From Pseudomonas sp. J452 (lineage in GTDB: Bacteria > Pseudomonadota > Gammaproteobacteria > Pseudomonadales > Pseudomonadaceae): a stretch of 64,000 bases of DNA. Positions 1 through 64,000 of the stretch are shown here, one piece after another; positions within the stretch are counted from its first letter, which is position 1; each line of letters starts with the position of its first letter. Where the stretch lies: contig NZ_CP088294.1 in assembly GCF_024666525.1 (NCBI RefSeq), forward strand, positions 4,464,001-4,528,000, written 5' to 3'. The notes under the pieces were generated by a model, which was not told the origin of the DNA, searched no databases, and was given only the letters and a program-made list of their open reading frames with translations. Position numbers and translations under genes: made by a program.

Positions 1-1
1 G

Positions 2-898
<897 letters not shown>

Positions 899-899
<1 letters not shown>

Positions 900-1582
900 T
901 GCGTCTGCTGTTGCTGCCAGGCCTGAATGGCAGCAACCGCCTGTTCGCCCCGCTGCTGCCCTGGCTGGATGACGTGCCGGTTGTAGCTCTGCAGCTGCCA
1001 GCGCAGGGCCCGCAGGACAGCGACAGCCTGGTCACCACTCTGCTGCCGCAGCTGGGCGACAGCCCCTTCATCCTGCTCGGGGAGTCCTTCTCCGGGCATC
1101 TGGCCTACCAGCTAGCCCTGCGCCAGCCGCCCGGCCTGCGCGGGGTGATCTTCGCCGCCGCATTCCTCCGCCGCCCGCACCCGCTGCTAGCCCTCAGCCG
1201 CTACCTACCATTGCCCAAGCGCCTGCTCAGCAACGATCAGCTGTTGCAGCTGTTCTGTGTCGGCCGAAAAGCCAATCCGGCGCTGCTCACCCTGCTGCGC
1301 GAAGAAATCCGCCAGTTGCCCGACACCCTGCTGCGGGCGCGCCTGCATAGCCTGGCGTGCTTGCAGGAGCCCGGCCAGCCGCTCGCTGTGCCCGCCCTGC
1401 ACCTGTGGCCGCAGCAGGATCGCCTGGTCTCGCGCAACGCCGCAGCCAGTCTCAGCCGGCATTGCAGTGATCTGCGCCAGATCGCGCTGGAAGGGCCGCA
1501 CTTCATCCTGCAAAGCCGCGCAGAAGCCTGCGCGCAAGCGATCAAGGAATTTGTCGCGGAACTGGATGCCTCACCCACGTAG
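899..1582 (+). CDS. alpha/beta hydrolase, small lipase/esterase-like
   Basis: A 227-residue predicted cytoplasmic alpha/beta hydrolase. It opens with MRLLLLPGLNGSNRLF, an oxyanion-type loop, and has the nucleophile elbow GESFSG, so Ser is the likely nucleophile. The late segments LHLWPQQDRLVS (Asp) and EGPHFILQ (His) fit the acid and base of the triad. The start ATG overlaps the TGA of the preceding DUF2069 gene, making a tight three-gene unit with wrbA. The family includes esterases, thioesterases and haloperoxidase-like enzymes, so no substrate can be named. It runs convergently into hda, with only 6 bases between the stops. Confidence 0.85.
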
Positions 1583-1588
1583 CAGCAG

Positions 1589-2293
1589 CTACCAGCCGAG
1601 GACTTCTTTCAGGAAGGGAATGGTCAGCTTGCGCTGGGCCTGCAGCGAGGCCTGGTCGAGGCGTTCGAGCAGCTCGAACAGCGCACTCATGCTGCGCTCG
1701 CCACGATTGAGGATGAAGCGCCCGACTTCATCGGTCAGGTGCAGGCCGCGGCGCGAGGCACGCAGTTGCAGGGCACGCAGCTTGTCCTCGTCGGACAGCG
1801 CATGCAGCTGGAACACCAGCGCCAGGGTCAGGCGCGACTGCAGGTCGGCCAAACCGATCGGCAACTCGCGTGGCGCGGCGGCGGCGGCGATCAGCAGACG
1901 CCGACCACTGTCGCGCAGGCGGTTGAACAGGTGGAACAGCGCCTCTTCCCAGTCGGGCCGACCAGCCACCGCTTCCAGATCATCCAGGCAGACCAGCTCG
2001 CACTGCTCCAGGTTGTCGAGCAGCTCCGGGCCATAGTCGGCCACTTCGGCCAGCGGCAGATAGACCACCGATTCGCCACGCTGCTCGAAGCGCAGACAGG
2101 CCGCCTGCAGCAGATGACTGCGCCCCACGCCCTCGCTACCCCAGAGGTAGATCAGGCTTTCGGTCCAGCCGGCATCGGCCTCGCACAGGCGCTCGGCATA
2201 GCCGAGAGCCGCAGCGTTGGCGCCGGGGTAATAGTTGGCGAAGGTGGCGTCATCACGCAGACGCACCCCCAGGGGCAGCTGAATCGGGATCAT
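1589..2293 (-). CDS. hda: DnaA regulatory inactivator Hda
   Basis: AAA+ protein related to DnaA that, with the DNA-bound sliding clamp, stimulates ATP hydrolysis by DnaA and so limits re-initiation of replication. The 234-residue length is normal. Visible features are the N-terminal clamp-binding type motif QLPLGVRL, a Walker A-like loop GSEGVGRSH, a Walker B region LVCLDDLEAV, and the arginine-containing segment DLQSRLTLALVF. In related genomes hda is usually next to the PerM-type permease gene; here a toxin-antitoxin pair lies between them on the opposite strand. The start is an ATG whose first residues MIPIQLPLGVRLRDDATF match family N-termini. Confidence 0.95.
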   Translation of the reverse strand: MIPIQLPLGVRLRDDATFANYYPGANAAALGYAERLCEADAGWTESLIYLWGSEGVGRSHLLQAACLRFEQRGESVVYLPLAEVADYGPELLDNLEQCELVCLDDLEAVAGRPDWEEALFHLFNRLRDSGRRLLIAAAAAPRELPIGLADLQSRLTLALVFQLHALSDEDKLRALQLRASRRGLHLTDEVGRFILNRGERSMSALFELLERLDQASLQAQRKLTIPFLKEVLGW

Positions 2294-2480
2294 GCAGGGT
2301 TGGGCGGTTCGTCAGAACCTGCTCCGGGCTCACCATAGAGGGCGGAAAGTTTATAGCCTTCTGCGTGGAGTGTCATTGCATGGCTTTGCATTCCAATTCA
2401 GGCACTTAGCTTTCCCATACGCTCCTTGAGGCGCTATTTGCCTCAGTGGGTTCGAGGCTGGCGAGGTAGGGTTAGGGGTG

Positions 2481-2504
2481 TATACTTTGGCAAATTTTGC
2501 CAAA
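2481..2504 (+). promoter_or_regulatory. putative promoter and operator of the parDE-like operon
   Basis: TATACT at 2481-2486 is a good -10 hexamer. It abuts and shares one base with a perfect 9-1-9 inverted repeat, TTTGGCAAA T TTTGCCAAA (2486-2504), followed by an AAGGGG ribosome-binding site and the antitoxin ATG at 2517. Antitoxins of this ribbon-helix-helix type usually repress their own promoter by binding such palindromes, so the repeat is probably the autoregulatory operator. No convincing -35 was identified. Confidence 0.6.
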
Positions 2505-2516
2505 AGGGGATTTTCC

Positions 2517-2753
2517 ATGAGTACGATGAACATTTCCCTGCCCGACGCGCTCAAGACCTTTGTCGACGATCAGGTCAGTCTGCGCGGCTACAGCACCAGC
2601 AGCGAATACGTCCGCGAGCTGATTCGCAAGGATCAGGATCGGCAGCATCTGCGTGGCCTGCTCATGGCTGGGGCTGAATCGGCTCCCACTGCCCCGGTAG
2701 ATGGTGACTACTTCGAATCTCTGCGCGCCAGGGTTCGGAAAGCTCAGGAATGA
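2517..2753 (+). CDS. parD: ParD-like antitoxin (ribbon-helix-helix)
   Basis: A 78-residue antitoxin of a type II module. The N-terminus MSTMNISLPDALKTFVDDQV is the ribbon-helix-helix DNA-binding segment (residues about 1-45, with the RGYSTSSEYVRELIR turn), followed by a flexible charged tail that should wrap the toxin. I start it at 2517 because AAGGGG lies about 7 bases upstream and the ParD consensus begins there. Its stop overlaps the toxin start (ATGA). It sits in the hda/perM intergenic region on the strand opposite both neighbours, which suggests insertion of the pair. A palindrome at 2486-2504 is the likely autoregulatory site. Confidence 0.88.
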   Translation: MSTMNISLPDALKTFVDDQVSLRGYSTSSEYVRELIRKDQDRQHLRGLLMAGAESAPTAPVDGDYFESLRARVRKAQE

Positions 2754-3067
2754 GGGCCAAACCTGTCATTCCGAGGGCGTTGGCCAATCAGGATATAGAA
2801 GATGCTATTAGCTACTACCTGGGCGAACAGGCCGAGCAGGCTGCTTTAGGCTTTATCGACGATCTGGAAGCGGCTTACGCGCATATTGCCCGACACCCTA
2901 CTGCCGGTCTTACTCGCTACGCGCATGAACTCGATCTGCCGGGACTTTTCTACTGGCCGCTAAAGCGCTATCCGCATCTGGTGTTCTACATCCTGCGTGA
3001 TGACCACATTGATGTGTGGCGTGTCCTGCACGGGATGCGGGACATTCCGGCAGGGCTGACCGAATAA
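2750..3067 (+). CDS. parE: ParE/RelE-superfamily toxin
   Basis: A 105-residue toxin of the ParE/RelE fold. Characteristic elements are the N-terminal helix segment ANQDIEDAISYYLGEQ, the proline-glycine turn HPTAGLTRYAHEL, the strand YPHLVFYILRDDHIDVWRVL and the terminal HGMRDIPAGL, typical of ParE (usually R-x-P near the end). ParE toxins poison DNA gyrase, whereas RelE relatives cut mRNA on the ribosome; the ParD-type partner favours ParE, but the sequence alone does not settle the target. It is translationally coupled to the antitoxin by a 4-base overlap and stops 3 bases from the 3' end of the convergent permease gene. Confidence 0.88.
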   Translation: MRAKPVIPRALANQDIEDAISYYLGEQAEQAALGFIDDLEAAYAHIARHPTAGLTRYAHELDLPGLFYWPLKRYPHLVFYILRDDHIDVWRVLHGMRDIPAGLTE

Positions 3068-3069
3068 AA

Positions 3070-4143
3070 TCAGTCAGCTGTATTGCTGGCGCCATAGGTA
3101 TCTGACTGCTTGTAAAAATCATGCGCATGGCGCAGCAAAACCATGATGATCGCCGCCACCGGCAGGGCCAGCAGCACGCCAGTGAAGCCGAACAGCTGTC
3201 CGCCGGCGAGGATGGCGAAGATCACCGCCACCGGATGCAGGCCAATGCGATCACCGACCAGCCAGGGCGTCAGCAGCATGCCTTCGAGCAGCTGGCCGAT
3301 GCCGAACACCACGGCGATGCCGATCAGCGGGTACAGCTCGAAACCGCCGAACTGGAACAGCGCCGCCACCAGTGCCGCGCCGAAGCCGACGATAAAGCCC
3401 ATGTACGGCACGATGCTGGCCAACCCGGCCAGCACGCCGATCAGCAGGCCAAGCTCCAGGCCGACCAACATCAGGCCTCCGGAGTAGATGCCGGCCAGCG
3501 CCAGCATCACCATCAGTTGGCCGCGAATAAAAGCGCCCAGCACTTCATGGCACTCGCCAACCAGCTGCACCACGAAACTCTCGCGAGCCCGCGGCAACAG
3601 GCCCTGCAGCTTGGCCAGCATCACATCCCAGTCACGCAGCAAGTAGAAGGCCACCACCGGAATCAGTAGCAGATTGCCGAGCCAGCCAAGCAGCGCCAGG
3701 CTGGAGGCCGTCGCCCGGGCCAGAACCAGGCCGACGATATCGCTAGTCTTGCCCAGGTGTTCGCTGAGCGCGCCCTTGATCTGCTCGAAGCGCCAGAAGT
3801 CCTCGGCCAGGCCAAGCTGCGCCTGCGTCCAGGGCAGTGCCTGGTGCTGCAGCCAGTCGAGCATCTGCGGCACCAGCTCATACAGGCGCATCAGCTGGCG
3901 ACCGAGCATGGGGATCAGCACCAGTAGCAGGATCAGCAACAGCAGGCTGAACAGGCCGAACACCAGCACCACGGCCCAGGTGCGCGACAGTTTGCGCCGC
4001 TCCAGGCGATCAACCAGCGGGTCGCCCAGGTAGGCCAGCAGCATGGCCACCAGGAACGGCGAGAGAATCGGTGTCAGCAGATACAGCAGCCAGCAAAACA
4101 GCACCAGCCCAGCCAGCCACATCCAGCGGCGTGAATCGGTCAT
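3070..4143 (-). CDS. AI-2E family transporter (PerM-type permease)
   Basis: A 357-residue polytopic inner-membrane protein. The order of hydrophobic segments is that of the PerM/AI-2E exporter family: two N-terminal segments (WMWLAGLVLFCWLLYLL, FLVAMLLAYLGDP), a third (VVLVFGLFSLLLLILLLV), a polar middle domain with LYELVPQMLDWLQ, then about five C-terminal segments. Conserved family motifs include the YLGDPLVDRLE loop and SIVPYMGFIVGFGAA. Members move autoinducer-2, indole-like compounds or ions, so the substrate is open. It normally neighbours hda; here the toxin-antitoxin pair separates them. The upstream gene on the same strand is the DUF2066 gene, 67 bases away. Confidence 0.9.
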   Translation of the reverse strand: MTDSRRWMWLAGLVLFCWLLYLLTPILSPFLVAMLLAYLGDPLVDRLERRKLSRTWAVVLVFGLFSLLLLILLLVLIPMLGRQLMRLYELVPQMLDWLQHQALPWTQAQLGLAEDFWRFEQIKGALSEHLGKTSDIVGLVLARATASSLALLGWLGNLLLIPVVAFYLLRDWDVMLAKLQGLLPRARESFVVQLVGECHEVLGAFIRGQLMVMLALAGIYSGGLMLVGLELGLLIGVLAGLASIVPYMGFIVGFGAALVAALFQFGGFELYPLIGIAVVFGIGQLLEGMLLTPWLVGDRIGLHPVAVIFAILAGGQLFGFTGVLLALPVAAIIMVLLRHAHDFYKQSDTYGASNTAD

Positions 4144-4210
4144 ATCAGGCTCTCCGCCTTGATCTAGCAGTTATCTGGGGCCGCTCTGGCTCTGAATCCC
4201 TAGCGACGGA

Positions 4211-5242
4211 CTACCAGCGAAAGCGCAGCAGGTTTGCAGGCGCCGGTGCCGGAGCAGGTGCAGCCCCAGCTGCAGCAGTGGCATCCAGCGGCACGGCATC
4301 TGCCGGAACTTCCTGCAAGCCGGCCAGGCCCAGTTGGGTACGCAGTTGTTCGGCGCTGGCGTTGACCTGCCAGGTCAGTTGATCGCCCTTGACCTTGCTC
4401 AGGCGTGCGGCGAAGGGTTCGAGCAGGCGTGCCAGCTCGGCATAGCGGGCCAGGTCGGCGCCCTGTACCTCGACCAGCATGGCGCCTGAGGCACCCGGCT
4501 TGACCACGAAACGCGGTGCCAGGCGCTCGCTGACGGCCAGCAGCACGGCATCGGCCAGCTCTTGCGGACTTCCGCCTTTAACAGTCCCCTGCTCACGGGT
4601 ATCCCCAAGCCATAGACGCCACTCAGCTGCCATTCCAGCGTACTCTTCACGAGCAAGCACGGTCAGCAGAGCATCGGCGTCATAACGCTTCGATGCCTCG
4701 CGCAGGGCATCGGGTTGATTGGCACTCAGATTCTCCGATGTAGCAACTAGCTGCTCCTGCAGGTCGGCCAACGGCAAACGCAGTGGCAAACCGCGATTCT
4801 GTGCGGCCTGGCGCAAGGGGGCGGCTGAGCTCTGGCCATCGCCAACCAGGCTGGCTTCCTCTCGCGAAGTCACTATCCACCAAGTCAAGATGGATGGACG
4901 ATTGGCGCCCCACAGTGCCAGTCCGGCCTGGCGCAACTTGTTGTCGGTGGTCACTGGATCGAAGTCCACCACCAGGGTTTCACCTTCGTAGACATAGCGG
5001 CTGACCAGTTGCTGCGGGTCCTTGCGCACCCCATCCAGGGCTGGCGATTGCAGCGCCTTGGCATCGCCGGTCAGGCGCAGCACCAGGGTTCCCAGGGCTT
5101 TGCCCAGCGCCAGCGTGCGTTCTTCCGGCTGCTGGCTGGTGACCGGCTCGCGTACCTGATAGAGGCCGCTGACCGGCTCGGCGAAGGACGGCAGGCTGAG
5201 CAGCGCGCAGCACAGGGCAAACAGACGAACGAACAGGCGCAT
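4211..5242 (-). CDS. DUF2066 domain-containing exported protein
   Basis: A protein of about 343 residues that begins with a clear signal peptide, MRLFVRLFALCCALLSLPSFA, with cleavage likely after SFA. I use the ATG at 5242 rather than a possible start 13 codons upstream, because it places the hydrophobic signal at the N-terminus. The body contains the DUF2066 hallmark region near LYQVREPVTSQQPEER and YVYEGETLVVDFDP. The C-terminus is rich in Ala and Pro (residues about 315-335), then LLRFRW. It is divergent from purM across about 207 bases and probably cotranscribed with the permease downstream. Periplasmic location is inferred; function is unknown. Confidence 0.85.
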   Translation of the reverse strand: MRLFVRLFALCCALLSLPSFAEPVSGLYQVREPVTSQQPEERTLALGKALGTLVLRLTGDAKALQSPALDGVRKDPQQLVSRYVYEGETLVVDFDPVTTDNKLRQAGLALWGANRPSILTWWIVTSREEASLVGDGQSSAAPLRQAAQNRGLPLRLPLADLQEQLVATSENLSANQPDALREASKRYDADALLTVLAREEYAGMAAEWRLWLGDTREQGTVKGGSPQELADAVLLAVSERLAPRFVVKPGASGAMLVEVQGADLARYAELARLLEPFAARLSKVKGDQLTWQVNASAEQLRTQLGLAGLQEVPADAVPLDATAAAGAAPAPAPAPANLLRFRW

Positions 5243-5449
5243 GGTGAGTCTCGAAGGCTGGGGGTTGTGCGACAGGTGCACGTGAAGGGCTATACCTTAA
5301 ACAGCCGCCGGCCACCCGGCAACCGTCGGGGCCGGTGGCCGCTGGCGGGCAAGCCTGATAAAATCGCGCGCCTTCGCAGACCGGCATGCCTGTGGACACC
5401 ACCCAGGGCCGGTCGCCACTCGAATTTCCCCCTTTAAAGGCCTGAACCC

Positions 5450-6508
5450 ATGAGCAAGCAACCCTCCATCAGCTACAAGGACGCCGGTGTAGACATCGAC
5501 GCCGGTGAAGCCCTGGTCGAACGCATCAAAGGCGTCGCCAAGCGCACCGCGCGCCCGGAAGTCATGGGTGGCCTGGGTGGTTTCGGCGCCCTGTGTGAAA
5601 TTCCCGCCGGCTACAAGCAGCCGGTACTGGTCAGCGGCACCGACGGCGTCGGCACCAAGCTGCGCCTGGCGCTGAACCTGAACAAACACGACAGCATCGG
5701 CCAGGACCTGGTCGCCATGTGCGTCAACGACCTGGTGGTGTGCGGCGCCGAGCCGCTGTTCTTCCTTGACTACTACGCCACCGGCAAGCTCAACGTCGAC
5801 GTGGCCGCCACCGTAGTCACCGGCATCGGCGCCGGTTGCGAACTGGCCGGCTGCTCCCTGGTGGGTGGTGAAACCGCCGAGATGCCGGGCATGTACGAAG
5901 GCGAAGACTACGACCTGGCCGGCTTCTGCGTCGGCGTGGTGGAAAAGGCCGAGATCATCGACGGCTCGAAAGTCGCCACCGGTGACGCCCTGATCGCCCT
6001 GCCCTCCTCCGGCCCGCATTCCAACGGCTACTCGCTGATCCGCAAAATCATCGAAGTGGCTGGCGTCGATATCGCAACCACCGAGGTGGCTGGCAAGCCG
6101 CTGACCGACCTGCTGATGGCGCCGACCCGCATCTACGTCAAGCCGCTGCTCAAGCTGATCAAGGAAACCGGTGCGGTCAAAGCCATGGCCCACATCACCG
6201 GTGGCGGCCTGCTCGACAACATCCCGCGCGTGCTGCCGCAAGGCGCCCAGGCAGTGGTCGACGTGGCCAGCTGGACCCGCCCGGCGGTGTTCGACTGGCT
6301 GCAGGAGCAAGGTAACGTCGACGAACATGAGATGCACCGCGTGCTCAACTGCGGCGTCGGCATGGTCATCTGCGTCGCCCAGGACCAGGTCGAAGCGACC
6401 CTGGCCAGCCTGCGCGCTTCCGGCGAAGCGCCGTGGGTGATCGGCCAGATCGGCGTAGCCGCCGAAGGTGCTGCCCAGGTCGTGCTGAACAACCTGAAAG
6501 CCCACTGA
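5450..6508 (+). CDS. purM: phosphoribosylformylglycinamidine cyclo-ligase
   Basis: AIR synthetase, step five of de novo purine synthesis: ATP-dependent ring closure of FGAM to aminoimidazole ribonucleotide in the cytoplasm. The 352-residue length is normal. Diagnostic segments are [16 protein letters not shown] near the start, [34 protein letters not shown] split across the nucleotide-binding core, [11 protein letters not shown], and [16 protein letters not shown]. The ATG follows a purine-poor leader with GATAAAAT near 5357, a possible -10. Its TGA overlaps the purN ATG, so the two consecutive-pathway enzymes are translationally coupled. Confidence 0.98.
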
Positions 6509-7155
6509 TGGCCGACTGCAATGTCGTGGTGCTGATTTCCGGGTCTGGCAGCAACCTGCAGGCCCTGATCGACAGCATCGCCACCGGTGACAGCCCGGCA
6601 CGCATCCGCGCGGTGATATCCAACCGCGCCGATGCCTACGGTCTGGAACGCGCCAGGCTAGCCGGCATCGACACCCTGGTCCTCGACCACAAGCAGTTCG
6701 ACGGCCGCGAAGCCTTCGACGCCGCGCTGGTCGAGGCCATCGACGGCTTCGATCCGCAGCTGGTGGTGCTGGCCGGTTTCATGCGCATCCTCAGTGGCGG
6801 CTTCGTCCGTCACTACGAAGGCCGCCTGCTGAATATCCACCCCTCGCTGCTGCCCAAATACAAGGGCCTGCACACCCACCAGCGCGCGCTGGAAGCCGGT
6901 GATCGCGAGCATGGCTGCAGCGTGCACTTCGTGACCGAGGAACTCGATGGCGGCCCACTGGTCGTACAAGCGGTAGTCCCGGTACAGGCTGACGACACGC
7001 CAGAGAGCCTGGCGCAACGCGTGCATGCCGAAGAACACCGCATTTATCCTTTGGCGGTCAGCTGGTTTGCCAGTGGTCGTCTGCGCCATGCCGATGCTGG
7101 CGCCCTGCTCGATGGCCAGGCCCTGCCGGCCAGTGGTCATATCATTCGCAACTAG
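6508..7155 (+). CDS. purN: phosphoribosylglycinamide formyltransferase
   Basis: GAR transformylase, which transfers a formyl group from 10-formyltetrahydrofolate in purine synthesis. The 215-residue protein starts [20 protein letters not shown] (the phosphate-binding loop). It contains LVVLAGFMRILS, the catalytic-region signature LLNIHPSLLPKYKGLHTH (Asn and His) and the segment HFVTEELDGGPLV with its catalytic Asp. The start ATG overlaps the purM stop; an in-frame upstream extension would only read through purM. It is followed after 8 bases by the DUF3108 gene, which probably shares the transcript. Confidence 0.98.
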   Translation: MADCNVVVLISGSGSNLQALIDSIATGDSPARIRAVISNRADAYGLERARLAGIDTLVLDHKQFDGREAFDAALVEAIDGFDPQLVVLAGFMRILSGGFVRHYEGRLLNIHPSLLPKYKGLHTHQRALEAGDREHGCSVHFVTEELDGGPLVVQAVVPVQADDTPESLAQRVHAEEHRIYPLAVSWFASGRLRHADAGALLDGQALPASGHIIRN

Positions 7156-7163
7156 GAGACTCC

Positions 7164-7880
7164 ATGCCCCGCGTCCTGTTGTTGCTGCTCGCCGTACTGG
7201 CCCTGCCGGTGCAGGCCCTCGAACTGAAACCGTTTTCCGCCAGCTATACCGCCGACTGGAAACAGGTGCCGATCAGTGGCACTGCCGGGCGCAGCCTGAA
7301 GGCCCTGGACAACGGGCGCTGGGAGCTGACCTTCGAAGCCGCAATGCTGGTCGCCAGCCTCAGCGAAGTCAGCACCTTTCGCGTCGAGAGCGACACCTTC
7401 CTGCCACTGACCTATCGCTTCGAGCGCAGCGGCCTGGGCAAGTCCAAGCAGGTCGAGCATGACTTCGACTGGACCGAGAAGCAGGTGCTCGGCAGCGACC
7501 GTGGCGAGCCGGTGCGCTTCGCCCTCAACCGCGGCATGCAGGACAAGTCGACCTACCAGCTGGTGCTGCAGGAAGACGTCGCCGCCGGCAAGCAGAGCAT
7601 GAGCTACCAGGTGGTCGACGGCGACGAGATCGAGGTCTACGACTTCCGCGTGCTTGGCGAGGAGCGCGTGCGCACCCAGGCCGGGCTGATCGACGCGATC
7701 AAGGTCGAGCGCGTGCGCGACCCGACCCAGAGCAGCCGCAAGACCGTGCTGTGGTTCGCCAAGGACTGGGACTACCTGCTGGTGCGCCTGCACCAGGTGG
7801 AAAAGGACGGCAAGGAATACCAGATCATGCTCAAGGACGGGAAGGTTGATGGGCGCGAGGTCAAGGGCGCGCCCAACTGA
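7164..7880 (+). CDS. DUF3108 domain-containing exported protein
   Basis: A 238-residue protein with a signal peptide MPRVLLLLLAVLALPVQA, cleaved probably before LELKPFSASY. The rest reads as the beta-rich DUF3108 fold, with TFRVESDTFLPLTYRFERSG, KQVEHDFDWTEKQVLG and a C-terminal stretch KTVLWFAKDWDYLLVRL typical of the family. Periplasmic or outer-membrane-associated location is inferred from the signal peptide. Function is unknown. It is the last gene of the purM-purN unit and ends just before a strong hairpin terminator. A GGAG sequence 6-9 bases upstream supports the start. Confidence 0.87.
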   Translation: MPRVLLLLLAVLALPVQALELKPFSASYTADWKQVPISGTAGRSLKALDNGRWELTFEAAMLVASLSEVSTFRVESDTFLPLTYRFERSGLGKSKQVEHDFDWTEKQVLGSDRGEPVRFALNRGMQDKSTYQLVLQEDVAAGKQSMSYQVVDGDEIEVYDFRVLGEERVRTQAGLIDAIKVERVRDPTQSSRKTVLWFAKDWDYLLVRLHQVEKDGKEYQIMLKDGKVDGREVKGAPN

Positions 7881-7902
7881 GAGACCGACAGCCTCTCCCC
7901 CG

Positions 7903-7929
7903 AAAGCCGGACCCTGTGTCCGGCTTTTT
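7903..7929 (+). terminator. Rho-independent terminator after the purMN-DUF3108 unit
   Basis: A perfect 9-bp stem, AAAGCCGGA / TCCGGCTTT with a 7-base loop, runs straight into five T residues. It lies 22 bases after the DUF3108 stop and 6 bases before the 3' end of the convergent EAL gene, so it may serve both directions, though the T tract favours the plus strand. Confidence 0.85.
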
Positions 7930-7934
7930 GCTGT

Positions 7935-9167
7935 TCAAGCCGGAGCCGGCAACTTGCCGAGCCGCTGCAGACGCTTCTGGTTGGCCCGCCACCAGGCTGG
8001 CAGCGCCTCGCCCTCCATCGGCTTGGCAATGAAATAACCCTGCGCCTCGGCGCAGTCCAACTCGCGCAGCAATTGCCAGTCCTCCAGGGTTTCCACCCCC
8101 TCCGCGACCACGCACAGCCCGAGCCGCTCGCCGAGGCCCAGGGCGCTCTCCAGCAGCACGCGCAAATGCTGGTTGGCGCTCGCCCCGTGGACAAAAGCGC
8201 GATCGACCTTGAGCTCGCTGAACGGCGCACGCAACAGCCGCAGCATGCTGGAGTAGCCGGTACCGTAGTCGTCCACCGACAGCCGCAAGCCATGCAGGCG
8301 CAGGCGCGCCAGCGTCGCCAGGCCGCTATCGGGGTCGCTGACGATGGCACTCTCGGTGACTTCCAGGATCACCCTGTACGGCGCGATGCCGCTGGCCGAG
8401 ACCCGCGAAATGATGGCATCGGCCAGGCACTCATCGCCCAGTGAACGGGGCGACAGGTTGACCGAGACGCTCGGCTTGAGCCCCTCCAACTGCCAGCTGC
8501 GGCAGTGCTGCAGAGCCTTGTCGAGCATCTGCAGGGTCACCGCGCCGAGGTGCGGCCCCTGCTCCAACGGGGTGAGGAAGGCAGCGGGAGCCAGCAGGCC
8601 GTGCTGCGGATGCTGCCAGCGAATCAGCGCCTCCACTCCGCTCAAACTGCCATCGGCCAGCGCCACCTTGGGCTGCACGAAACACTTGAACTCGTCGTGC
8701 TGCAGGGCATGCAGGATGTCGTCCTGGGTCGGCGTCGGAATACTGGAGCGCACCACAACAGGCGGCGCCTCACGCCCGACGAAGCGCCCCAGGCTGGTAG
8801 CCAACTGATCATAGTTGAGGGGTTTCTGCAGCACGCCGAGCAGGTTCACCCCCAGGTTCTGGGTCATGCGCTCGACCGTCGCCAGCAACACGCTTTCCCG
8901 CCCACTGACCACCACCACGGCCGGGTTCAGCCCCAGGCGCACGATTTCCTGCAGGACCTGGACACCGTCGAACTCCGGCATCTCCAGATCGAGCAGGATC
9001 GCCTCGATGGCAGCATCCTCGCGCAGCAGCGCCATGGCCTGCAGCCCGTCGACCGCCTGCAGGCGCTGTTCGATACCCAGCTCGTGACACAGCTCGTCGG
9101 CAAACTGCCGCTGCGGGGTGCTGTCATCGACGATCAACACCCGCCGCGGCAGACGCTTGCTACTCAT
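7935..9167 (-). CDS. response regulator with EAL cyclic-di-GMP phosphodiesterase domain
   Basis: A 410-residue two-domain protein. The receiver domain (residues about 8-125) has the DDS acidic pair, the phospho-acceptor LLDLEMPEFDG and a Lys in LQKPLNY. The EAL domain (about 150-395) keeps the signature VEALIRWQHP, the Asn in VNLSPRSL, the Glu in LEVTES, the metal pair in VDDYGTGYSS, the Lys in LKVDRAF, the Glu in AEGVET and the Gln in AEAQGYF, so hydrolysis of cyclic-di-GMP is expected. I start at 9167 (MSSKRLPRRVLIVDD); longer versions add sequence that overlaps cheW in another frame. It is the last gene of the CheY-MCP-CheW block, 25 bases after cheW, so phosphorylation is probably tied to that chemosensory unit. 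Confidence 0.92.
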   Translation of the reverse strand: MSSKRLPRRVLIVDDSTPQRQFADELCHELGIEQRLQAVDGLQAMALLREDAAIEAILLDLEMPEFDGVQVLQEIVRLGLNPAVVVVSGRESVLLATVERMTQNLGVNLLGVLQKPLNYDQLATSLGRFVGREAPPVVVRSSIPTPTQDDILHALQHDEFKCFVQPKVALADGSLSGVEALIRWQHPQHGLLAPAAFLTPLEQGPHLGAVTLQMLDKALQHCRSWQLEGLKPSVSVNLSPRSLGDECLADAIISRVSASGIAPYRVILEVTESAIVSDPDSGLATLARLRLHGLRLSVDDYGTGYSSMLRLLRAPFSELKVDRAFVHGASANQHLRVLLESALGLGERLGLCVVAEGVETLEDWQLLRELDCAEAQGYFIAKPMEGEALPAWWRANQKRLQRLGKLPAPA

Positions 9168-9192
9168 CGCTGCTTCCCTTATCAGGCCCATT

Positions 9193-9726
9193 TCATAGCC
9201 CTGCCTGTTCCAGACTGCCAACCAGCTCGCCCAACTCATCCAGCGACAACACCTGGGAAACGTCCAGCACGATAATGAATTGCTCGTCCTGCTTGAGGAT
9301 GCCGGCGATGAAGTCGGCACGGATGCGCGCGCCGAAGGTTGGCCGGCTCTCCAGCTGGCCGGGCTCCACCGCCAGCACGGCATTGACTGCATCGACGATG
9401 ATGCCGAGCAGTTGCAGGCCATCCTCCTGGGGCACTTCGAGAATGACGATGCAGGTGCGCTTGTCGATCGTCCGGCGCTCACGACCGAAGCGCACGGAAA
9501 GATCGACCACCGGCACCACCGCCCCGCGCAGGTTGATCACCCCACGCAGAAAGCCCGGCATCAGGGGTATTTCAGTTAGCCCGCCGAACTCGATGATCTC
9601 GCGGATATGCTCGATCGGCAGGGCGAACAACTCGCCGCCCAGGGTCAGGGTGAGAAACTGCCGGGGCGGCGGCGCTTCCGCCGTTGCCAGCATGCGGCCC
9701 GGGCTTTGCACCGGTAGATAGCTCAT
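9193..9726 (-). CDS. cheW: CheW-like coupling protein
   Basis: A 177-residue single CheW domain. Family landmarks are FLTLTLGGELFALPIEHIRE, the segment LTEIPLMPGFLRGVINLRG, the conserved VVPVVDLSVRFG and, near the end, LLGIIVDAVNAVL. CheW proteins bridge chemoreceptors and the CheA kinase at the cell pole. The start at 9726 gives a short leader MSYLPVQSPGRM; the chemoreceptor gene ends 10 bases upstream, so they are almost certainly cotranscribed. No cheA lies nearby, so this adaptor must work with a kinase encoded elsewhere or have another partner. Confidence 0.92.
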   Translation of the reverse strand: MSYLPVQSPGRMLATAEAPPPRQFLTLTLGGELFALPIEHIREIIEFGGLTEIPLMPGFLRGVINLRGAVVPVVDLSVRFGRERRTIDKRTCIVILEVPQEDGLQLLGIIVDAVNAVLAVEPGQLESRPTFGARIRADFIAGILKQDEQFIIVLDVSQVLSLDELGELVGSLEQAGL

Positions 9727-9736
9727 GGCCCAGCTC

Positions 9737-11506
9737 CTAGTAGCGACCGAAGGCAGATTCGTCGACCGCCTCGCCATGCGCCACCGGACGCGGCGAGCCC
9801 AGCGATTTAGCTTTTTTGCCAGGCTGCACAGACGCGCGGGCGAGATGCCGGTTGCCATGCTCGCCGGCCAGGCGGAAGAACTGGATCATGTCCTGCAGTT
9901 GCACCGCCTGGATGCTCATCTCCTCGGAGGTGGACGACAGCTCCTCGGAAGCCGAGGCGTTGACCTGGGTGGTCTCTGCTAGTTGGGTTACGGCCAGGTT
10001 GATCTGCTCCAGGCCGGTGTTCTGCTCGCGCGAGGCGGAGGAGATCTCCTGCACCAGATCGGCGGTCTTGCGGATCGACGGCACCATCTGCTCCAGCAAT
10101 TGCCCGGCACGCTCGGCCAGGGTCACGCTGCTGCCGGCCACGCCGCCGATTTCCTGGGCCGCCACCTGACTGCGCTCGGCCAGCTTGCGTACTTCGGCCG
10201 CGACCACGGCAAAGCCCTTGCCGTGATCGCCGGCACGCGCCGCCTCGATCGCCGCGTTGAGCGCCAGCAGATTGGTCTGGTAGGCGATGTCGTCGATGAT
10301 GCCGATCTTGTTGGCGATCTGGCGCATGGCCTGGACCATCTCGCGCACCGCCTCACCGCCTTCGGCTGCGTCCTTGGCCGACTGGCTGGCCATGCCATCG
10401 GTAACCTTGGCGTTCTCGCTGTTCAGCGCCACCGTGGCGGCAATCTGCTCCACCGAGGCACTGGTCTGCTCGACGTTGGCGGCCTGCTCGGAAGCGTTCT
10501 GGCTGAGCGCCTGGGCCGAAGCGGCCACCTGCTCGGAGGCCGAAGCCAGCGAATCGGCAGTGGTGTTCACCTCCCCCATGATCGAACGCAGTTTGCTGAC
10601 CATCTGCTGCAGGCTGGCCAGCAGGCTGCTCTGGTCACCCGCGCGCAGCTCAATGTCCGTAGTCAGATCACCGGCAGCAACCCGCTGCAGGTTGCTCACC
10701 GCGTCCCGCGGCTCGCCGCCCAGCTGTTTGATCAGCACGCGGTAGCCGAACAGCAACGCCAGGCAGAGCACCACGAAGATGGCGACCAGGCAGGAGCTGA
10801 CCAGTGTGGCCAGCCACTCGCTCTGCTCGCGCGCGGCATGGACGGCACCCGAAGTGCGCTGATCGAGCAGCACGAAGAAATCGTCGATCGGCCGCATGAT
10901 CTTGGCCTTCTCGCGGTGATAGGCCGTGTCGTGCATCATGCGCTTGGCCGCTTCGAGATCGGCCGCGCCGGGTACAAAATGGCCGCTACCGTCATCCACC
11001 AGGCCTTTCACCGCATTCATGGCGATGGTTTCGGTCTTCACCAGGGCATCTGAATTGGCGCCGGCCTCGGCCAGCTTGGCCAGTTCGGCCTCGGTGAAAC
11101 CGCTGCGCTTCATCAGTTCCAGCAGCGAGACCTGCTCCGTGCTGTCCGCACGCGGCGCACGACCGTCGGCCGCGACGAAGTCCCAATAGATCCGCTCGTA
11201 CGCTTCGGGACGCGGCTTCTTGCCATTGCGGATATCCAGGATGTCCAGGTACTGGCGCTCGTACTGCTCATCACCGGACATCACATAGGTCCGTGCCAAG
11301 CGGGTGAGATCGTCCGAGCTCTGGCGCAGCTCATCGGCCAGCAGGTAGGAGCTGTAACGCGTCTTCTGGGCTTCGGCCAGCATCAGGTTGCTGGCGGCCA
11401 GGCGCGTCTGCAGCAGCATCAGCAACCCCAGCAGCAGGGCGACGTACAACACCAGCCCACTGAAGAGTTGCTTGATGGTCAGACGATGAATCATTCCATT
11501 AGGCAT
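9737..11506 (-). CDS. methyl-accepting chemotaxis protein
   Basis: A 589-residue transmembrane chemoreceptor. A first membrane segment ([17 protein letters not shown], about residues 18-34) is followed by a periplasmic sensor of roughly 200 residues, mostly helical, with the motif [21 protein letters not shown] second membrane segment ([20 protein letters not shown]) leads to a HAMP-like linker ([10 protein letters not shown]) and the long signalling helices. The hairpin tip reads [20 protein letters not shown] with [16 protein letters not shown], which binds CheA/CheW. The C-terminus, DESAFGRY, lacks a canonical CheR-tethering pentapeptide. I start at ATG 11506; an ATG four codons later is also possible. 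The ligand is unknown. Confidence 0.93.
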
Positions 11507-11663
11507 GAGCGCCTCCCGTATCAGAAAAATCCTGCCGCCTGCCAACTGGCAAACGACCGCACTGCACTGCAACCTGCGGCAAGCAGAGCAGCACCTTCCA
11601 CACTAGACGCAGGCTCGCTCCAGCCCATGCCGCGGCAACTACCATGCTGGCGCACTCCAAGGT

Positions 11664-12032
11664 CTAGGGCAGGATCAGTTTGGCTACGGCAGCCAGCAGC
11701 ACCGGCGGCTGGAACGGTTTGACCACCCAGGCGCGCACACCGGCGGCCTTGCCCTCGGCCTTCTTCGCCTCGCCGGCCTCGGTGGTGAGCATGATCACCG
11801 GGGTGAACTTGTAGGCCGGCAGCTGCTTGGCCGACTTGACGAAGGTGATGCCGTCCATGTTCGGCATGTTCACGTCGGAGACGATCAGGTTGATCTTTCG
11901 TCCATCCAGCTTGCCCAGCGCATCCTTGCCATCACAGGCTTCCAGCACGTTGTAGCCAGCGCCCTTGAGGGCAATGCTGACGACCTGGCGGAAGCTGCTG
12001 GAGTCATCGACTATCAGTACCGACTTGCTCAT
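11664..12032 (-). CDS. CheY-like single-domain response regulator
   Basis: A 122-residue stand-alone receiver domain. All active-site residues are present: DDSSSF (acidic pair), phospho-acceptor Asp in LIVSDVNMPNMDG, Thr in VIMLTTEAG and Lys in WVVKPFQPP. Stand-alone receivers of this kind either bind the flagellar switch or act as phosphate sinks. It is the first gene of the block, separated from the chemoreceptor by about 157 bases that contain no gene. The upstream 258-base interval (12033-12290) presumably holds the promoter, and it contains a small hairpin GGCTATG / CATAGCC at 12197-12216. I start at 12032 because MSKSVLIVDD is the standard CheY N-terminus. Confidence 0.9.
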   Translation of the reverse strand: MSKSVLIVDDSSSFRQVVSIALKGAGYNVLEACDGKDALGKLDGRKINLIVSDVNMPNMDGITFVKSAKQLPAYKFTPVIMLTTEAGEAKKAEGKAAGVRAWVVKPFQPPVLLAAVAKLILP

Positions 12033-12290
12033 AGGGGTGCCTCTTGTTTTTACTCTGGGGCTATCGAGCCTGCGCCAATTGCGCCCGAGTCTAGGTGGAA
12101 GCACTGGGCCACCACTCGCATCTCACGACAAAGACGTTCCATTTCATGACAAAGCACATGAAATACAGATTAATGGCGCCATTCAAATGACATAAAGGCT
12201 ATGTGCCATCATAGCCCTACCCACCCGCCAACTGACAAGGGGCTGACAGGCAATATCGACGCACGGCAGGCTAGGCATGCCCCAGAAAGC

Positions 12291-12317
12291 AGAAGGCCCC
12301 GCTTAGCGGGGCCTTCT
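12291..12317 (-). terminator. hairpin terminator of the mazG-DUF2058 unit
   Basis: A perfect 12-bp stem AGAAGGCCCCGC / GCGGGGCCTTCT with a 3-base loop lies 5 bases past the stop of the DUF2058 gene in its direction of transcription. The following minus-strand sequence is only moderately T-rich (GCTTTCT), so termination strength is uncertain, but position and stem quality make it the obvious terminator. Confidence 0.8.
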
Positions 12318-12322
12318 GGCTG

Positions 12323-12862
12323 TTACCACATCAGGTCATCAGGGACCTGGTAGGCGGCGTACGGATCGTCGGCATCCGGCGCCTCGGTCTGGGTGTTGAG
12401 CAGCAGCACCCGCTGCGGGTCGCGCTCCTGGATCTTCAGCGCGGCTTCGCGCGGGATGATCTCGTAGCCGCCGGCATGCCGGACGATGGCCAGCGAGCCA
12501 CGGCTGAGTTTGTCGCGCAGCATGGCGTTGACCGCGATGCGCTTGACCTTCTTGTCGTCGACGAAGTTGTAGTAGTCCTCGCTGGTCATCTTTGGCAGGC
12601 GCGAGGTCTCGATCAGCTGCTTGATCTGCGCGGCGAGGGCCTTCTGCGCGGCCTTCTCCTGCAGCTGGCGATTCAGTTCCTGGTCGCGCGCGACCTTCTC
12701 AGCCATGGCCTGCAGGGCGGCCTGCTTCTGCGAGTCGTCGACTTCGACCTGGTTCTTCTTCTCCAGGCGCTGCTGCTTCTGTTTCTGCTTGCCGGCCTGC
12801 TTGACCTGCTTTTCATTGACCAGACCGGCTTTCAGCAGCTGATCGCGGAGGGAAATACTCAT
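12323..12862 (-). CDS. DUF2058 domain-containing protein (YaiL-like)
   Basis: A 179-residue cytoplasmic protein. Residues about 15-95 form a highly charged helix rich in Lys, Gln and Glu (QAGKQKQKQQRLEKKNQVEV and onward), likely a coiled coil or nucleic-acid-binding arm. The C-terminal half has the family block EDYYNFVDDKKVKRIAVN, then RGSLAIVRHAGGYEIIPREA. The start at 12862 gives MSISLRDQLLKAGLVNEKQ, the standard DUF2058 N-terminus. It lies 20 bases after mazG and before a strong hairpin. Function is unknown; ribosome or RNA association has been proposed for relatives, but nothing here proves it. Confidence 0.87.
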   Translation of the reverse strand: MSISLRDQLLKAGLVNEKQVKQAGKQKQKQQRLEKKNQVEVDDSQKQAALQAMAEKVARDQELNRQLQEKAAQKALAAQIKQLIETSRLPKMTSEDYYNFVDDKKVKRIAVNAMLRDKLSRGSLAIVRHAGGYEIIPREAALKIQERDPQRVLLLNTQTEAPDADDPYAAYQVPDDLMW

Positions 12863-12882
12863 AAGGCCTTCAATCTCGACAG

Positions 12883-13722
12883 TTAACAGCCAGGCAGCAG
12901 TTTTTCCTGCTTCTTGGCTTCGCCCCACAGGGCATCCAGTTGTTCCAGGCTGCAATTCTCAATGGGCTGGCCGGCTGCGCGCAAGGTTTGTTCGATAAAG
13001 CGGAAGCGCCGCTCGAACTTGCCGTTGGCGCTGCGCAGGGCAGTTTCCGGATCGACCTTGAGATGACGGGCCAGGTTGGTGACCACGAACAGCAGGTCGC
13101 CGATTTCCTCGGCGATGGCCTGCGGGTCGTTCTCGCTCATGGCCTCCAATACTTCGTCCAGCTCTTCGCGCACCTTGTCCACCACCGGCAGGGCTTCCGG
13201 CCAGTCGAAACCGACCTGGGCCGCGCGCTTCTGCAGCTTGACCGCGCGGCTTAGGGCCGGCAGCGCGTTGGGCACATCATCCAGCAGCGACAGCTGCTCG
13301 GGGACGGCGGCTTTCTCGGCACGCTCCTCGGCCTTGAGTTCTTCCCAGCGCTGCTTGACCGCGGCTTCCTCAAGCCTGGCCGCATCCGGCGCGCCATACA
13401 GATCGCCATCGACGAACACGTGGGGATGACGGCGAATCAGTTTGCGGGTGATGCCGTCGACCACCTGAGCGAACTCGAAACGCCCCTCCTCGCGAGCCAG
13501 CTGGCTGTAGTAGACCACCTGGAACAGCAGGTCGCCGAGTTCACCCGGCAGGTGCTCGAAGTCGCTGCGCTCAATTGCGTCGGCCACCTCGTAAGCTTCC
13601 TCGATGGTATGCGGCACGATGGTCGCGTAGCTCTGCTTGAGATCCCACGGGCAGCCGTGCTGCGGGTCACGCAGGCGGGCCATCAAGTGCAGCAGGTCGT
13701 CGAGGGAATAGGTGTCTTTCAT
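12883..13722 (-). CDS. mazG: nucleoside triphosphate pyrophosphohydrolase MazG
   Basis: All-alpha NTP pyrophosphatase that converts NTPs and dNTPs to monophosphates plus pyrophosphate; it clears aberrant nucleotides and affects ppGpp levels. The 279-residue, two-domain length is normal. Domain one shows GCPWDLKQSYATIVPHTIEE and the metal-binding EEAYEVADAI...ELGDLLFQVVYYSQ pattern; domain two repeats it as REELDEVLEAM...EEIGDLLFVVTNLARH. I use MKDTYSLDDLLHLM (start 13722), five codons inside the longest frame, because family proteins begin there. It follows relA on the same strand, but two repeat elements lie in the roughly 260-base gap, so a separate promoter is likely. Confidence 0.95.
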   Translation of the reverse strand: MKDTYSLDDLLHLMARLRDPQHGCPWDLKQSYATIVPHTIEEAYEVADAIERSDFEHLPGELGDLLFQVVYYSQLAREEGRFEFAQVVDGITRKLIRRHPHVFVDGDLYGAPDAARLEEAAVKQRWEELKAEERAEKAAVPEQLSLLDDVPNALPALSRAVKLQKRAAQVGFDWPEALPVVDKVREELDEVLEAMSENDPQAIAEEIGDLLFVVTNLARHLKVDPETALRSANGKFERRFRFIEQTLRAAGQPIENCSLEQLDALWGEAKKQEKLLPGC

Positions 13723-13783
13723 AAGCCTGTTTCGCACAGTCGGTGGATGGATTGCGCCGCGCGGATTACCCCGCCCTACTCAA

Positions 13784-13847
13784 CCGTAGCCCGGATGTAA
13801 TCCGGGGGCCTTGGCGCCGGCCACCCCGGATTGCATCCGGGCTACGG
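13784..13847. repeat. palindromic repeat, GTAGCCCGGAT family, copy 1
   Basis: Two 24-base arms in inverted orientation, beginning CCGTAGCCCGGATG and ending CATCCGGGCTACGG, differ at one position and enclose a 16-base GC-rich loop. Related copies occur at 41102-41161 and 51673-51740. It sits in the mazG upstream gap next to a second, different structured element. Confidence 0.85.
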
Positions 13848-13865
13848 ACTGGAATTATTCATTCG

Positions 13866-13989
13866 GGTTGAGCGTCGCGAGCGAAGGGCTGGCTAGGCGA
13901 AGTGGCGTCGGAAAAGCGGAGTTGGCTCTAGCCAATGAGCATTTTCCGGCGCCACTTCAACAACGCCAGACCGAGCGCAGCAGCTCAAC
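13866..13989. repeat. nested-hairpin element, copy H1
   Basis: Three nested inverted repeats are visible: a short outer arm GTTGAGC (13867-13873) / GCTCAAC (13983-13989); a long inner stem of 17 bases (13899-13915 with 13942-13958, one G-T wobble); and a core TTGGCT-CT-AGCCAA (13922-13935). The linkers GCGGAG and TGAGCAT match the other copies, while the stem sequences differ. The outer arm overlaps the relA stop codon (13985-13987). Confidence 0.75.
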
Positions 13990-16231
13990 TGCTGCGGCTG
14001 CGGCGGGCCTCGATAATATTGGGCAGCTGCGAGATGCGCCCGAGCAGGCGCGCCAGCGCATCCAGCCCAGGGATCTCCACGGTGATCGACATCGACGCGG
14101 TGTTGTCTTCCTTGTTCGAGCGGGTATTCACCGCCAGCACGTTGAGGCGTTCGTTGAGCAGCAGCTGCGAGACGTCGCGCAGCAGGCCGGAACGGTCGTA
14201 GGCCTTGATCACGATATCCACCGGGTAGGTCTGCACTGGCACCGGGCCCCAGCTGACCTGGATGATCCGCTCCGGCTCGCGCCCGGCCAGTTGCAGCACC
14301 GAGGCGCAGTCCTGGCGGTGGATGCTGACCCCGCGGCCAACGGTGATATAGCCGACGATCGGGTCGCCCGGTAGCGGCTGGCAGCAGCCGGCCATCTGCG
14401 TGAGCAGGTTGCCGACGCCCTGGATCTGGATATCGCCGCGCTTGCCCGGCTTGTAGCCGGTGCTGGCGCGCCGCGGGATCAGTTCCAGCTGCTCGTTGCC
14501 ACGTTCCGGCTCGACCAGCTGCTGGGCCATGTTGACCGCATGGGCCAGGCGCAGGTCACCGGCCCCGAGGGCGGCGTGCATGTCCTCGGCGGTCTTCATG
14601 TTGCACTTGTCGGCCAGTTTGTCGAAGTCCACGTGCGGCAGCGCCAGGCGCGCCAATTCGCGTTCGAGCATGACCTTGCCGGCGGCGACGTTCTGGTCGC
14701 GGTCCTGCAACTTGAACCAGTGGACGATCTTCGCCCGCGCCCGCGAGGTGGTGATGTAGCCAAGGTTGGAGTTCAGCCAGTCGCGGCTCGGCGAGCCGTG
14801 CTTGCCGGTGATGATCTCCACCTGTTCGCCGGTCTGCAGGCTGTAGCTGAGCGGCACGATACGCCCGTTGATCTTGGCGCCACGGCAGTTGTGACCGATC
14901 TCGGTGTGCACACGGTAGGCGAAGTCCAACGGCGTGGCGCCCTTGGGCAGGTCGATGGCGTGGCCGTCCGGGGTGAACACGTAGACCCGGTCCGGCTCGA
15001 TATCCACACGCAGCTGTTCGGCCAGCCCACCGATGTCGCCGAGCTCCTCGTGCCACTCGAGCACCTGACGCAACCAGGAGATCTTCTCCTCGTAGTGGTC
15101 GGAGTTGCCCTTGACGTCGGTGCCCTTGTACTTCCAGTGCGCACACACACCCAGCTCGGCTTCCTCGTGCATGGCCGAGGTACGGATCTGTACTTCCAGC
15201 ACCTTGCCGTCCGGGCCGATCACCGCGGTGTGCAGGGAGCGGTAGCCGTTCTCCTTGGGGTTGGCGATGTAGTCGTCGAACTCCTTGGGGATGTGCCGCC
15301 ACAGGCTGTGCACGATGCCCAGCGCGGTGTAGCAGTCGCGCATCTCCGGCACCAGCACGCGCACCGCGCGCACGTCGTAGATCTGGCTGAACTGCAGGCC
15401 CTTGCGCTGCATTTTTCGCCAGATCGAATAGATGTGCTTGGCCCGCCCGCTGATGTCCGGCTTGATCCCGGCGGCGGTCAGTTCTTCGCGCAGCTGCTTC
15501 ATCACATCGTTGATGTACTGCTCGCGATCGAGGCGACGCTCGTGCAGCAGCTTGGCGATCTGCTTGTACTGCTCGGGCTCCAGGTAGCGGAAGGACAGGT
15601 CCTCCAGCTCCCACTTGATATGGCCGATACCCAGGCGATGGGCCAGCGGCGCGTAGATGTCGAACACCTCGCGGGCCACGCGGTGGCGCTTCTCGTCGTC
15701 GGCATGCTTGACCGCACGGATCGCGCAGGTGCGCTCGGCCAGTTTGATCAGGGCCACGCGCACGTCGTCGACCATGGCCACCAGCATCTTGCGCAGGTTT
15801 TCCACCTGCGCCTGAGAGCCGAGTACCAGGGAGTCGCGCGGGTTCAGCGAGGCGCTGATCGCCGCCATGCGCAGCACGCCCTCGACCAGCTTGGCCACCA
15901 CCGGGCCGAATTTTTCCTGCACGGTCTTGAGGGTGATCTTGCCTTCGCGCACGGCACGGTAGATCACCGCTGCGACCAGCGAGTCCTGGTCGAGCTTGAG
16001 GTCGGCGAGGATCTCGGCGATCTCCAGGCCGGTACGGAAACTGGAGTTGCCCTCGGCCCACAGGTTCTGTGCGGCATTGGCCTGCTGCTCGGCATCGCGG
16101 GCGAACTCGCAGGCGACTTGCAGCGCCGCGCGGTCCAGCGCCGGATCGGCCTTCAGGGTGTGGTCCAGCCACGCCTGCAGGTTGATGCTGCCGTCATCGT
16201 TGATCGGCTGATGAGCCCTGACCTGTACCAT
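13985..16231 (-). CDS. relA: GTP pyrophosphokinase RelA ((p)ppGpp synthetase I)
   Basis: Ribosome-associated enzyme that makes (p)ppGpp when uncharged tRNA is bound. The 748-residue protein has an inactive HD-like hydrolase domain (the metal-binding HD pair is absent; the region reads AAVIYRAVREGKITL), a synthetase domain with SGRAKHIYSIWRKMQRK, the EIYD-type strand QIYDVRAVRVLV and GYRSLHTAVIGPDGK, a TGS domain (VYVFTPDGHAIDLPKG), a zinc-finger-like region with AGCCQPLPGD, and a C-terminal ACT domain (VDIVIKAYDRSGLLRDV). It is therefore a synthetase-only RelA rather than SpoT. A structured element abuts its 3' end. Confidence 0.97.
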   Translation of the reverse strand: MVQVRAHQPINDDGSINLQAWLDHTLKADPALDRAALQVACEFARDAEQQANAAQNLWAEGNSSFRTGLEIAEILADLKLDQDSLVAAVIYRAVREGKITLKTVQEKFGPVVAKLVEGVLRMAAISASLNPRDSLVLGSQAQVENLRKMLVAMVDDVRVALIKLAERTCAIRAVKHADDEKRHRVAREVFDIYAPLAHRLGIGHIKWELEDLSFRYLEPEQYKQIAKLLHERRLDREQYINDVMKQLREELTAAGIKPDISGRAKHIYSIWRKMQRKGLQFSQIYDVRAVRVLVPEMRDCYTALGIVHSLWRHIPKEFDDYIANPKENGYRSLHTAVIGPDGKVLEVQIRTSAMHEEAELGVCAHWKYKGTDVKGNSDHYEEKISWLRQVLEWHEELGDIGGLAEQLRVDIEPDRVYVFTPDGHAIDLPKGATPLDFAYRVHTEIGHNCRGAKINGRIVPLSYSLQTGEQVEIITGKHGSPSRDWLNSNLGYITTSRARAKIVHWFKLQDRDQNVAAGKVMLERELARLALPHVDFDKLADKCNMKTAEDMHAALGAGDLRLAHAVNMAQQLVEPERGNEQLELIPRRASTGYKPGKRGDIQIQGVGNLLTQMAGCCQPLPGDPIVGYITVGRGVSIHRQDCASVLQLAGREPERIIQVSWGPVPVQTYPVDIVIKAYDRSGLLRDVSQLLLNERLNVLAVNTRSNKEDNTASMSITVEIPGLDALARLLGRISQLPNIIEARRSRSS

Positions 16232-16311
16232 CTCTTACCTTCCCTACGGCGAGCGTTCGACTCGCAGAAATATCGCCAGCCTCTCTGGACTGGTCAGACT
16301 ACGCGAGCATC

Positions 16312-17664
16312 CTAGCCCGCCTCGAATAACGCCATTGCCTCGACATGCGCCGTCTGCGGAAACATGTCGAGAATGCCGGCCCGTTTCAGCCGATAACCCT
16401 GGCGCACCAGCTCGGCCGCATCGCGGGCCAGGGTCGCCGGATTGCACGATACATAGACCAGGCGCCGGGCACCCAGCGTACCAATCTGCTTGACCACCTC
16501 GAACGCGCCGTCACGTGGCGGATCGAGCAATACCGCGTCGAACGCCTGCAGGGCCCAGCCGGCCTCGGCCAGCGGCTTCGACAGGTCTGCCCGGAAAAAG
16601 TGCAGATTGCCCAGACCGTTTGCCGCGGCATTTTCACGCGCGCGCTCGACCATCGCCTGCACCCCTTCCACCGCTACAACCTCGGCGACCTGCTGGGCCA
16701 GCGGCAGGGCAAAGTTGCCCAGGCCGCAGAACAGATCCAGCACGCGCTCGCCAGTCTGCGGTGCCAACCAGTCTAGTGCCTGTTCGACCATCGCCTGATT
16801 GACCGGCGCGTTGACCTGGACGAAATCGCCCGGGCGGTACTGCAGCTCCAGGTTCCAGGGTTCCAAACGGTAACCCAGGCTCAGTCCGGGCTGATCGGCC
16901 TCGGGCTCGCCGGCACCGTGCAGCCACAGCTGCGCCTGGTGCTCGCTACAGAAGCTGCGCAGGCGCGCCAGGTCGGCCTCGCCCAGCGGCGCCGTGTGGC
17001 GCAGCAGCAGGGCCGCCTGGGTGCCGTGGAACAGCTCGACGTGACCGAGTGCCTGGGGTTTTTCCAGGCTGCGCAGTAACAGCGGTAACGCGCGCAGCAA
17101 AGGCTGCAAGGGCTGTACCAGTACTGGGCAGTCGGCGATGGCGACGATGTCCTGGCTGGCCGCGGCGCGGAAACCCACCTCCAACTGCTTGGCCTTGACG
17201 TCCCAACGCACGGCGATACGCGCGCGGCGGCGGTAGGCAAACTCGGGGCCGACCAGCGGCGCGGCCCACTGCTCGGGCTCAATGCCGCCCACACGCTGCA
17301 GCTGCTCGCTCAGGCTGCGCTGTTTCAGGGCAAGCTGTTCGGCGTGCGGCAGGTGCTGCAGAGTGCAGCCGCCGCAGCTGCCGGCATGCGCGCAAGGCGG
17401 CTGACGACGCAGCTCCACGGCCTGCAGGATGCGCTCGGCGCGGGCCTCGACCACCTGGCTGCGGGCCGCCAGCACGCGCGCTTCGACCTCCTCGCCCGGC
17501 AGCGCGCCGGCGACGAACCAGCTGCGCCCTTCGAGGAAAGCGATACCGCGCCCATCGTTGGCCAGTCGCTCGATGCTGAGCTTCTGCTTCTTGCCCACCG
17601 GCACTTGCGCCTTGCGCTCGCCGCCACTGGGTTGGAAACGCAAGCCACCGCTGCGCTTGGCCAT
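16312..17664 (-). CDS. rlmD: 23S rRNA (uracil(1939)-C(5))-methyltransferase RlmD
   Basis: SAM-dependent methyltransferase for U1939 of 23S rRNA (formerly RumA). The 450-residue protein has an N-terminal TRAM domain ([19 protein letters not shown]), a cluster [10 protein letters not shown] that together with a later Cys binds a 4Fe-4S centre, the SAM loop [16 protein letters not shown], the motif LLDPPRDGA and the nucleophile segment [13 protein letters not shown]. The short Lys/Arg-rich N-terminus [18 protein letters not shown] is common in Pseudomonas. It lies between cysM and relA on the same strand, with 60 and 80 bases separating them. Confidence 0.96.
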
Positions 17665-17725
17665 CTGGATTACCTGCTGATCGATACGCTGAACGTGGGC
17701 CGCAGCCTGGCTACGGCCGTGGAAA

Positions 17726-18619
17726 TTACTGCGGGTCGTCGTAGACGCCGGTGGACAGGTAGCGATCGCCGCGGTCGCAGATGATCGCCACCATCACCGC
17801 GTTCTCCACTTCCTGCGACAGGCGCAGCATGGCCGCCACCGAACCGCCGGACGACACGCCACAGAAGATGCCCTCCTCGCGCGCCAGGCGGCGCATCACC
17901 TGCTCGGCTTCCAGCTGGCTCATGTCGATCACCCGATCCACTCGCGTGGCGTCGAAGATCTTCGGCAGGTATTCCTCGGGCCAGCGACGGATGCCGGGGA
18001 TCGCCGAACCTTCCTGGGGCTGCAGGCCGACGATCTGCACCGCCGGGTTCTGTTCCTTGAGGTAACGCGACACGCCCATGATGGTGCCGGTGGTGCCCAT
18101 GGAACTGATGAAGTGGGTGATGCTGCCCTGGGTCTGCTGCCAGATCTCCGGGCCGGTGCCGCTGTAGTGGGCGACCGGGTTGTCGCCGTTGGCGAACTGG
18201 TCAAGCACCTTGCCACGGCCATCGGCCTGCATCTGCAGGGCCAGGTCGCGGGCGCCTTCCATGCTGTCGACCAGGATCAGCTCGGCACCGTAGGCAGTCA
18301 TCGCCGCCTTGCGCTCGGCGGTAGAGTTGTCCGGCATGATCAACACCATCTGGTAACCCTTGATCGCCGCGGCCATGGCCAGGGCGATGCCGGTGTTGCC
18401 GCTGGTGGCCTCGATCAGCACGTCGCCGGGCTGGATATCGCCGCGCTGCTCGGCGCGGCTGATCATCGACAGCGCCGGACGGTCCTTCACCGAGCCGGCC
18501 GGGTTGTTACCTTCCAGCTTCACCAGCAAGGTGTTGGAGGTGTTGCCGGGCAGGCGTTGCAGGCGAACCAGCGGGGTGTTGCCGATGCAATCGGCGATGG
18601 TGGGAAACTGCAGGCTCAT
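17726..18619 (-). CDS. cysM: cysteine synthase B (O-acetylserine sulfhydrylase)
   Basis: PLP enzyme that forms cysteine from O-acetylserine and sulfide or thiosulfate. The 297-residue protein begins [20 protein letters not shown]; the PLP lysine is in [13 protein letters not shown], the substrate loop is [13 protein letters not shown], and the phosphate-binding glycine loop is [16 protein letters not shown]. The C-terminal [12 protein letters not shown] is also conserved. An Arg-rich lid, [15 protein letters not shown], is the feature that separates CysM from CysK. I chose ATG 18619; longer frames run into the promoter region shared with the divergent gacS gene. Confidence 0.96.
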
Positions 18620-18793
18620 GGCGAACTGAATGATCCGAATACAGAAAGGCGTCCATGATAACGGCAAACCGCCGCCCGCCATATCGCAGGAACCGCCCAG
18701 CTTGTTACCAATGCTTATATAGAGAGCCAAGCCGCTGTCAGCCATCCCGGTCAGCCGCTAAACTCCACCGACACTTACCTGCTGGAGAACCCC

Positions 18794-21547
18794 GTGTTCA
18801 AGGAACTCGGCATCAAGGGCCGCGTGTTGCTGCTCACCCTGCTGCCCACCAGCTTGCTGGCCCTGGTCCTGGGCGGCTACTTCACCTGGATGCAGCTGGC
18901 CGAACTGCGCGCCCAGCTGCAGCAACGCGGCGAACTGGTAGTACAGCAGCTCGCCCCTCTGGCCGCGCCGGCGCTGGCTAGCAACGACGCCAAGCTGCTC
19001 GAACGGCTGGCCCAGGAAACGCTCAACCAGGCCGATGTGCGCGCCGTCAGCTTCCTCTCCAGCGAACGCCAACCCCTAGCCCAGGCCGGCCCGAGCATGC
19101 TCAGCCCGCCGCCGCAGAGCGACGGCAGCCCGCTGGTGCAGAGCGGCGGCCAGGATGCCACGCGCTTCCTGCTGCCGGTCTACGGCCGCCACCGCAGTCT
19201 GGTCAGCGAGCAGAGCGATGCAGAGGCCAACCGCCTGATCGGCTGGGTCGAGCTGGAGCTGTCGCACCACCGCACCCTGTTGCAGGGCTATCGCAGCCTG
19301 TTCGCCAGCCTGCTGCTGATCGTCACCGGGCTGACCGTCACCGCCCTGCTCGCCCTGCGCATGAGCCGCACCATCAACGAACCGCTGCGCAGCATCAAGC
19401 AGGGTGTGGCCCAGCTCAAGGACGGCAACCTGCAGACGCGTCTGCCGGCCCTCGGCAACCATGAACTGGACGAACTGGCCTCGGGCATCAACCGCATGGC
19501 CGAGTCGCTGCAGAATGCCCAGGAAGAACTGCAGCACAGCATCGACCAGGCCACCGAGGACGTGCGACAGAACCTGGAGACCATCGAGATCCAGAACATC
19601 GAGCTGGACTTCGCGCGCAAGGAGGCCCTGGAGGCCAGCCGGATCAAGTCCGAGTTCCTCGCCAACATGAGCCACGAGATTCGCACCCCGCTCAACGGCA
19701 TCCTCGGCTTCACCAACCTGCTGCAGAAAAGCGACCTGACCCCGCGCCAGCAGGACTACCTAGGCACCATCGAGAAGTCCGCCGAAAGCCTGCTGGGGAT
19801 CATCAACGAGATCCTCGATTTCTCCAAGATCGAGGCCGGCAAGCTGGTGCTGGAAAGCATTCCGTTCAACCTGCGCGACCTGCTGCAGGACACCCTGACC
19901 CTGCTCGCCCCGGCCGCCCACGAGAAGCAGCTGGAGCTGGTCAGCCTGGTCTACCGCGACACCCCACTGTCGCTGCAGGGCGACCCGCAACGGCTCAAGC
20001 AGGTGCTGACCAACCTGGTCAGCAACGCGATCAAGTTCACCCGCGAAGGCACCATCGCCCTGCGCGCCATGGTCGAGGACGAGAGCGACGACCGCGCGCA
20101 GCTGCGCATCAGCGTGCAGGACACCGGCGTCGGCCTCTCCGACGAGGATCAACGCGCGCTGTTCCAGGCCTTCAGCCAGGCCGACAACTCGCTGTCGCGC
20201 CAGGCCGGCGGCACCGGCCTGGGCCTGGTGATTTCCAAGCGCCTGATCGAGCAGATGGGCGGCGAGATCGGCGTCGACAGCACGCCCGAGGAAGGTTCCG
20301 AGTTCTGGATCAGCCTGAGCCTGCCCAAGGCCCGCGATGACAGCGAAGACCTGCCGCGCGCGCCACTCAGCGGCCGGCGCGTGGCCATGCTGGAATCCCA
20401 CGCGCTGGTCCATCAGGCCCTGATTCATCAGCTGGAAGATTGCGGCCTGCAGGTCCTGCCGTTCGCCAGTCTCGACGCCCTGCTCGAAAGCGTGGCCCAG
20501 CACCAGCAAAGCAAGCAGCCGATCGAACTGGCCGTGCTCGGCGTGCGCGTGCAGGAGCTGCCCCCGGAGCAGCTCAGCCAGCGCGTCTGGGACCTCGACC
20601 GCCTCGGCTGCAAGAGCCTGGTGCTGTGCCCGACCACCGAGCAGGCGCTGTACCACGAGAGCCTGCCGGACGCACACAGCCAGCTGCAGGCCAAGCCCGC
20701 CTGCACGCGCAAACTGCAACGCGCCCTCTCCGACCTGATCCATCCGCGCCAGCACAGAAGCGAAAGCCGCCAGCCGCTGACCAGCCGCGCACCGCGCCTG
20801 CTGTGCGTCGACGACAACCCGGCCAACCTGCTGCTGGTGCAGACCCTGCTCGGCGACATGGGCGCCGAGGTGGTCGCCGTGGACAGCGGCTACGCCGCCC
20901 TGGAAAGCGTGCAGCAGCACAGCTTCGACCTGGTCTTCATGGATGTGCAGATGCCCGGCATGGACGGCCGCCAGGCCACCGAGGCGATTCGCCAGTGGGA
21001 ACAGGAGCGCGAGCGCAGCCCGATGCCGATCGTCGCCCTCACCGCCCACGCCCTCGCCAACGAGAAGCGTGCCCTGCTGCAGAGCGGCATGGACGACTAC
21101 CTGACCAAGCCGATCAACGAGCGCCAGCTGGCCCAGGTGGTACTCAAGTGGACCGGCCTCGACCTGCGTGGCCAGGTGGTCACCAGTGCCGCCGACAGCG
21201 TGCCGGCCAGCAGTTCGCTGCAGGTACTGGATGCCGAGGAAGGCCTGCGCCTGGCCGCCGGCAAGGCCGACCTGGCCGCCGACATGCTGAGCATGCTGCT
21301 GGCCTCGCTGGCCGCCGACCGCCAGACCATCCGCCAGGCCCGCGACAGCGGTGACCGCAACGCCCTGCTCGAACGGGTGCACCGCCTGCACGGCGCCACC
21401 CGCTACTGCGGCGTGCCGCAATTGCGCGCCGCCTGCCAACGCAGCGAAACCTTGCTCAAACAAGAGAGCCCAGCCGCCCAGGGCGCCCTCGACGAACTCG
21501 ACGCGGCCATCGCCCGCCTGGCCGAGGAGGCCGCCGTCAGCGCCTGA
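18794..21547 (+). CDS. gacS: hybrid sensor histidine kinase GacS (BarA type)
   Basis: Global regulator kinase that phosphorylates GacA and so controls small RNAs of the Rsm system. The 917-residue protein has two membrane segments ([40 protein letters not shown]) around a periplasmic domain, a HAMP linker, a HisKA domain with the phospho-histidine in [15 protein letters not shown] (His294), an ATPase domain ([29 protein letters not shown]), a degenerate receiver, a receiver with Asp717 in [12 protein letters not shown], and a C-terminal HPt with His863 in [12 protein letters not shown]. The start is GTG with a GGAGA ribosome site 6-10 bases upstream. It is divergent from cysM and upstream of ldhA. 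Confidence 0.97.
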
Positions 21548-21624
21548 AGCCAGCCCACACCGGGCCTCTCCATTCATCGATTGGATGCAGACTGGCAACC
21601 TGCATCCCGCCTCAGGAAACCGCC

Positions 21625-22620
21625 ATGCGCATCATCCTGTTCAGCAGCAAGCCCTACGACCGCGACAGTTTCCTCGCCGCCAGCGCGCCCGCCGACTGGC
21701 AACTGCAATTCCAGGAAGCCCACCTCAACCAGCACACCGCCGCACTGGCCGCTGGCTACCCGGTGGTCTGCGCCTTTATCAACGACGACCTGTCCGCCGC
21801 CGTGCTAGAGCGCCTGGCCGCCGGCGGTACACGCCTGATCGCCCTGCGCTCGGCCGGCTACAACCATGTCGACCTCGACGCCGCGCAGCAGCTCGGCCTG
21901 ACCGTAGTGCGCGTGCCGGCCTACTCGCCCTTTGCCGTGGCCGAGCATGCGATCGCGCTGATCATGGCGCTCAACCGGCGCATCCACCGCGCCTTCAACC
22001 GCACCCGTGAAGGCGACTTCAGCCTGCACGGGCTGACCGGCTTCGACCTGCACGGCAAATGCGTCGGCGTGATCGGCGCCGGCAAGATCGGCCAGGCCTT
22101 TGCCCGCATCATGCGTGGCTTCGGCTGCACGGTGCAGCTGTATGACCCCTACCCGGTGAGCAACCTGAGCGAACTTGGCGCCCAGCAGGTCGGCCTCGAC
22201 GAACTGATCGCCAGCAGCGACATCATCAGCCTGCACTGCCCGCTCAACGACGGCAGCCGCCACCTGATCGATGGCCCGCGCCTGGCGCAGATGAAACGCG
22301 GCGCCATGCTGATCAATACCGGCCGCGGCGCGCTGGTCGACACCCCGGCGCTGATCGGCGCGCTGAAAAGCGGCCAGCTCGGCTATCTCGGCATCGACGT
22401 CTATGAAGAGGAAGCCGAGCTGTTCTTCGAGGATCGCTCCGACCAGCCGCTGCAGGACGACGTACTGGCGCGCCTGCTGACCTTCCCCAACGTCATCGTC
22501 ACCGCCCACCAGGCTTTCCTCACCCGCGAGGCGCTGGCGGCAATTGCCCGCGCCACTCTGGACAACATTGCCGCCTGGAGCGCGGGCCAGCCGGTCAATC
22601 GGGTAAGCGCCAGCGCGTGA
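21625..22620 (+). CDS. ldhA: fermentative D-lactate dehydrogenase (D-2-hydroxyacid dehydrogenase)
   Basis: NADH-dependent reduction of pyruvate to D-lactate in the cytoplasm. The 331-residue protein has the NAD loop GVIGAGKIGQAFARI, the signature LISLHCPLNDGSRHLID (reads IISLHCPL), the RGALVDT segment with catalytic Arg region, the Glu-rich loop DVYEEEAELFFED and the catalytic His in VIVTAHQAFLTREAL. The active-site Arg is in ALRSAGYNHVD. The start at 21625 yields MRIILFSSKPYDRDSF, the standard LdhA N-terminus. It follows gacS by 77 bases on the same strand, an arrangement known in Pseudomonas. Confidence 0.95.
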   Translation: MRIILFSSKPYDRDSFLAASAPADWQLQFQEAHLNQHTAALAAGYPVVCAFINDDLSAAVLERLAAGGTRLIALRSAGYNHVDLDAAQQLGLTVVRVPAYSPFAVAEHAIALIMALNRRIHRAFNRTREGDFSLHGLTGFDLHGKCVGVIGAGKIGQAFARIMRGFGCTVQLYDPYPVSNLSELGAQQVGLDELIASSDIISLHCPLNDGSRHLIDGPRLAQMKRGAMLINTGRGALVDTPALIGALKSGQLGYLGIDVYEEEAELFFEDRSDQPLQDDVLARLLTFPNVIVTAHQAFLTREALAAIARATLDNIAAWSAGQPVNRVSASA

Positions 22621-22647
22621 TAGCATTCGCGCTGATCTGGAGGACTC

Positions 22648-23085
22648 ATGGCTCTACACGACTTTCGCTACACCCTGCTCAGCCCGCAACACACCCTGAC
22701 CGAATGCCGCGCCCTGGTGCCCGGCCGTTACCAGGTCACCGGCAATGGCGGTGCCATCCAGAATGGCGACACCCTGCTGGTGACCCTCAAGGGCAGCCGC
22801 GAACTGACCCTGCGCCTGGAAGTGGAAAAGGTTCGTCGCCTGATCAATCCGCCAGGCCAGTGGGTCGCCGTAGCTACCGGCCCGGTGTTCCGCGAACTGG
22901 CTATCCTCAACTGGCAGGTGACCTGCGACAGCTGCGCCGCCCAGCTGGACTTCGAATTCGCGGTAGACGCCGCACTCGGCGAGAAGGCCCGCCCGGCCGC
23001 CGCCGATGCCCGCCTCCAGGAACTCGGCTGGCACGGCCGCAATGGCCAGCACCTTTGCCCCCGCTGCATGGAGAAAAGCGCATGA
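22648..23085 (+). CDS. hypothetical protein with C-terminal zinc-ribbon-like cysteines
   Basis: A 145-residue cytoplasmic protein I cannot name. The N-terminal two-thirds look like a beta-rich fold (RALVPGRYQVTGNGGAIQNG, TLLVTLKGSRELTLRLEVEK). Two CxxC pairs, CDSC around residue 93 and CPRC near the C-terminus, are spaced as in a zinc ribbon. A strong GGAGGA site lies just upstream of the ATG. It follows ldhA by 27 bases and its TGA overlaps the next gene's ATG, so ldhA, this gene and the META lipoprotein may form one transcript. Metal binding and any nucleic-acid role are inference only. Confidence 0.8.
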   Translation: MALHDFRYTLLSPQHTLTECRALVPGRYQVTGNGGAIQNGDTLLVTLKGSRELTLRLEVEKVRRLINPPGQWVAVATGPVFRELAILNWQVTCDSCAAQLDFEFAVDAALGEKARPAAADARLQELGWHGRNGQHLCPRCMEKSA

Positions 23086-23480
23086 AGCCCACTCTAGCCC
23101 TGCTCGCCGCCAGCCTGGTCGGCTGCGCCGCCGACCCGGTGCAACTGGAAAGCGACAAGACCTATCGGGTCGAGTGGATCGGCGAGCGTCCGCTGATCGA
23201 CCGCAGCCACCTGACCGTAACCCTCGGCGAAGACGGCCGCGCCTACGGCACCGCCGGCTGCAACCACTGGTTTGCCGCCTACACCCGTGAGGGCGACAAG
23301 CTGAGCTTTGAAACCGCCGGCAGCACCCGCAAGATGTGCGCCCCGGCGCTGATGGAGCAGGAACAGCGCTTCCTCGAAGCCTTGGGCCAGGTGCAGCGCT
23401 GGGATGTCTCGGGTATTGGCCAATTACGCCTGTGGCCGGCCGCGGGCAAGCCTATCCGCCTGTGGCCGGATGAAGGCTAA
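23082..23480 (+). CDS. META/HslJ-like lipoprotein
   Basis: A 132-residue probable lipoprotein. The N-terminus MKPTLALLAASLVGCAAD carries a lipobox (LVGC), so acylation of Cys15 is expected. The body resembles a META (HslJ-like) domain: GRAYGTAGCNHWFAAYTREG followed by SFETAGSTRKMCAPALMEQE, the usual N-x-x-x-G and MxC spacing of that fold. META-domain proteins in other bacteria are linked to heat shock or motility, but the role here is unknown. Translation is coupled to the preceding gene (ATGA overlap). About 93 bases separate it from the convergent anti-sigma gene, including a GTAGGGTGCGCCGTGCGC sequence of a kind often repeated in Pseudomonas intergenic DNA. Confidence 0.82.
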   Translation: MKPTLALLAASLVGCAADPVQLESDKTYRVEWIGERPLIDRSHLTVTLGEDGRAYGTAGCNHWFAAYTREGDKLSFETAGSTRKMCAPALMEQEQRFLEALGQVQRWDVSGIGQLRLWPAAGKPIRLWPDEG

Positions 23481-23573
23481 GTTTAGGCTGCTGTGGGTTG
23501 AGATCTTACTGACGACCACACGCCTATCCTGCCGAGGCACACCGCACAATCTGTCGTAGGGTGCGCCGTGCGC

Positions 23574-23813
23574 TTAATCCTGACGCGACTGGTTGCGCTG
23601 CTCCGCCAGGCGCTTGGCCAGCGCGTCCAGCTCGGGAATGGCCGTGTCCGGCAGCTTGCGCAGCACACCCTGAGTCACCTTCATCTGGCGAATGAAGCGC
23701 CGGCAATGGCGACACATGGCCAGGTGCGCACGCACACCCAGGCGCTCGCGCAGGTTCAACTGGCCATCGAGATAATCGCTGGAGTGGGCTACCAGTTCCT
23801 TACAGCTCAGCAT
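23574..23813 (-). CDS. zinc-finger (zf-HC2) anti-sigma factor
   Basis: A 79-residue cytosolic protein. The pattern HLAMCRHCRRF (His-x3-Cys-x2-Cys) together with an upstream Cys4 and the segment LVAHSSDYLDGQL matches the zf-HC2 anti-sigma domain, which holds an ECF sigma factor inactive. No membrane segment follows, so it is a soluble, possibly redox-responsive type. It overlaps the 3' end of the ECF sigma gene by 7 bases, the usual sigma/anti-sigma arrangement. Zinc release under oxidation is how relatives respond; this is not shown here. Confidence 0.85.
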   Translation of the reverse strand: MLSCKELVAHSSDYLDGQLNLRERLGVRAHLAMCRHCRRFIRQMKVTQGVLRKLPDTAIPELDALAKRLAEQRNQSRQD

Positions 23814-24409
23814 TGGCCGGTCTCCTCGAAATGCTCCAGGGTGGCGAACACCTTGAGCCGCGCGCGGTGCAGCAGCACCCGCACATTGGAGAGGGAAAGC
23901 TCCAAAAGATTACAGATCTCTTCCAATTCCAGGCCCTGACGCTCGCGCAGCAGCAATACGCTGGACTGCATCTCGGAGAGGCTGGCCAGGGTCTTTTCCA
24001 GGCACTGGCGCAACTCTTCCTCGCTCAGCAGGGCTTCGGGCGAGTCCTCGTGCCAGGCATTGGGCGGCGTCTGCCAGTGGCCATCGGCGGCGAAACGCTC
24101 GCCACCGACACTGCCGTGGGGCCCGGGCAGGTCATCCAGCAGCACTTCGCGGCGATTTTGCTTGAGGCGGGTCTTGGCCGTGTTGGCGGTGATGGTCAGC
24201 AGCCAGGTCTTCAGGCTGGAGCGCTGCTGGAAACCCTCCAGGTTGCGCACCACGGCCAGCCAGGCGTCCTGCACCACTTCGTCGGCATTGCGACTGCCAA
24301 CGATGGCGTAGGCCACCGCGCGCATGGCGCCCTGGTAGGTGGCGACCAGCTCGCGGAAAGCCAGTTGCTCACCGGCCAGCAGGCGGGCCAATAGCTGCTG
24401 TTCATCCAT
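23807..24409 (-). CDS. ECF-type RNA polymerase sigma factor
   Basis: A 200-residue extracytoplasmic-function sigma factor. Region 2 includes AFRELVATYQGAMRAVAYAI and ADEVVQDAWLAVVRNLEGF; region 4 has LSEMQSSVLLLRERQGLELE with the helix-turn-helix CNLLELSLSNVRVLLHRARLK. An acidic, Ser/Pro-rich linker of about 50 residues separates them. I start at ATG 24409 rather than the upstream TTG. Its stop region overlaps the zf-HC2 anti-sigma gene. The whole space between this start and the upstream gene's stop is filled by a structured element (24420-24583), so its promoter must lie inside that element or further upstream. Confidence 0.93.
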   Translation of the reverse strand: MDEQQLLARLLAGEQLAFRELVATYQGAMRAVAYAIVGSRNADEVVQDAWLAVVRNLEGFQQRSSLKTWLLTITANTAKTRLKQNRREVLLDDLPGPHGSVGGERFAADGHWQTPPNAWHEDSPEALLSEEELRQCLEKTLASLSEMQSSVLLLRERQGLELEEICNLLELSLSNVRVLLHRARLKVFATLEHFEETGQC

Positions 24410-24419
24410 AGCAAGTTCC

Positions 24420-24583
24420 AAGAAGGGTTTAGGTCGTCGCGAGCGCAGGCCAGGTGGCGAAACGTAGTAACAGCCGCAGGCTGGTCAAACAGGTGAGGAC
24501 GCGCAGCTTACGAGTTGTAAATGAGCAGTCCGAACCTGTTTTCAACGACGCATGGCCAAGCGCAGCAGACATTAACCCTTCTT
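24420..24583. repeat. nested-hairpin element, copy H2
   Basis: Outer arms AAGAAGGGTTTA (24420-24431) and TTAACCCTTCTT (24572-24583) pair with one mismatch. Inner arms are AAACAGGT (24487-24494) and ACCTGTTT (24534-24541). The core is TTAC-GAGTT-GTAA (24508-24520, with linker bases between). The linkers GCGCAG and AAATGAGCA match other copies. The right outer arm contains the stop codon (24572-24574) of the FabH-like gene, so the gene end forms part of the hairpin. Confidence 0.75.
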
Positions 24584-25696
24584 GCGCAGGATCACGCTGC
24601 CGATGGAATACCCCGCACCGAAGGAGCTGAGCACGCCCAGCGCGCCACTCGGCAGGTCGTCCTGGTGCTTGTGGAAGGCAATCACCGAACCGGCCGAACT
24701 GGTGTTGGCGTAGGTGTCGAGAATCACCGGCGCCTCGCCTTCCTCGGCATCACGGCCGAGCAGCTTGCGGGCGATCAGCAGGTTCATGTTGAGGTTGGCC
24801 TGGTGCAGCCAGAAGCGCTTCACGTCGCTGACGTTGAGCTGGTTCTCGTCGAGGTGGGCGGCGATCAGCTCGGCGACCATCGGGCAGACTTCCTTGAACA
24901 CCTTGCGGCCTTCCTGGACGAACAGCTTGTCCGGCGCGCCGATGCCCTCTTCCGCCGCGCGGTTGAGGAAACCGAAGTTGTTGCGGATGTTGTTGGAGAA
25001 CTGGGTCAGCAGCTTGGTGCCGACGATGTCCCACTGGTATTGCGAGGTGGCCAGATCGGCACGTTCGACGATCACCGCGGTGGCCGCGTCGCCGAAGATG
25101 AAGTGGCTGTCGCGATCGCGGAAGTTCAGGTGGCCGGTGCAGATTTCCGGGTTGACCATCAGCACCGCGCGGGCCTGGCCAGTCTGGATTGCAGTGGTGG
25201 CGGCCTGGATGCCAAAGGTGGCCGAGGAGCAGGCCACGTTCATGTCATAGCCCCAGCCGTTGATGCCGAGGGCGGCCTGCACTTCGATGGCCACGGCCGG
25301 GTAGGCGCGCTGCAGGTTCGAGCAGGCGACTATGACGCCGTCGATATCGGCGACGGTCTTGCCGGCGCGCTGCAGGGCTTCCTTGGCGGCGCCCACGGCC
25401 ATCTCGCAGAGAATGCCCCACTCCTCGTTGCTGCGTTCGGCAATGCGCGGAGTCATGCGCTGCGGGTCGAGAATGCCGGCCTTGTCGATCACGAAGCGGC
25501 TCTTGATGCCCGACGCCTTCTCGATGAAGGCAGCATTGGACTCGGTCAGCGCCGCCATTTCGCCGCGCTCGATGGCCTCAGCGTTGTCGGCGTTGAACTG
25601 CTGTACATAGGCATTGAAGGATTCGACCAGCTCGTCGTTGGAGATGCTGTTCGCCGGGGTATACAGGCCAGTGCCACTGATTACGGCTTTGTGCAC
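24572..25696 (-). CDS. beta-ketoacyl-ACP synthase III family protein (FabH-like)
   Basis: A 374-residue thiolase-fold condensing enzyme. The triad is intact: Cys156 in NVACSSATFG, His298 in FWLHQANLN and Asn331 in TYANTSSAGS. Such enzymes condense an acyl-CoA or acyl-ACP with malonyl-ACP. The length exceeds classic FabH (about 320) and matches a Pseudomonas group resembling beta-ketodecanoyl-ACP synthase, which brings medium-chain acyl-CoA into fatty acid synthesis; that finer assignment is from memory and is tentative. It starts with GTG (VHKAVISGTGLYTP). It lies upstream of the ECF sigma gene with the H2 element between. Confidence 0.88.
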   Translation of the reverse strand: MHKAVISGTGLYTPANSISNDELVESFNAYVQQFNADNAEAIERGEMAALTESNAAFIEKASGIKSRFVIDKAGILDPQRMTPRIAERSNEEWGILCEMAVGAAKEALQRAGKTVADIDGVIVACSNLQRAYPAVAIEVQAALGINGWGYDMNVACSSATFGIQAATTAIQTGQARAVLMVNPEICTGHLNFRDRDSHFIFGDAATAVIVERADLATSQYQWDIVGTKLLTQFSNNIRNNFGFLNRAAEEGIGAPDKLFVQEGRKVFKEVCPMVAELIAAHLDENQLNVSDVKRFWLHQANLNMNLLIARKLLGRDAEEGEAPVILDTYANTSSAGSVIAFHKHQDDLPSGALGVLSSFGAGYSIGSVILRKKG

Positions 25697-26031
25697 GGGG
25701 CGTTCCTCTTGTTCTGGGTCGTCGGCGCGACCAGTTGTGCGATAAGCCTGCAGCCAGCCGCAGGCAGAAATTCTTGGTCAAGCGAGGCGTCAGCGCCAGG
25801 CAGTGGCACGTCCCGCTTGAAAACGTCGAGTTTGCCACAGCCGGGGCCGCACCGCTGCTTCGGCAGACTGTCGGCGGGCTACCCCGGTGTAACTGGAGAT
25901 GCTTGCCACAGCGAGTGAGACACAGCAAAGAAGCAGGTATTTTCGCCAATCATGCGGCCAAATGGCGCGTAGCTCAGCACCACGACGACAGGCCTACCGC
26001 GCACAGGCATGCCCGCACTGGGCCCCGTGCG
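25697..26031. other. intergenic stretch upstream of the FabH-like gene
   Basis: About 335 bases without a credible gene. A 6-bp hairpin GCCTGC / GCAGGC is at 25746-25765. The right part approaches the phosphatase terminator. An open frame across it (25735-26070) has atypical composition, no ribosome site and no recognisable motif, so I do not call it. It must contain the FabH-like gene's promoter. Confidence 0.6.
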
Positions 26032-26064
26032 GCCCACCCGCTCGCCTTGCACGAGCGGGTGGGC
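26032..26064 (-). terminator. hairpin terminator of the lipin-like phosphatase gene
   Basis: A perfect 13-bp stem GCCCACCCGCTCG / CGAGCGGGTGGGC with a 7-base loop starts 6 bases beyond the minus-strand stop codon at 26071. A second GC hairpin, CCGCAC / GTGCGG, follows in the direction of transcription. There is no T tract, so this may be a Rho-assisted or mRNA-stabilising structure. Confidence 0.7.
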
Positions 26065-26070
26065 GACTGA

Positions 26071-27036
26071 TCAATTGCAGTTGGCGTTCGGGGTAGCCGC
26101 GACCACGGTACTGAAATGGTAGCTGTAGTCGCCGCCGACCGCCTGGGTACCACTGCTGCCGGCATGCTCGCCGATGATCCAGGTCTGCGCCTTGGGAATG
26201 CCGCCGTCGGCATAGGCGGCGATGTCGGTGGTGGCGTTGCCGTAGGCGCGCACGATGTTCAGGCCGACCTGCTCGCGCAGGTACTTCACATAATTGGTCT
26301 TGTGCGCCTGGGTGTCCGGCGGGATCGGGCCGTCGCCGTAGGGGTTGGAGCGGTAGTGCCACTGCGGGATGCCCTGATAGTCGAACCACTGGCGGGCATC
26401 CTTGGTCACCCAGTAGGGCCGGGCGGTGAGAAACACCAGTTGGTAGCCCTTGTCGCGATAGGCCTTCACCGTCTGCGGCGCGTAGTAGTAGGCCTGCGCG
26501 GTCTTGACCCCGACATAGTCGGCATAGGCCTCGAAGTCGTTGATGGTCAGGGTGCCGTCGATGTCGAACAGCACGGCCGGGCGGTTCGGGTCGACCACGC
26601 TGAGGTAGCCGTCGACCTGGCTGAGGTCGCCCTCAACCACGAAGCGCAGGCGGTACTCGCCCACCGCGCGGGTGCCGGTATTGACGTTGATCTTGCCGTC
26701 GCTGTCGGTGGTGTAGCGGCCCAGGTAGCTCCAGCCGCTCATGCCGGTACCGTACAGGTAGGCGTGCACGTACTCGCCTTCCAGATCCTTGTGCAGCACG
26801 GCGTCGTAGTCGAACTTGGCGGTAACGGTGGCGGCCTGGCCGCTACGCACCATCTGGTCGTGGACCATATGCCAGGGCTTGTACAGGCCGGCCAGCACCG
26901 TGCTGCCGAAGTTGCGAAAGCTCTTCTTCGCCGGCTTGGTGAAACTCGGCGGGTTGGCGGGGCTTTGGAAGTCGGGGCACTGGGCGCTGACCTGGGCACT
27001 CAGGGCCAGCAGGGTGAGAGCTGCGAGAACACGCAT
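26071..27036 (-). CDS. secreted HAD-superfamily protein with lipin/LNS2-type phosphatase domain
   Basis: A 321-residue exported protein: signal peptide MRVLAALTLLALSAQVSA, then a beta-rich domain (residues about 60-145, with KFDYDAVLHKDLEGEYVHAY and a YLYGTGMSGW motif), then a HAD phosphatase domain with AVLFDIDGTLT (Asp158/Asp160), the Thr motif VFLTARPYWVT and the Lys segment AHKTNYVKYL. The late loop RAYGNATTDIAAYADGGI supplies the last acidic motif. This arrangement is that of LNS2 domains of lipins and phosphatidylinositol-transfer proteins, which are mostly known from eukaryotes. A phospholipid-related substrate is a guess. It is followed by a strong hairpin. Confidence 0.85.
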   Translation of the reverse strand: MRVLAALTLLALSAQVSAQCPDFQSPANPPSFTKPAKKSFRNFGSTVLAGLYKPWHMVHDQMVRSGQAATVTAKFDYDAVLHKDLEGEYVHAYLYGTGMSGWSYLGRYTTDSDGKINVNTGTRAVGEYRLRFVVEGDLSQVDGYLSVVDPNRPAVLFDIDGTLTINDFEAYADYVGVKTAQAYYYAPQTVKAYRDKGYQLVFLTARPYWVTKDARQWFDYQGIPQWHYRSNPYGDGPIPPDTQAHKTNYVKYLREQVGLNIVRAYGNATTDIAAYADGGIPKAQTWIIGEHAGSSGTQAVGGDYSYHFSTVVAATPNANCN

Positions 27037-27485
27037 CGCTACATTTCCTTATGGTTCGTTGTTGTTATGGCGCATCCCCAAAGCGGGGAGCGCTAGAAGT
27101 TAAGCAGCGATTGTTAAGCCGACATGAATACCCAGAGCGCCACCACGCACGGCCGAGCGTGCCACGCCCGCCGACAGGCTCTGGCGTGAGGCTGGCAATC
27201 CCTTGATCGGCGCCTCGACTTTGCCGACGTGTGATCGACATCACCTATCGTCCACCACCGATCGGGCGCTGCCGAGCCGGCGCGCAGCGGATCTGAGGTT
27301 GCGGGTCGGAATCGCCCCGCAGGACGTCGCAGCAAATCTGATCCAGACTGGGTTGAGCCTGCGTCACGCAGGCAGTGCGCCACCGGGAGATGGCCGGGCC
27401 ACACCGCGAGGAAGCCCACTGCAGTACGCCCCTCTGCCGCCATAGCCCACGCACATACCGCCCTTCCACCATCGAGGATGCTGAC
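27037..27485. other. divergent intergenic region between the phosphatase and the double-receiver kinase
   Basis: About 450 bases containing no credible gene. It must hold promoters for both flanking genes. The clearest internal signal is a CRP/Vfr-like palindrome at 27230-27245. A small hairpin CCCC-AAAG-CGGGG type sequence lies near 27075. Nothing else stands out. Confidence 0.55.
27230..27245. promoter_or_regulatory. candidate CRP/Vfr-type binding site
   Basis: TGTGATCGACATCACC matches the CRP-family consensus TGTGA-N6-TCACA at all but the last base and contains the perfect inverted repeat GTGAT-CGAC-ATCAC. It lies 194 bases before the phosphatase start and 241 bases before the kinase start. 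Vfr is the Pseudomonas CRP; binding is inferred. Confidence 0.5.
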
Positions 27486-29063
<1,578 letters not shown>

Positions 29064-29160
29064 ACAGCCCGCCGCAGCCAAACGCCAACCTGCCGTGATG
29101 CCGCTGGCGTAATGGCGGTCAACGCGGCAACCTTGGGCCAGCTGCCACCGAGAGACGGAC

Positions 29161-29772
29161 ATGCACCTGCACACCTGGCTGATCTACCTGATCGCGATTA
29201 CCGGCCTGGCCCTGACGCCCGGCCCCAACGGCCTGCTCGCCCTCACCCACGGCGCGCTCTACGGCCACCGGCGCACGCTGTGGACGATTGCCGGCGGCGT
29301 GCTCGGTTTCGTGCTGCTGATGGCCCTGTCGATGTTCGGTCTCGCCGCCCTGCTGCAGGCCTCGGCCAATGCCTTGAGCCTGCTCAAGTGGCTGGGCGGC
29401 GCCTACCTGATCTGGCTCGGCATCCAGCTCTGGCGCGCACCGCCGGTGCAGCTCACGGCGGTCGCACCCGGCGCCTTGAAAGCCGGCCCGGTATTGTTCC
29501 GCCAGGGCCTGCTATCGGCCATGTCCAACCCCAAGGTGATTCTGTTCTACGGCGCCTTCCTGCCGCAGTTCCTCGATCCGGCTGGTAACCTCTGGCTGCA
29601 ATTTGCCGTGATGGCACTGACCTTCGCCCTGGTCGAGGGCCTGGTGGAATACCTCCTGGCGCGTCTTGCCCAGCGCATCCGGCCGTGGCTGGAGCGCAGC
29701 GGCAAGACCTTCAACCGCTGCTGCGGCGGCATGTTCGCGGCGATGGGCACGGCCCTGCCACTGACGCGCTGA
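29161..29772 (+). CDS. LysE/RhtB family amino-acid exporter
   Basis: A 203-residue inner-membrane exporter with about six hydrophobic segments. The hallmark N-terminal motif ITGLALTPGPNGLLALTHGA and the later FRQGLLSAMSNPKVILFYGAF split pattern are those of the LysE/RhtB family, which exports basic amino acids, homoserine or threonine. WLGGAYLIWLGIQLWR is the conserved third segment. The ATG is preceded by GAGA about 8 bases upstream. No adjacent regulator is present; the substrate cannot be inferred. The gene stands about 97 bases after the hybrid kinase and is probably transcribed on its own. Confidence 0.92.
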   Translation: MHLHTWLIYLIAITGLALTPGPNGLLALTHGALYGHRRTLWTIAGGVLGFVLLMALSMFGLAALLQASANALSLLKWLGGAYLIWLGIQLWRAPPVQLTAVAPGALKAGPVLFRQGLLSAMSNPKVILFYGAFLPQFLDPAGNLWLQFAVMALTFALVEGLVEYLLARLAQRIRPWLERSGKTFNRCCGGMFAAMGTALPLTR

Positions 29773-29863
29773 AACCGCCAGCGAAAGGGTTTGCGCCCAC
29801 GCTTGTGGTTAAACTATGCACTGCGCCAGTCACCTGGCAGTCCCTCGCCAACCCGGTACCGCC

Positions 29864-30589
29864 ATGCGCTTGTTGCCACTTGCCCTGCTGCTATTGAGCG
29901 CAGCCCTCGGCGCCGAAGAGCGGCCCTTGCGCTTCTCCGTGACCGAGAGCTGGGCCATGCCGATGATGCAGATCGACAACGGCAAGGCCTCCGCCGGCAT
30001 CCTTTACGACCTGCAGATGCGCCTGGCGCAAAAGGTCGGCCGGCGCGCCGAACTGATGGTGATGCCACGCCTGCGGGTGCAGCAGATGCTGGTGCGCGGC
30101 GAGATCGACGTGCGCTGCTACGTCAACCCGGCCTGGCTGCACGAGTCGCACTACCAGTACATCTGGAGCGTGCCGTTCATGGTCCAGCGCGATGTGCTGG
30201 TGAGCCGCGTGCACGACCAGCCACCGCCCCCCGCCCAAGCCCAGGGCGAGCTGGTCGGCACCGTGCTGGGTTTCATCTATCCCAGACTGGAACCGCTGTT
30301 CGCCAGTGGCCACCTGCGCCGCGACGACGCGCGCACCCAGGAGCTGGCCCTGGAAAAACTGGAAGCCCATCGCTACCGCTATGCGGTGAGCAACGACATG
30401 GCGCTGCAGTGGTACAACCGTCGCCAGCCGCCGGCGCGCCAGCTGCAAGCAATCAGCGAACTGAGCGCCGACCTGGTCGCCTGCATTGTCCGTGACGCAC
30501 CGGATGTGCCGACCATGCCCCTGCTGCGCGCCCTGGTACAGATGAGTAACGACGGCGAGTTCGAGGCCATCCTCGCCAAGTACCGTTAG
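29864..30589 (+). CDS. periplasmic substrate-binding-like protein (SBP_bac_3 type)
   Basis: A 241-residue protein with signal peptide MRLLPLALLLLSAALGA. The mature part resembles amino-acid-binding type 3 solute-binding proteins: LRFSVTESWAMPMM, SAGILYDLQMRLAQKVG, LMVMPRLRVQQMLVRGEIDV and RYRYAVSNDMALQWY. No ABC permease or ATPase genes are adjacent, so it could be an orphan binding protein or a sensor-like periplasmic protein. I start at 29864 because the longer frame lacks a signal sequence at its beginning. A related but distinct protein is encoded at 36972-37715. Confidence 0.82.
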   Translation: MRLLPLALLLLSAALGAEERPLRFSVTESWAMPMMQIDNGKASAGILYDLQMRLAQKVGRRAELMVMPRLRVQQMLVRGEIDVRCYVNPAWLHESHYQYIWSVPFMVQRDVLVSRVHDQPPPPAQAQGELVGTVLGFIYPRLEPLFASGHLRRDDARTQELALEKLEAHRYRYAVSNDMALQWYNRRQPPARQLQAISELSADLVACIVRDAPDVPTMPLLRALVQMSNDGEFEAILAKYR

Positions 30590-30688
30590 GCATCTGCCGC
30601 TGATCAGCGCGGGCCCGCTCTGGCAGCCACTCGGCTAGCCTTGCAAGAGGGGGATCACTCATTCCGTCAGCGACGGGAAGGAGGAGCC

Positions 30689-31324
30689 ATGAGCATGGCC
30701 AACTGGCGCATGCAGGGTGACGAGTTCGCCACCTGCAACTGCAACTGGGGCTGTCCCTGCCAATTCAGCGCGCTGCCTAGCCACGGCAAGTGCGAAGCCG
30801 TGGTGGCGATGCGCATCGACCACGGTTACCTCAATGAGACGATCCTCGACGGCCTGGTCTGGGTCGCCACCTTCGCCTGGCCTGGCGCCATTCATGAAGG
30901 CAACGGACGTTGCCAGGTGTTCATCGAACAAAGTGCCAGCGCCGCCCAGCGCCAGGCCCTGCTGACCATCCTCAGCGGCGCCGAGACCGACCCCGGGGCG
31001 ACCGTGTTCCAGGTCTTCGCCAGCACCATCAGCGAGATGTTCGAGCCACAATTCGTCGCTATCGAATTGCAGGTGGATGTCGCCGCCCGCCAGGCCAAGG
31101 TCAGCATCCCCGGCGTGCTGGAGGCGACCGGCGAGCCGATCCGCAACCCGGTCAGCGGCGAAGCCCAGCGCGTACGCCTGGTGCTGCCCGACGGTTTCGA
31201 GTTCACCGAGGCGGAAATGGCCAGCGGCAGCTACGTCACCCACAACCAGGTACGTATCCAGTCGCAGAACAGCCACGGTCACTTCGCCCACCTGCACTTC
31301 ACCGGGCGCGGCGTCGTGCGCTAA
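30689..31324 (+). CDS. DUF1326 domain-containing protein
   Basis: A 211-residue predicted cytoplasmic protein. The N-terminal signature FATCNCNWGCPCQF (Cys16, 18, 22, 24) is the hallmark of DUF1326 and suggests metal binding. Conserved blocks follow: AMRIDHGYLNETILDGLVW, PGAIHEGNG, and a C-terminal HFAHLHFTGRG that adds histidines. An excellent GGAGGAG ribosome site precedes ATG 30689. It ends 3 bases before a DUF2182 membrane protein; the two families are commonly adjacent, implying a joint membrane-linked, possibly metal-related function. No substrate is known. Confidence 0.9.
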   Translation: MSMANWRMQGDEFATCNCNWGCPCQFSALPSHGKCEAVVAMRIDHGYLNETILDGLVWVATFAWPGAIHEGNGRCQVFIEQSASAAQRQALLTILSGAETDPGATVFQVFASTISEMFEPQFVAIELQVDVAARQAKVSIPGVLEATGEPIRNPVSGEAQRVRLVLPDGFEFTEAEMASGSYVTHNQVRIQSQNSHGHFAHLHFTGRGVVR

Positions 31325-31327
31325 GCG

Positions 31328-32122
31328 ATGCAGCCCGCACCGGCCGCGAGCAAGCGCCTGCTCGATCATGGGCAATGGCGCCTGCTCGGCTGCCTGCTGG
31401 CGCTGATCGCCCTGGCCTGGTTCGAACTCTGGCGCATGAGCCAGGCCATGGTCGCGCCTGGCGGCATGCTGGACATGGCCATGGCTGGCATGCCGATGCC
31501 CTGGAGCCTGACCGACGCCGCGCTGATGCTGGCCATGTGGCTGCTGATGATGCTGGCGATGATGCTGCCCAGCGCCCTGCCCATGCTGCTGCTCTACCAG
31601 CAATTGCTCAAGCGGCGCCTGCCGACCGGCCAGCACCTGCTGGCCATGAGCCTGTTCATCGCCGCCTACTTGCTGGTCTGGGGCGGTTTCTCGCTGCTCG
31701 CCACTCTGTTGCAGTGGTGGCTCGATCACCTGAGCCTGCTTAGCCCCGAACTGCGCAGCACCAGCATCTGGCTGGCGGCCGCCCTGCTGTTCGGCGCCGG
31801 GCTGTATCAGTGGCTGCCGCTGAAACAGGCCTGCCTGCGGCACTGCCAGGGCCCGGTGCTGTTCCTCGCCGGGCACTGGCGCCCCGGCGTCAGTGGCGGC
31901 TGGTCCATGGGCCTGCGCCACGGCCTGTATTGCCTGGGTTGCTGCTGGGCGCTGATGGGCCTGCTGTTCGTGGTCGGGGCGATGAACCTGCTGTGGGTAG
32001 CGCTGATCGCCGCCTATGTGCTGCTGGAAAAACTGCTGGCCAGCGGCCCCTGGCTGGCCCGTGGCGCCGGCCTGCTGCTGATGGGCTGGGCACTGCACCT
32101 GCTGTTGCCGGCCTGGATATAG
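31328..32122 (+). CDS. DUF2182 domain-containing integral membrane protein
   Basis: A 264-residue polytopic membrane protein with about six or seven segments. The Met-rich loop MLDMAMAGMPMPW and the segment MLAMWLLMMLAMMLPSALPM are characteristic, as is the Cys motif LYCLGCCWALMGLL near residue 200. Met, Cys and His richness is compatible with metal handling, which remains inference. The gene starts 3 bases after the DUF1326 stop and is surely cotranscribed with it. A nested-hairpin element begins 47 bases downstream. The length is typical for the family. Confidence 0.9.
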   Translation: MQPAPAASKRLLDHGQWRLLGCLLALIALAWFELWRMSQAMVAPGGMLDMAMAGMPMPWSLTDAALMLAMWLLMMLAMMLPSALPMLLLYQQLLKRRLPTGQHLLAMSLFIAAYLLVWGGFSLLATLLQWWLDHLSLLSPELRSTSIWLAAALLFGAGLYQWLPLKQACLRHCQGPVLFLAGHWRPGVSGGWSMGLRHGLYCLGCCWALMGLLFVVGAMNLLWVALIAAYVLLEKLLASGPWLARGAGLLLMGWALHLLLPAWI

Positions 32123-32168
32123 ACGAACGGGCTGTGGCTCAGGACAGTTTTCGTGCCGCGCGGATCGG

Positions 32169-32316
32169 CTAGCAGGCCGCTGAAAAATGTTGACGAGGCA
32201 GCCGAGACAAGGCGAAAACGGCCGAAAAATCGCAGTTTACGCGTTGTAAATGAGCATTTTGAGGCAGTTTTCAACGCAGTATCGGCAACGCAGGTAGTTT
32301 TTCAACGGCCTGCTAG
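32169..32316. repeat. nested-hairpin element, copy H3
   Basis: Outer arms of 19 bases (32169-32187, 32298-32316) beginning CTAGCAGGCCGCTG and ending ACGGCCTGCTAG pair with one mismatch. The core is TTTAC-GCGTT-GTAAA (32236-32250). An inner pair AAAACGGCC / GGCAGTTTT pairs imperfectly. The linker TGTAAATGAGCATTTTGA is identical to copy H5. It lies between plus-strand genes, ending 32 bases before the next ATG. Confidence 0.78.
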
Positions 32317-32348
32317 ACTGCCGCCTCCCATCCTCGTAAGGACACGCC

Positions 32349-32936
32349 ATGGACAACGTCTACAAAGCCCCCGAAGCCGCCCTCATCGACCCCGCCACGA
32401 CAGCTGGCGGCACCGCCTTCTTCGTCACCTCGATCCGCAAGATGGCCATCCTCTATATCGCCACCCTGGGCATGTACGTCCTCTACTGGGGCTACAAGCA
32501 GTGGGACAGTCAGCGCCACAGCATGCCCAAGCGGATCATGCCGGTGTGGCGCTCAATCTTTATCATCTTCTTCATGCACAGCCTGGCGCGCCGGATTGGC
32601 GAGCGCCTGCAGGCCCAGGGCCAGCCACTGGGGAAACCCAGCGGCGCCGCGACCCTGTTCGTGGTGTTGGTGGTGCTGGGCGGCGTGCTCGGCAGCGTCA
32701 CCTCGCGCAACGATGTGCCGGTCATCCTCGATATCCTGGCGCTGCTCCTGCAACTCGCCTCGTTGCTGCCGATGATCAGCATCCAGCGCCAGGCCAACCT
32801 GGCCAGCGGCGACCCGGAAGGTGCCAGCAACAGCAGCATGTCCGGCAGCAACATCGCCTTCCTGATCCTTGGTGGCCTGCTCTGGCTGCTCTATCTGGCC
32901 GGTCTGGTGATGATCATCCTACTCGGCGGCGCCTGA
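32349..32936 (+). CDS. hypothetical membrane protein
   Basis: A 195-residue protein with about four hydrophobic segments: MAILYIATLGMYVLYWGY near residue 32, SIFIIFFMHSLA near 70, ATLFVVLVVLGGVLGSV near 100 and NIAFLILGGLLWLLYLAGLV near the C-terminus. The region LGMYVLYWGYKQWDSQR recalls small DUF4234-like membrane proteins, but I cannot assign a family with confidence. The N-terminus MDNVYKAPEAAL is a short polar tail with a GTAAGGA ribosome site upstream. The H3 repeat element lies directly in front of it. It converges on the polyamine-binding protein gene. Confidence 0.8.
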   Translation: MDNVYKAPEAALIDPATTAGGTAFFVTSIRKMAILYIATLGMYVLYWGYKQWDSQRHSMPKRIMPVWRSIFIIFFMHSLARRIGERLQAQGQPLGKPSGAATLFVVLVVLGGVLGSVTSRNDVPVILDILALLLQLASLLPMISIQRQANLASGDPEGASNSSMSGSNIAFLILGGLLWLLYLAGLVMIILLGGA

Positions 32937-32974
32937 TTCACTTCGCCAGAGCCAAACCCGGCTCTGGCCCCTCC

Positions 32975-34066
32975 TCACAACCCCGACTTCAACTTGCTGA
33001 ACGCCCGCGTCAGCGCCCGGTTGAAGGCGGGACTGTTGTCGTTCTTGGTGTACAGCTTGGCGCGCAGCTCCTGCGGCGGATAAGTGCCCGGATCGGCGAG
33101 GATCGTCGGATCGACCGTGGCATTCGCCGCCGGCACCGCGTTGGCGTAGTAGATGCTGTTGCTGATGGCGCCGATCACTTCGGGGGTCATCAGGTGATCC
33201 ATCAGCGCCAGCGCTTCTTGCGGGTGCGGCGCATCCTTGGGGATGACCATCGCATCGAACCAGATCAGCGTGCCTTCGCGCGGGATGCTGTAGTGCAGGC
33301 TGTAGGGCTTGCCCGCCTGCTGCGCCTGGCCGGCGGCGATCGACACGTTGCCGTTCCACGACATCGCCAGGCAGGTATCGCCATTGGCCAGGTCGGCGAT
33401 ATTGCGGTCATTGTCGAAGTAGCGGATCGACGGCCGTACCTTGGCCAGGTGCGCTTCGGCCAGCTTGAGGTCGTCGAGGCTCTGCTTGTTGATGTCCAGC
33501 CCCAGGTAGCGGAAGGTCGCGGCGAACACCTCGTTGGGATCATTGAGGAAGCTCACCCCGCAGTCGGCGAACTTGGCCACCACCTGCGGATCGAGCAGCA
33601 TCGCCCAACTGTCGGTCGGCGCCTCGGCCATGCGCTTGGCAATGGCCTCCTTCTGGTAGCCGACACCGGTGGTACCCCACACATACAGCCCGGCATAGCG
33701 GTTGCCCGGATCGAAGGCGGCCATATGCCCGGTGAACTCAGCATCCAGCCCGGCGAAGTGCGGCAACGCAGCCTTGTCCAGCGGCTGCAACGCGCCACTG
33801 CTGATCGCCCGCTGCAGGTGCTGGCCGGCGGTCAGCACCAGGTCATAGCCACTGCGCCCGGTGAGCAGCTTGGTCTCCACGGTTTCCAGCGAGTCGAAGT
33901 GATCGGCCACCACCTTGATCCCGGTCTTCTTTTCGAAGGAAGACAGGGTGTCCGGCGCCAGGTATTCGTTCCAGATGTACAGGTTGACCTGTTTCGCGGC
34001 CTCGGCCGCCTGCGCATTCGCGCAGGCGGCCAGCCCCAGAGCCAGCAGGGTTGCGTGCAGTCTCAT
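32975..34066 (-). CDS. polyamine ABC transporter substrate-binding protein (PotF/SpuD type)
   Basis: A periplasmic binding protein of 363 residues with signal peptide MRLHATLLALGLAACANAQA. Family motifs are VNLYIWNEYLAPDTLSSFEK, TKLLTGRSGYDLVLT, GLYVWGTTGVGYQ and YSIPREGTLIWFDAM. PotF/SpuD/SpuE proteins bind putrescine or spermidine. I use ATG 34066, two codons inside the longest frame, because AGGAG then has 6-base spacing. It starts 9 bases after the agmatine-deiminase-like gene on the same strand; no permease or ATPase gene is adjacent, so it would have to use transporter parts encoded elsewhere. Confidence 0.9.
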   Translation of the reverse strand: MRLHATLLALGLAACANAQAAEAAKQVNLYIWNEYLAPDTLSSFEKKTGIKVVADHFDSLETVETKLLTGRSGYDLVLTAGQHLQRAISSGALQPLDKAALPHFAGLDAEFTGHMAAFDPGNRYAGLYVWGTTGVGYQKEAIAKRMAEAPTDSWAMLLDPQVVAKFADCGVSFLNDPNEVFAATFRYLGLDINKQSLDDLKLAEAHLAKVRPSIRYFDNDRNIADLANGDTCLAMSWNGNVSIAAGQAQQAGKPYSLHYSIPREGTLIWFDAMVIPKDAPHPQEALALMDHLMTPEVIGAISNSIYYANAVPAANATVDPTILADPGTYPPQELRAKLYTKNDNSPAFNRALTRAFSKLKSGL

Positions 34067-34075
34067 GAGCATCTC

Positions 34076-35188
34076 CTAGGCGCGCTTGGGCGCGGCGTAT
34101 TGCGGCATGGTGATGCAGGCGACGTTGCCGCCACCGAGGAGGATCTCCCGCGAGTTCTCGATGCCAAGGATGCGGTGCTTGGGGAACAGCTCGGCCAGGG
34201 TGGCCTGGGCGACACGGTCGCAGGGGTCGTTGAACAGCGGCACGACGATGGCCGAGTTGCCGGCGTAGTAGTTGATGTACGAGGCGCAGATCTGCGTGCC
34301 GGCCTGGCGCGTATGGGTGGCGTCGTCCTGGTCCAGACCATCGGCCTCTTCCGCCGTCCACTCCAGCACGCGCGGTTGCGGCAGCTTGTGCACTTCCAGC
34401 GCGCGGCCCTGGGCGTCGCGGGTGCTGCGCAGGATGTCGTAGGCCTCCTGGTAGATTTCCCACTGCGGGTCGTTGCGGTCGTCGGTCCACTGCTGCACCA
34501 CCACGCCGGGGCGCACGAAGCAGGCCAGGTCGTCGATATGGCCGTCGGTTTCGTCGAACTTGCAGCCGCGCGGCAGCCAGATCACCTGCTCGGCACCGAG
34601 GTAATCCTGCAGGCGACGGGTCATCTCGTCCTTGCCCAGATGGGCGTTGCGGTTGCGGTTGAGCAGGCACTGCTCGGTGGTCAGCAGGGTGCGCTGACCA
34701 TCAGTCTGGATGCCACCCATCTCGGCGATGAAGGGCGCGCGGTAGCGGTCGTAGCCTTCGATCTCGAGGATCTTCTGCGCGATCTGGTCGTCCTTGTCCC
34801 AGGGGTAGTAGAGGCCGCCGTCGAGGCCGCCGTAGGCGTTGAACTCGAAGTCCACGCCGCGCACCTCGCCGCTGTCGTCATTGACCAGAAAGGCCGGGCC
34901 GCTGTCGCGGAACCAGGTGTCGTTGCAGGTCATTTCCACCACCCGCACATGGGCCGGTAGCTGGCGGCGGGCGTTGGCGTACTGGCTGGCCGAAGCGCAC
35001 ACGGTGACCGGCTCGCTGGTCGCGATGGCGCTGACGATATCGACCCAGACCTTTTGCGCCGGCTTGGCACCGTTGCGCCACACGTCGGTGCGCTCCGGCC
35101 AGCCGAGCCAGCAGCGGGCCTTGGGTTCGAATTCACCGGGCAGGCGGAAGCCGTCGGTTTTCGGGAGAGAGGTCAGGGAACGGGCCAT
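34076..35188 (-). CDS. agmatine deiminase-like protein (divergent)
   Basis: A 370-residue member of the agmatine deiminase family, which converts agmatine to N-carbamoylputrescine. The catalytic frame is retained: RDSGP (Asp95), Glu156, ETDGHID (His217/Asp219) and the nucleophile Cys358 in GGGNVACIT. Compared with AguA as I remember it, two conserved loops have changed: the GGSIHVDGEG-type loop reads MGGIQTDGQR, and the GGNIHC loop reads GGNVAC, each losing a His. It may therefore act on a different guanidino compound. It lies between a LysR regulator and a polyamine-type binding protein. I start at 35188 (MARSLTSLPKTDGF), the first ATG matching the family N-terminus. Confidence 0.85.
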   Translation of the reverse strand: MARSLTSLPKTDGFRLPGEFEPKARCWLGWPERTDVWRNGAKPAQKVWVDIVSAIATSEPVTVCASASQYANARRQLPAHVRVVEMTCNDTWFRDSGPAFLVNDDSGEVRGVDFEFNAYGGLDGGLYYPWDKDDQIAQKILEIEGYDRYRAPFIAEMGGIQTDGQRTLLTTEQCLLNRNRNAHLGKDEMTRRLQDYLGAEQVIWLPRGCKFDETDGHIDDLACFVRPGVVVQQWTDDRNDPQWEIYQEAYDILRSTRDAQGRALEVHKLPQPRVLEWTAEEADGLDQDDATHTRQAGTQICASYINYYAGNSAIVVPLFNDPCDRVAQATLAELFPKHRILGIENSREILLGGGNVACITMPQYAAPKRA

Positions 35189-35285
35189 TGCTAGGTACTC
35201 GTCGGTGGCTGTTGGATAGCTCGACAGTACCCGTGGCAGAGCGCCCGCGACCAATGACCATTATCGCGGGATAGATGAATCTAAT

Positions 35286-36173
35286 TCAGATATTGGCCAG
35301 CTGATCAGTGAACCATTCGACGAACTGCGCCACCGCTGGCTTATCCAGGCGCAACCGTTCGCAGACCAGCGCGTACTGCCCGAGCGAAGCCACGCTGGCG
35401 GCAAACGGGCGCACCAGGCGGCCACTGGCCAGGTCCTCGGCGCTGGTCAGGTTGTCGCCGATGGCCACGCCCTGGCCGCGCGCGGCGGCTTCCATGGTCA
35501 GCCCGGCATGGCCGAGGTAGAGATGGCGCTGCGGCTGGATATCGCCGGCGTGGGTGGTCAGCCAGGCGGTCCAGGTCTTGCCGTCCTGGTCGTCGTGCAG
35601 CAGGCAGTGGCGGGCCAGGTCGCGCGGGTGTTTGAGTGGCAACTGGTTGAACAGGCCGGGGCTACATACCGGGAAAAACAGCAGAGTCGGCAATGGCCGC
35701 ACGAAGTAGGTGCTGCCATCGGTCGGGCCGGTGCCGTAGGTAATCGCCAGGTCGATTTCCTCGCCCGGCTGGGTCGCTTCCAGCGGTTGCTCATAGAGGT
35801 GCAGGGTGATCTGCGGATAGCGCTCGCTGAAATCCGCCAGGCGCCCGATCAGCCACTTCTGCGCCAGCTCGGCGGTCACCGCGATGCGCAGTTGCGCCTG
35901 GGAACCGGGGTCACGCAATTCATCACAGGCCTCGCCGATCAGCTCGAAGGCCTGCTGCAGGCTGCGCAACAGGCGCTTGGCCTGCGGCGTGGGGCGCACT
36001 TGGCGGCCGTCGCGCTGGAATAACTGCGTGCCGAGTTGCTCTTCGAGCTGGCGAATCTGGTGGCTGACCGCGCTATCGGTGACGCACAGCTCGGCAGCCG
36101 CGCGGCCGAAATGGGCATGCCGCGCGGCACACTCGAAGGTGCGCAGGGCGGTGAGAGAGGGCAGGCGACGCAT
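35286..36173 (-). CDS. LysR-family transcriptional regulator (GcvA-like)
   Basis: A 295-residue regulator. The N-terminal winged helix-turn-helix reads LRTFECAARHAHFGRAAAEL with CVTDSAVSHQIRQLEEQLGT, and the C-terminal two-lobed effector domain has YPQITLHLYEQ, DLAITYGTGP and MEAAARGQGVAIGDN. The MRRLPSLTALRTFE start (36173) is typical of the GcvA-like branch. It is upstream of and codirectional with the agmatine-deiminase-like gene, 97 bases apart, and is a candidate regulator of that gene and the binding protein. The effector is unknown. Confidence 0.9.
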   Translation of the reverse strand: MRRLPSLTALRTFECAARHAHFGRAAAELCVTDSAVSHQIRQLEEQLGTQLFQRDGRQVRPTPQAKRLLRSLQQAFELIGEACDELRDPGSQAQLRIAVTAELAQKWLIGRLADFSERYPQITLHLYEQPLEATQPGEEIDLAITYGTGPTDGSTYFVRPLPTLLFFPVCSPGLFNQLPLKHPRDLARHCLLHDDQDGKTWTAWLTTHAGDIQPQRHLYLGHAGLTMEAAARGQGVAIGDNLTSAEDLASGRLVRPFAASVASLGQYALVCERLRLDKPAVAQFVEWFTDQLANI

Positions 36174-36275
36174 GGCAACTGGCTTCCCGGCAAAAGCCGG
36201 CATGCTTGCTCAGCAGGCACGCCGGCATCCAGTGGGGTGACGCTGGCGGCTCTTCAGAGCCTACCGGGGTCACTC

Positions 36276-36417
36276 AGAGCCTTTTCACGATTTTCTGAAT
36301 TAGAGCCAGGCAAGGCGAAAATGACCGAGGGAGCGGAGTTTACGAGCTGTAAATGAGCATCCCGAGGTCATTTTTAACGCGGCATGGCCGACAGTCAGGA
36401 GATCGTGAACAGGCTCT
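36276..36417. repeat. nested-hairpin element, copy H4
   Basis: Outer arms AGAGCCTTTTCACGAT (36276-36291) and ATCGTGAACAGGCTCT (36402-36417) pair with one mismatch. Inner arms AAAATGACC (36318-36326) and GGTCATTTT (36366-36374) pair perfectly. The core TTTAC-GAGCT-GTAAA is at 36339-36353. The linkers AAGGCGAAAA, GCGGAG and AAATGAGCAT match other copies. The right arm ends on the first base of the stop codon of the lipoprotein gene. Confidence 0.78.
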
Positions 36418-36848
36418 CAGGGCTTGGGCATATCCGGGCGAATATCGAAACCACCCTTGTTCTCGCTGACGATGCGGAAGGCGTAGGTCTCACCGGCCGT
36501 CACCGGCACCGCCAGCTCGCGCAACAGGCGGCCCATGCTGCACAGGGTGTCGTCCTGCTTGTCCAGGGTGATACCCACCACCCGCGTGCCCGCCGGCACC
36601 TGGAAGGTCGCCACCTCACCGATGCCGATACGCGCCGCTACCTGGCGATCCACTTCGATGGCCACATAGCAGCCGCCGCCCATCATGCCCAGGTCACGGT
36701 TGACCACGATCTGCCCAGCCCCTTCACGCACTTCCTGGAAAGCCAGCAGGCGGTCGGCCGGCACCGGTTGCACATGCTCCGGATCGGCACGAAAGGACGA
36801 ACAACCGGCCAGCAACAGCAACGGCAGAACTGCAGAGATCAAGCGCAT
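36417..36848 (-). CDS. predicted lipoprotein of unknown function
   Basis: A 143-residue lipoprotein. The N-terminus MRLISAVLPLLLLAGCSSFR has a perfect lipobox (LAGC). The mature part is a small beta-rich domain with YVAIEVDRQVAARIGIGEVATF split over residues about 70-90, then AGTRVVGITLDKQDDTLC and ETYAFRIVSENKGGFDI, reminiscent of DUF2846-like lipoproteins; I am not sure of the family. It is monocistronic, with a promoter presumably in the 120-base gap upstream. The H4 hairpin element overlaps its stop codon. Confidence 0.82.
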   Translation of the reverse strand: MRLISAVLPLLLLAGCSSFRADPEHVQPVPADRLLAFQEVREGAGQIVVNRDLGMMGGGCYVAIEVDRQVAARIGIGEVATFQVPAGTRVVGITLDKQDDTLCSMGRLLRELAVPVTAGETYAFRIVSENKGGFDIRPDMPKP

Positions 36849-36971
36849 GGAAGCCCTCCTTGGGCGATCTGGGATGCACCCCAGTATTGGCGCTTTCGGC
36901 GCTACGACTCAAGTAGTGCCCGGTCAGTCTGCTGCGGAGTCGATGGGCCAGGGCGGAAAACCTGGCGTTGC

Positions 36972-37715
36972 TCAGTGTTCCAGCCAGGTCCGACGCAACT
37001 GCGCCATGCTGCCATCCGCCTTGAGCCGCAGCAGCTCGGCCTGCCAGCGCGCGACCAGCTCGTCCGGCAAGGCCCGGGAAAAGCTCAGGTAGCTGATCGC
37101 CGGGGCCACACGATAGACCTGCTCCACCGCATCGGCCTCGACCTTGGCACGCGCCAGCAGATCGGGCACTTGCAGCTCATCCATCGCCAGCAGCGGTTGC
37201 CGGCCGGCCAGCAGCATGAGCATGGCCGTCAGTGAGGTCTCGGACAGCACCAGATTGCTGAAGCCTTCACCCTGCAGGAAGGTGTGGGTGTAGAAGGCCC
37301 GCGGCAGCAGGATTCCGGAAAATTGCTTGGCTTCAGCCAGGCTGGCAATCCGGATGCCCGAGCCGGCGCGCGCATAGAAGCTGGTCCGCGACTCCAGCAA
37401 CGGCCCCACCCACTTGAACAGGCTCTCGCGCTCGACCGTGCGCTTGGGGCAGACCAGCACGATGTTGGGCTCGGCCAGACCGATCTGGTAGGCACGCGAC
37501 CAGGGCAACACCTCGATCGGCGTGGTGTCTCCCAGGCGCTGCTGGATCGCCTTGACCACCTCGACACAGAAACCGGTCACCTGGCCGTCACGCGTGAACG
37601 CCAGTGGCGGCACCTCGGTCGTGAGGATGCGCAGCTCAGCCGCCACGCCGACCGTGCTGCCAACCAGCAGAAGCAGAACCAGCATCCCTGCCCAGCGAAC
37701 CGCTGCAGCCCTCAT
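36972..37715 (-). CDS. periplasmic substrate-binding-like protein (SBP_bac_3 type)
   Basis: A 247-residue exported protein. The N-terminal region MRAAAVRWAGMLVLLLLVGS is a signal sequence. The body has LRILTTEVPPLAFTRDGQVT, VVKAIQQRLGDTTPIEVLPW, IVLVCPKRTVERESLFKWVG and MLMLLAGRQPLLAMDEL, typical of type 3 solute-binding proteins. No ABC partner genes are adjacent; such orphan members are common in Pseudomonas. I start at 37715 because the 17 upstream codons add an Arg/Pro-rich stretch before the signal. The ligand is unknown. Confidence 0.82.
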   Translation of the reverse strand: MRAAAVRWAGMLVLLLLVGSTVGVAAELRILTTEVPPLAFTRDGQVTGFCVEVVKAIQQRLGDTTPIEVLPWSRAYQIGLAEPNIVLVCPKRTVERESLFKWVGPLLESRTSFYARAGSGIRIASLAEAKQFSGILLPRAFYTHTFLQGEGFSNLVLSETSLTAMLMLLAGRQPLLAMDELQVPDLLARAKVEADAVEQVYRVAPAISYLSFSRALPDELVARWQAELLRLKADGSMAQLRRTWLEH

Positions 37716-38014
37716 CGCCTGACTCCATGGGTGTCGAGTTCTAGGTATAGGCCCACGGTCGACCACATACCAGCCAGCTCGGCATGACGCGCCAGTCAGT
37801 TGTTTGTGTGAGCTGCAAAAAACTGGCTAAGGCCGGCGAGCGTTGCACGGGCGCACAGTGGCCGCGCCGACGAAAAGGCCCGCTGCCCAGCGGAGTCACT
37901 GCAGCTGGAGTCCTGAGCCAAGGTCGCAACCGGCCTGACATCGGCTTTAGCCGACTGGGATCTGCCGGCCAGGTATACTCCTGCCCCTTCCCCTCTGGCT
38001 CGCCGTGAACCGTC

Positions 38015-38275
38015 ATGACTTCCAAAACCTCGCCTGACCAAGCCACCGCTGCCACTCAGAGCGAAGTAACGCTCGACGCCGATGGCGCAGCCAGCCCAGC
38101 CGAACCATCCGGCAAGCCGGTGATTCCTGCCTTCAGCTTCCCCTTTGCGCCAGCCACCTTCGCGCCGGGCAAGGGCGACAATCAGCCCTGGCACCAGAAG
38201 GGCAACAAATCCGCGCACGAGAAGAAGATCGGCGCCGCCCCACCCGGGACTCGCCGCTCGATGGGCAAACGTTAA
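38015..38275 (+). CDS. small hypothetical protein
   Basis: An 86-residue, hydrophilic and probably disordered protein of unknown function. The first half is Ser/Ala/Thr-rich and acidic; the second half is basic with PAFSFPFAPATFAPGKGDNQ and a Lys/Arg-rich end (KSAHEKKIG, RRSMGKR). A possible -10 TATACT is near 37976. Codon use is like that of the neighbours, which supports a real gene, but there is no homologue I can name. An overlapping minus-strand frame (37796-38218) is an alternative but less convincing. Confidence 0.6.
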   Translation: MTSKTSPDQATAATQSEVTLDADGAASPAEPSGKPVIPAFSFPFAPATFAPGKGDNQPWHQKGNKSAHEKKIGAAPPGTRRSMGKR

Positions 38276-38590
38276 GCGCCTCTGTTTGGGATCTTTTTTG
38301 CAGTGCCATAGCGGCGTGTGAAGGGGGTCCGGAGCACCTCCCCTGTCTCGTTCATAGGAGCAGGAGGTAGAACGAGGCAGTCAGCCGAAGCCAGGGGACA
38401 GAGACCGCGGGCCAATGCCCTCTCCCCCAGCCCCTCTCCCACAAGTGGGAGAGGGGAGTTTCCGAGATCAGCCAAAGGTTCTACGCGCCGGCTGATGCCT
38501 GCGTGACTGCCGGCCAAAGCGGGTAGGCAGCGCCCAGGCTTTGCACTAGCCTTGGCGCCGCCATTCGATGCCAGCCCAGCGGACGCTCCC
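38276..38590. other. intergenic region with a CTCTCCC palindromic repeat
   Basis: About 315 bases without a gene. At 38431-38456 a perfect 12-bp stem CCCCTCTCCCAC-AA-GTGGGAGAGGGG is preceded by a partial CCCTCTCCC tandem. The same repeat occurs at 49852-49877 and 51783-51808. The remainder must hold the promoter of the DUF502 gene; nothing else is apparent. Confidence 0.75.
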
Positions 38591-39217
38591 ATGTTCAAAC
38601 GCAGCTTCAATTCGCTTCTCACCACCTGGCTGGCCGGCCTGCTGGCGCTGTTGCCGCTAGCCCTGAGCCTGGCCCTGCTGGGCTGGCTGGTGAGCCTGCT
38701 CAACCAGCTGATCGGCCCCACCAGCTTTGTCGGCAAACTGTTCGCTGAGCTGGGCCAGCCCTTCGTCAGCAGCCCATTGCTGGCCTGGTTGCTCGGCACC
38801 CTGGCGCTGCTGGTGGCGCTCTATCCGCTCGGCCTGGCCGTGCAGCTCGGCCTCAAAGGCCCGCTGCGCCGCCTGTTCGACCGCACCCTGCGGCGCATCC
38901 CGCTGCTCGGCAACCTGTATGGCCTGGCCGATCGCTTCGTCGGCCTGCTCGACCAGCAGGAAGGCGCCGACCTGGCAGCCATGCGTCCGGTCTGGTGCTT
39001 CTTCGGCGGTGACGGCACGGCGGTGCTGGCCCTGCTGCCCAACCCGCAGCCCATCGAGATCGACGGCCGCGCCTACCACGCCATTCTGGTGCCGACCGCG
39101 CCCGTACCGGTCGGTGGCGGCCTGCTGTATGTGCCGGTGGAGTGGGTCAAGCCGGCGGAGATGGGCATGGACCGCTTCACCAGCATCTATGTATCGATGG
39201 GCATCACCCCGCCCTGA
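38591..39217 (+). CDS. DUF502 domain-containing membrane protein
   Basis: A 208-residue inner-membrane protein. Two N-terminal hydrophobic stretches (LAGLLALLPLALSLALLGWL; LLAWLLGTLALLVALYPLGLAV) are followed by a soluble domain with RRIPLLGNLYGLADRFVGLL, the conserved PVPVGGGLLYVPVEWV and a C-terminal GITPP. These are hallmarks of DUF502. Function is unknown. I chose ATG 38591 because it puts MFKRSFNSLLTTWLAG at the N-terminus; the longer frame has no ribosome site. The next gene starts 65 bases downstream. Confidence 0.87.
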   Translation: MFKRSFNSLLTTWLAGLLALLPLALSLALLGWLVSLLNQLIGPTSFVGKLFAELGQPFVSSPLLAWLLGTLALLVALYPLGLAVQLGLKGPLRRLFDRTLRRIPLLGNLYGLADRFVGLLDQQEGADLAAMRPVWCFFGGDGTAVLALLPNPQPIEIDGRAYHAILVPTAPVPVGGGLLYVPVEWVKPAEMGMDRFTSIYVSMGITPP

Positions 39218-39282
39218 TCGCCTTCACAGTTCCCCGCCGGCAGCCTAGGCTTGGGGCTCTCGCCCACTGACGGAGAAGCCCC

Positions 39283-40068
39283 ATGCGCAACCTGCTACTC
39301 GGCCTACTGCTTTGCGGCAGCACCTTTGCCCAAGCCGCCATCCAGACCCGCGAGATGCTCTATACCGGCCCCGATGGCACCCAGCTGATCGGCTACCTGG
39401 CCTGGGACGATGCCATCGCCGGTGCCCGCCCCGGGGTGGTCGTGGTGCATGAGTGGTGGGGCCTGAACGACTACGCCAAGCGCCGCGCCCGTGACCTCGC
39501 TGCCCTCGGCTACAGCGCCCTGGCCATCGACATGTACGGCGGCGGCAAGAACACCCAGCACCCGGACGATGCCAAGGCCTTCATGAGCGCCGCCATGGCC
39601 AGTAGCGAGGCGGCCAAGGCCCGTTTCAATGCAGGCCTCGAACTGCTCAAGGCGCAGCCGCAGACCGACCCGGCTCGCCTGGCCGCGATCGGCTACTGCT
39701 TCGGCGGCAAGGTGGTGCTGGACATGGCCCGCCAGGGCGTGCCGCTGGCCGCCGTGGTCAGCTTCCACGGCGCACTGGCCACCGCCACCCCAGCCACGCC
39801 AGGCAGCGTCAAGGCCAAGGTGCTGGTCGAACATGGTGCAGACGACAGTTTCATCACGCCGCAGCAGATCAGTGACTTCAAGACGGAAATGGACAAGGCA
39901 GGTGCCGACTACCGCTTCGTCGAACTGCCCGGAGCCAAGCACGGCTTCAGCAACCCGGATGCCGATGCGCACAAGGGCCACGGCCTCGACCTCGGCTACC
40001 AGAAAGCAGCTGACGAGCGTTCCTGGGCCGATATGCAGGCGCTGTTCAAGGATGTGTTGGCCAAATAG
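39283..40068 (+). CDS. dienelactone hydrolase family protein, exported
   Basis: A 261-residue alpha/beta hydrolase with a signal peptide MRNLLLGLLLCGSTFAQAA, so periplasmic. The nucleophile is Cys in IGYCFGGKVVLD, the acid lies in VEHGADDSF and the base in GAKHGFSNPDADAH, the Cys-Asp-His triad of dienelactone hydrolases. HEWWGLNDYAKRRARDLA is the usual early motif. Such proteins hydrolyse lactones or esters; the exported form is widespread and its substrate unknown. A GGAGAAG ribosome site lies 6-12 bases upstream of the ATG. Confidence 0.92.
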   Translation: MRNLLLGLLLCGSTFAQAAIQTREMLYTGPDGTQLIGYLAWDDAIAGARPGVVVVHEWWGLNDYAKRRARDLAALGYSALAIDMYGGGKNTQHPDDAKAFMSAAMASSEAAKARFNAGLELLKAQPQTDPARLAAIGYCFGGKVVLDMARQGVPLAAVVSFHGALATATPATPGSVKAKVLVEHGADDSFITPQQISDFKTEMDKAGADYRFVELPGAKHGFSNPDADAHKGHGLDLGYQKAADERSWADMQALFKDVLAK

Positions 40069-40073
40069 CGGGC

Positions 40074-40103
40074 AAAAAAAACGGGAGCCCTGCCGGGCTC
40101 CCG
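40074..40103 (-). terminator. hairpin with A-tract, minus-strand type terminator
   Basis: A 9-bp stem CGGGAGCCC / GGGCTCCCG with a TGCC loop follows eight A residues on the plus strand. Read on the minus strand it is a textbook intrinsic terminator (stem then T8). On the plus strand, downstream of the hydrolase stop, no T tract follows. It probably ends stray antisense transcription or works with reduced efficiency for the hydrolase. Confidence 0.65.
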
Positions 40104-40291
40104 CACTCACTCAGTAGAGTAAATCCACAGCGGCAAATTGCCGGATGTGGCTACAACCTCACCAGCGCTCACTTGGAACGCATGTCCCATATTGGCAAAA
40201 AACAAGCGCTTGCTCTGTATCGCTTCGTTACGTCTGTGCAAAGAAGTGTAAACGGCTAGCCCGTCCCTGCGCTGCACGGCAGAATGCCGGC

Positions 40292-40996
40292 ATGAATCAC
40301 TTCCCCCCTTTCTGCAGCCTGCTGCCCTGTGCCTGGCCTGCGCCCCTGGACTTGCCGGGGGCGCAACTGGTGCGCGCCCAGTTCGACCCCGCGCAACTGC
40401 ACGCCGAGGACTTTCAGCGCTGCGGCATTGCCGCGGTCAACGGGGTGGCCAAGCGCCAGGGCGAATACCTGGCCGGCCGTCTGTGTGCCCGCGAGGCGCT
40501 ACGCCAGCTGCACGGCAAACCCAGCGTGCCGGAGCGCGGTGAGGATGGCGCCCCGCAGTGGCCGCTCGGCGTGGTCGGCTCCATCACCCACGGCGCCGGC
40601 CAGGCCGCCGCACTGGTGGCCCACGCCCGCGACTGGCAAGGCCTGGGCCTGGATGTGGAGCAGCAACTCAGCGCCACCCGCGCCGCCAAGCTGGCCGGCG
40701 AGATTCTCACCCCGGCCGAGCTGGAGCGTGCCAGCGGACTGCAACCCGAGGCCTTCGCCCGCCTGGTGACCCTGACCTTCTCCCTCAAGGAAAGTCTGTT
40801 CAAGGCGCTCTACCCCCTGGTGCGCCAGCGCTTCTACTTCCACGATGCCGAGCTGTTGCGCTGGAGCGAGGATGGCCGCGCGCGGCTACGCCTGCTGATC
40901 GACCTGGGTAGCGGCTGGTCGAGTGGCAGCGAGCTGGATGGCCAGTTCGCCGAATTCGATGGCTATTTGCTGAGTTTGCTTGGGGTAGCGGCGTAG
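40292..40996 (+). CDS. pcpS: 4'-phosphopantetheinyl transferase (PcpS/EntD type)
   Basis: A 234-residue enzyme that transfers phosphopantetheine from CoA to carrier proteins. The Mg-binding and catalytic motifs are GLGLDVEQ, and FSLKESLFKALYPLV with its conserved Glu/Lys, plus VGSITHGAGQAAALV (the SxTH segment) upstream. Pseudomonas usually has one such enzyme serving both fatty acid and siderophore synthesis, so the symbol follows that known case. I start at ATG 40292 (MNHFPPFCSLLPC). The two Cys near the N-terminus are unremarkable. Two different repeats follow the gene. Confidence 0.9.
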   Translation: MNHFPPFCSLLPCAWPAPLDLPGAQLVRAQFDPAQLHAEDFQRCGIAAVNGVAKRQGEYLAGRLCAREALRQLHGKPSVPERGEDGAPQWPLGVVGSITHGAGQAAALVAHARDWQGLGLDVEQQLSATRAAKLAGEILTPAELERASGLQPEAFARLVTLTFSLKESLFKALYPLVRQRFYFHDAELLRWSEDGRARLRLLIDLGSGWSSGSELDGQFAEFDGYLLSLLGVAA

Positions 40997-41072
40997 CCCG
41001 TCAAAAGCGCCCTCTCCCCAACCCTCGGCTTTGGCTTCCTGCGTCGCTCTAACTCCTGCATCCATGCAGTCG

Positions 41073-41090
41073 TCTCCCATAAATGGGAGA
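41073..41090. repeat. CTCTCCC-type palindromic repeat, variant
   Basis: A perfect 8-bp stem TCTCCCAT / ATGGGAGA with an AA loop. A CCCTCTCCCC half element lies at about 41010, but about 50 unrelated bases separate it, so this looks like an interrupted copy of the repeat found at 38431 and 51783. Confidence 0.6.
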
Positions 41091-41101
41091 GGGAGCAGTC
41101 C

Positions 41102-41161
41102 GTGGCCCGGATAAAATCCGCTGGGACCTGATAGGCCGCTCCCGGATTACATCCGGGCTAC
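41102..41161. repeat. palindromic repeat, GTAGCCCGGAT family, copy 2
   Basis: Left arm GTGGCCCGGATAAAATCCG (41102-41120) and right arm CGGATTACATCCGGGCTAC (41143-41161) form the same inverted repeat as at 13784 and 51673, with a few mismatches. It lies in the gap between pcpS and metE. Confidence 0.75.
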
Positions 41162-41177
41162 CCAGAACCAGGGCCCC

Positions 41178-43499
41178 TCAAGCCAGCTCCGCCCGCAACT
41201 GCCGCGCCGCCGCCACCATGTTCACCAGCGCCGCTTCGGTCTCCGGCCAGGCGCGGGTTTTCAGGCCGCAGTCCGGGTTGACCCACAGCCGCTCGGCCGG
41301 CACCCGCTGCGCGGCTTTTCTCATCAGACGCAGAATTTCGCCGGTGTCCGGCACCCGTGGCGAGTGGATGTCGTACACCCCCGGGCCGATATCGTTGGGG
41401 TAGTCGAAGACCTCGAACGCCTGCAGCAATTCCATGTCCGAGCGCGAAGTCTCGATGGTGATCACGTCGGCATCCATCGCCGCGATGGACTCGATCACGT
41501 CATTGAACTCGCTGTAGCACATGTGCGTGTGGATCTGCGTTGCGTTGCGCACGCCACTGGCGCACAGGCGGAAGGCCTCGGTGGCCCAGTCCAGATAACC
41601 CTGCCAGTGCGCCCTGCGCAGCGGCAGTCCCTCGCGGAAGGCGGCCTCGTCGATCTGGATGACCTTGATTCCGGCAGCCTCCAGGTCCACCACTTCGTCA
41701 CGGATGGCCAGGGCCAACTGCCGCGCCTGCTGCTCGCGGGAAATATCGTCGCGCGGGAAGGACCACATCAGCATGGTCACCGGGCCGGTGAGCATGCCCT
41801 TCATCAGCTTGTCGGTCAGGCTTTGCGCATAGCTGCTCCACGCCACCGTCATCGGCTGCGGACGACTCAGGTCGCCATAGATGATCGCCGGCTTCACACA
41901 ACGCGAACCGTAGCTCTGCACCCAGCCAAAGCGGGTGAAGGCGTAGCCATCCAGCTGCTCGGCGAAGTACTCGACCATGTCGTTGCGCTCGGCCTCGCCA
42001 TGCACCAGCACATCCAGGCCGAGCTGCTCTTGCACGCTGACGGCATGGCGGATTTCGCTGTGCATGGCCTCGGTGTACTCGACCGCCGACAGCTTGCCGG
42101 CCTTGAACGCCTGGCGTGCCAGACGGATCGCCGAGGTCTGCGGAAAGGAACCGATGGTGGTGGTGGGAAACGCCGGCAGTTGCAGACGCGCACGCTGCTG
42201 CTCGATGCGCACGGCGAACGGCGACTGGCGCTGGCTGTCGGCCGCCGTGACAGCGGCCAACCGCGCCTGCACCGCCGGTTGGTGGATGCGCGACGACTGC
42301 GCCCGACTGCGCTGCACCGCCTGACTGGCCGCCAAGGCCGCTTGCACGCGGGCAGCCTGCGGATCATTCAGCGCCGCGACCAGCACGCCGACTTCCGCAC
42401 ACTTCTGCACGGCAAACGCCAGCCAGCTGCGCAGCTCTGCATCCAGCTGGTCCTCACGCGCCAGGTCGACCGGACTGTGCAACAGCGAGCAGCTCGGCGC
42501 CACCCACAGACGGCTGCCCAGGCGCTCATGGGCCTGCTGCAACACCTCCAAGGCCTGCTGCAGATCCGTGTGCCAGACATTGCGCCCATTGACCACGCCG
42601 AGCGACAGCACCTTGTAGGCCGGCAGGCGGTCGAGGATCGCCGGGAATTGCTCCGGCGCGCGCACCAGGTCGATATGCAGGCCATCCACCGGCAAACCGG
42701 CGGCCAGGCCGAGGTTGTCTTCCAGGCCGGCGAAATAGGTGGCGATCAGCTTCTTGCCCGGCTCGCGCTGGAGGATGTTGTAGGCGCGCTCGAAGGCATT
42801 CTTCCACTCCGGCGGCAGGTCGAGGGCGAGGATCGGCTCGTCGATCTGCACCCACTCCACGCCTTGCGCCGCCAGGCGCTGGAGGATTTCACCGTAGACC
42901 GGCAGCAGGCGCTCGAGCAGGTCGAGTTTGTTGAACTCGCTGCCCTTGGCTTTGCCCAGCCACAGGTAGGTCAGCGGGCCGATCAGCACCGGCTTTAGCT
43001 GGTAACCGAGAGCGTGGCCCTCCTCCACTTCCTCGAACAGTTGCTCCCAGCTCAGCTCGAACTGCTGGTCGGCACTGAACTCCGGAACCAGGTAGTGGTA
43101 GTTGGTATCGAACCACTTGGTCAGTTCCTGGGCAGACGCGGGCTGGGCATGCGCACCGCCGCAGCAGGCGTTCGGGCTGCGCGGGTTCGCGGAAACACCC
43201 CGCGCCATGGCGAACAGAGTCTCCAGGGTCGGCTTGCCGCCGTGCGGGCGGAAGCGCTCGGGAATCACGCCGAAGGCCAGCGAGTGGCCCAGCACCTGGT
43301 CGTACCAGGCGAAGTCGCCGACCGGCAGCAGCTCGATGCCGGCGTCTTTCTGCAGCTGCCAGTGGCTGGCACGCAGCTGGCGGCCAACGGCGCGCAGGCC
43401 GGCTTCATCCAGCTCGCCCTGCCAGTAGGCTTCGAGGGCTTTCTTCAGTTCGCGGTCGCGACCGATGCGGGGGAAGCCGAGGTTATGGGCCAATGCCAT
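41178..43499 (-). CDS. metE: cobalamin-independent methionine synthase MetE
   Basis: Zinc enzyme that transfers a methyl group from 5-methyltetrahydropteroyl-triglutamate to homocysteine without B12. The 773-residue protein has the normal two-barrel length. N-terminal [36 protein letters not shown] and [15 protein letters not shown] are diagnostic. The C-terminal barrel carries [15 protein letters not shown] and the zinc ligands [12 protein letters not shown] and [12 protein letters not shown] short Cys-containing loop, [12 protein letters not shown], precedes the WFDTNYHY motif. I start at [15 protein letters not shown] (43499). It is divergent from metR, its probable activator, across about 180 bases. 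Confidence 0.97.
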
Positions 43500-43551
43500 G
43501 GGTCTATCTCCTTGTTCGTCTATGGCGCCATTCTCGACACCCGACCACACA

Positions 43552-43564
43552 TGAGACAAACTCA
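43552..43564. promoter_or_regulatory. candidate MetR binding site
   Basis: TGAG-ACAAA-CTCA is a perfect 4-5-4 inverted repeat 53 bases upstream of the metE start. The enterobacterial MetR consensus is TGAA-N5-TTCA, so one base per half-site differs. Its position between the divergent metE and metR genes makes it the best candidate operator. Confidence 0.4.
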
Positions 43565-43603
43565 ACATATTCTCGATGAACTACAGTTTTACTCACGATT
43601 ATC

Positions 43604-43653
43604 GTAGGGCGGGTGAAACCCGCGCATCCCGCCGCGGGTTTCACCCGCCCTAC
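43604..43653. repeat. GTAGGGCGGGTGAAACCCGC inverted repeat
   Basis: Two perfect 21-base arms, starting GTAGGGCGGGTG and ending CACCCGCCCTAC, with an 8-base loop, lie immediately upstream of metR. A single arm of the same family is at 51841-51860. Such a long hairpin in the 5' leader could affect metR expression. Confidence 0.8.
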
Positions 43654-43679
43654 CCATGCCCATCAACAGCGAGGCCACC

Positions 43680-44600
43680 ATGCTGGAAATCCGCCACCTG
43701 AAAACCCTGCACGCCCTGCGCGAGGCCGACAGCCTGGTGGAAGCCGCCGAGCGCCTGCACCTGACCCAGTCGGCGCTGTCGCACCAGTTCAAGGAGCTGG
43801 AAAGCCAGCTCGGCCTGTCGCTGTTCATCCGCAAGACCAAGCCGGTGCGCTTCACCAGCGCCGGTCTGCGCCTGCTGCAACTGGCCGACAGCCTGCTGCC
43901 GCAGATGCGCGCCGCCGAACGCGACCTCACGCGCCTGGCCGGTGGCACTGCCGGGCGCCTGCACATGGCCATCGAATGCCACAGCTGCTTCCAGTGGCTG
44001 ATGCCGACCATCGACCAGTTCCGCGACGCCTGGCCGGAAGTCGAGCTGGATCTGGCCTCCGGCTTCTCCTTCGCCCCGCTGCCGGCCCTGGCCCGTGGCG
44101 ACCTCGACCTGGTGGTGACCTCCGACCCGGTGGAACTGGCCGGCATCACCTACGTACCGCTGTTCACCTACGAAGCCATGCTCGCCGTGGGCAACCAGCA
44201 CCCGCTGGCCGGCAAGCCCTACATAGTTCCCGAAGACCTAACCAAGGAAATCCTCATCACCTACCCGGTGGAGCGCGACCGCCTGGACATTTTCACCCGC
44301 TTCTTAGAGCCGGCCGACGTCGAGCCGGCGCAGGTGCGTACCTCGGAGCTCACGGTGATGATGATGCAGCTGGTGGCCAGCGGCCGTGGCGTGTGCGGCC
44401 TGCCCAACTGGGCGCTGCACGAATACAGCTCGCGCGGCTACGTCACGGCCAAGCGCCTGGGCGACAAGGGCCTGTTCGCCACCCTCTACGCCGGCATCCG
44501 CGCCGACATGCTCGACGCCCCCTTCATGCGCGACTTCCTGCTCACGGCCAAGGACACCTCCTTCTCCACCCTGGAAGGCGTCAGCGCCGCGCGCAACTGA
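43680..44600 (+). CDS. metR: LysR-family regulator of methionine synthesis, MetR
   Basis: A 306-residue LysR regulator that, with homocysteine as effector, activates metE in relatives. N-terminal HTH: HLKTLHALREADSLVEAAER then LHLTQSALSHQFKELESQLG. The effector domain has LHMAIECHSCFQWLMPTIDQ, DLDLVVTSDP and LTVMMMQLVASGRGVCGLPN, all close to MetR proteins. It is divergent from metE. I start at ATG 43680 (MLEIRHLKTLHAL), eight codons inside the longest frame, where family alignments begin. A perfect long inverted repeat sits right before the start. Confidence 0.94.
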   Translation: MLEIRHLKTLHALREADSLVEAAERLHLTQSALSHQFKELESQLGLSLFIRKTKPVRFTSAGLRLLQLADSLLPQMRAAERDLTRLAGGTAGRLHMAIECHSCFQWLMPTIDQFRDAWPEVELDLASGFSFAPLPALARGDLDLVVTSDPVELAGITYVPLFTYEAMLAVGNQHPLAGKPYIVPEDLTKEILITYPVERDRLDIFTRFLEPADVEPAQVRTSELTVMMMQLVASGRGVCGLPNWALHEYSSRGYVTAKRLGDKGLFATLYAGIRADMLDAPFMRDFLLTAKDTSFSTLEGVSAARN

Positions 44601-44812
44601 CCCCGCGCCGCAACGGACGGCACGACATGGACAGCGCCAAGACAAAACGGTAGCGTCCGAACCCAGCCAGCCTGTTGCATGATTCAGCGAGCGCATTACC
44701 GCGCTCGCTCCCCAAGCAGACCAGGCCGTGGCGGATAACAAGGAAGTGCCATCTAGCCGTCACGCTTAAAGACGAGCGCTAGGTGGCAGGGCAATTAGTA
44801 GGGAACGCCGCG

Positions 44813-45724
44813 GTGAAAATAAGCGCATTGCACATGACCAGCTGCTTGCTGGCGACATGCTTGTCCTGCAGTTCTTTCAGCCAGGAAATGTACAAGTACC
44901 GAGACAGCAACGGTAAATGGGTGTTTAGCGACAAGCGCCCGGCAGGCACAGAAGACGTAGAAAGCCTTAACTACCAAGCCCCGCAAAAAACGGCGCCCAA
45001 GCCGGCGGTATACAGGCAGCAACAGGATGGTTGGCATTATCTGATCGCCAATAATCCCTATCACGCCCCCGTTGAATTCAGGGTTCTTTCTGCCGCCTTT
45101 GCAGCCGGCTCGCACACCCATATCGCGGCTGGGGCGAAACAGGAAGTCCTGTACAAAAGTCGAACCCCGACTCCCGCCTATCGTTATGGCTGGCAACTAG
45201 GTGATCCTGCTACCCAGGAAGTCGATTACCTGTATCAGTCCCCGGTCTCTTCCAGGGCGCAGCACACCATCACCCAATCATTCAACGGTACGTTTTCCCA
45301 CACCGATGCCGCCAATAAGCATGCTGTCGATATCGCGATGCCGGTGGGCACCCACATCAGTGCTGCCCGCGAGGGCACCGTCATCTGGACCAAGGACGAC
45401 TACCACATGAGCGGAAAGACCGAGTACTTTCTGGACAAGGCGAACTATATAAAAGTCCTCCATGACGACGGCACCTATGCCGTCTATGCGCACATCCTGA
45501 TGGGCAGCGCCATGGTTCAGCCGGGGGACAGGATCAAAGCGGGGGACGTGCTGGCGCGCTCTGGTTCGTCGGGGTATTCCACGGGGCCTCACTTGCACTT
45601 TGTGATCCGTAAAAATGCCGGTTTGAAGACCACCTCCATACCCTTCAAATTTGTCGATCTGGGCGGCACGCCTTTTGTGCCAACAAGGGGCATGAAAATA
45701 CAAGGGGTGGGCACAGCCCCCTGA
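44813..45724 (+). CDS. M23-family peptidase with N-terminal DUF4124-like segment
   Basis: About 303 residues. After a signal-like N-terminus (ISALHMTSCLLATCLSC) comes a DUF4124-type motif MYKYRDSNGKWVFSDKRP, a beta-rich middle domain, and a C-terminal M23 endopeptidase domain with KHAVDIAMPVGTHISAAREG (His, Asp), the ALARSGSSGYSTGPHLHFVI segment in which HLH supplies zinc ligands, and YAVYAHILMG. Such enzymes cut peptidoglycan cross-links in the periplasm. I favour GTG 44813 with an AGGGAA ribosome site; ATG 44834 is an alternative. It opens the lower-GC accessory stretch and has no regulator beside it. Confidence 0.82.
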   Translation: MKISALHMTSCLLATCLSCSSFSQEMYKYRDSNGKWVFSDKRPAGTEDVESLNYQAPQKTAPKPAVYRQQQDGWHYLIANNPYHAPVEFRVLSAAFAAGSHTHIAAGAKQEVLYKSRTPTPAYRYGWQLGDPATQEVDYLYQSPVSSRAQHTITQSFNGTFSHTDAANKHAVDIAMPVGTHISAAREGTVIWTKDDYHMSGKTEYFLDKANYIKVLHDDGTYAVYAHILMGSAMVQPGDRIKAGDVLARSGSSGYSTGPHLHFVIRKNAGLKTTSIPFKFVDLGGTPFVPTRGMKIQGVGTAP

Positions 45725-45788
45725 CTCACCCTCGCGGCGTCTCGGGGTCGTCTAGCGCCTCCTCACTTAATCACCACGCAGCAATGCC

Positions 45789-46163
45789 ATGTACACACTG
45801 CTCGACTTCACCGACAAACACCTCGCCGACTACCTGAATTCAGCACTGAGAAGGCACGGCCTGGATTCCTATGTGTTCAGCAGCGGGAAAGGCCACGACG
45901 GCGCAGACATCTTCTCTATCAGCTGCCTGCAGCCAGGCGAACTCAAGCTGGGCAGACACCTCATCTACAGCAGCCGCTATTTTCTGAACGACCTAGCGCC
46001 GGAGGCCGCCAGTGAACTGCGGTTAATACGCGACACACATAATCAGGGAATTTTAAAACTGCTCACCTCGAAACCGGCGCTCATCGCTTCGGCCCTGGCA
46101 CTGACCACCGCCGCCCTGGGCTATCTCTTTGAGCTGTGGCGTATCGAGTGGGCTCAGCCCTAA
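45789..46163 (+). CDS. hypothetical protein with C-terminal membrane anchor
   Basis: A 124-residue protein of unknown family. The N-terminal 90 residues (MYTLLDFTDKHLADYLNSAL, YVFSSGKGHDGADIFSIS) look soluble and mixed alpha/beta, and one hydrophobic segment near the C-terminus, PALIASALALTTAALGYLFE, would anchor it in the membrane. Tail-anchored proteins of this size are often accessory. Its stop overlaps the stop of the convergent methyltransferase by two bases, so the pair was probably acquired or kept as a unit. Function unknown. Confidence 0.72.
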   Translation: MYTLLDFTDKHLADYLNSALRRHGLDSYVFSSGKGHDGADIFSISCLQPGELKLGRHLIYSSRYFLNDLAPEAASELRLIRDTHNQGILKLLTSKPALIASALALTTAALGYLFELWRIEWAQP

Positions 46164-46903
46164 CGCTTGATACAGACAAATATCGCGTTGCCGGATTCGC
46201 CATCCCAAGACGCGATCCGCACGTAGTCATGCTCAAACACATGCACTGCAAAATAGGGTTCCAGCAACTTTTGCAGCTCAGCAAAACTCACCGCCACCAT
46301 GGGATGTTCGTCCTGCCAGGACTGCGTCACGCCCTGCGTGGTCTTCTCGATACTGAGCCGCAGCGATTGTTGCTCGCCATGGCCGCCGTAGTGCCAGCCG
46401 GAGCTGAAGGTAAAGTGGCTGCCGTCATGCTCCACCGTATGCCGTGCGCATGACTGGTTGTTGATCTGGCCCTTGTCGACTGCATTGAAGCAGAACACTC
46501 CATTCTCACTGAGTGCGCCATGCACACGGGCAATGCACTGTTGCAGCCGCTCAACTGTGCCGCTGTAGTGGATGGAGTAAAGGAAGCAGGTAATCAGATC
46601 CAGTGGCTCGTCGACCTTGAAAGCACACATATCCTGCAAGCTGAAGTGCGCTTCGGGACAGCGCCGCTGGGCAATATCCAGCATGGGTTGGTTGATATCC
46701 AGCCCCGCACTGTTGAACCCCGCATCGATGAAGTGCCGCACATGCGGCCCGGTGCCGCAGGCCAGATCGAGGTGATCGCTGCCGTTATTGCCGAACAACT
46801 GATTAAGCCGGTGCACGCCGTTGCTTTGTGCCGGGTAGTCAATGTCGGCACACATCAGGTCGTAATAGCCGGACAGATCGGTATACAAAGCAGTGGAAGA
46901 CAT
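46160..46903 (-). CDS. class I SAM-dependent methyltransferase
   Basis: A 247-residue methyltransferase. Motif I is HLDLACGTGPHVRHFIDAG, motif II includes SAGLDINQPMLDIAQRR, and LDLITCFLYSIHY and ENGVFCFNAVDKG are motifs IV and V. The opening SGYYDLMCADIDYPAQSNGV resembles small-molecule methyltransferases of the Ubie/Tam group. The start ATG 46903 follows an intergenic region of 236 bases that holds its promoter. The substrate is unknown. It converges on the tail-anchored protein gene. Confidence 0.9.
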   Translation of the reverse strand: MSSTALYTDLSGYYDLMCADIDYPAQSNGVHRLNQLFGNNGSDHLDLACGTGPHVRHFIDAGFNSAGLDINQPMLDIAQRRCPEAHFSLQDMCAFKVDEPLDLITCFLYSIHYSGTVERLQQCIARVHGALSENGVFCFNAVDKGQINNQSCARHTVEHDGSHFTFSSGWHYGGHGEQQSLRLSIEKTTQGVTQSWQDEHPMVAVSFAELQKLLEPYFAVHVFEHDYVRIASWDGESGNAIFVCIKR

Positions 46904-47139
46904 GATGAGCCGGCCATTCGAGCGAAAAATTCAGAGCGCGCATGGTATAGACAAGCAGCCATCCGCGCATGCAGAGCACTCAAGGTAGATTCAAGGCCAC
47001 TGATTCAAGCCACGATCGGTACGCCAGTCGAAAGGCCCGCAATGAGCTGAAGCCTGGTGCGCAAGGTGCTTGAATCACGCCTGCCAGATATCTCGCTCGG
47101 ATAAACTCAACCGCCAGACAACAAGGACGTGAACATCTC

Positions 47140-47541
47140 GTGACTGCCCCGTGGCTGTGTAGATACCTGTTGTGGATCGATGGGCTGGCGGCCGCCAGCG
47201 CCGGGGTGCTGATGCTCGCCATCGGTGACCGCTTGAGCGGTTGGTATCAGCTCCCCCCAGCGCTGCTGCACCTCATCGGCCTGGTGAGCCTGGGCTACGC
47301 CACCTATTCCCTCTCGCTGGCCCTGCGGGCCAGGCGCCCACGCACACTCATCGTGCTGCTGGTGATAGCCAACTCGTTGTGGGCGGCGGCGTGCTTACGC
47401 TGGGCAGTGGTTTTCGCCCCCACGGCCAGCCCCTGGGGGCTGGCCCATTTACTCGGTGAGAGCGCTTTTGTCGGTGGCCTGGCGTTGCTGGAGTGGCGCT
47501 GGCGGGCACGCTTGGCCACGCCTGCGGAAGCAACAGCGTGA
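47140..47541 (+). CDS. hypothetical four-helix membrane protein
   Basis: A 133-residue protein with about four hydrophobic segments (LLWIDGLAAASAGVLMLAIG, LLHLIGLVSLGYATYSLSLA, IVLLVIANSLWAAACLRWAV, HLLGESAFVGGLALLEW). It begins with GTG at 47140, with AAGGA about 12 bases upstream. No family is recognised, though the pattern resembles small SPW-type or DoxX-like membrane proteins. Its stop overlaps the next start, suggesting coupling. Function unknown. Confidence 0.72.
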   Translation: MTAPWLCRYLLWIDGLAAASAGVLMLAIGDRLSGWYQLPPALLHLIGLVSLGYATYSLSLALRARRPRTLIVLLVIANSLWAAACLRWAVVFAPTASPWGLAHLLGESAFVGGLALLEWRWRARLATPAEATA

Positions 47542-47903
47542 ACGGGCCAGACAGCATCTATCGCGCAGGCCGCAGCCTCCAGAGCCTGGGCCTGCCTGCA
47601 GCCCTGCCCGTAGCGCCATTACTGATGCTGCTGGCCAGCGAGGCGCACGCCTTCCAGCCCTGCCCTGGCGCTAGCCAACCCTGCGCCTCGCCCGAACAGC
47701 TGTTGCTGCTGGTGATACTGCCCTGCCTGGTGCTGAGCGGGCTGGCGCTGCTGGCCAAAAAACTTCAGCGGCGCTGGCTCCGAATCAGCAGCTGGCTGCT
47801 GCTGGGCAGCCTAGGGCTGCTCTGGTTGCTCGCCATCAATGCCGCCTTCAACGCCTACCTCGCACCCTGTGCGACAGGCTGCTGGTATGGCATTGCCAAT
47901 TGA
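47538..47903 (+). CDS. hypothetical small membrane protein, translationally coupled
   Basis: A 121-residue protein with two or three hydrophobic segments (LGLPAALPVAPLLMLLASEA; LLLLVILPCLVLSGLALLAK; ISSWLLLGSLGLLWLLAINA) and three Cys pairs in loops (PCPGASQPCAS and PCATGCWYG). I start at GTG 47538, which overlaps the stop of the preceding gene; a longer frame would overlap more of it. No family is recognised. The stop at 47901-47903 precedes the next gene by about 32 bases. Confidence 0.65.
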   Translation: MNGPDSIYRAGRSLQSLGLPAALPVAPLLMLLASEAHAFQPCPGASQPCASPEQLLLLVILPCLVLSGLALLAKKLQRRWLRISSWLLLGSLGLLWLLAINAAFNAYLAPCATGCWYGIAN

Positions 47904-47935
47904 ACGACGCGACTTCTGCCAGGCTTCCAATCGAG

Positions 47936-48613
47936 ATGAACATACGCACGCCACTGATCGCTGTAACGCTGCTCATTTGTGCCAATTCAGGGGCTCAGGC
48001 CACGGAGAAAATCTGGCCTCTGCTGTTACCCGGCCAGTACCACGTCGACGAGGCTCCAACACAGCCGGGCCCCGGCTGGTTGGCCCTGACGGCCCGTAAC
48101 GCCGTCTGGCGCCTAGAACCAACACACCTGCAGGCCAATCGCGTATATGACCCGGTGCTTGACCCTGATGAACAGAGCAAAACCGGTATCGAACTGACCT
48201 CTGCCGATAGCACAGCTATTGCCTATCTGCGCCTGCCAGGCCTAGTGCCTGGCCAACTAACCACGGCCAGACTGCTACGCGGCGAACTGGAGCAACCGAT
48301 CACCGACGAGTCACCGGCTCCGCGTCTCTTGTTTGGCGGACGCGAGTACGACTTCGTCCGCGCTGGCGAGACCATTTCGCTGCGCAGCGGTACACAGAGC
48401 AGCGTACTGGAGGGCCTGGTAGTAGGTGATGCGAACAGCGACAACAGCGTGTCGTTACGATGGGCCGGCGACCTTGATGGCGACGGTGAACTGGACCTGC
48501 TGATGAGCTACACCCGGTACAACCAGTCGGGAGCTTGTTTGTTCCTGACCCAGGGCACACCCGACAAGGTTCTGATACGCCCCACGGCTTGCCATGGTGG
48601 AGTGGGCTGCTAA
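47936..48613 (+). CDS. hypothetical secreted protein with calcium-binding-like repeat
   Basis: A 225-residue exported protein with signal peptide MNIRTPLIAVTLLICANSGA. Most of it is beta-rich. Near residue 180 the sequence DLDGDGELDLLMSY matches a Dx[DN]xDGxxD calcium-binding loop as in FG-GAP or EF-hand-like proteins. A C-terminal CLFLTQG...CHGGVGC has paired cysteines. ATG 47936 gives the signal sequence; a TTG at 47900 is in frame but unlikely. It is the third gene of a compact set of exported or membrane proteins. Function unknown. Confidence 0.75.
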   Translation: MNIRTPLIAVTLLICANSGAQATEKIWPLLLPGQYHVDEAPTQPGPGWLALTARNAVWRLEPTHLQANRVYDPVLDPDEQSKTGIELTSADSTAIAYLRLPGLVPGQLTTARLLRGELEQPITDESPAPRLLFGGREYDFVRAGETISLRSGTQSSVLEGLVVGDANSDNSVSLRWAGDLDGDGELDLLMSYTRYNQSGACLFLTQGTPDKVLIRPTACHGGVGC

Positions 48614-48643
48614 TGCCATGTTAACTGTAAAGAGTACGGATAA

Positions 48644-49039
48644 ATGTTACTGCTGATTGAATATCTAATTTTATTTGGCCCTGCTTTAATGTTTGCTGGT
48701 ATCGGCATAGCGATATTACCTCTAGGCTTACTAATGGGCGGTCACGGCATGTTCATTAGCGGAATATCTATCATCGTGCTCATCGAGCTGTTTTCTTTGT
48801 TAGGGCTATACGGCTGTTTTCAGCTGCTTCGCAAACGTCTAGACCCAACTATTTCCGTAGCAAAACCAGCGGCCTTACTTATTCAAGTTTTACTTGGTGG
48901 CGTTGCTGTAATTGCTTTTGGTCTAATGGGCGCGTTTTACGAAATTGGCTGGCATCTTTATATACTCGGCGCACCAGTTATAGGTGCACTACATTTAATT
49001 TATTTAAATCGGGAGTATCTGTTTGGCAATCACAGCTAA
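48644..49039 (+). CDS. AT-rich small membrane protein (possible cassette gene)
   Basis: A 131-residue protein with about four membrane segments (LIEYLILFGPALMFAGIGIA, MFISGISIIVLIELFSLLGL, ALLIQVLLGGVAVIAFGLMG, LYILGAPVIGALHLIYLN). Its codons use A/T at third positions far more than every neighbour, e.g. many TTA, ATA and ATT codons, so it looks recently acquired. The stop codon lies inside the left end of an attC-like site (49034-49100). No family is recognised. It could be an integron cassette gene that is now isolated. Confidence 0.75.
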   Translation: MLLLIEYLILFGPALMFAGIGIAILPLGLLMGGHGMFISGISIIVLIELFSLLGLYGCFQLLRKRLDPTISVAKPAALLIQVLLGGVAVIAFGLMGAFYEIGWHLYILGAPVIGALHLIYLNREYLFGNHS

Positions 49040-49100
49040 CAAGTCGATCAAGGCCACTCACATTCGTTCGCTGGATAACTGCAGTCTGCGCATTTTATGC
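49034..49100. mobile_element. attC-like recombination site (degenerate)
   Basis: AGCTAACAAGTCGATCAAG at 49034-49052 closely resembles the start of integron attC sites (RYYYAAC followed by AAG), and GCGCATTTTATGC at 49088-49100 resembles the usual GCGTTATGC end, with the invariant GTT changed to TTT. The 67-base span is in the normal range. The gene stop codon falls inside the left end, as in gene cassettes. No integrase gene or second attC is seen in the window. Confidence 0.55.
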
Positions 49101-49246
49101 CCAGCCTTACACTGCCCCTTAGTTCTGCGCTACAGGCCACGGAATTTGACCGCACGCTGATCCAACCGATAAACCCACCGCCCCGACCAGCTGATTGGAT
49201 TGGCACTTCGCTCCTGTTGCTGGAGCGGCACGACAAGGACTCCGTG

Positions 49247-49792
49247 ATGCGGCTACTCGCTGTCAAACTCTTGCTGACCCTGCTGGTTGCCGGTGCGCTG
49301 GCCTACCCCCTGCTGCAGCCCGAGACCAACGCCGGTATTTTCCGGGAACTCGAGATGCTTGGGCCGCTTGGCGCCATCAGCCTCACGCTGCTGTTCCTGC
49401 TGGCGGTGTTTCTCTACTGCCGGGATCTGCAACGTGCGCTGTCACTGGTTCAACCCGCGTGTCGTGCCGCCGCGCCACGCAGCGTATGGCTGATGTTCCT
49501 GCTGCCGTACAACTTCATCGAAGACTTCTTCATCGTCGCCCATGTCGCCCAGTCACTGCGCCGGGAAGCCCGGACCAATGACGCGCTGCGCCCCTTCTCG
49601 CGCTTCGGCATGCTGTCTGGCATCGGCTGGTGCAGCGCACAGATCGTCTCGCTGATCCCCCACGCCATCGGCTCGCTGGCGGGCCTACTGGCCGTGCCGT
49701 TGTGGCTGGCGCACTGGCACCTGATCCGCAGGATCAACCGCGCCCTGGACGCAGCGCCGCCCGCTATAGTTGAACCAGGCAACGCCGGATGA
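49247..49792 (+). CDS. hypothetical membrane protein
   Basis: A 181-residue protein with about four hydrophobic segments: LLAVKLLLTLLVAGALAYPL, LGPLGAISLTLLFLLAVFLY, VWLMFLLPYNFIEDFFIVAHV and IGSLAGLLAVPLWLAHWHLI. I start at ATG 49247, which has an AAGGAC ribosome site; the frame is open upstream for another 50 codons but without a start context. No family is recognised. The composition returns to GC-rich here, so it lies outside the possible cassette. Repeats follow it. Confidence 0.68.
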   Translation: MRLLAVKLLLTLLVAGALAYPLLQPETNAGIFRELEMLGPLGAISLTLLFLLAVFLYCRDLQRALSLVQPACRAAAPRSVWLMFLLPYNFIEDFFIVAHVAQSLRREARTNDALRPFSRFGMLSGIGWCSAQIVSLIPHAIGSLAGLLAVPLWLAHWHLIRRINRALDAAPPAIVEPGNAG

Positions 49793-49851
49793 ACGAATCT
49801 AAAGCATGCCCAGGCGTTAGCCCATACGGTGGGCAATGCCAGCGCTCTGCT

Positions 49852-49946
49852 CCCCTCTCCCACTTGTGGGAGAGGGGCGGGGGGCCGGGGGGAGAGGAAA
49901 CGCAAATCCACCCTCTCCCCAGCCCTCTCCCGTAAACGGGAGAGGG
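49852..49946. repeat. pair of CTCTCCC-type palindromic repeats
   Basis: Two hairpins in tandem: CCCCTCTCCCAC-TT-GTGGGAGAGGGG (49852-49877), then CCCTCTCCCGT-AA-ACGGGAGAGGG (49923-49946). They belong to the same family as 38431 and 51783; the arms differ but remain self-complementary. They lie in the gap before the glutamate-synthase-like gene. Confidence 0.8.
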
Positions 49947-50037
49947 GGCGAAAAACCTACCTGATCTACATTACGTACCGCAGGTACTGTTCAGCACCGA
50001 TCAACCGTCAGCTCCCCCTCACCGGCAAGGAATCCCC

Positions 50038-51651
50038 ATGAGCCTGTCGCTGCTCAATCGCTATGCCTTCTTCGCCTTCTGCGTGCTGTTTACCCTACTC
50101 AGCCTGCCGTTTCTCGGGGCTCATGAATGGTTGTGGGCGCTGACCCTGCTCACCGGCGTGCTCAGTCTGGTCGGCCTCAACGATCTGCTGCAGACGCGCC
50201 AGGCGGTGCGACGCAACTACCCGATCCTGGGCAATATCCGCTACCTGGTGGAGGGCCTGCGCCCGGAGATCCGCCAGTACCTGCTGGAGGCCGATGGCGA
50301 CAAGCTGCCGTTCTCCCGCGCGCAGCGTTCGCTGGTGTATGCGCGGGCGAAGAACCAGAGCGCCGACAAGGCCTTCGGCACCCTCAGCGATGTGTACCAG
50401 AGCGGCTTCGAGTTCATCGGCCACTCCATGCTGCCGGCCGAACACTGCGACCCCAGCAGCTTCCGCGTCACGGTCGGCGGGCCGCAGTGCACCCAGCCCT
50501 ACTCGGCCTCGGTGTTCAATATCTCGGCGATGAGCTTCGGCTCGCTCAGCGCCAACGCCATCCGCGCGCTGAACCAGGGCGCCCAGCGCGGCGGTTTCTA
50601 CCACGACACCGGCGAGGGCAGCATCAGTCCCTACCACCGCGAGCATGGCGGCGATCTGGTGTGGGAGCTGGGCAGCGGCTACTTCGGCTGCCGCACGGAG
50701 GATGGCCGCTTCGACCCGGCCCGCTTCGCCGAGCAGGCACGCAACCCGCAAGTGAAGATGATCGAGATCAAGCTGAGCCAGGGCGCCAAGCCGGGTCATG
50801 GCGGCATCCTGCCCAAGCACAAGGTCACCGCGGAAATCTCCCTCACCCGTGGCGTGCCGATGGGCCAGGACTGCATCTCGCCGGCGCGCCACAGTGCCTT
50901 CGCCACGCCGCTGCAGCTGCTGCAGTTCATCGCGCAGCTGCGTCAGCTGGCGGATGGCAAACCGATCGGCTTCAAGTTCTGCCTGGGCCATCCGTGGGAG
51001 TTCATGGGCATCGCCAAGGCCATGCTGGAAAGCGGCATCCTCCCCGACTTCATCGTGGTCGATGGCAAGGAAGGTGGCACCGGCGCGGCGCCGCTGGAGT
51101 TCACCGACCATATCGGCGTGCCGCTGCGCGAAGGCCTGCTGTTCGTGCACAACACCCTGGTCGGCTGCGGCCTGCGCGACAAGATCAAGCTCGGCGCCAG
51201 CGGCAAGATCGTCAGCGCCTTCGACATCGCCAGCGTCATGGCCCTCGGTGCCGACTGGGCCAACTCGGCGCGCGGCTTCATGTTCGCCATTGGCTGCATC
51301 CAGTCGCAGAGCTGCCACACCAATAAGTGCCCGACCGGCGTGGCCACCCAGGACCCACTGCGCCAGCGCGCCCTAGTGGTGCCGGACAAGGCCGAGCGGG
51401 TGCACAGCTTTCACCGCAACACCCTCAAGGCCCTGGCCGAGATGCTCGCCGCCGCTGGCCTCAGCCACCCGTCGCAGGTCGAGGCCAGGCACCTGGTGCG
51501 GCGCATGTCGGCCAGCGAGATCAAGCTGTACTCGCAGCTGCATGTATTCCTCAAACCGGGCGAGCTGCTCAGCGGCGAGGTGTCCGGCGAGTTCTACCCG
51601 CGCATGTGGAGCATGGCGCGAGCCGACAGCTTCGAGGCGGCGGAGGTCTAA
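50038..51651 (+). CDS. FMN-binding glutamate synthase family protein with membrane segment
   Basis: A 537-residue protein related to the central and FMN domains of glutamate synthase large subunit. Two N-terminal hydrophobic segments (YAFFAFCVLFTLLSLPFLGA; ALTLLTGVLSLVGL) probably anchor it. The FMN barrel shows ISAMSFGSLSANAIRALNQG, KPGHGGILPKHKV, VVDGKEGGTGAAPLEFTDH and IKLGASGKIVSAFDIASV. The Fe-S-type cysteines are in GCIQSQSCHTNKCPTGVATQ. There is no glutaminase domain. The usual partners gltD and amidotransferase are absent, so its substrate may differ. It is flanked by palindromic repeats on both sides. Confidence 0.92.
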   Translation: MSLSLLNRYAFFAFCVLFTLLSLPFLGAHEWLWALTLLTGVLSLVGLNDLLQTRQAVRRNYPILGNIRYLVEGLRPEIRQYLLEADGDKLPFSRAQRSLVYARAKNQSADKAFGTLSDVYQSGFEFIGHSMLPAEHCDPSSFRVTVGGPQCTQPYSASVFNISAMSFGSLSANAIRALNQGAQRGGFYHDTGEGSISPYHREHGGDLVWELGSGYFGCRTEDGRFDPARFAEQARNPQVKMIEIKLSQGAKPGHGGILPKHKVTAEISLTRGVPMGQDCISPARHSAFATPLQLLQFIAQLRQLADGKPIGFKFCLGHPWEFMGIAKAMLESGILPDFIVVDGKEGGTGAAPLEFTDHIGVPLREGLLFVHNTLVGCGLRDKIKLGASGKIVSAFDIASVMALGADWANSARGFMFAIGCIQSQSCHTNKCPTGVATQDPLRQRALVVPDKAERVHSFHRNTLKALAEMLAAAGLSHPSQVEARHLVRRMSASEIKLYSQLHVFLKPGELLSGEVSGEFYPRMWSMARADSFEAAEV

Positions 51652-51672
51652 CCCTACGCGCTGTGGCACTAG

Positions 51673-51740
51673 GTAGCCCGGATGTAATCCGGGAGTGGTC
51701 TGAGGGCCTACCGAGATTCCCCGGATTTCATCCGGGCTAC
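51673..51740. repeat. palindromic repeat, GTAGCCCGGAT family, copy 3
   Basis: GTAGCCCGGATGTAATCCGGG (51673-51693, given as its 21 bases in two parts: GTAGCCCGGATG, TAATCCGGG) and right arm CCCCGGATTTCATCCGGG plus CTAC (51719-51740) form the same inverted repeat as at 13784 and 41102, with a 25-base loop. Confidence 0.85.
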
Positions 51741-51782
51741 GGACTGGGGAAATAGTGAGTTGGCAAATTCCCTCTCCCCCAG

Positions 51783-51808
51783 CCCCTCTCCCACAAGTGG
51801 GAGAGGGG
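51783..51808. repeat. CTCTCCC-type palindromic repeat
   Basis: CCCCTCTCCCAC-AA-GTGGGAGAGGGG, a perfect 12-bp stem identical to that at 38431-38456, preceded by a partial CCCTCTCCCCC. Three different repeat families lie within about 190 bases here. Confidence 0.85.
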
Positions 51809-51840
51809 AGCTTCCCGCGCTGCGCAAGTTTTCAGAGAAC

Positions 51841-51860
51841 GCGGGTTGCACCCGCCCTAC
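51841..51860. repeat. single arm of the GTAGGGCGGGT repeat family
   Basis: GCGGGTTGCACCCGCCCTAC is one arm of the inverted repeat seen in full upstream of metR (43604-43653), with one changed base. It ends 12 bases before the stop of the polyamine-binding protein gene. Confidence 0.6.
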
Positions 51861-51872
51861 GCGAAACGGCAA

Positions 51873-52973
51873 TCAGCTACCGGTCTTGATCTTGTTCCAA
51901 GTCCGCGTGCGTACGCGCTCGACCTTCAGCGGCAGCGGTTCGAGGGTGAACAGCGTGGCCATCACTTCGGCCGACGGGTAGACGCCGGGATTGTTGCGGA
52001 TCTCGGCATCGACTAGCGGGCTGGCATCCAGGTTGGCATTCGGGTAGCCAACGTGGTTGCTGGTGGCAGCCATAGGTAGCGCCCGCATCAGGTAGTCGAT
52101 CAGCGCCAGGCCTTGCTGCGGATGCGGTGCATCCTTGAGCAGCACCAGGCTCTCCATCCACACCGGTGCGCCTTCACGCGGGATGCTGTAGCGGATGTCG
52201 CGGCCGTTGTTGGCGGCCTTGGCGTTCTTCTGCGCCTCGAACACTCCGCCACCCCAGCCGAGCACCACGCAGATATCGCCGTTGGACAGGTCGGTGATGA
52301 ACTTGGACGAGTCGAAGTAGCGGATATGCGGGCGCACCTTGGCCAGCAGCGCTTCGGCCTGCTTGTAGTCCGCGGGATTGCGGCTGTTCGGCGGCAGTCC
52401 CAGGTAATGCAGGGCGATGGGGATGATCTCGCCCGGCGCATCGAGCATGGCCACGCCACACTGGCTGAGCTTGGCCAGGTTGTCTTCCTTGAAGATCAGT
52501 TCCCAGGAATCCACCGGGGCGCTGTCGCCCAGCGCGGCTTTGACCTTGGCCTGGTCGTAGCCGATGCCGGTGGTGCCCCACAGGTAAGGCACGGCATGCC
52601 GGTTGTCCGGATCATTGCTCTGCAGCTTGTCGAGAATGGCGCCGTCGAGGCGCTGCCAGTTGGGCAACTGTTCGCGTGGCAGTTCCGCCAGCACGCCGGC
52701 CTTGATCAGGTTCGGCAACAGGCTGTCGGTGACCACCACCACGTCATAGCCGCTGCGCCCGGTGAGCAGCTTGCTGGTCAGCACCTCGCCGCTGTCGAAG
52801 GTATCGAGCAGCGTCTGGATGCCGCTGTCGCGGGCGAAGTCCTTGGTCACTTCGGGGCCGATGAAGTCGTACCAGTTGTACAGGTGCACCACCGGTTCGG
52901 CGGCCTGCACGGGGCCGAGCGCCAGGCCGCACAGGGCGACCAGGCTCAGTTGCAGGGAGCGGGGAAAATTCAT
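51873..52973 (-). CDS. polyamine ABC transporter substrate-binding protein (PotF/SpuD type), second copy
   Basis: A 366-residue binding protein with signal peptide MNFPRSLQLSLVALCGLALG. Motifs are VVHLYNWYDFIGPEVTKDFA, TSKLLTGRSGYDVVVVT, VPYLWGTTGIGYDQ and RYSIPREGAPVWMESL. It is clearly related to the protein at 32975 but with a different ligand-pocket sequence (LYNWYDF against LYIWNEY). No ABC permease or ATPase genes are adjacent. It starts 37 bases after a nitrilase-type amidase on the same strand, suggesting joint uptake and hydrolysis. I use ATG 52973, which starts the signal peptide. Confidence 0.9.
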   Translation of the reverse strand: MNFPRSLQLSLVALCGLALGPVQAAEPVVHLYNWYDFIGPEVTKDFARDSGIQTLLDTFDSGEVLTSKLLTGRSGYDVVVVTDSLLPNLIKAGVLAELPREQLPNWQRLDGAILDKLQSNDPDNRHAVPYLWGTTGIGYDQAKVKAALGDSAPVDSWELIFKEDNLAKLSQCGVAMLDAPGEIIPIALHYLGLPPNSRNPADYKQAEALLAKVRPHIRYFDSSKFITDLSNGDICVVLGWGGGVFEAQKNAKAANNGRDIRYSIPREGAPVWMESLVLLKDAPHPQQGLALIDYLMRALPMAATSNHVGYPNANLDASPLVDAEIRNNPGVYPSAEVMATLFTLEPLPLKVERVRTRTWNKIKTGS

Positions 52974-53010
52974 GGGGTAACTCCTGGGGAAATCGGGGCG
53001 CAGGGCGGGT

Positions 53011-53826
53011 TCAGGGCAGCAGCAGCTCGCGGCGGCCGTCGGCATGTTCGCGGCGCTCGCCCTGCAGCGGCAGGCGGCGGTCGGCCAGGTAGTGGTAATA
53101 GCTGCGGGCCGCGCCGACGCGGGCCAGATCCAGCGTCAGGCTCAGCCGGCACTCGTCGCGGCCGCTCTCGCAGAGCAGTTGGCCGAAGGGATCGACCACC
53201 GCGCTGCCACCGGCGAACACCAGGCCGTCATCGCCGGCGCCGACCCGGTTGACCATCAGCGCGTAGAGCTGGTTTTCCTGGGCACGCGCCAGCAGTGCGG
53301 TGCGGTGCACCGGGCCGTAGGGGTCCATGTTGCCGTTGCACACCACGATCAGCTCGGCACCCAACTCGCCGAGGGCGCGGGCGTTTTCCGGGAACTCGAT
53401 GTCGTAGCAGATCAGCAGACCGATGCGCACACCGCGCCAGACCACCGTGGCATGGCGGTCACCGGGCACTACCAGGCTGCGCTCGTCGGGCCACAGGTGG
53501 GTCTTGCGGTAGCGCAGGGCAATGCCTTCGGGGGTGATCAGCAGGCTGGTGTTGTAGAAGGTGCCGGCGTCGTTCTCGATCAGGCCGACCACCACCGCCA
53601 CATCGCGCTCGCGGGCGGCACGCTGTACGGCCTGCACGCTGGGGCCATCCAGCGGCTCGGCGATGCGGGCGACGCTGCTGGCGGAGGGAAAACCGCACAG
53701 CCCGGTCTCGGGAAACACCAGCAGATCGCTGTCGGCGGCGCAGCTGGCGATGGTCTGCAGGGTGCGTTCGAGGTTGTAGGGGGTGTCGCCATCGCGACCG
53801 GCCAGTTGGAAGAGTTCGACCTTCAT
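53011..53826 (-). CDS. carbon-nitrogen hydrolase (nitrilase superfamily amidase)
   Basis: A 271-residue nitrilase-superfamily protein with the complete Glu-Lys-Cys triad: Glu in LLVFPETGLCGF, Lys in RYRKTHLWPDE and Cys in GLLICYDIEFPEN. GNMDPYGPVHRTALLARAQE follows, as in amidases that act on small amides. Members include N-carbamoylputrescine amidohydrolase (AguB) and various amidases, so the polyamine neighbour makes an amino-amide substrate plausible but unproven. It is divergent from a LuxR regulator across 121 bases, which likely controls it. Confidence 0.92.
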   Translation of the reverse strand: MKVELFQLAGRDGDTPYNLERTLQTIASCAADSDLLVFPETGLCGFPSASSVARIAEPLDGPSVQAVQRAARERDVAVVVGLIENDAGTFYNTSLLITPEGIALRYRKTHLWPDERSLVVPGDRHATVVWRGVRIGLLICYDIEFPENARALGELGAELIVVCNGNMDPYGPVHRTALLARAQENQLYALMVNRVGAGDDGLVFAGGSAVVDPFGQLLCESGRDECRLSLTLDLARVGAARSYYHYLADRRLPLQGERREHADGRRELLLP

Positions 53827-53947
53827 GCAGACTCCTGGGGTTGTTCAACGGGGCCGCAAGCGGGCACCCTGTATGTGCAATCGAGTATGCCGGGGCTGCA
53901 CACTGCCGGTAATCACGTGGATGGAGTAACCCTGCGGGGGTAGGAGC

Positions 53948-54718
53948 ATGGGCTTGCAGTTGCAGGATATCGCCTGGCACCAGTCGGTCGGCCGGCTGAT
54001 CGAGACGCTGGACAAGCCGCTGTTCTGGGTCGCCCTGGCGCGCCTGCTGCAGCAGTACGTACCGTCCGATAGCTGGGTGGTGCTGCTGTTCAGCCGCGAT
54101 CGGCCGCAGGTGTTCGCCGAGTGCCCCGGCGACGGCGGCCCCGACCCGCTGTTCCAGGACTACCTGCAGGGCCTCTACCTGCTCGACCCCTTCTACATCG
54201 CCAGCCGCGAGCAGCAGTTCGCCGGCCTGCTGCGCCTGGCCGACGTGGCCCCGGAATGCTTCGAGCAGACCGACTACTACCAGCGCTATTTCCGCCTCAA
54301 CGTGGTGGCCGACGAGATCCAGTTCAACGTGCCGCTGGAGGGCGAACGCACCTTGTGTCTGTCGCTGGGTGCATGCCAGCCGTTCAGCCCGGAACAGATC
54401 GCCCTGCTCGGCCTAATCCAGCCCTGGGTCATGGCCCTGATGCGCCAGCGCCTGGCCTTCGAGCAGGAACTGCTGGCCCGCCCGGCAGCACCGGCCCCAG
54501 CCTGGCAGCACCGCCTGGAAAGCGCCGGCGAGCTCACCGCCCGCGAACTGGAAATCGCCCGGCTGATGCTCAGCGGCGGCTCGGGCAAGGAAATCGCCCG
54601 GCGCCTGGGCATCTCCGCGGAAACCGTCAAGGTCCACCGCAAGCACATCTACGCCAAGCTCGGCATCAAGTCGCAGTCCGAGCTGTTTGCCCTGTTCCTG
54701 CAAGCGCAGCAGAGCTGA
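53948..54718 (+). CDS. LuxR-family transcriptional regulator
   Basis: A 256-residue regulator with a C-terminal LuxR helix-turn-helix: LTARELEIARLMLSGGSGKE followed by IARRLGISAETVKVHRKHIY and AKLGIKSQSELFAL. The N-terminal 185 residues have no autoinducer-binding signature that I recognise, so it is probably not a quorum-sensing receptor. It is divergent from the nitrilase and polyamine-binding-protein genes, with the shared promoter region at 53827-53947, and is their likely regulator. The effector is unknown. Confidence 0.9.
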   Translation: MGLQLQDIAWHQSVGRLIETLDKPLFWVALARLLQQYVPSDSWVVLLFSRDRPQVFAECPGDGGPDPLFQDYLQGLYLLDPFYIASREQQFAGLLRLADVAPECFEQTDYYQRYFRLNVVADEIQFNVPLEGERTLCLSLGACQPFSPEQIALLGLIQPWVMALMRQRLAFEQELLARPAAPAPAWQHRLESAGELTARELEIARLMLSGGSGKEIARRLGISAETVKVHRKHIYAKLGIKSQSELFALFLQAQQS

Positions 54719-54753
54719 AAGCTGGAACTGATCGCGCGACTAGGTAGTCAGCT

Positions 54754-54770
54754 AAGTGTCCTTTACACTT
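54754..54770. promoter_or_regulatory. inverted repeat upstream of the GST gene
   Basis: AAGTGT-CCTTT-ACACTT is a perfect 6-5-6 inverted repeat 34 bases before the GST start, in the gap after the LuxR gene. The arm length and spacing suit a dimeric regulator; the AT content is too high for a strong terminator. The binding protein is unknown. Confidence 0.4.
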
Positions 54771-54804
54771 CGCCCAAAGTTTATGGCACAAGGCCACCAC
54801 CCCG

Positions 54805-55545
54805 ATGCGCACCCTGTACCAGTTCCCGATTTCCCACTACTGCGAAAAGACCCGCTGGCACCTTGAGCACAAGGGCCTCGACTACCAGGTCGCCAACCTG
54901 TTTCCCGGCCTGCACCGTTTCACGAGCAAGCGCCTGGCCGGCATTGTCACCCTGCCGATCCTGCAGGATGGCGCCACCCGCATCGGCGACTCCACCGCCA
55001 TCGCCCTGCACCTGGAACAGGCCTACCCGGATCTACCACTGCTGCCGGAAGATGCCGCCCAGCGCGCGGCCGTGCTCGAACTGGAGGAGCGCTTCGACCG
55101 CCTCGGCGTGCATGTGCGGCGCTGGCTGTATGGCCAGATCAAGGACTGGAGCTCGGTGATGCACGCCATGCTCAAGGTCTACCGGCCCTGGTTCGGCCTG
55201 CGTGATCTGCTGCAGCCGCTGCTGATCAATGGCGTGCAGAAGCTCTACGGGGTGACCCCCGAGCGCGTGGCCAAATCCCGGATCGAACTGCTGGCAGGCC
55301 TCGACCTGATCGAACAGCAAATCGGCGGTGACCCGGCGCGCTACCTGGTCGGTGAGCGCCTGAGCCTGGCCGATGTCAGCGCCGCGGCCCTCTATGCCCC
55401 GCTGTTCACCCCGACCGGCACGCCCTGGGACGGCATTGCCGGGCATGACGCCGAGACCCAGCGCTTCCTCGACCAGCTCTACGCCCGTCCGGCCGGGCAG
55501 TGGGTGCTGCGCCGCTATGCCGAGGATCGCCCGCGCGCCGAGTGA
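54805..55545 (+). CDS. glutathione S-transferase family protein
   Basis: A 246-residue cytoplasmic protein with an N-terminal thioredoxin-like domain (LYQFPISHYCEKTRWHLEHK, with a catalytic-type Cys/Tyr region) and the glutathione-binding LPILQDGATRIGDSTAIALH, then an all-helical C-terminal domain containing YLVGERLSLADVSAAALYAP, the GST N-capping box. Substrates of this group include electrophiles and peroxides; none can be named. It runs into a nested-hairpin element shared with the convergent VOC gene. Confidence 0.9.
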   Translation: MRTLYQFPISHYCEKTRWHLEHKGLDYQVANLFPGLHRFTSKRLAGIVTLPILQDGATRIGDSTAIALHLEQAYPDLPLLPEDAAQRAAVLELEERFDRLGVHVRRWLYGQIKDWSSVMHAMLKVYRPWFGLRDLLQPLLINGVQKLYGVTPERVAKSRIELLAGLDLIEQQIGGDPARYLVGERLSLADVSAAALYAPLFTPTGTPWDGIAGHDAETQRFLDQLYARPAGQWVLRRYAEDRPRAE

Positions 55546-55556
55546 TGGCGCGTTAG

Positions 55557-55695
55557 CAGGCTGTTGAAAAACGTTGGCGAGGTAGCCAGCGCAAGGCAAA
55601 AACAGGCGAAAAAGCGCAGTTTACGAGCTGTAAATGAGCATTTTGAGCCTGTTTTTAACGCCGCGAGGCAACGCAGGTAGTTTTTCAACAGCCTG
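55557..55695. repeat. nested-hairpin element, copy H5
   Basis: Outer arms CAGGCTGTTGAAAAAC (55557-55572) and GTTTTTCAACAGCCTG (55680-55695) pair perfectly. Inner arms AAAAACAGGC (55598-55607) and GCCTGTTTTT (55647-55656) pair perfectly. The core is TTTAC-GAGCT-GTAAA (55620-55634). It fills the gap between the GST and the convergent VOC gene and ends exactly one base before the VOC stop codon (TTA at 55696-55698), so it could terminate both. Confidence 0.82.
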
Positions 55696-56106
55696 TTACT
55701 CGCTCCAGGGGTCGTAGCTGCCCACGCTCCACAGGTGGCCTTCCGCATCCTTGCAGGTGAAGCCGCGGCCGCCGTATTCCTCGTCCTTGATCGGCATCAG
55801 CACCTCGAACCCGGCCTGCTGCACGCGGGCATACACGGCATCGGCATCCTCGACCTGCAGGTACATAGCCTGCGTGTTGCCGCCGACCTGCTGCGGCTCG
55901 CGCATATGCTGGCCGAAGCCGCTGTCCTTGAGCGAGCCGAGCATCAGCATGCCGCTGCCGTGCAGCAGCTGGGCATGCTCGATCTGGCCGTTGCCGGCCG
56001 ATACGCGCAGCTGTTCGCGAAAGCCGAAGACCTGGCACAGCCAGGTGATGGCTGCCGGCGCATCGCGATAGAGGATGACGGGGATCAGGCTGGAGCCCTT
56101 GTCCAT
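55696..56106 (-). CDS. glyoxalase/bleomycin-resistance (VOC) superfamily protein
   Basis: A 136-residue single-domain VOC protein. LIPVILYRDAPAAITWLCQV and FGFREQLRVSAGNGQIEHA are the first beta-alpha-beta-beta-beta module; QAMYLQVEDADAVYARVQQA and YGGRGFTCKDAEGHLWSVGS the second, with metal-ligand type His and Glu. This is the PhnB/EhpR-like group, whose members bind small molecules or metal. It is convergent with the GST gene, separated by the H5 element. The start ATG 56106 is preceded by AAGGAGA. Confidence 0.88.
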   Translation of the reverse strand: MDKGSSLIPVILYRDAPAAITWLCQVFGFREQLRVSAGNGQIEHAQLLHGSGMLMLGSLKDSGFGQHMREPQQVGGNTQAMYLQVEDADAVYARVQQAGFEVLMPIKDEEYGGRGFTCKDAEGHLWSVGSYDPWSE

Positions 56107-56328
56107 GGGTATTCTCCTTGAGACTGAAAAATGATCGGTGCTGCTTCGGCCTGGCAGGCCTGGCGCAGGTCAGACTCGCCGCCACCCGCAAAAGCAGTAG
56201 TCGCTAGATCAGATGAAATCCAGTGATCGCCCGGCCGCTGGTCGCCGACGATAAAAGGCCACTGGCCCGGCGGCCTGCGACTAAGCTTTGAGCAAGAGCA
56301 AGCATCGCGTGAGGCCAAGCCGATCCCT

Positions 56329-59300
56329 ATGGGCGTTTTATGGCAATCAGACGCACCGCAAACAGCGCTCCCCGCGAGCGGCCCAGAGCCGCTTTTGTTG
56401 CCCGAAAAACCGCCCCCTCGCCGCCGCCTGAAAAACCTGTTCTGGCTGGGCCTGCTGGCCGCACTAATCGCCCTCGGCCTGGGCATTGCCCATGAGCTGA
56501 AAACCGCCCGTCTGCAGGCCCGCGAATTCAGCCGCTACGCCGCCAGCCTGAGCTACACGGTGCAACCGGGGCCGAGCCAGGCCATCCAGTTTCCCGCCGA
56601 CGGCCCGTTCGACAAACGTCTCGGCTACGCGCACCTGCCGCTGTTGCTGGAGCGCCTGCAACAGCGCAATTTCCTCATCAGCGAGCAGGCGCAGTTCTCC
56701 CCCGCGCTGCTCGACTACAGCCAGCGCGGCTACTTCCCCCCCTTCGCGGAAAAACTGCAGACCGGCCTGACCATCAGCGACTGCCGCGGCCTGCCGCTCT
56801 ACCAGTTCCGCTACCCGCAGCAGCTCTATGCGCGTTTCGAGGACATCCCGCCGCTGGTGGCCGGCAGCCTGCTGTTCATCGAGAACCGCCACTTGCTCGA
56901 CAGCGAGCAGGCCCAGGCCAACCCGGCGGTGGACTGGCCGCGTTTCGCCAAGGCGGCGCTGTCGCAGCTGGGCAAGAATTTCGCCATCCAGGAACAGTCG
57001 GCCGGTGGCAGCACCCTGGCCACCCAGCTGGAGAAATACCGCCACTCGCCGGACGGCCTGACCCTGTCGGCCATGGAGAAACTGCGGCAGATGGTTTCCG
57101 CCAGCGTGCGCGCCTACCAGCAGGGCCCGGACAGCTTCGCCGCGCGCCAGGCCATCGTGCGTGACTACCTCAACAGCGTGCCGCTCTCCGCCGCCCCCGG
57201 GCATGGCGAGGTGCATGGCCTAGCCGATGGTTTGCGGGTGTGGTTCGGTGCCGACTTCGCGCGGGTCAACGCTCTCCTCGACCCCGTGCGCACGCCCATG
57301 GCTAGCAGCGCCGAGCGCGGCCTGGCGCTGCGTCAGGTGCTGGCCCTGATGATCGCCCAGCGGCGCCCCTCCTATTACCTGGCCCAGGGCCGCAAGGAGC
57401 TGGAAGCACTGACTGACAGCCACATCCGCGTGCTGGCCAGCGGCGGCGTGATCGGCTGGACTTTGCGCGATGCGGCGCTGGCGCAGAAGCTGCAATTCCG
57501 CGATCTGGCCCAGCACCCGGCCATCCAACCGGTGCAGAGCAACAAGGGCATCAGCGTGGCCCGCACGCGGCTGTCCAACCTGCTCAACCAGTCGCTGTAC
57601 GACCTCGACCGTCTCGACCTGTCCGCCAGCAGCACGCTCAACGCCGAGCTGCAGCAACAGGTCAGTGCCTACCTGCACCAGCTGGCCGACCCCGAGTTCG
57701 CCGGGCAGATCGGCCTGTATGGCGAGCGCCTGTTGTCACCGGAGAAAACTGCTGACGTGCGCTACAGCTTCACCCTGTTTGAACGCACCCCGGCCGGCGC
57801 GCGCGTGCGGGTGCAGACCGACAACACCGACCAGCCCTTCGACATCAACGAAGGCAGCAAGCTGGAACTGGGCTCCACCGCCAAGCTGCGCGTACTCACC
57901 ACCTACCTGGAAGTGATAGCCGAGCTGCACAATCGCCACGCCGGACAGAGCCCCGAAGCGCTGCGCAAAATCGAAGTGGCGGCGCAGGATCACCTGACCC
58001 GCTGGGCCATCGACCAGCTGATCGCCCAGCCCGGCCTGCCACTGCGCGATCTACTCGCCGCCGCCCTGGAGCGCAAGTATTCGGCCAGCCCCTACGAGGG
58101 CTTCTTCACCGGCGGCGGGCGGCACACTTTCAGCAACTTCAAGCGCGAGGACAACGGCCGCATTCCCTCCCTGCGCGAGGCCCTGCGCGAGTCGATCAAT
58201 CTGCCGTTCATTCGCCTGCTGCGCGACCTGGTGCGCTACAGCACCTACCACGGCGCCAACAACAGCGCCGAGCTGCTCAAGGACGACCAGCACCCGCAAC
58301 GCGCCGACTACCTCAAACGCTTCGCCGACCGCGAAGGCACCACCTTCCTCCTGCGTTTCTGGCGCAAGTACGAGGGCAAGAATGCCCAGCAACGCCTGGA
58401 CACTTTCCTCGACGGCCTGCGCCATACCTCGACGCGCCTGGCGGCCGTACACCGCTACCTGATGCCGGAAGTGGACGAGGCGACCTTCGCCGCCTTCCTG
58501 CGCGCCCACCTGCCGCATGAAAAGAGCAAGCTCACCGACAAGCGCATCCACAGCCTCTACCTGGACTACGGCCCGGGCGCCTGGAGCCTGCCGGACCAGG
58601 GCTACATCGCCCGTGTACACCCGCTGGAACTGTGGCTGCTGGGTTACCTGATCGAACAGCCGCAAGCCACGTTCAAGGATGCCGTGGCCGCCAGCGCCGA
58701 GGAGCGTCAGGTGGTCTATGGCTGGCTGTTCAAGTCGCGGCACAAGAGTGCCCGCGACAGCCGCATCCGCACCATGCTGGAGGTGGAAGCCTTCCTCGAT
58801 ATCCACCAGCGCTGGCAGCGCGTGGGTTATCCGTTCGACCACCTGGTGCCGTCGCTGGCCACCGCCATCGGCAGCTCCGGCGACCGCCCGGCGGCGCTGG
58901 CCGAGCTGATGGGCATCATCCAGAACGACGGCATCCGCCAGCCCAGCGTGCGTATCGACAGCCTGCACTTCGCCGCCGCCACGCCCTATGACACCGAACT
59001 GGTCTACGACGTACGCCGTGGTGAACGGGTGCTGCCGACGGAGGTCGCCGCGGCCCTGCGCGAAGCGCTGTCACAGGTGGTGGAAGCCGGCACCGCACGA
59101 CGCCTGCAGGGCAGCTTCAGCCTGGCCGACGGCACGCCGCTGGTACTTGGCGGCAAGACCGGCACCGGCGACAACCGGGTGGAAAACGTCACCCGGGGCG
59201 GCCATGTGCTCAGCTCACGGGCCATCAACCGCACCGCCACCTTTGTCTTCTATCTCGGCCCGCGCCACTTCGGCACCCTCACCGCCTTCGTGCCGGGCGA

Positions 59301-59445
59301 GGCTGCGGATAAATTCCGCTTCACCTCGGCGCTACCGGTGCAGGTGCTCAAGGGCATGGCACCGATTCTCACCCCGCACCTGCAGCCAGACAGCCAGACT
59401 GGCTGCGGCCTGCCGGCCAGTGCCGCGCAGGTGCGCAATCGCTGA
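56329..59445 (+). CDS. large transglycosylase/penicillin-binding protein-like membrane protein
   Basis: A 1038-residue protein: short cytoplasmic tail, one membrane segment (LFWLGLLAALIALGLGIAHE, about residues 37-57), a glycosyltransferase-51-like domain with catalytic-position Glu185 in FIENRHLLDSE and GGSTLATQL, then a transpeptidase-like domain with SxxK at 516-519 (GSTAK), SxN at 622-624 (SIN) and KTG at 943-945. It is longer than usual class A PBPs (about 750-850) because of insertions such as residues about 640-860. The GT51 motif is atypical (ENRHLL instead of EDRRFF). It may make or edit a specialised peptidoglycan. Start ATG 56329. Confidence 0.85.
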   Translation: MGVLWQSDAPQTALPASGPEPLLLPEKPPPRRRLKNLFWLGLLAALIALGLGIAHELKTARLQAREFSRYAASLSYTVQPGPSQAIQFPADGPFDKRLGYAHLPLLLERLQQRNFLISEQAQFSPALLDYSQRGYFPPFAEKLQTGLTISDCRGLPLYQFRYPQQLYARFEDIPPLVAGSLLFIENRHLLDSEQAQANPAVDWPRFAKAALSQLGKNFAIQEQSAGGSTLATQLEKYRHSPDGLTLSAMEKLRQMVSASVRAYQQGPDSFAARQAIVRDYLNSVPLSAAPGHGEVHGLADGLRVWFGADFARVNALLDPVRTPMASSAERGLALRQVLALMIAQRRPSYYLAQGRKELEALTDSHIRVLASGGVIGWTLRDAALAQKLQFRDLAQHPAIQPVQSNKGISVARTRLSNLLNQSLYDLDRLDLSASSTLNAELQQQVSAYLHQLADPEFAGQIGLYGERLLSPEKTADVRYSFTLFERTPAGARVRVQTDNTDQPFDINEGSKLELGSTAKLRVLTTYLEVIAELHNRHAGQSPEALRKIEVAAQDHLTRWAIDQLIAQPGLPLRDLLAAALERKYSASPYEGFFTGGGRHTFSNFKREDNGRIPSLREALRESINLPFIRLLRDLVRYSTYHGANNSAELLKDDQHPQRADYLKRFADREGTTFLLRFWRKYEGKNAQQRLDTFLDGLRHTSTRLAAVHRYLMPEVDEATFAAFLRAHLPHEKSKLTDKRIHSLYLDYGPGAWSLPDQGYIARVHPLELWLLGYLIEQPQATFKDAVAASAEERQVVYGWLFKSRHKSARDSRIRTMLEVEAFLDIHQRWQRVGYPFDHLVPSLATAIGSSGDRPAALAELMGIIQNDGIRQPSVRIDSLHFAAATPYDTELVYDVRRGERVLPTEVAAALREALSQVVEAGTARRLQGSFSLADGTPLVLGGKTGTGDNRVENVTRGGHVLSSRAINRTATFVFYLGPRHFGTLTAFVPGEAADKFRFTSALPVQVLKGMAPILTPHLQPDSQTGCGLPASAAQVRNR

Positions 59446-59468
59446 GCGTTGGTGTAGTTCGGCGCACC

Positions 59469-59975
59469 CTATGGGATCGAGGGCAGGCACTGCTCGTTGA
59501 GTGGGAGTACCTGGCGCTGCGCACAACTGCTCAGCTCGCCCGCGCTGCATTGGCGACCCAGCACCAGGCTGTCGCCCTCCAGCGCCCAGCTGGCTTCTGG
59601 CAACTCCAGGCGCGCCAGTTCGGTACAGGTGCGGGTGTCGTAGACCAGCAGTTCGCTACTGGAACCACTAAACGACTGCACCAGCAGGCGCTGCTCACGG
59701 CGATCGAGAAACACTGCGCGGCGCAGCCAGATGCCGCCCTCCACGCTGCAACTGGCCGGGCCCTGGCGCAGGACCATGGGCGGCTCGGGGAAACTGTCGA
59801 CCTCACCTTCCCGTTTGAAGTTGTGGAACTCCACCTGCACCCGCTCGCCGGCGCCACCATACAGCGCCGCGTACTCGGCACCGCGCGGTTCGATGGCCAG
59901 CGGCTGGTAGGCACAATCGGCCAGTGCCAGCGGCGCCGCCAGCCACAACAGGGGTAACCACAGAGCTTTGTTCAT
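59469..59975 (-). CDS. hypothetical exported protein
   Basis: A 168-residue protein with signal peptide MNKALWLPLLWLAAPLALAD. The mature part is beta-rich with several Cys (DCAYQPLAIE, PASCSVEGG, DTRTCTELARLE, QCSAGELSSCAQ), suggesting disulfides in the periplasm. No family is recognised. It converges on the large PBP-like gene and is followed on its strand by no obvious terminator. Function unknown. Confidence 0.72.
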   Translation of the reverse strand: MNKALWLPLLWLAAPLALADCAYQPLAIEPRGAEYAALYGGAGERVQVEFHNFKREGEVDSFPEPPMVLRQGPASCSVEGGIWLRRAVFLDRREQRLLVQSFSGSSSELLVYDTRTCTELARLELPEASWALEGDSLVLGRQCSAGELSSCAQRQVLPLNEQCLPSIP

Positions 59976-59996
59976 CCATGAAGCCTCGTTGAAGAG

Positions 59997-60218
59997 TTAG
60001 CCTTTGCTGCGCATCTGTACGAACAGCGCTTCGACCTTCTCGCGCGCCCAGGGCGTCTTGCGCAGGAAGGTCAGGCTCGACTTGATGCTCGGATCGACCT
60101 TGAAGCAGCGGATATCGATGCGTTTGGCCAGGCCATCCCAGCCGTACTTGGCGACCAGCTCGCCAAGCAGTTTTTCCAGGGTGATGCCATGCAGGGGGTT
60201 ATTCGCTTGTTCGCTCAC
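59997..60218 (-). CDS. VF530 family (DUF2132) DNA-binding-like protein
   Basis: A 73-residue protein with [20 protein letters not shown] followed by [20 protein letters not shown] and [17 protein letters not shown], the complete VF530 domain, found alone in small proteobacterial proteins. I start at GTG 60218 because the upstream codons in the frame lack any match to the family. The role is unknown; a DNA-binding function has been suggested from structure. It lies 21 bases upstream of the preceding exported-protein gene on the same strand. Confidence 0.85.
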
Positions 60219-60300
60219 GATGGGCCTGTGTGAAGTGCAATTGCCGGGCGCCAAGTTAACCACAACTCGGCGTTGCTTCAGCAGGCGGCCATCGTCAGCC

Positions 60301-60831
60301 TCACGCCAGCAGCGACTCTAATAACTCCCGACCCTCAGCCCAGTCACCCAGGCCGCTGTCGCCGTTGATATGCCCAGCCGCGCCGATATTGGCCCAGCGA
60401 CTACCCCAGCGGATGGCCGAGCTGTGCGCATGTTCCAGGCTGGAGAACGGGTCGTTGCTGCTGGCCACCAGCAGGCTGGGGAAGGCCAGTGGCAGTTCCG
60501 GTACCGGCACGAAACCTTCGATGCCCAGCTCGGCAGCCGGGCCTTCCGGGTCCGGCGGGGCTACCAGCATGGCGGCACGCACCGACAGGCGGGTCTGCGC
60601 CGCCCAATGCGCCACCAGGCCGCAACCCAGGCTGTGGGCAACCAAGACGGTGTGCGGGCCGCTGGCGGCCACCGCCTGCTCCAGCTGCGCCACCCACTCG
60701 CTGCAGACCGGACGCCACCAGTCACGCTGTTCGACCCGGCGAAAACGCGGATCGGTCTGCTGCCACAGACTCTGCCAATGCTCGGGACCGGAGCCGCCGT
60801 AGCCGGGGATAATCAAAAAAGGCGTACTCAT
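60301..60831 (-). CDS. RBBP9/YdeN-type serine hydrolase
   Basis: A 176-residue alpha/beta hydrolase of the RBBP9/YdeN family. The nucleophile elbow [16 protein letters not shown] contains the Ser; [16 protein letters not shown] supplies the Asp and [20 protein letters not shown] the His. The opening [18 protein letters not shown] is the family signature. The short length is normal for this group. Substrates are poorly known. I start at ATG 60831. It is probably independent of the neighbouring genes, with 82 bases between it and the VF530 gene. Confidence 0.9.
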
Positions 60832-60920
60832 GGGCCATGACCTCCATGTCTGCATGCTGTCGATAAGCGCGGTCTACATAGACCGCCGCCGCTCATGATG
60901 CCCGCGAGCCGCGCCAGGAA

Positions 60921-61367
60921 CTAGCCGGCAGTGCTCTGGAAGTTGAACACGCGCCACTGGCCCTGGCCATCGCGGCGCAGCTCGATGCTGTACGGACAGG
61001 GATTGGGCGCGAAGTCGTAACGCACCGTGATCGATGGCATCTCCACTTGCCGACCGCTCAGCCAGCGACGCAGACGGTTGCCACGAGATTGCGGCGGCGA
61101 CAACGCATACACCTGCCAGGTGCCACGAGCACAACGCTGGCGCGCCGCGATCTGGCGAAACTGCAGCAGATCACGGCCAGCCAGGCCGTCGCCCTTGAGC
61201 GTCAGCGCGTAGGCTTCGGCCAGGCGATCATCGTGCAGCAGGACGATAAAGCGTGTCGCCACGGCAATGGCCGGCTCGTTGCGATAGTCGGCTTTCAGCC
61301 ACAGCCAGGCGCCACCACCCACGGCGGCGGCCAGCAACAGCAGCGGCACGATTATCCAGCGGCGCAT
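60921..61367 (-). CDS. hypothetical single-pass membrane protein
   Basis: A 148-residue protein with an N-terminal membrane anchor (MRRWIIVPLLLLAAAVGGGA) and a soluble, mostly periplasmic domain with TRFIVLLHDDRLAEAYALTL and VRYDFAPNPCPYSIELRRDG. Two Cys are present (QRCARG, NPCPY), possibly a disulfide. No family is recognised; the general form recalls DUF4864-like or NTF2-like exported domains. It belongs to a run of small envelope genes on this strand. Function unknown. Confidence 0.72.
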   Translation of the reverse strand: MRRWIIVPLLLLAAAVGGGAWLWLKADYRNEPAIAVATRFIVLLHDDRLAEAYALTLKGDGLAGRDLLQFRQIAARQRCARGTWQVYALSPPQSRGNRLRRWLSGRQVEMPSITVRYDFAPNPCPYSIELRRDGQGQWRVFNFQSTAG

Positions 61368-61393
61368 GGGTTCTCCTCCCACTCCGGGTCGGC

Positions 61394-61681
61394 TCAGATA
61401 TCCAGATCGACACCATCACGAAATGGTCGGGCGAGCTGGCGCAGCAACCAGAACAGCAGGTTCACCGGCAGTTCGATGACGACTTCCAGCAGATCCAGCC
61501 AGGAGTGTTCCTCCTGGCGCTGGCCCCTGCGCCGACTTGGCCACAGCCAATAGGCCAGGCCGAAGCACAATGCTGCCAGGCCCAGACAAGGCCACAGCGG
61601 CCCGCCACTGAGGCCATGCACCATGCTGGCAACGGCCGCCAAAAACAGCAGCACGGCGCCACACTCACGCAGAGCATTCAC
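61394..61681 (-). CDS. hypothetical small membrane protein
   Basis: A 95-residue protein starting with GTG (VNALRECGAVLLFL), with a GGAGGG ribosome site about 7 bases upstream. Two hydrophobic segments (CGAVLLFLAAVASMVHGLSG, CLGLAALCFGLAYWLW) are followed by a basic stretch RRRGQRQ and an amphipathic C-terminal helix. No family is recognised. It is 26 bases upstream of the preceding membrane-protein gene, so they may be cotranscribed. Confidence 0.7.
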   Translation of the reverse strand: MNALRECGAVLLFLAAVASMVHGLSGGPLWPCLGLAALCFGLAYWLWPSRRRGQRQEEHSWLDLLEVVIELPVNLLFWLLRQLARPFRDGVDLDI

Positions 61682-61706
61682 AGGCAGCCCTCCCGGCGCG
61701 CCAGCC

Positions 61707-62417
61707 TCACTCGCGAATGATGAACAGCTTGGTCACGAACCACGCGGTGCCCTTGTACAGGTAACCCAGCGGGCCGTAGATGGTGGCCGGCTTTTCCGCT
61801 TCCTGCTGGCGCAGTTCGACGCGCAGGGTGGACATCTGGATCTGGTCCTTGAGGATGCGCATGCGCGCTTCCATGGAGTCGATTTCGGACTGGATGCGGT
61901 TCAGCTCGCTCTCGATCTGCAGGATGTCCTTGATGTCCTTGGCCTTGCCGAGCAGGTCGCGGAGGCGGTCGCGCAGGGCGATGTTATTGCGCAGGCGGGT
62001 TTCCACGTCGACGTACTGCTCGGTGACATCCTCACCCTTGACGTGGCGCGACAGCACTTTGCCGCTCTGCTCGACATCGCCCAGGGCCGTGGCGAAGGCA
62101 TCCTTGGGCACGCGATAGACCAGGCTCTGGCTGTAGCTGCCGTAGTCGCTCTTTTCCTCGACATAGCCACCCAGCGCCAGCATGCGTTCGGTGAGCTGGG
62201 CCTGGGCCTTGGCCAGGTCGACCACTTCCAGAGAGAAGCTGGCGGTCCACACCAGCAGGCGCCCGGAGGCCTTGCCCTGCTCCGCTGAACTGTACCCCGC
62301 AGAGGCAGGCGCAGCCGCTTCACCCGCCATGTCCCCGCCTTTGGAAGAACAACCGGCAACCCCGGCCAGGGTGAAGAACAAGGCCAGCACGGCCCATTGA
62401 CGCAGGTAGTTTTTCAT
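61707..62417 (-). CDS. DUF4349 domain-containing lipoprotein
   Basis: A 236-residue lipoprotein. Signal and lipobox: LALFFTLAGVAGCSSKGG (VAGC). The DUF4349 domain shows LVWTASFSLEVVDLAKAQAQ, LGGYVEEKSDYGSYSQSLVY and a long coiled coil in the middle (about residues 130-200) with RDRLRDLLGKAKDIKDILQI and ESELNRIQSEIDSMEARMRI. Such proteins have a C-terminal membrane-proximal helix; here the end is LGYLYKGTAWFVTKLF. Function unknown; envelope location is clear. ATG 62417 starts the signal peptide. Confidence 0.87.
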   Translation of the reverse strand: MKNYLRQWAVLALFFTLAGVAGCSSKGGDMAGEAAAPASAGYSSAEQGKASGRLLVWTASFSLEVVDLAKAQAQLTERMLALGGYVEEKSDYGSYSQSLVYRVPKDAFATALGDVEQSGKVLSRHVKGEDVTEQYVDVETRLRNNIALRDRLRDLLGKAKDIKDILQIESELNRIQSEIDSMEARMRILKDQIQMSTLRVELRQQEAEKPATIYGPLGYLYKGTAWFVTKLFIIRE

Positions 62418-62638
62418 CCGTTGACGCCCTCTATGGCTTGTCCCTGTTGAACAGGCGCGGATCATACGGGGTTTACCGGCCCTCTTTCACCCGCTGCGTC
62501 AGACCACTGCGCTGCAGTTCACGACAGCCGCAGAACAAGGGCGGCGAGCGGGGTTATCCAGGCAACCCACAGAGCGTCATCATTTCGTCACCTGTCGCAG
62601 CGAGACTCTCCAGCCATTCGTCCTGGGGAGGTAATTTG

Positions 62639-63202
62639 ATGTCCGTACAATCCATGTTCAAACCTGTATCCATCGCTCTGCTGGCTGCGGCCATGGCCGC
62701 CTGCAGCAACCACGCGCCGGCGCCGAAGGCAGAAAGCCTGAACAACGAAGACTGGTACCAGGTGCGCACCGAAGAGAACCTGTACCTGTTCGACGATGCC
62801 ACGGTTTACCGGGACTTCCTCGTCAGCGGCAAGGCGCCCTACCTGAAAGACCTGCAAGAGCAGGACAAGTACGGCCAGGCCATCGTGCTGGCGCTGCGCG
62901 CCGAGGATCAGGGCAAGGATCTCAAGCAGATCGCCGCCTACCAGTTCCTCAAACAGAGCCTGCCGCCGGCCAGCAACTTCTACGGCGAAATCCGCCAGGA
63001 AGGCATCATCTTCGTCAGCCGGCGCTACGGCGACATGGTCGACGTGAACAACCTCGGCGAGCCGATCTTCCGCCACACCGAAATCGCCAGCGGGCCGAAC
63101 GGCGAGCGCGTGGTCTATCTGCTGCAGAAAGAAGAGAAGAAGCCGGAAAAGCTGATCAAGCAGTTCCAGGTCAACAACGGCATCACCCCCACCAAGGGCT
63201 GA
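62639..63202 (+). CDS. hypothetical lipoprotein
   Basis: A 187-residue lipoprotein with MSVQSMFKPVSIALLAAAMA followed by ACSNHAP (lipobox AACS). The mature protein is mixed alpha/beta with EDWYQVRTEENLYLFDDATV, VYRDFLVSGKAPY and GVIFVSRRYGD-like segments (reads IIFVSRRYGD), and ends KKPEKLIKQFQVNNGI. It is divergent from the DUF4349 gene across 221 bases, with a strong GGGGAGG ribosome site before ATG 62639. No family is recognised. A terminator-like hairpin follows 15 bases after the stop. Confidence 0.78.
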   Translation: MSVQSMFKPVSIALLAAAMAACSNHAPAPKAESLNNEDWYQVRTEENLYLFDDATVYRDFLVSGKAPYLKDLQEQDKYGQAIVLALRAEDQGKDLKQIAAYQFLKQSLPPASNFYGEIRQEGIIFVSRRYGDMVDVNNLGEPIFRHTEIASGPNGERVVYLLQKEEKKPEKLIKQFQVNNGITPTKG

Positions 63203-63217
63203 TCGCAAGCGCTGCAC

Positions 63218-63249
63218 AACCCGGCCCGGGGCAATCCCTGGCCGGGTTT
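63218..63249 (+). terminator. hairpin terminator between convergent genes
   Basis: AACCCGGCC / GGCCGGGTT is a perfect 9-bp stem with a 13-base loop, ending in TTT. It lies between the lipoprotein stop (63202) and the 3' end of the convergent acetyltransferase-like gene (63272), so it may serve both, although the T tract is short. Confidence 0.6.
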
Positions 63250-63271
63250 CAGGCGTTTGCGGCGGCACTCA

Positions 63272-64000
63272 TCAAGCACACCGATACGGCAAGGCGGCCT
63301 GCGCCTGCGCCAGGTAGGCGTGGATATGCCCGCGTTCCTCCTGCAGGAACTCCATCACCGCCGCCCGCAGACCGGGATGACACAAGTAGTGCCAGGACTG
63401 CGTCAGCACCGGTTCGAAACCCCGCACCAGCTTGTGCTCGCCCTGGGCACCGGCATCGAAACGCCGCAGCCCCTGGGCAATGCTGTAGTCGAGGCCCTGG
63501 TAGAAGCAGGTCTCAAAGTGCAGGCGGTCGAAGTCGCCCAGGCAACCCCAGTAACGACCGTAGAAGGTATCGCCATCCACCAGGCTGAAGGCCATGGCGA
63601 CCGGTCGCGCGCCCTGGCGGGCGATAACCACGCGGATGGCGGCCGGCATGCGCTCGGCCAGCAGGCTGAAGAAGCTGCGCGTCAGGTAGGGCGCACGGCC
63701 GCGCACATGGTAGGTATTGGCGTAACAGGCATAAACGAAATCCCACTCGACCTCACTCAGTTCGTGCCCAGCACGCCAGTCGAAGGCAATGCCCTGCGCC
63801 ACCACCTGCTCACGCTCCTTGCGCATCTGCTTGCGCTTGCGCGACGTCAGCGCATCGAGGAAATCCTGGAAGTCGCGATAGTCACGGTTGAACCAGTGGT
63901 ACTGGCAACCGATGCGTGACAACCAGCCCTCGCGCCCGGCGAGCAGCGCATCGGCATCGGCCTGGGTGAAATTGATATGCAGGCTGGACAGCCCCTGGCG
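63272..64000 (-). CDS. GNAT-superfamily protein (DUF482/COG3146-like), 5' end outside window
   Basis: The frame is open to the window edge, giving about 242 residues of a larger protein. Recognisable segments are GCQYHWFNRDYRDFQDFLDA, LTSRKRKQMRKEREQVVAQG, FSLVDGDTFYGRYWGC, CFYQGLDYSIAQGLRRFDAG and GEHKLVRGFEPVLTQSWHYL, matching the GNAT-type domain of DUF482 proteins (peptidogalycan biosynthesis/recognition annotation is common but untested). The N-terminus, usually about 130 more residues, lies beyond 64000. It converges on the lipoprotein gene, with a hairpin between. Confidence 0.85.
   Translation of the reverse strand, partial: RQGLSSLHINFTQADADALLAGREGWLSRIGCQYHWFNRDYRDFQDFLDALTSRKRKQMRKEREQVVAQGIAFDWRAGHELSEVEWDFVYACYANTYHVRGRAPYLTRSFFSLLAERMPAAIRVVIARQGARPVAMAFSLVDGDTFYGRYWGCLGDFDRLHFETCFYQGLDYSIAQGLRRFDAGAQGEHKLVRGFEPVLTQSWHYLCHPGLRAAVMEFLQEERGHIHAYLAQAQAALPYRCA

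Follow-up and report, generated by a model that had tools for sequence, protein, structure and literature searches.

A MITE-like element with a conserved, strand-specific internal fold and probably exchangeable ends in Pseudomonas sp. J452 and other bacteria

What are the long hairpins that recur in a 64,000-nucleotide stretch of the Pseudomonas sp. J452 genome (NZ_CP088294.1, positions 4,464,001 to 4,528,000; hereafter the window), and what keeps their stems paired while the stem sequences differ? A sequence-only reading had listed five copies, and all five (H1–H5, each on the + strand) were found when the sequence was read at those coordinates, with the linkers, inner arms and core palindromes it described. 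The stem plan is nested as proposed, with four paired arms and a terminal hairpin in place of three levels. H1 (13866–13989) has the divergent core TTGGCT..AGCCAA and the long uninterrupted arm claimed for it, and its right outer arm contains the stop codon (TCA, 13985–13987) of a 748-aa − strand ORF that is RelA/SpoT-like by eye. H2 (24420–24583) carries a hairpin insert of ~27 nt in its 5′ arm (about 24460–24486); its right outer arm contains the stop (24572–24574) of a 374-aa − strand ORF, FabH-like by eye. H3 (32169–32316), with type A ends and CTAG at both extremes, lies between a + strand ORF ending at 32122 and another starting at 32349. H4 has type B ends (GAGCC..GGCTC) and is flanked by TCA on both sides (36274–36276 and 36417–36419), which corrects its boundaries to 36277–36416; a 143-aa − strand ORF has its stop codon in the right TCA, and the neighbouring gene lacks an element at its end in three relatives. 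H5 (55557–55695; type A ends CAGGCTGTTGAAAAAC) is bounded by TTA triplets at 55553–55555, with an additional G between triplet and element, and at 55696–55698, the latter being the stop codon of a 136-aa − strand ORF. By eye, none of the ORFs listed for the five copies was an obvious transposase. Their predicted minimum free energies are −64.3 to −75.5 kcal/mol, with z scores against shuffled sequences of −5.2 to −9.1 and 0/200 shuffles folding as well for each copy. A covariance model (R1) built from H2–H5, with H1 left out, recovered all five window copies, H1 with an E value of 2.7e-8. A further weak R1 match in the window (52203–52267, − strand, E 0.13) is one that we take as chance.

The core as modelled (R1/R2) spans 55594–55662 of the + strand in H5. 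From the outside in it consists of arm 1 (10 bp, variable), GA/GA, arm 2 (4 bp, variable), a two-pair GC step, a GSAG/TGA internal loop and a TTTAC n5 GTAAA hairpin. The proposed family indeed extends beyond the window: a search with a 69-position covariance model yielded 142 matches at E ≤ 1 in the J452 genome. In all, 135 copies were extracted, comprising 130 loci and the 5 window copies. A 96-copy alignment, which was fitted to the covariance model, has 97.5% of its cells paired and contains 416 two-sided changes, where shuffling gives a mean of 102.5; these changes fall in 19 of the 21 pairs; 0/500 shuffles reach any of five measures, and sliding the pairing register by 1–3 columns leaves only 34–54% paired. 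Comparison of nearest neighbours (39 pairs, distinct rows) gave 78 two-sided changes where 21 were expected. Thus, the paired changes support, across many copies, the earlier proposal of selection on folding, as RNA or single-stranded DNA.

Copy number is patchy among relatives (107, 63, 37, 31, 30, 29 down to 0). The core is also present in other Gammaproteobacteria and in Nitrosomonadales, Desulfobacterales and Bacteroidota records, and its loops are kept across phyla while the arms vary in pairs; the core comparison covered 87 hand-chosen sources. Near-identical copies with different flanks occur at 8 loci in one genome (G106) and 6 in another (G022), and a third (G003) holds 5 copies with different flanks that are alike in the core. 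In 4 of these 5 otherwise alike copies the arm changes are coupled outside the core as well, NN being AC, CT or GC on both arms; the outer arms of one G003 copy (L294) mismatch at one base. The core pattern was seen in 10 stretches of viral contigs, plasmids (15 records) yielded too few copies for an empty-site comparison, and querying a phage collection with H5 gave no match. Searching Rfam returned 0 matches at the gathering threshold over the window and 0 at E ≤ 1 over the loci of six copies, and a tRNA/tmRNA search gave no match. No description of the element turned up in the literature searched; of 57 papers containing one of the sequence strings used, none of the 40 titles listed concerns such an element.

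The elements are about 125–170 bp long and reach about 255 bp where inserts are present. They have no coding capacity, a called ORF spanning just 1–2 of the J452 copies examined, and like MITEs they are short and bounded by terminal inverted repeats. In G106 the flanks of 8/8 copies read Y, TA, element, TA, R, i.e., TA is duplicated within YTAR. Among type B copies in J452 an identical TNA triplet stands on both sides in 31/47, and 16/47 have no identical flanking triplet. Three end types from other genomes equal or nearly equal the terminal repeats of insertion sequences of the IS5 and IS1182 families. Elements in G003, G009 and G010 have the ends TAGGCTCTGTNNGAAAAGTC within 3 mismatches, and the G010 insertion sequence L311, both ORFs of which score above the NF033580 IS5 cut-off, has TAGGCTCTGTACGAAAAG on the left and TAGGCTCTGTACGAAA on the right. 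The G022 elements end in CAGACTGTGTGAAAACG; an IS1182-type copy in J452 (L334) shares their 17 end bases on one side and 16 on the opposite side. One of the two G047 copies has the ends TAGGGCCTGTTAACAC, also found at one end of the G012 IS5-type copy L329. L334, with a broken frame, and L329 score below the NCBIfam cut-offs, and for the G022 and G047 elements the matching insertion sequence lies in a different genome; element and autonomous element match within the same genome in G010 and approximately in G001. J452 yielded no insertion sequence bearing the window copies' own ends, of type A or type B. Each of the 18 exact CAGGCTGTTGAAAA sites of this genome is at an element end, in a search whose pattern does not cover type B ends. 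The PF13340 profile had 0 matches in J452 and PF01609 had 2, of which one has different ends and the other lacks clear ends. The element is thus MITE-like, as it combines insertion-sequence-type ends with short target duplications.

We consider it probable that the element is a non-autonomous, MITE-like transposon that combines exchangeable ends with a conserved, strand-specific core and is moved in trans by insertion sequence transposases. The outermost stem would double as the terminal inverted repeat pair, to be cut in trans by DDE transposases from insertion sequences that are, or once were, resident, of the IS5 family or, in another lineage, of the IS1182 family. Insertion into a YTAR or TNA target would duplicate TA or TNA, so a stop codon (TGA/TAA) hit by an insertion would be regenerated, without harm. 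The + strand of the core is predicted to fold as a nested rod whose purine internal loops (GA/GA; GSAG/TGA) are conserved. The copies, their covariation and strand asymmetry, the three insertion-sequence-like end types, the unlinked near-identical copies and the position at stop codons in J452 form the observed basis, from which we infer mobilisation in trans and a requirement for the folded + strand, as single-stranded DNA or RNA, in propagation; the conserved core is probably needed for it. One-sided changes accumulate in resident copies and deeper differences are compensated, a pattern to be expected if foldable copies alone leave descendants.

DDE transposition is understood to act on double-stranded DNA, which leaves the strand-specific fold and the conserved loops unexplained and counts against this transposon reading. 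Possibly the element is a single ancient hairpin parasite, derived from no one insertion sequence, whose fold has spread across phyla and acquires unrelated terminal repeats (at least IS5 and IS1182), the folded + strand being needed for copying or cutting as single-stranded DNA or RNA. We hold this idea tentatively; if true, transposition of short elements would depend on recognition of structure.

One strand of the element folds better. The + strand is more stable in 106/117 J452 copies, 23/24 G001 copies and 16/18 G029 copies, the last falling to only 11/18 for the inner hairpin alone; this advantage is partly built in through the conserved purine loops. In type B rows G.U exceeds A.C (80 against 33, in 24 pairs against 5), with 16 of the 33 A.C cells coming from one doubtful pair; type A rows have no such bias (11 vs 13). 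These counts used distinct rows (50 type B, 12 type A) with ≤45 differences from the type example and skipped pairs with Watson-Crick letters in <60% of rows. Counts in J452 cover 117 copies that keep 22 or more of the 27 core letters (118 copies, at a cut of 20 or more, in the end-matched stop count), and H1, with its divergent core, falls outside them. H5 is also locus L021 and was counted twice in the ORF-overlap, stop-position, gene-orientation and strand-stability totals for J452; the TNA triplet count and the core comparison omit L021. For G029, 18/30 loci passed the cut (of 31 matches) and for G001 24/30 (of 64 matches).

A structured RNA maintained by the host at gene 3′ ends (a terminator, insulator or mRNA-end structure), merely spread by mobility, would also keep its fold, and position lends this some appeal. 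A neighbouring stop lies at the right end of 40 and the left end of 9 of the 77 end-bounded J452 copies, and, counted at a fixed offset, at 28 right and 6 left ends of 50 type B copies; fold-based boundaries, which spread into the flanks, give lower counts (18 vs 4 of 117). The right-hand gene is on the − strand in 12/13 Bacteroidota-like copies, a set labelled by hand that includes an "uncultured bacterium" record (L195), and in 16/18 G029 copies, and arm 1 has an A-rich 5′ and a T-rich 3′ foot. However, the figure is 14/24 in G001, and 51 other copies, from outside J452 and Bacteroidota, have no orientation bias (5 vs 3). The + strand runs antisense to the gene with the adjoining stop, so that gene's mRNA carries the less stable strand; a terminator scan around two copies found no terminator; and 84 of the 150 one-sided nearest-neighbour changes are not Watson-Crick to G.U. 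We therefore regard a host RNA as doubtful. Replication has a weaker effect than gene position, the + strand being on the lagging side in 72/114 copies (halves summed).

The terminal repeats and target duplications are in MITE style, and an ordinary deletion-derived MITE would need nothing more, its arm pairing being a by-product of the palindrome. This reading is already disfavoured, and we judge it improbable: the core loops persist across phyla as the arms change in pairs, model R2 found no core in 14 loci holding insertion sequence copies (0 at E ≤ 1), and the stop-codon orientation is asymmetric although both element ends are alike. Correction within the palindrome, one arm being templated from the other without selection, could account for the coupled outer-arm changes in 4/5 G003 copies and for the two-sided excess even in 21 close pairs (11 vs 1.5 expected under independence), but is similarly improbable, since arm copying explains neither the predominance of one-sided changes in the close pairs (40, including 23 from Watson-Crick to G.U), nor the type B G.U excess, nor the conservation of the unpaired linkers.

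The usual view of bacterial MITEs is that they are decayed insertion sequences whose interior is under no selection. In the present element, compensatory change has kept an internal fold across phyla and in combination with several kinds of ends, so it offers a case in which structure-dependent propagation of small DNA elements can be tested. The MITE-like transposon that we favour seems to use cut-and-paste enzymes borrowed from other elements and to keep a precise one-strand fold of its own. In addition, more than 100 hairpins in one genome, many of them at gene ends, could affect transcript ends.

REPINs consist of GTAG/GGAG-tagged REPs mobilised by tyrosine (RAYT) transposases without such target duplications, whereas the present element has ends that match DDE-family terminal repeats, and duplicated target triplets; a GTAG/RAYT reading was set aside on account of these ends and duplications. 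The GSAG foot partly resembles the GTAG/GGAG tag. Like REPINs and REP-RAYT systems, the element is a high-copy, palindromic, non-autonomous element of Pseudomonas (PMC3116915, PMC2817692). The ERIC and RU sequences of enterobacteria are, by their description, likewise small mobile intergenic sequences, of about 127 bp (PMC2759123), and H5 had no match in 20,395 E. coli records. QMITE2 of Coxiella burnetii, also compared by description, is similar in size (150–190 bp), in its strong predicted fold and in its location at 3′ ends, where it overlaps the last 1–10 bp of genes, but differs in its 7–11 nt direct repeats and in a GTAG REP core targeted by IS1111 (PMC5896051). MITEPsy1 of Pseudomonas syringae is a short non-autonomous element with 18-nt terminal repeats, tentatively assigned to IS5 ("IS5?"), a duplicated CTAG or YTAA target and demonstrated transposition in vivo (PMC3189936). 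It differs in its length of 100 nt and its ends (GGAAGGTCTGAAAAAGCC / GTATCCTCTGAAAAAGCC), and the passages of its description used for the comparison mention no conserved fold (PMC3189936).

The five nested hairpins that the sequence-only reading had proposed as one family (H1, 13866–13989; H2, 24420–24583; H3, 32169–32316; H4, 36277–36416; H5, 55557–55695; all on the + strand, the better-folding one) are all present. They are stable relative to shuffled sequences, with fold z-scores for H1–H5 of -7.72, -5.22, -5.21, -9.12, and -7.65, respectively, and 0 of 200 shuffles matching the native stability of any copy. R1, a covariance model of 69 positions built from H2–H5 with a structure written by hand, recovered all five copies including H1, which was not among the model sequences. 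A search of open-licence papers turned up no published description of the element.

Read inward on the + strand, the element has a variable outer arm of about 12–20 bp, a loop formed by GCGAGCGAAG and either GAGCGCAGTAG or CAACGCAGGTAG, a variable arm 3 of 4–6 bp, a loop formed by CAAGGC and AACGCNG, a variable arm 1 of 8–10 bp, a GA/GA internal loop, a variable arm 2 of 4 bp followed by two GC pairs, a GSAG/TGA loop and a terminal hairpin, TTTAC n5 GTAAA. This hairpin is exchanged for other palindromes in H1, in the genome G010 and at three extracted loci (L107, L114, L115). Some copies carry extra hairpin inserts at two fixed points, 3′ of CAAGGC and 3′ of TGAGCA (window 24460–24486; L084, L094, L097, L112, L127, L131–L138 and others near 1450–1650). 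The two kinds of insert, GTAGTAACAGCC..GGCTGGTC and GACTCG..CGCCCTTCGGG.., seem to be partly inverted copies of each other. Directly left of H1, positions 13785–13845 contain a further inverted repeat, GTAGCCCGGATGTAATCCGGGGG..CCCCGGATTGCATCCGGGCTAC, which probably represents another repeat family.

Searching genomes with the covariance model, as had been suggested, revealed a large family. The own genome (4.86 Mb, one contig) holds at least 142 matches at E ≤ 1, which is a lower bound because 150 of 1,215 candidates were scored, and the weakest of which may be chance; 107 matches (134 scored) reach E ≤ 1e-6. At 1e-6, 27 of the 38 genomes searched (37 relatives plus the own genome) contain a match, and the number per genome ranges from 107 down to 0; a draw from the phylum gave matches in 57 of 299 genomes with at most 17 candidates scored in each. 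The core AGTTTACNNNNNGTAAATGAGCA occurs in at least 119 stretches of named genome contigs, 80 of which were taken as L139–L218. Among the matches listed are records titled Pseudomonas, Stutzerimonas, Halomonas, Salinicola, Marinospirillum, Methylophaga, and Marinobacter, as well as Nitrosomonadales, Desulfobacterales, Alistipes, Bacteroidaceae, Rikenellaceae, Pedobacter, and Cryomorphaceae; as many are metagenome bins, single records may carry the wrong taxon. The nested plan surrounds the core in these records too, the Bacteroidota versions being more divergent. The Pedobacter-titled copy looks Pseudomonas-like. The core pattern is also seen in ten stretches from nine viral contigs (L376–L385), one stretch having it twice.

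The proposed selection on folding was borne out in an alignment of 96 matches (94 distinct), although fitting these sequences to the model favours pairing. Here 97.5% of cells pair, falling to 34–54% when the pairing is slid, and two-sided changes are seen at 19 of 21 pairs; two-sided cells number 416 against a shuffled mean of 102.5, and none of 500 shuffles reached any of the measures. G.U cells exceed A.C cells in this alignment (34 and 11), and an unfitted count over 50 own-genome rows of type B (the end class of H4, GAGCC..GGCTC) agrees: 2,314 Watson-Crick, 80 G.U, 33 A.C, and 73 other cells, with a G.U excess at 24 pairs and an A.C excess at 5. The 12 rows of type A (the class of H3 and H5) show no G.U bias (11 G.U, 13 A.C). 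Between nearest-neighbour type B copies (39 pairs) there are 150 one-sided changes (66 Watson-Crick/G.U, 84 others) and 78 two-sided changes vs. 21 expected; the 21 closest pairs give 40 (23 and 17) and 11 vs. 1.5. This is the ordinary compensatory pattern, in resident copies that are free to decay.

Compared with the complementary strand, the + strand gives the more stable fold in 106 of 117 own-genome copies, by a mean of 7.6 kcal/mol, and in 23/24 and 16/18 copies of two other genomes (22/24 and 11/18 for the inner hairpin alone). In part this advantage arises because the conserved G.A-type loops become pyrimidine mismatches on the other strand. We infer that the folded + strand is required for propagation. 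The chief competing reading gives the RNA a role for the host at gene ends; against this, the transcript of the abutting gene bears the opposite strand.

Near-identical copies stand at unlinked sites in six genomes (G022, G009, G010, G106, G118, G123). The G003 copies have similar cores and vary in their outer arms, with coupled differences at two outer-arm positions in four of five copies; in the fifth (L294) the arms are unlike at one base. All eight G106 copies read are preceded by YTA and followed by TAR, and since four of them show CTAG at the left side but CTAA at the right, a TA duplication within YTAR fits better than a four-base duplication. Identical triplets flank 31 of 47 copies with type B ends in the own genome, and all 31 are TNA. 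Several end types coexist within G001 and within the own genome. Four near-identical G022 copies (L284, L285, L286, L288) are followed by an identical REP-like repeat, GGTAGGAGGGGACTTGTCCCCG; these elements may insert beside it or travel with it. An element in L211 (about 6000–6130) and an IS1182-type copy in L334 (779–2297) are each bracketed by the two halves of a GC-rich stem that resembles a terminator (AGAGCCCCGC..GCGGGGCTCT and CCCGCC..GGCGGG), as if inserted in the stem loop.

Genes were assigned with a simple codon score made for this analysis. In H1, H2, H4, and H5 the right end contains or touches the stop codon of a - strand ORF lying to the right; H3 has none. Own-genome type B copies have a right-end - strand stop at the exact offset in 28 of 50 cases and a left + strand stop in 6. 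With boundaries set by end-matching, right-end and left-end stops number 40 and 9 among 77 own-genome copies, 10 and 3 among 23 in G001, and 2 and 1 among 5 in G029. Thirteen Bacteroidota-like copies give 6 and 0; with Bacteroidota and the own genome set aside, 51 copies show no end bias (5 and 3). As TNA includes TGA and TAA, its duplication at a stop codon keeps the gene whole. That stops favour one end of the element although both ends carry the same terminal repeat suggests that the interior matters. The H4 neighbour gene is element-free at its end in three relatives, which at 72–79% identity show absence of the element and not an exact empty site.

No autonomous partner for type A or B ends was found in the own genome, where the pattern search of ends covered type A, and a search with R2, a model of the element core, found none in 14 loci holding the IS copies named below and others. 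An IS5-type copy in G010 (L311) has ends that the elements of G003, G009, and G010 match exactly or almost exactly; near variants of these ends occur on IS5-type copies in G001 and G008. One of the two G047 copies has an end matching an IS5-type copy of G012 (L329), whose first ORF scores just under the cut-off. The G022 ends equal those of L334, a degenerate own-genome IS1182-type copy that falls under the NCBIfam cut-off because its frame is broken. It is well supported that the elements are mobile and MITE-like, that is, short non-autonomous transposons with ends like the terminal repeats of insertion sequences.
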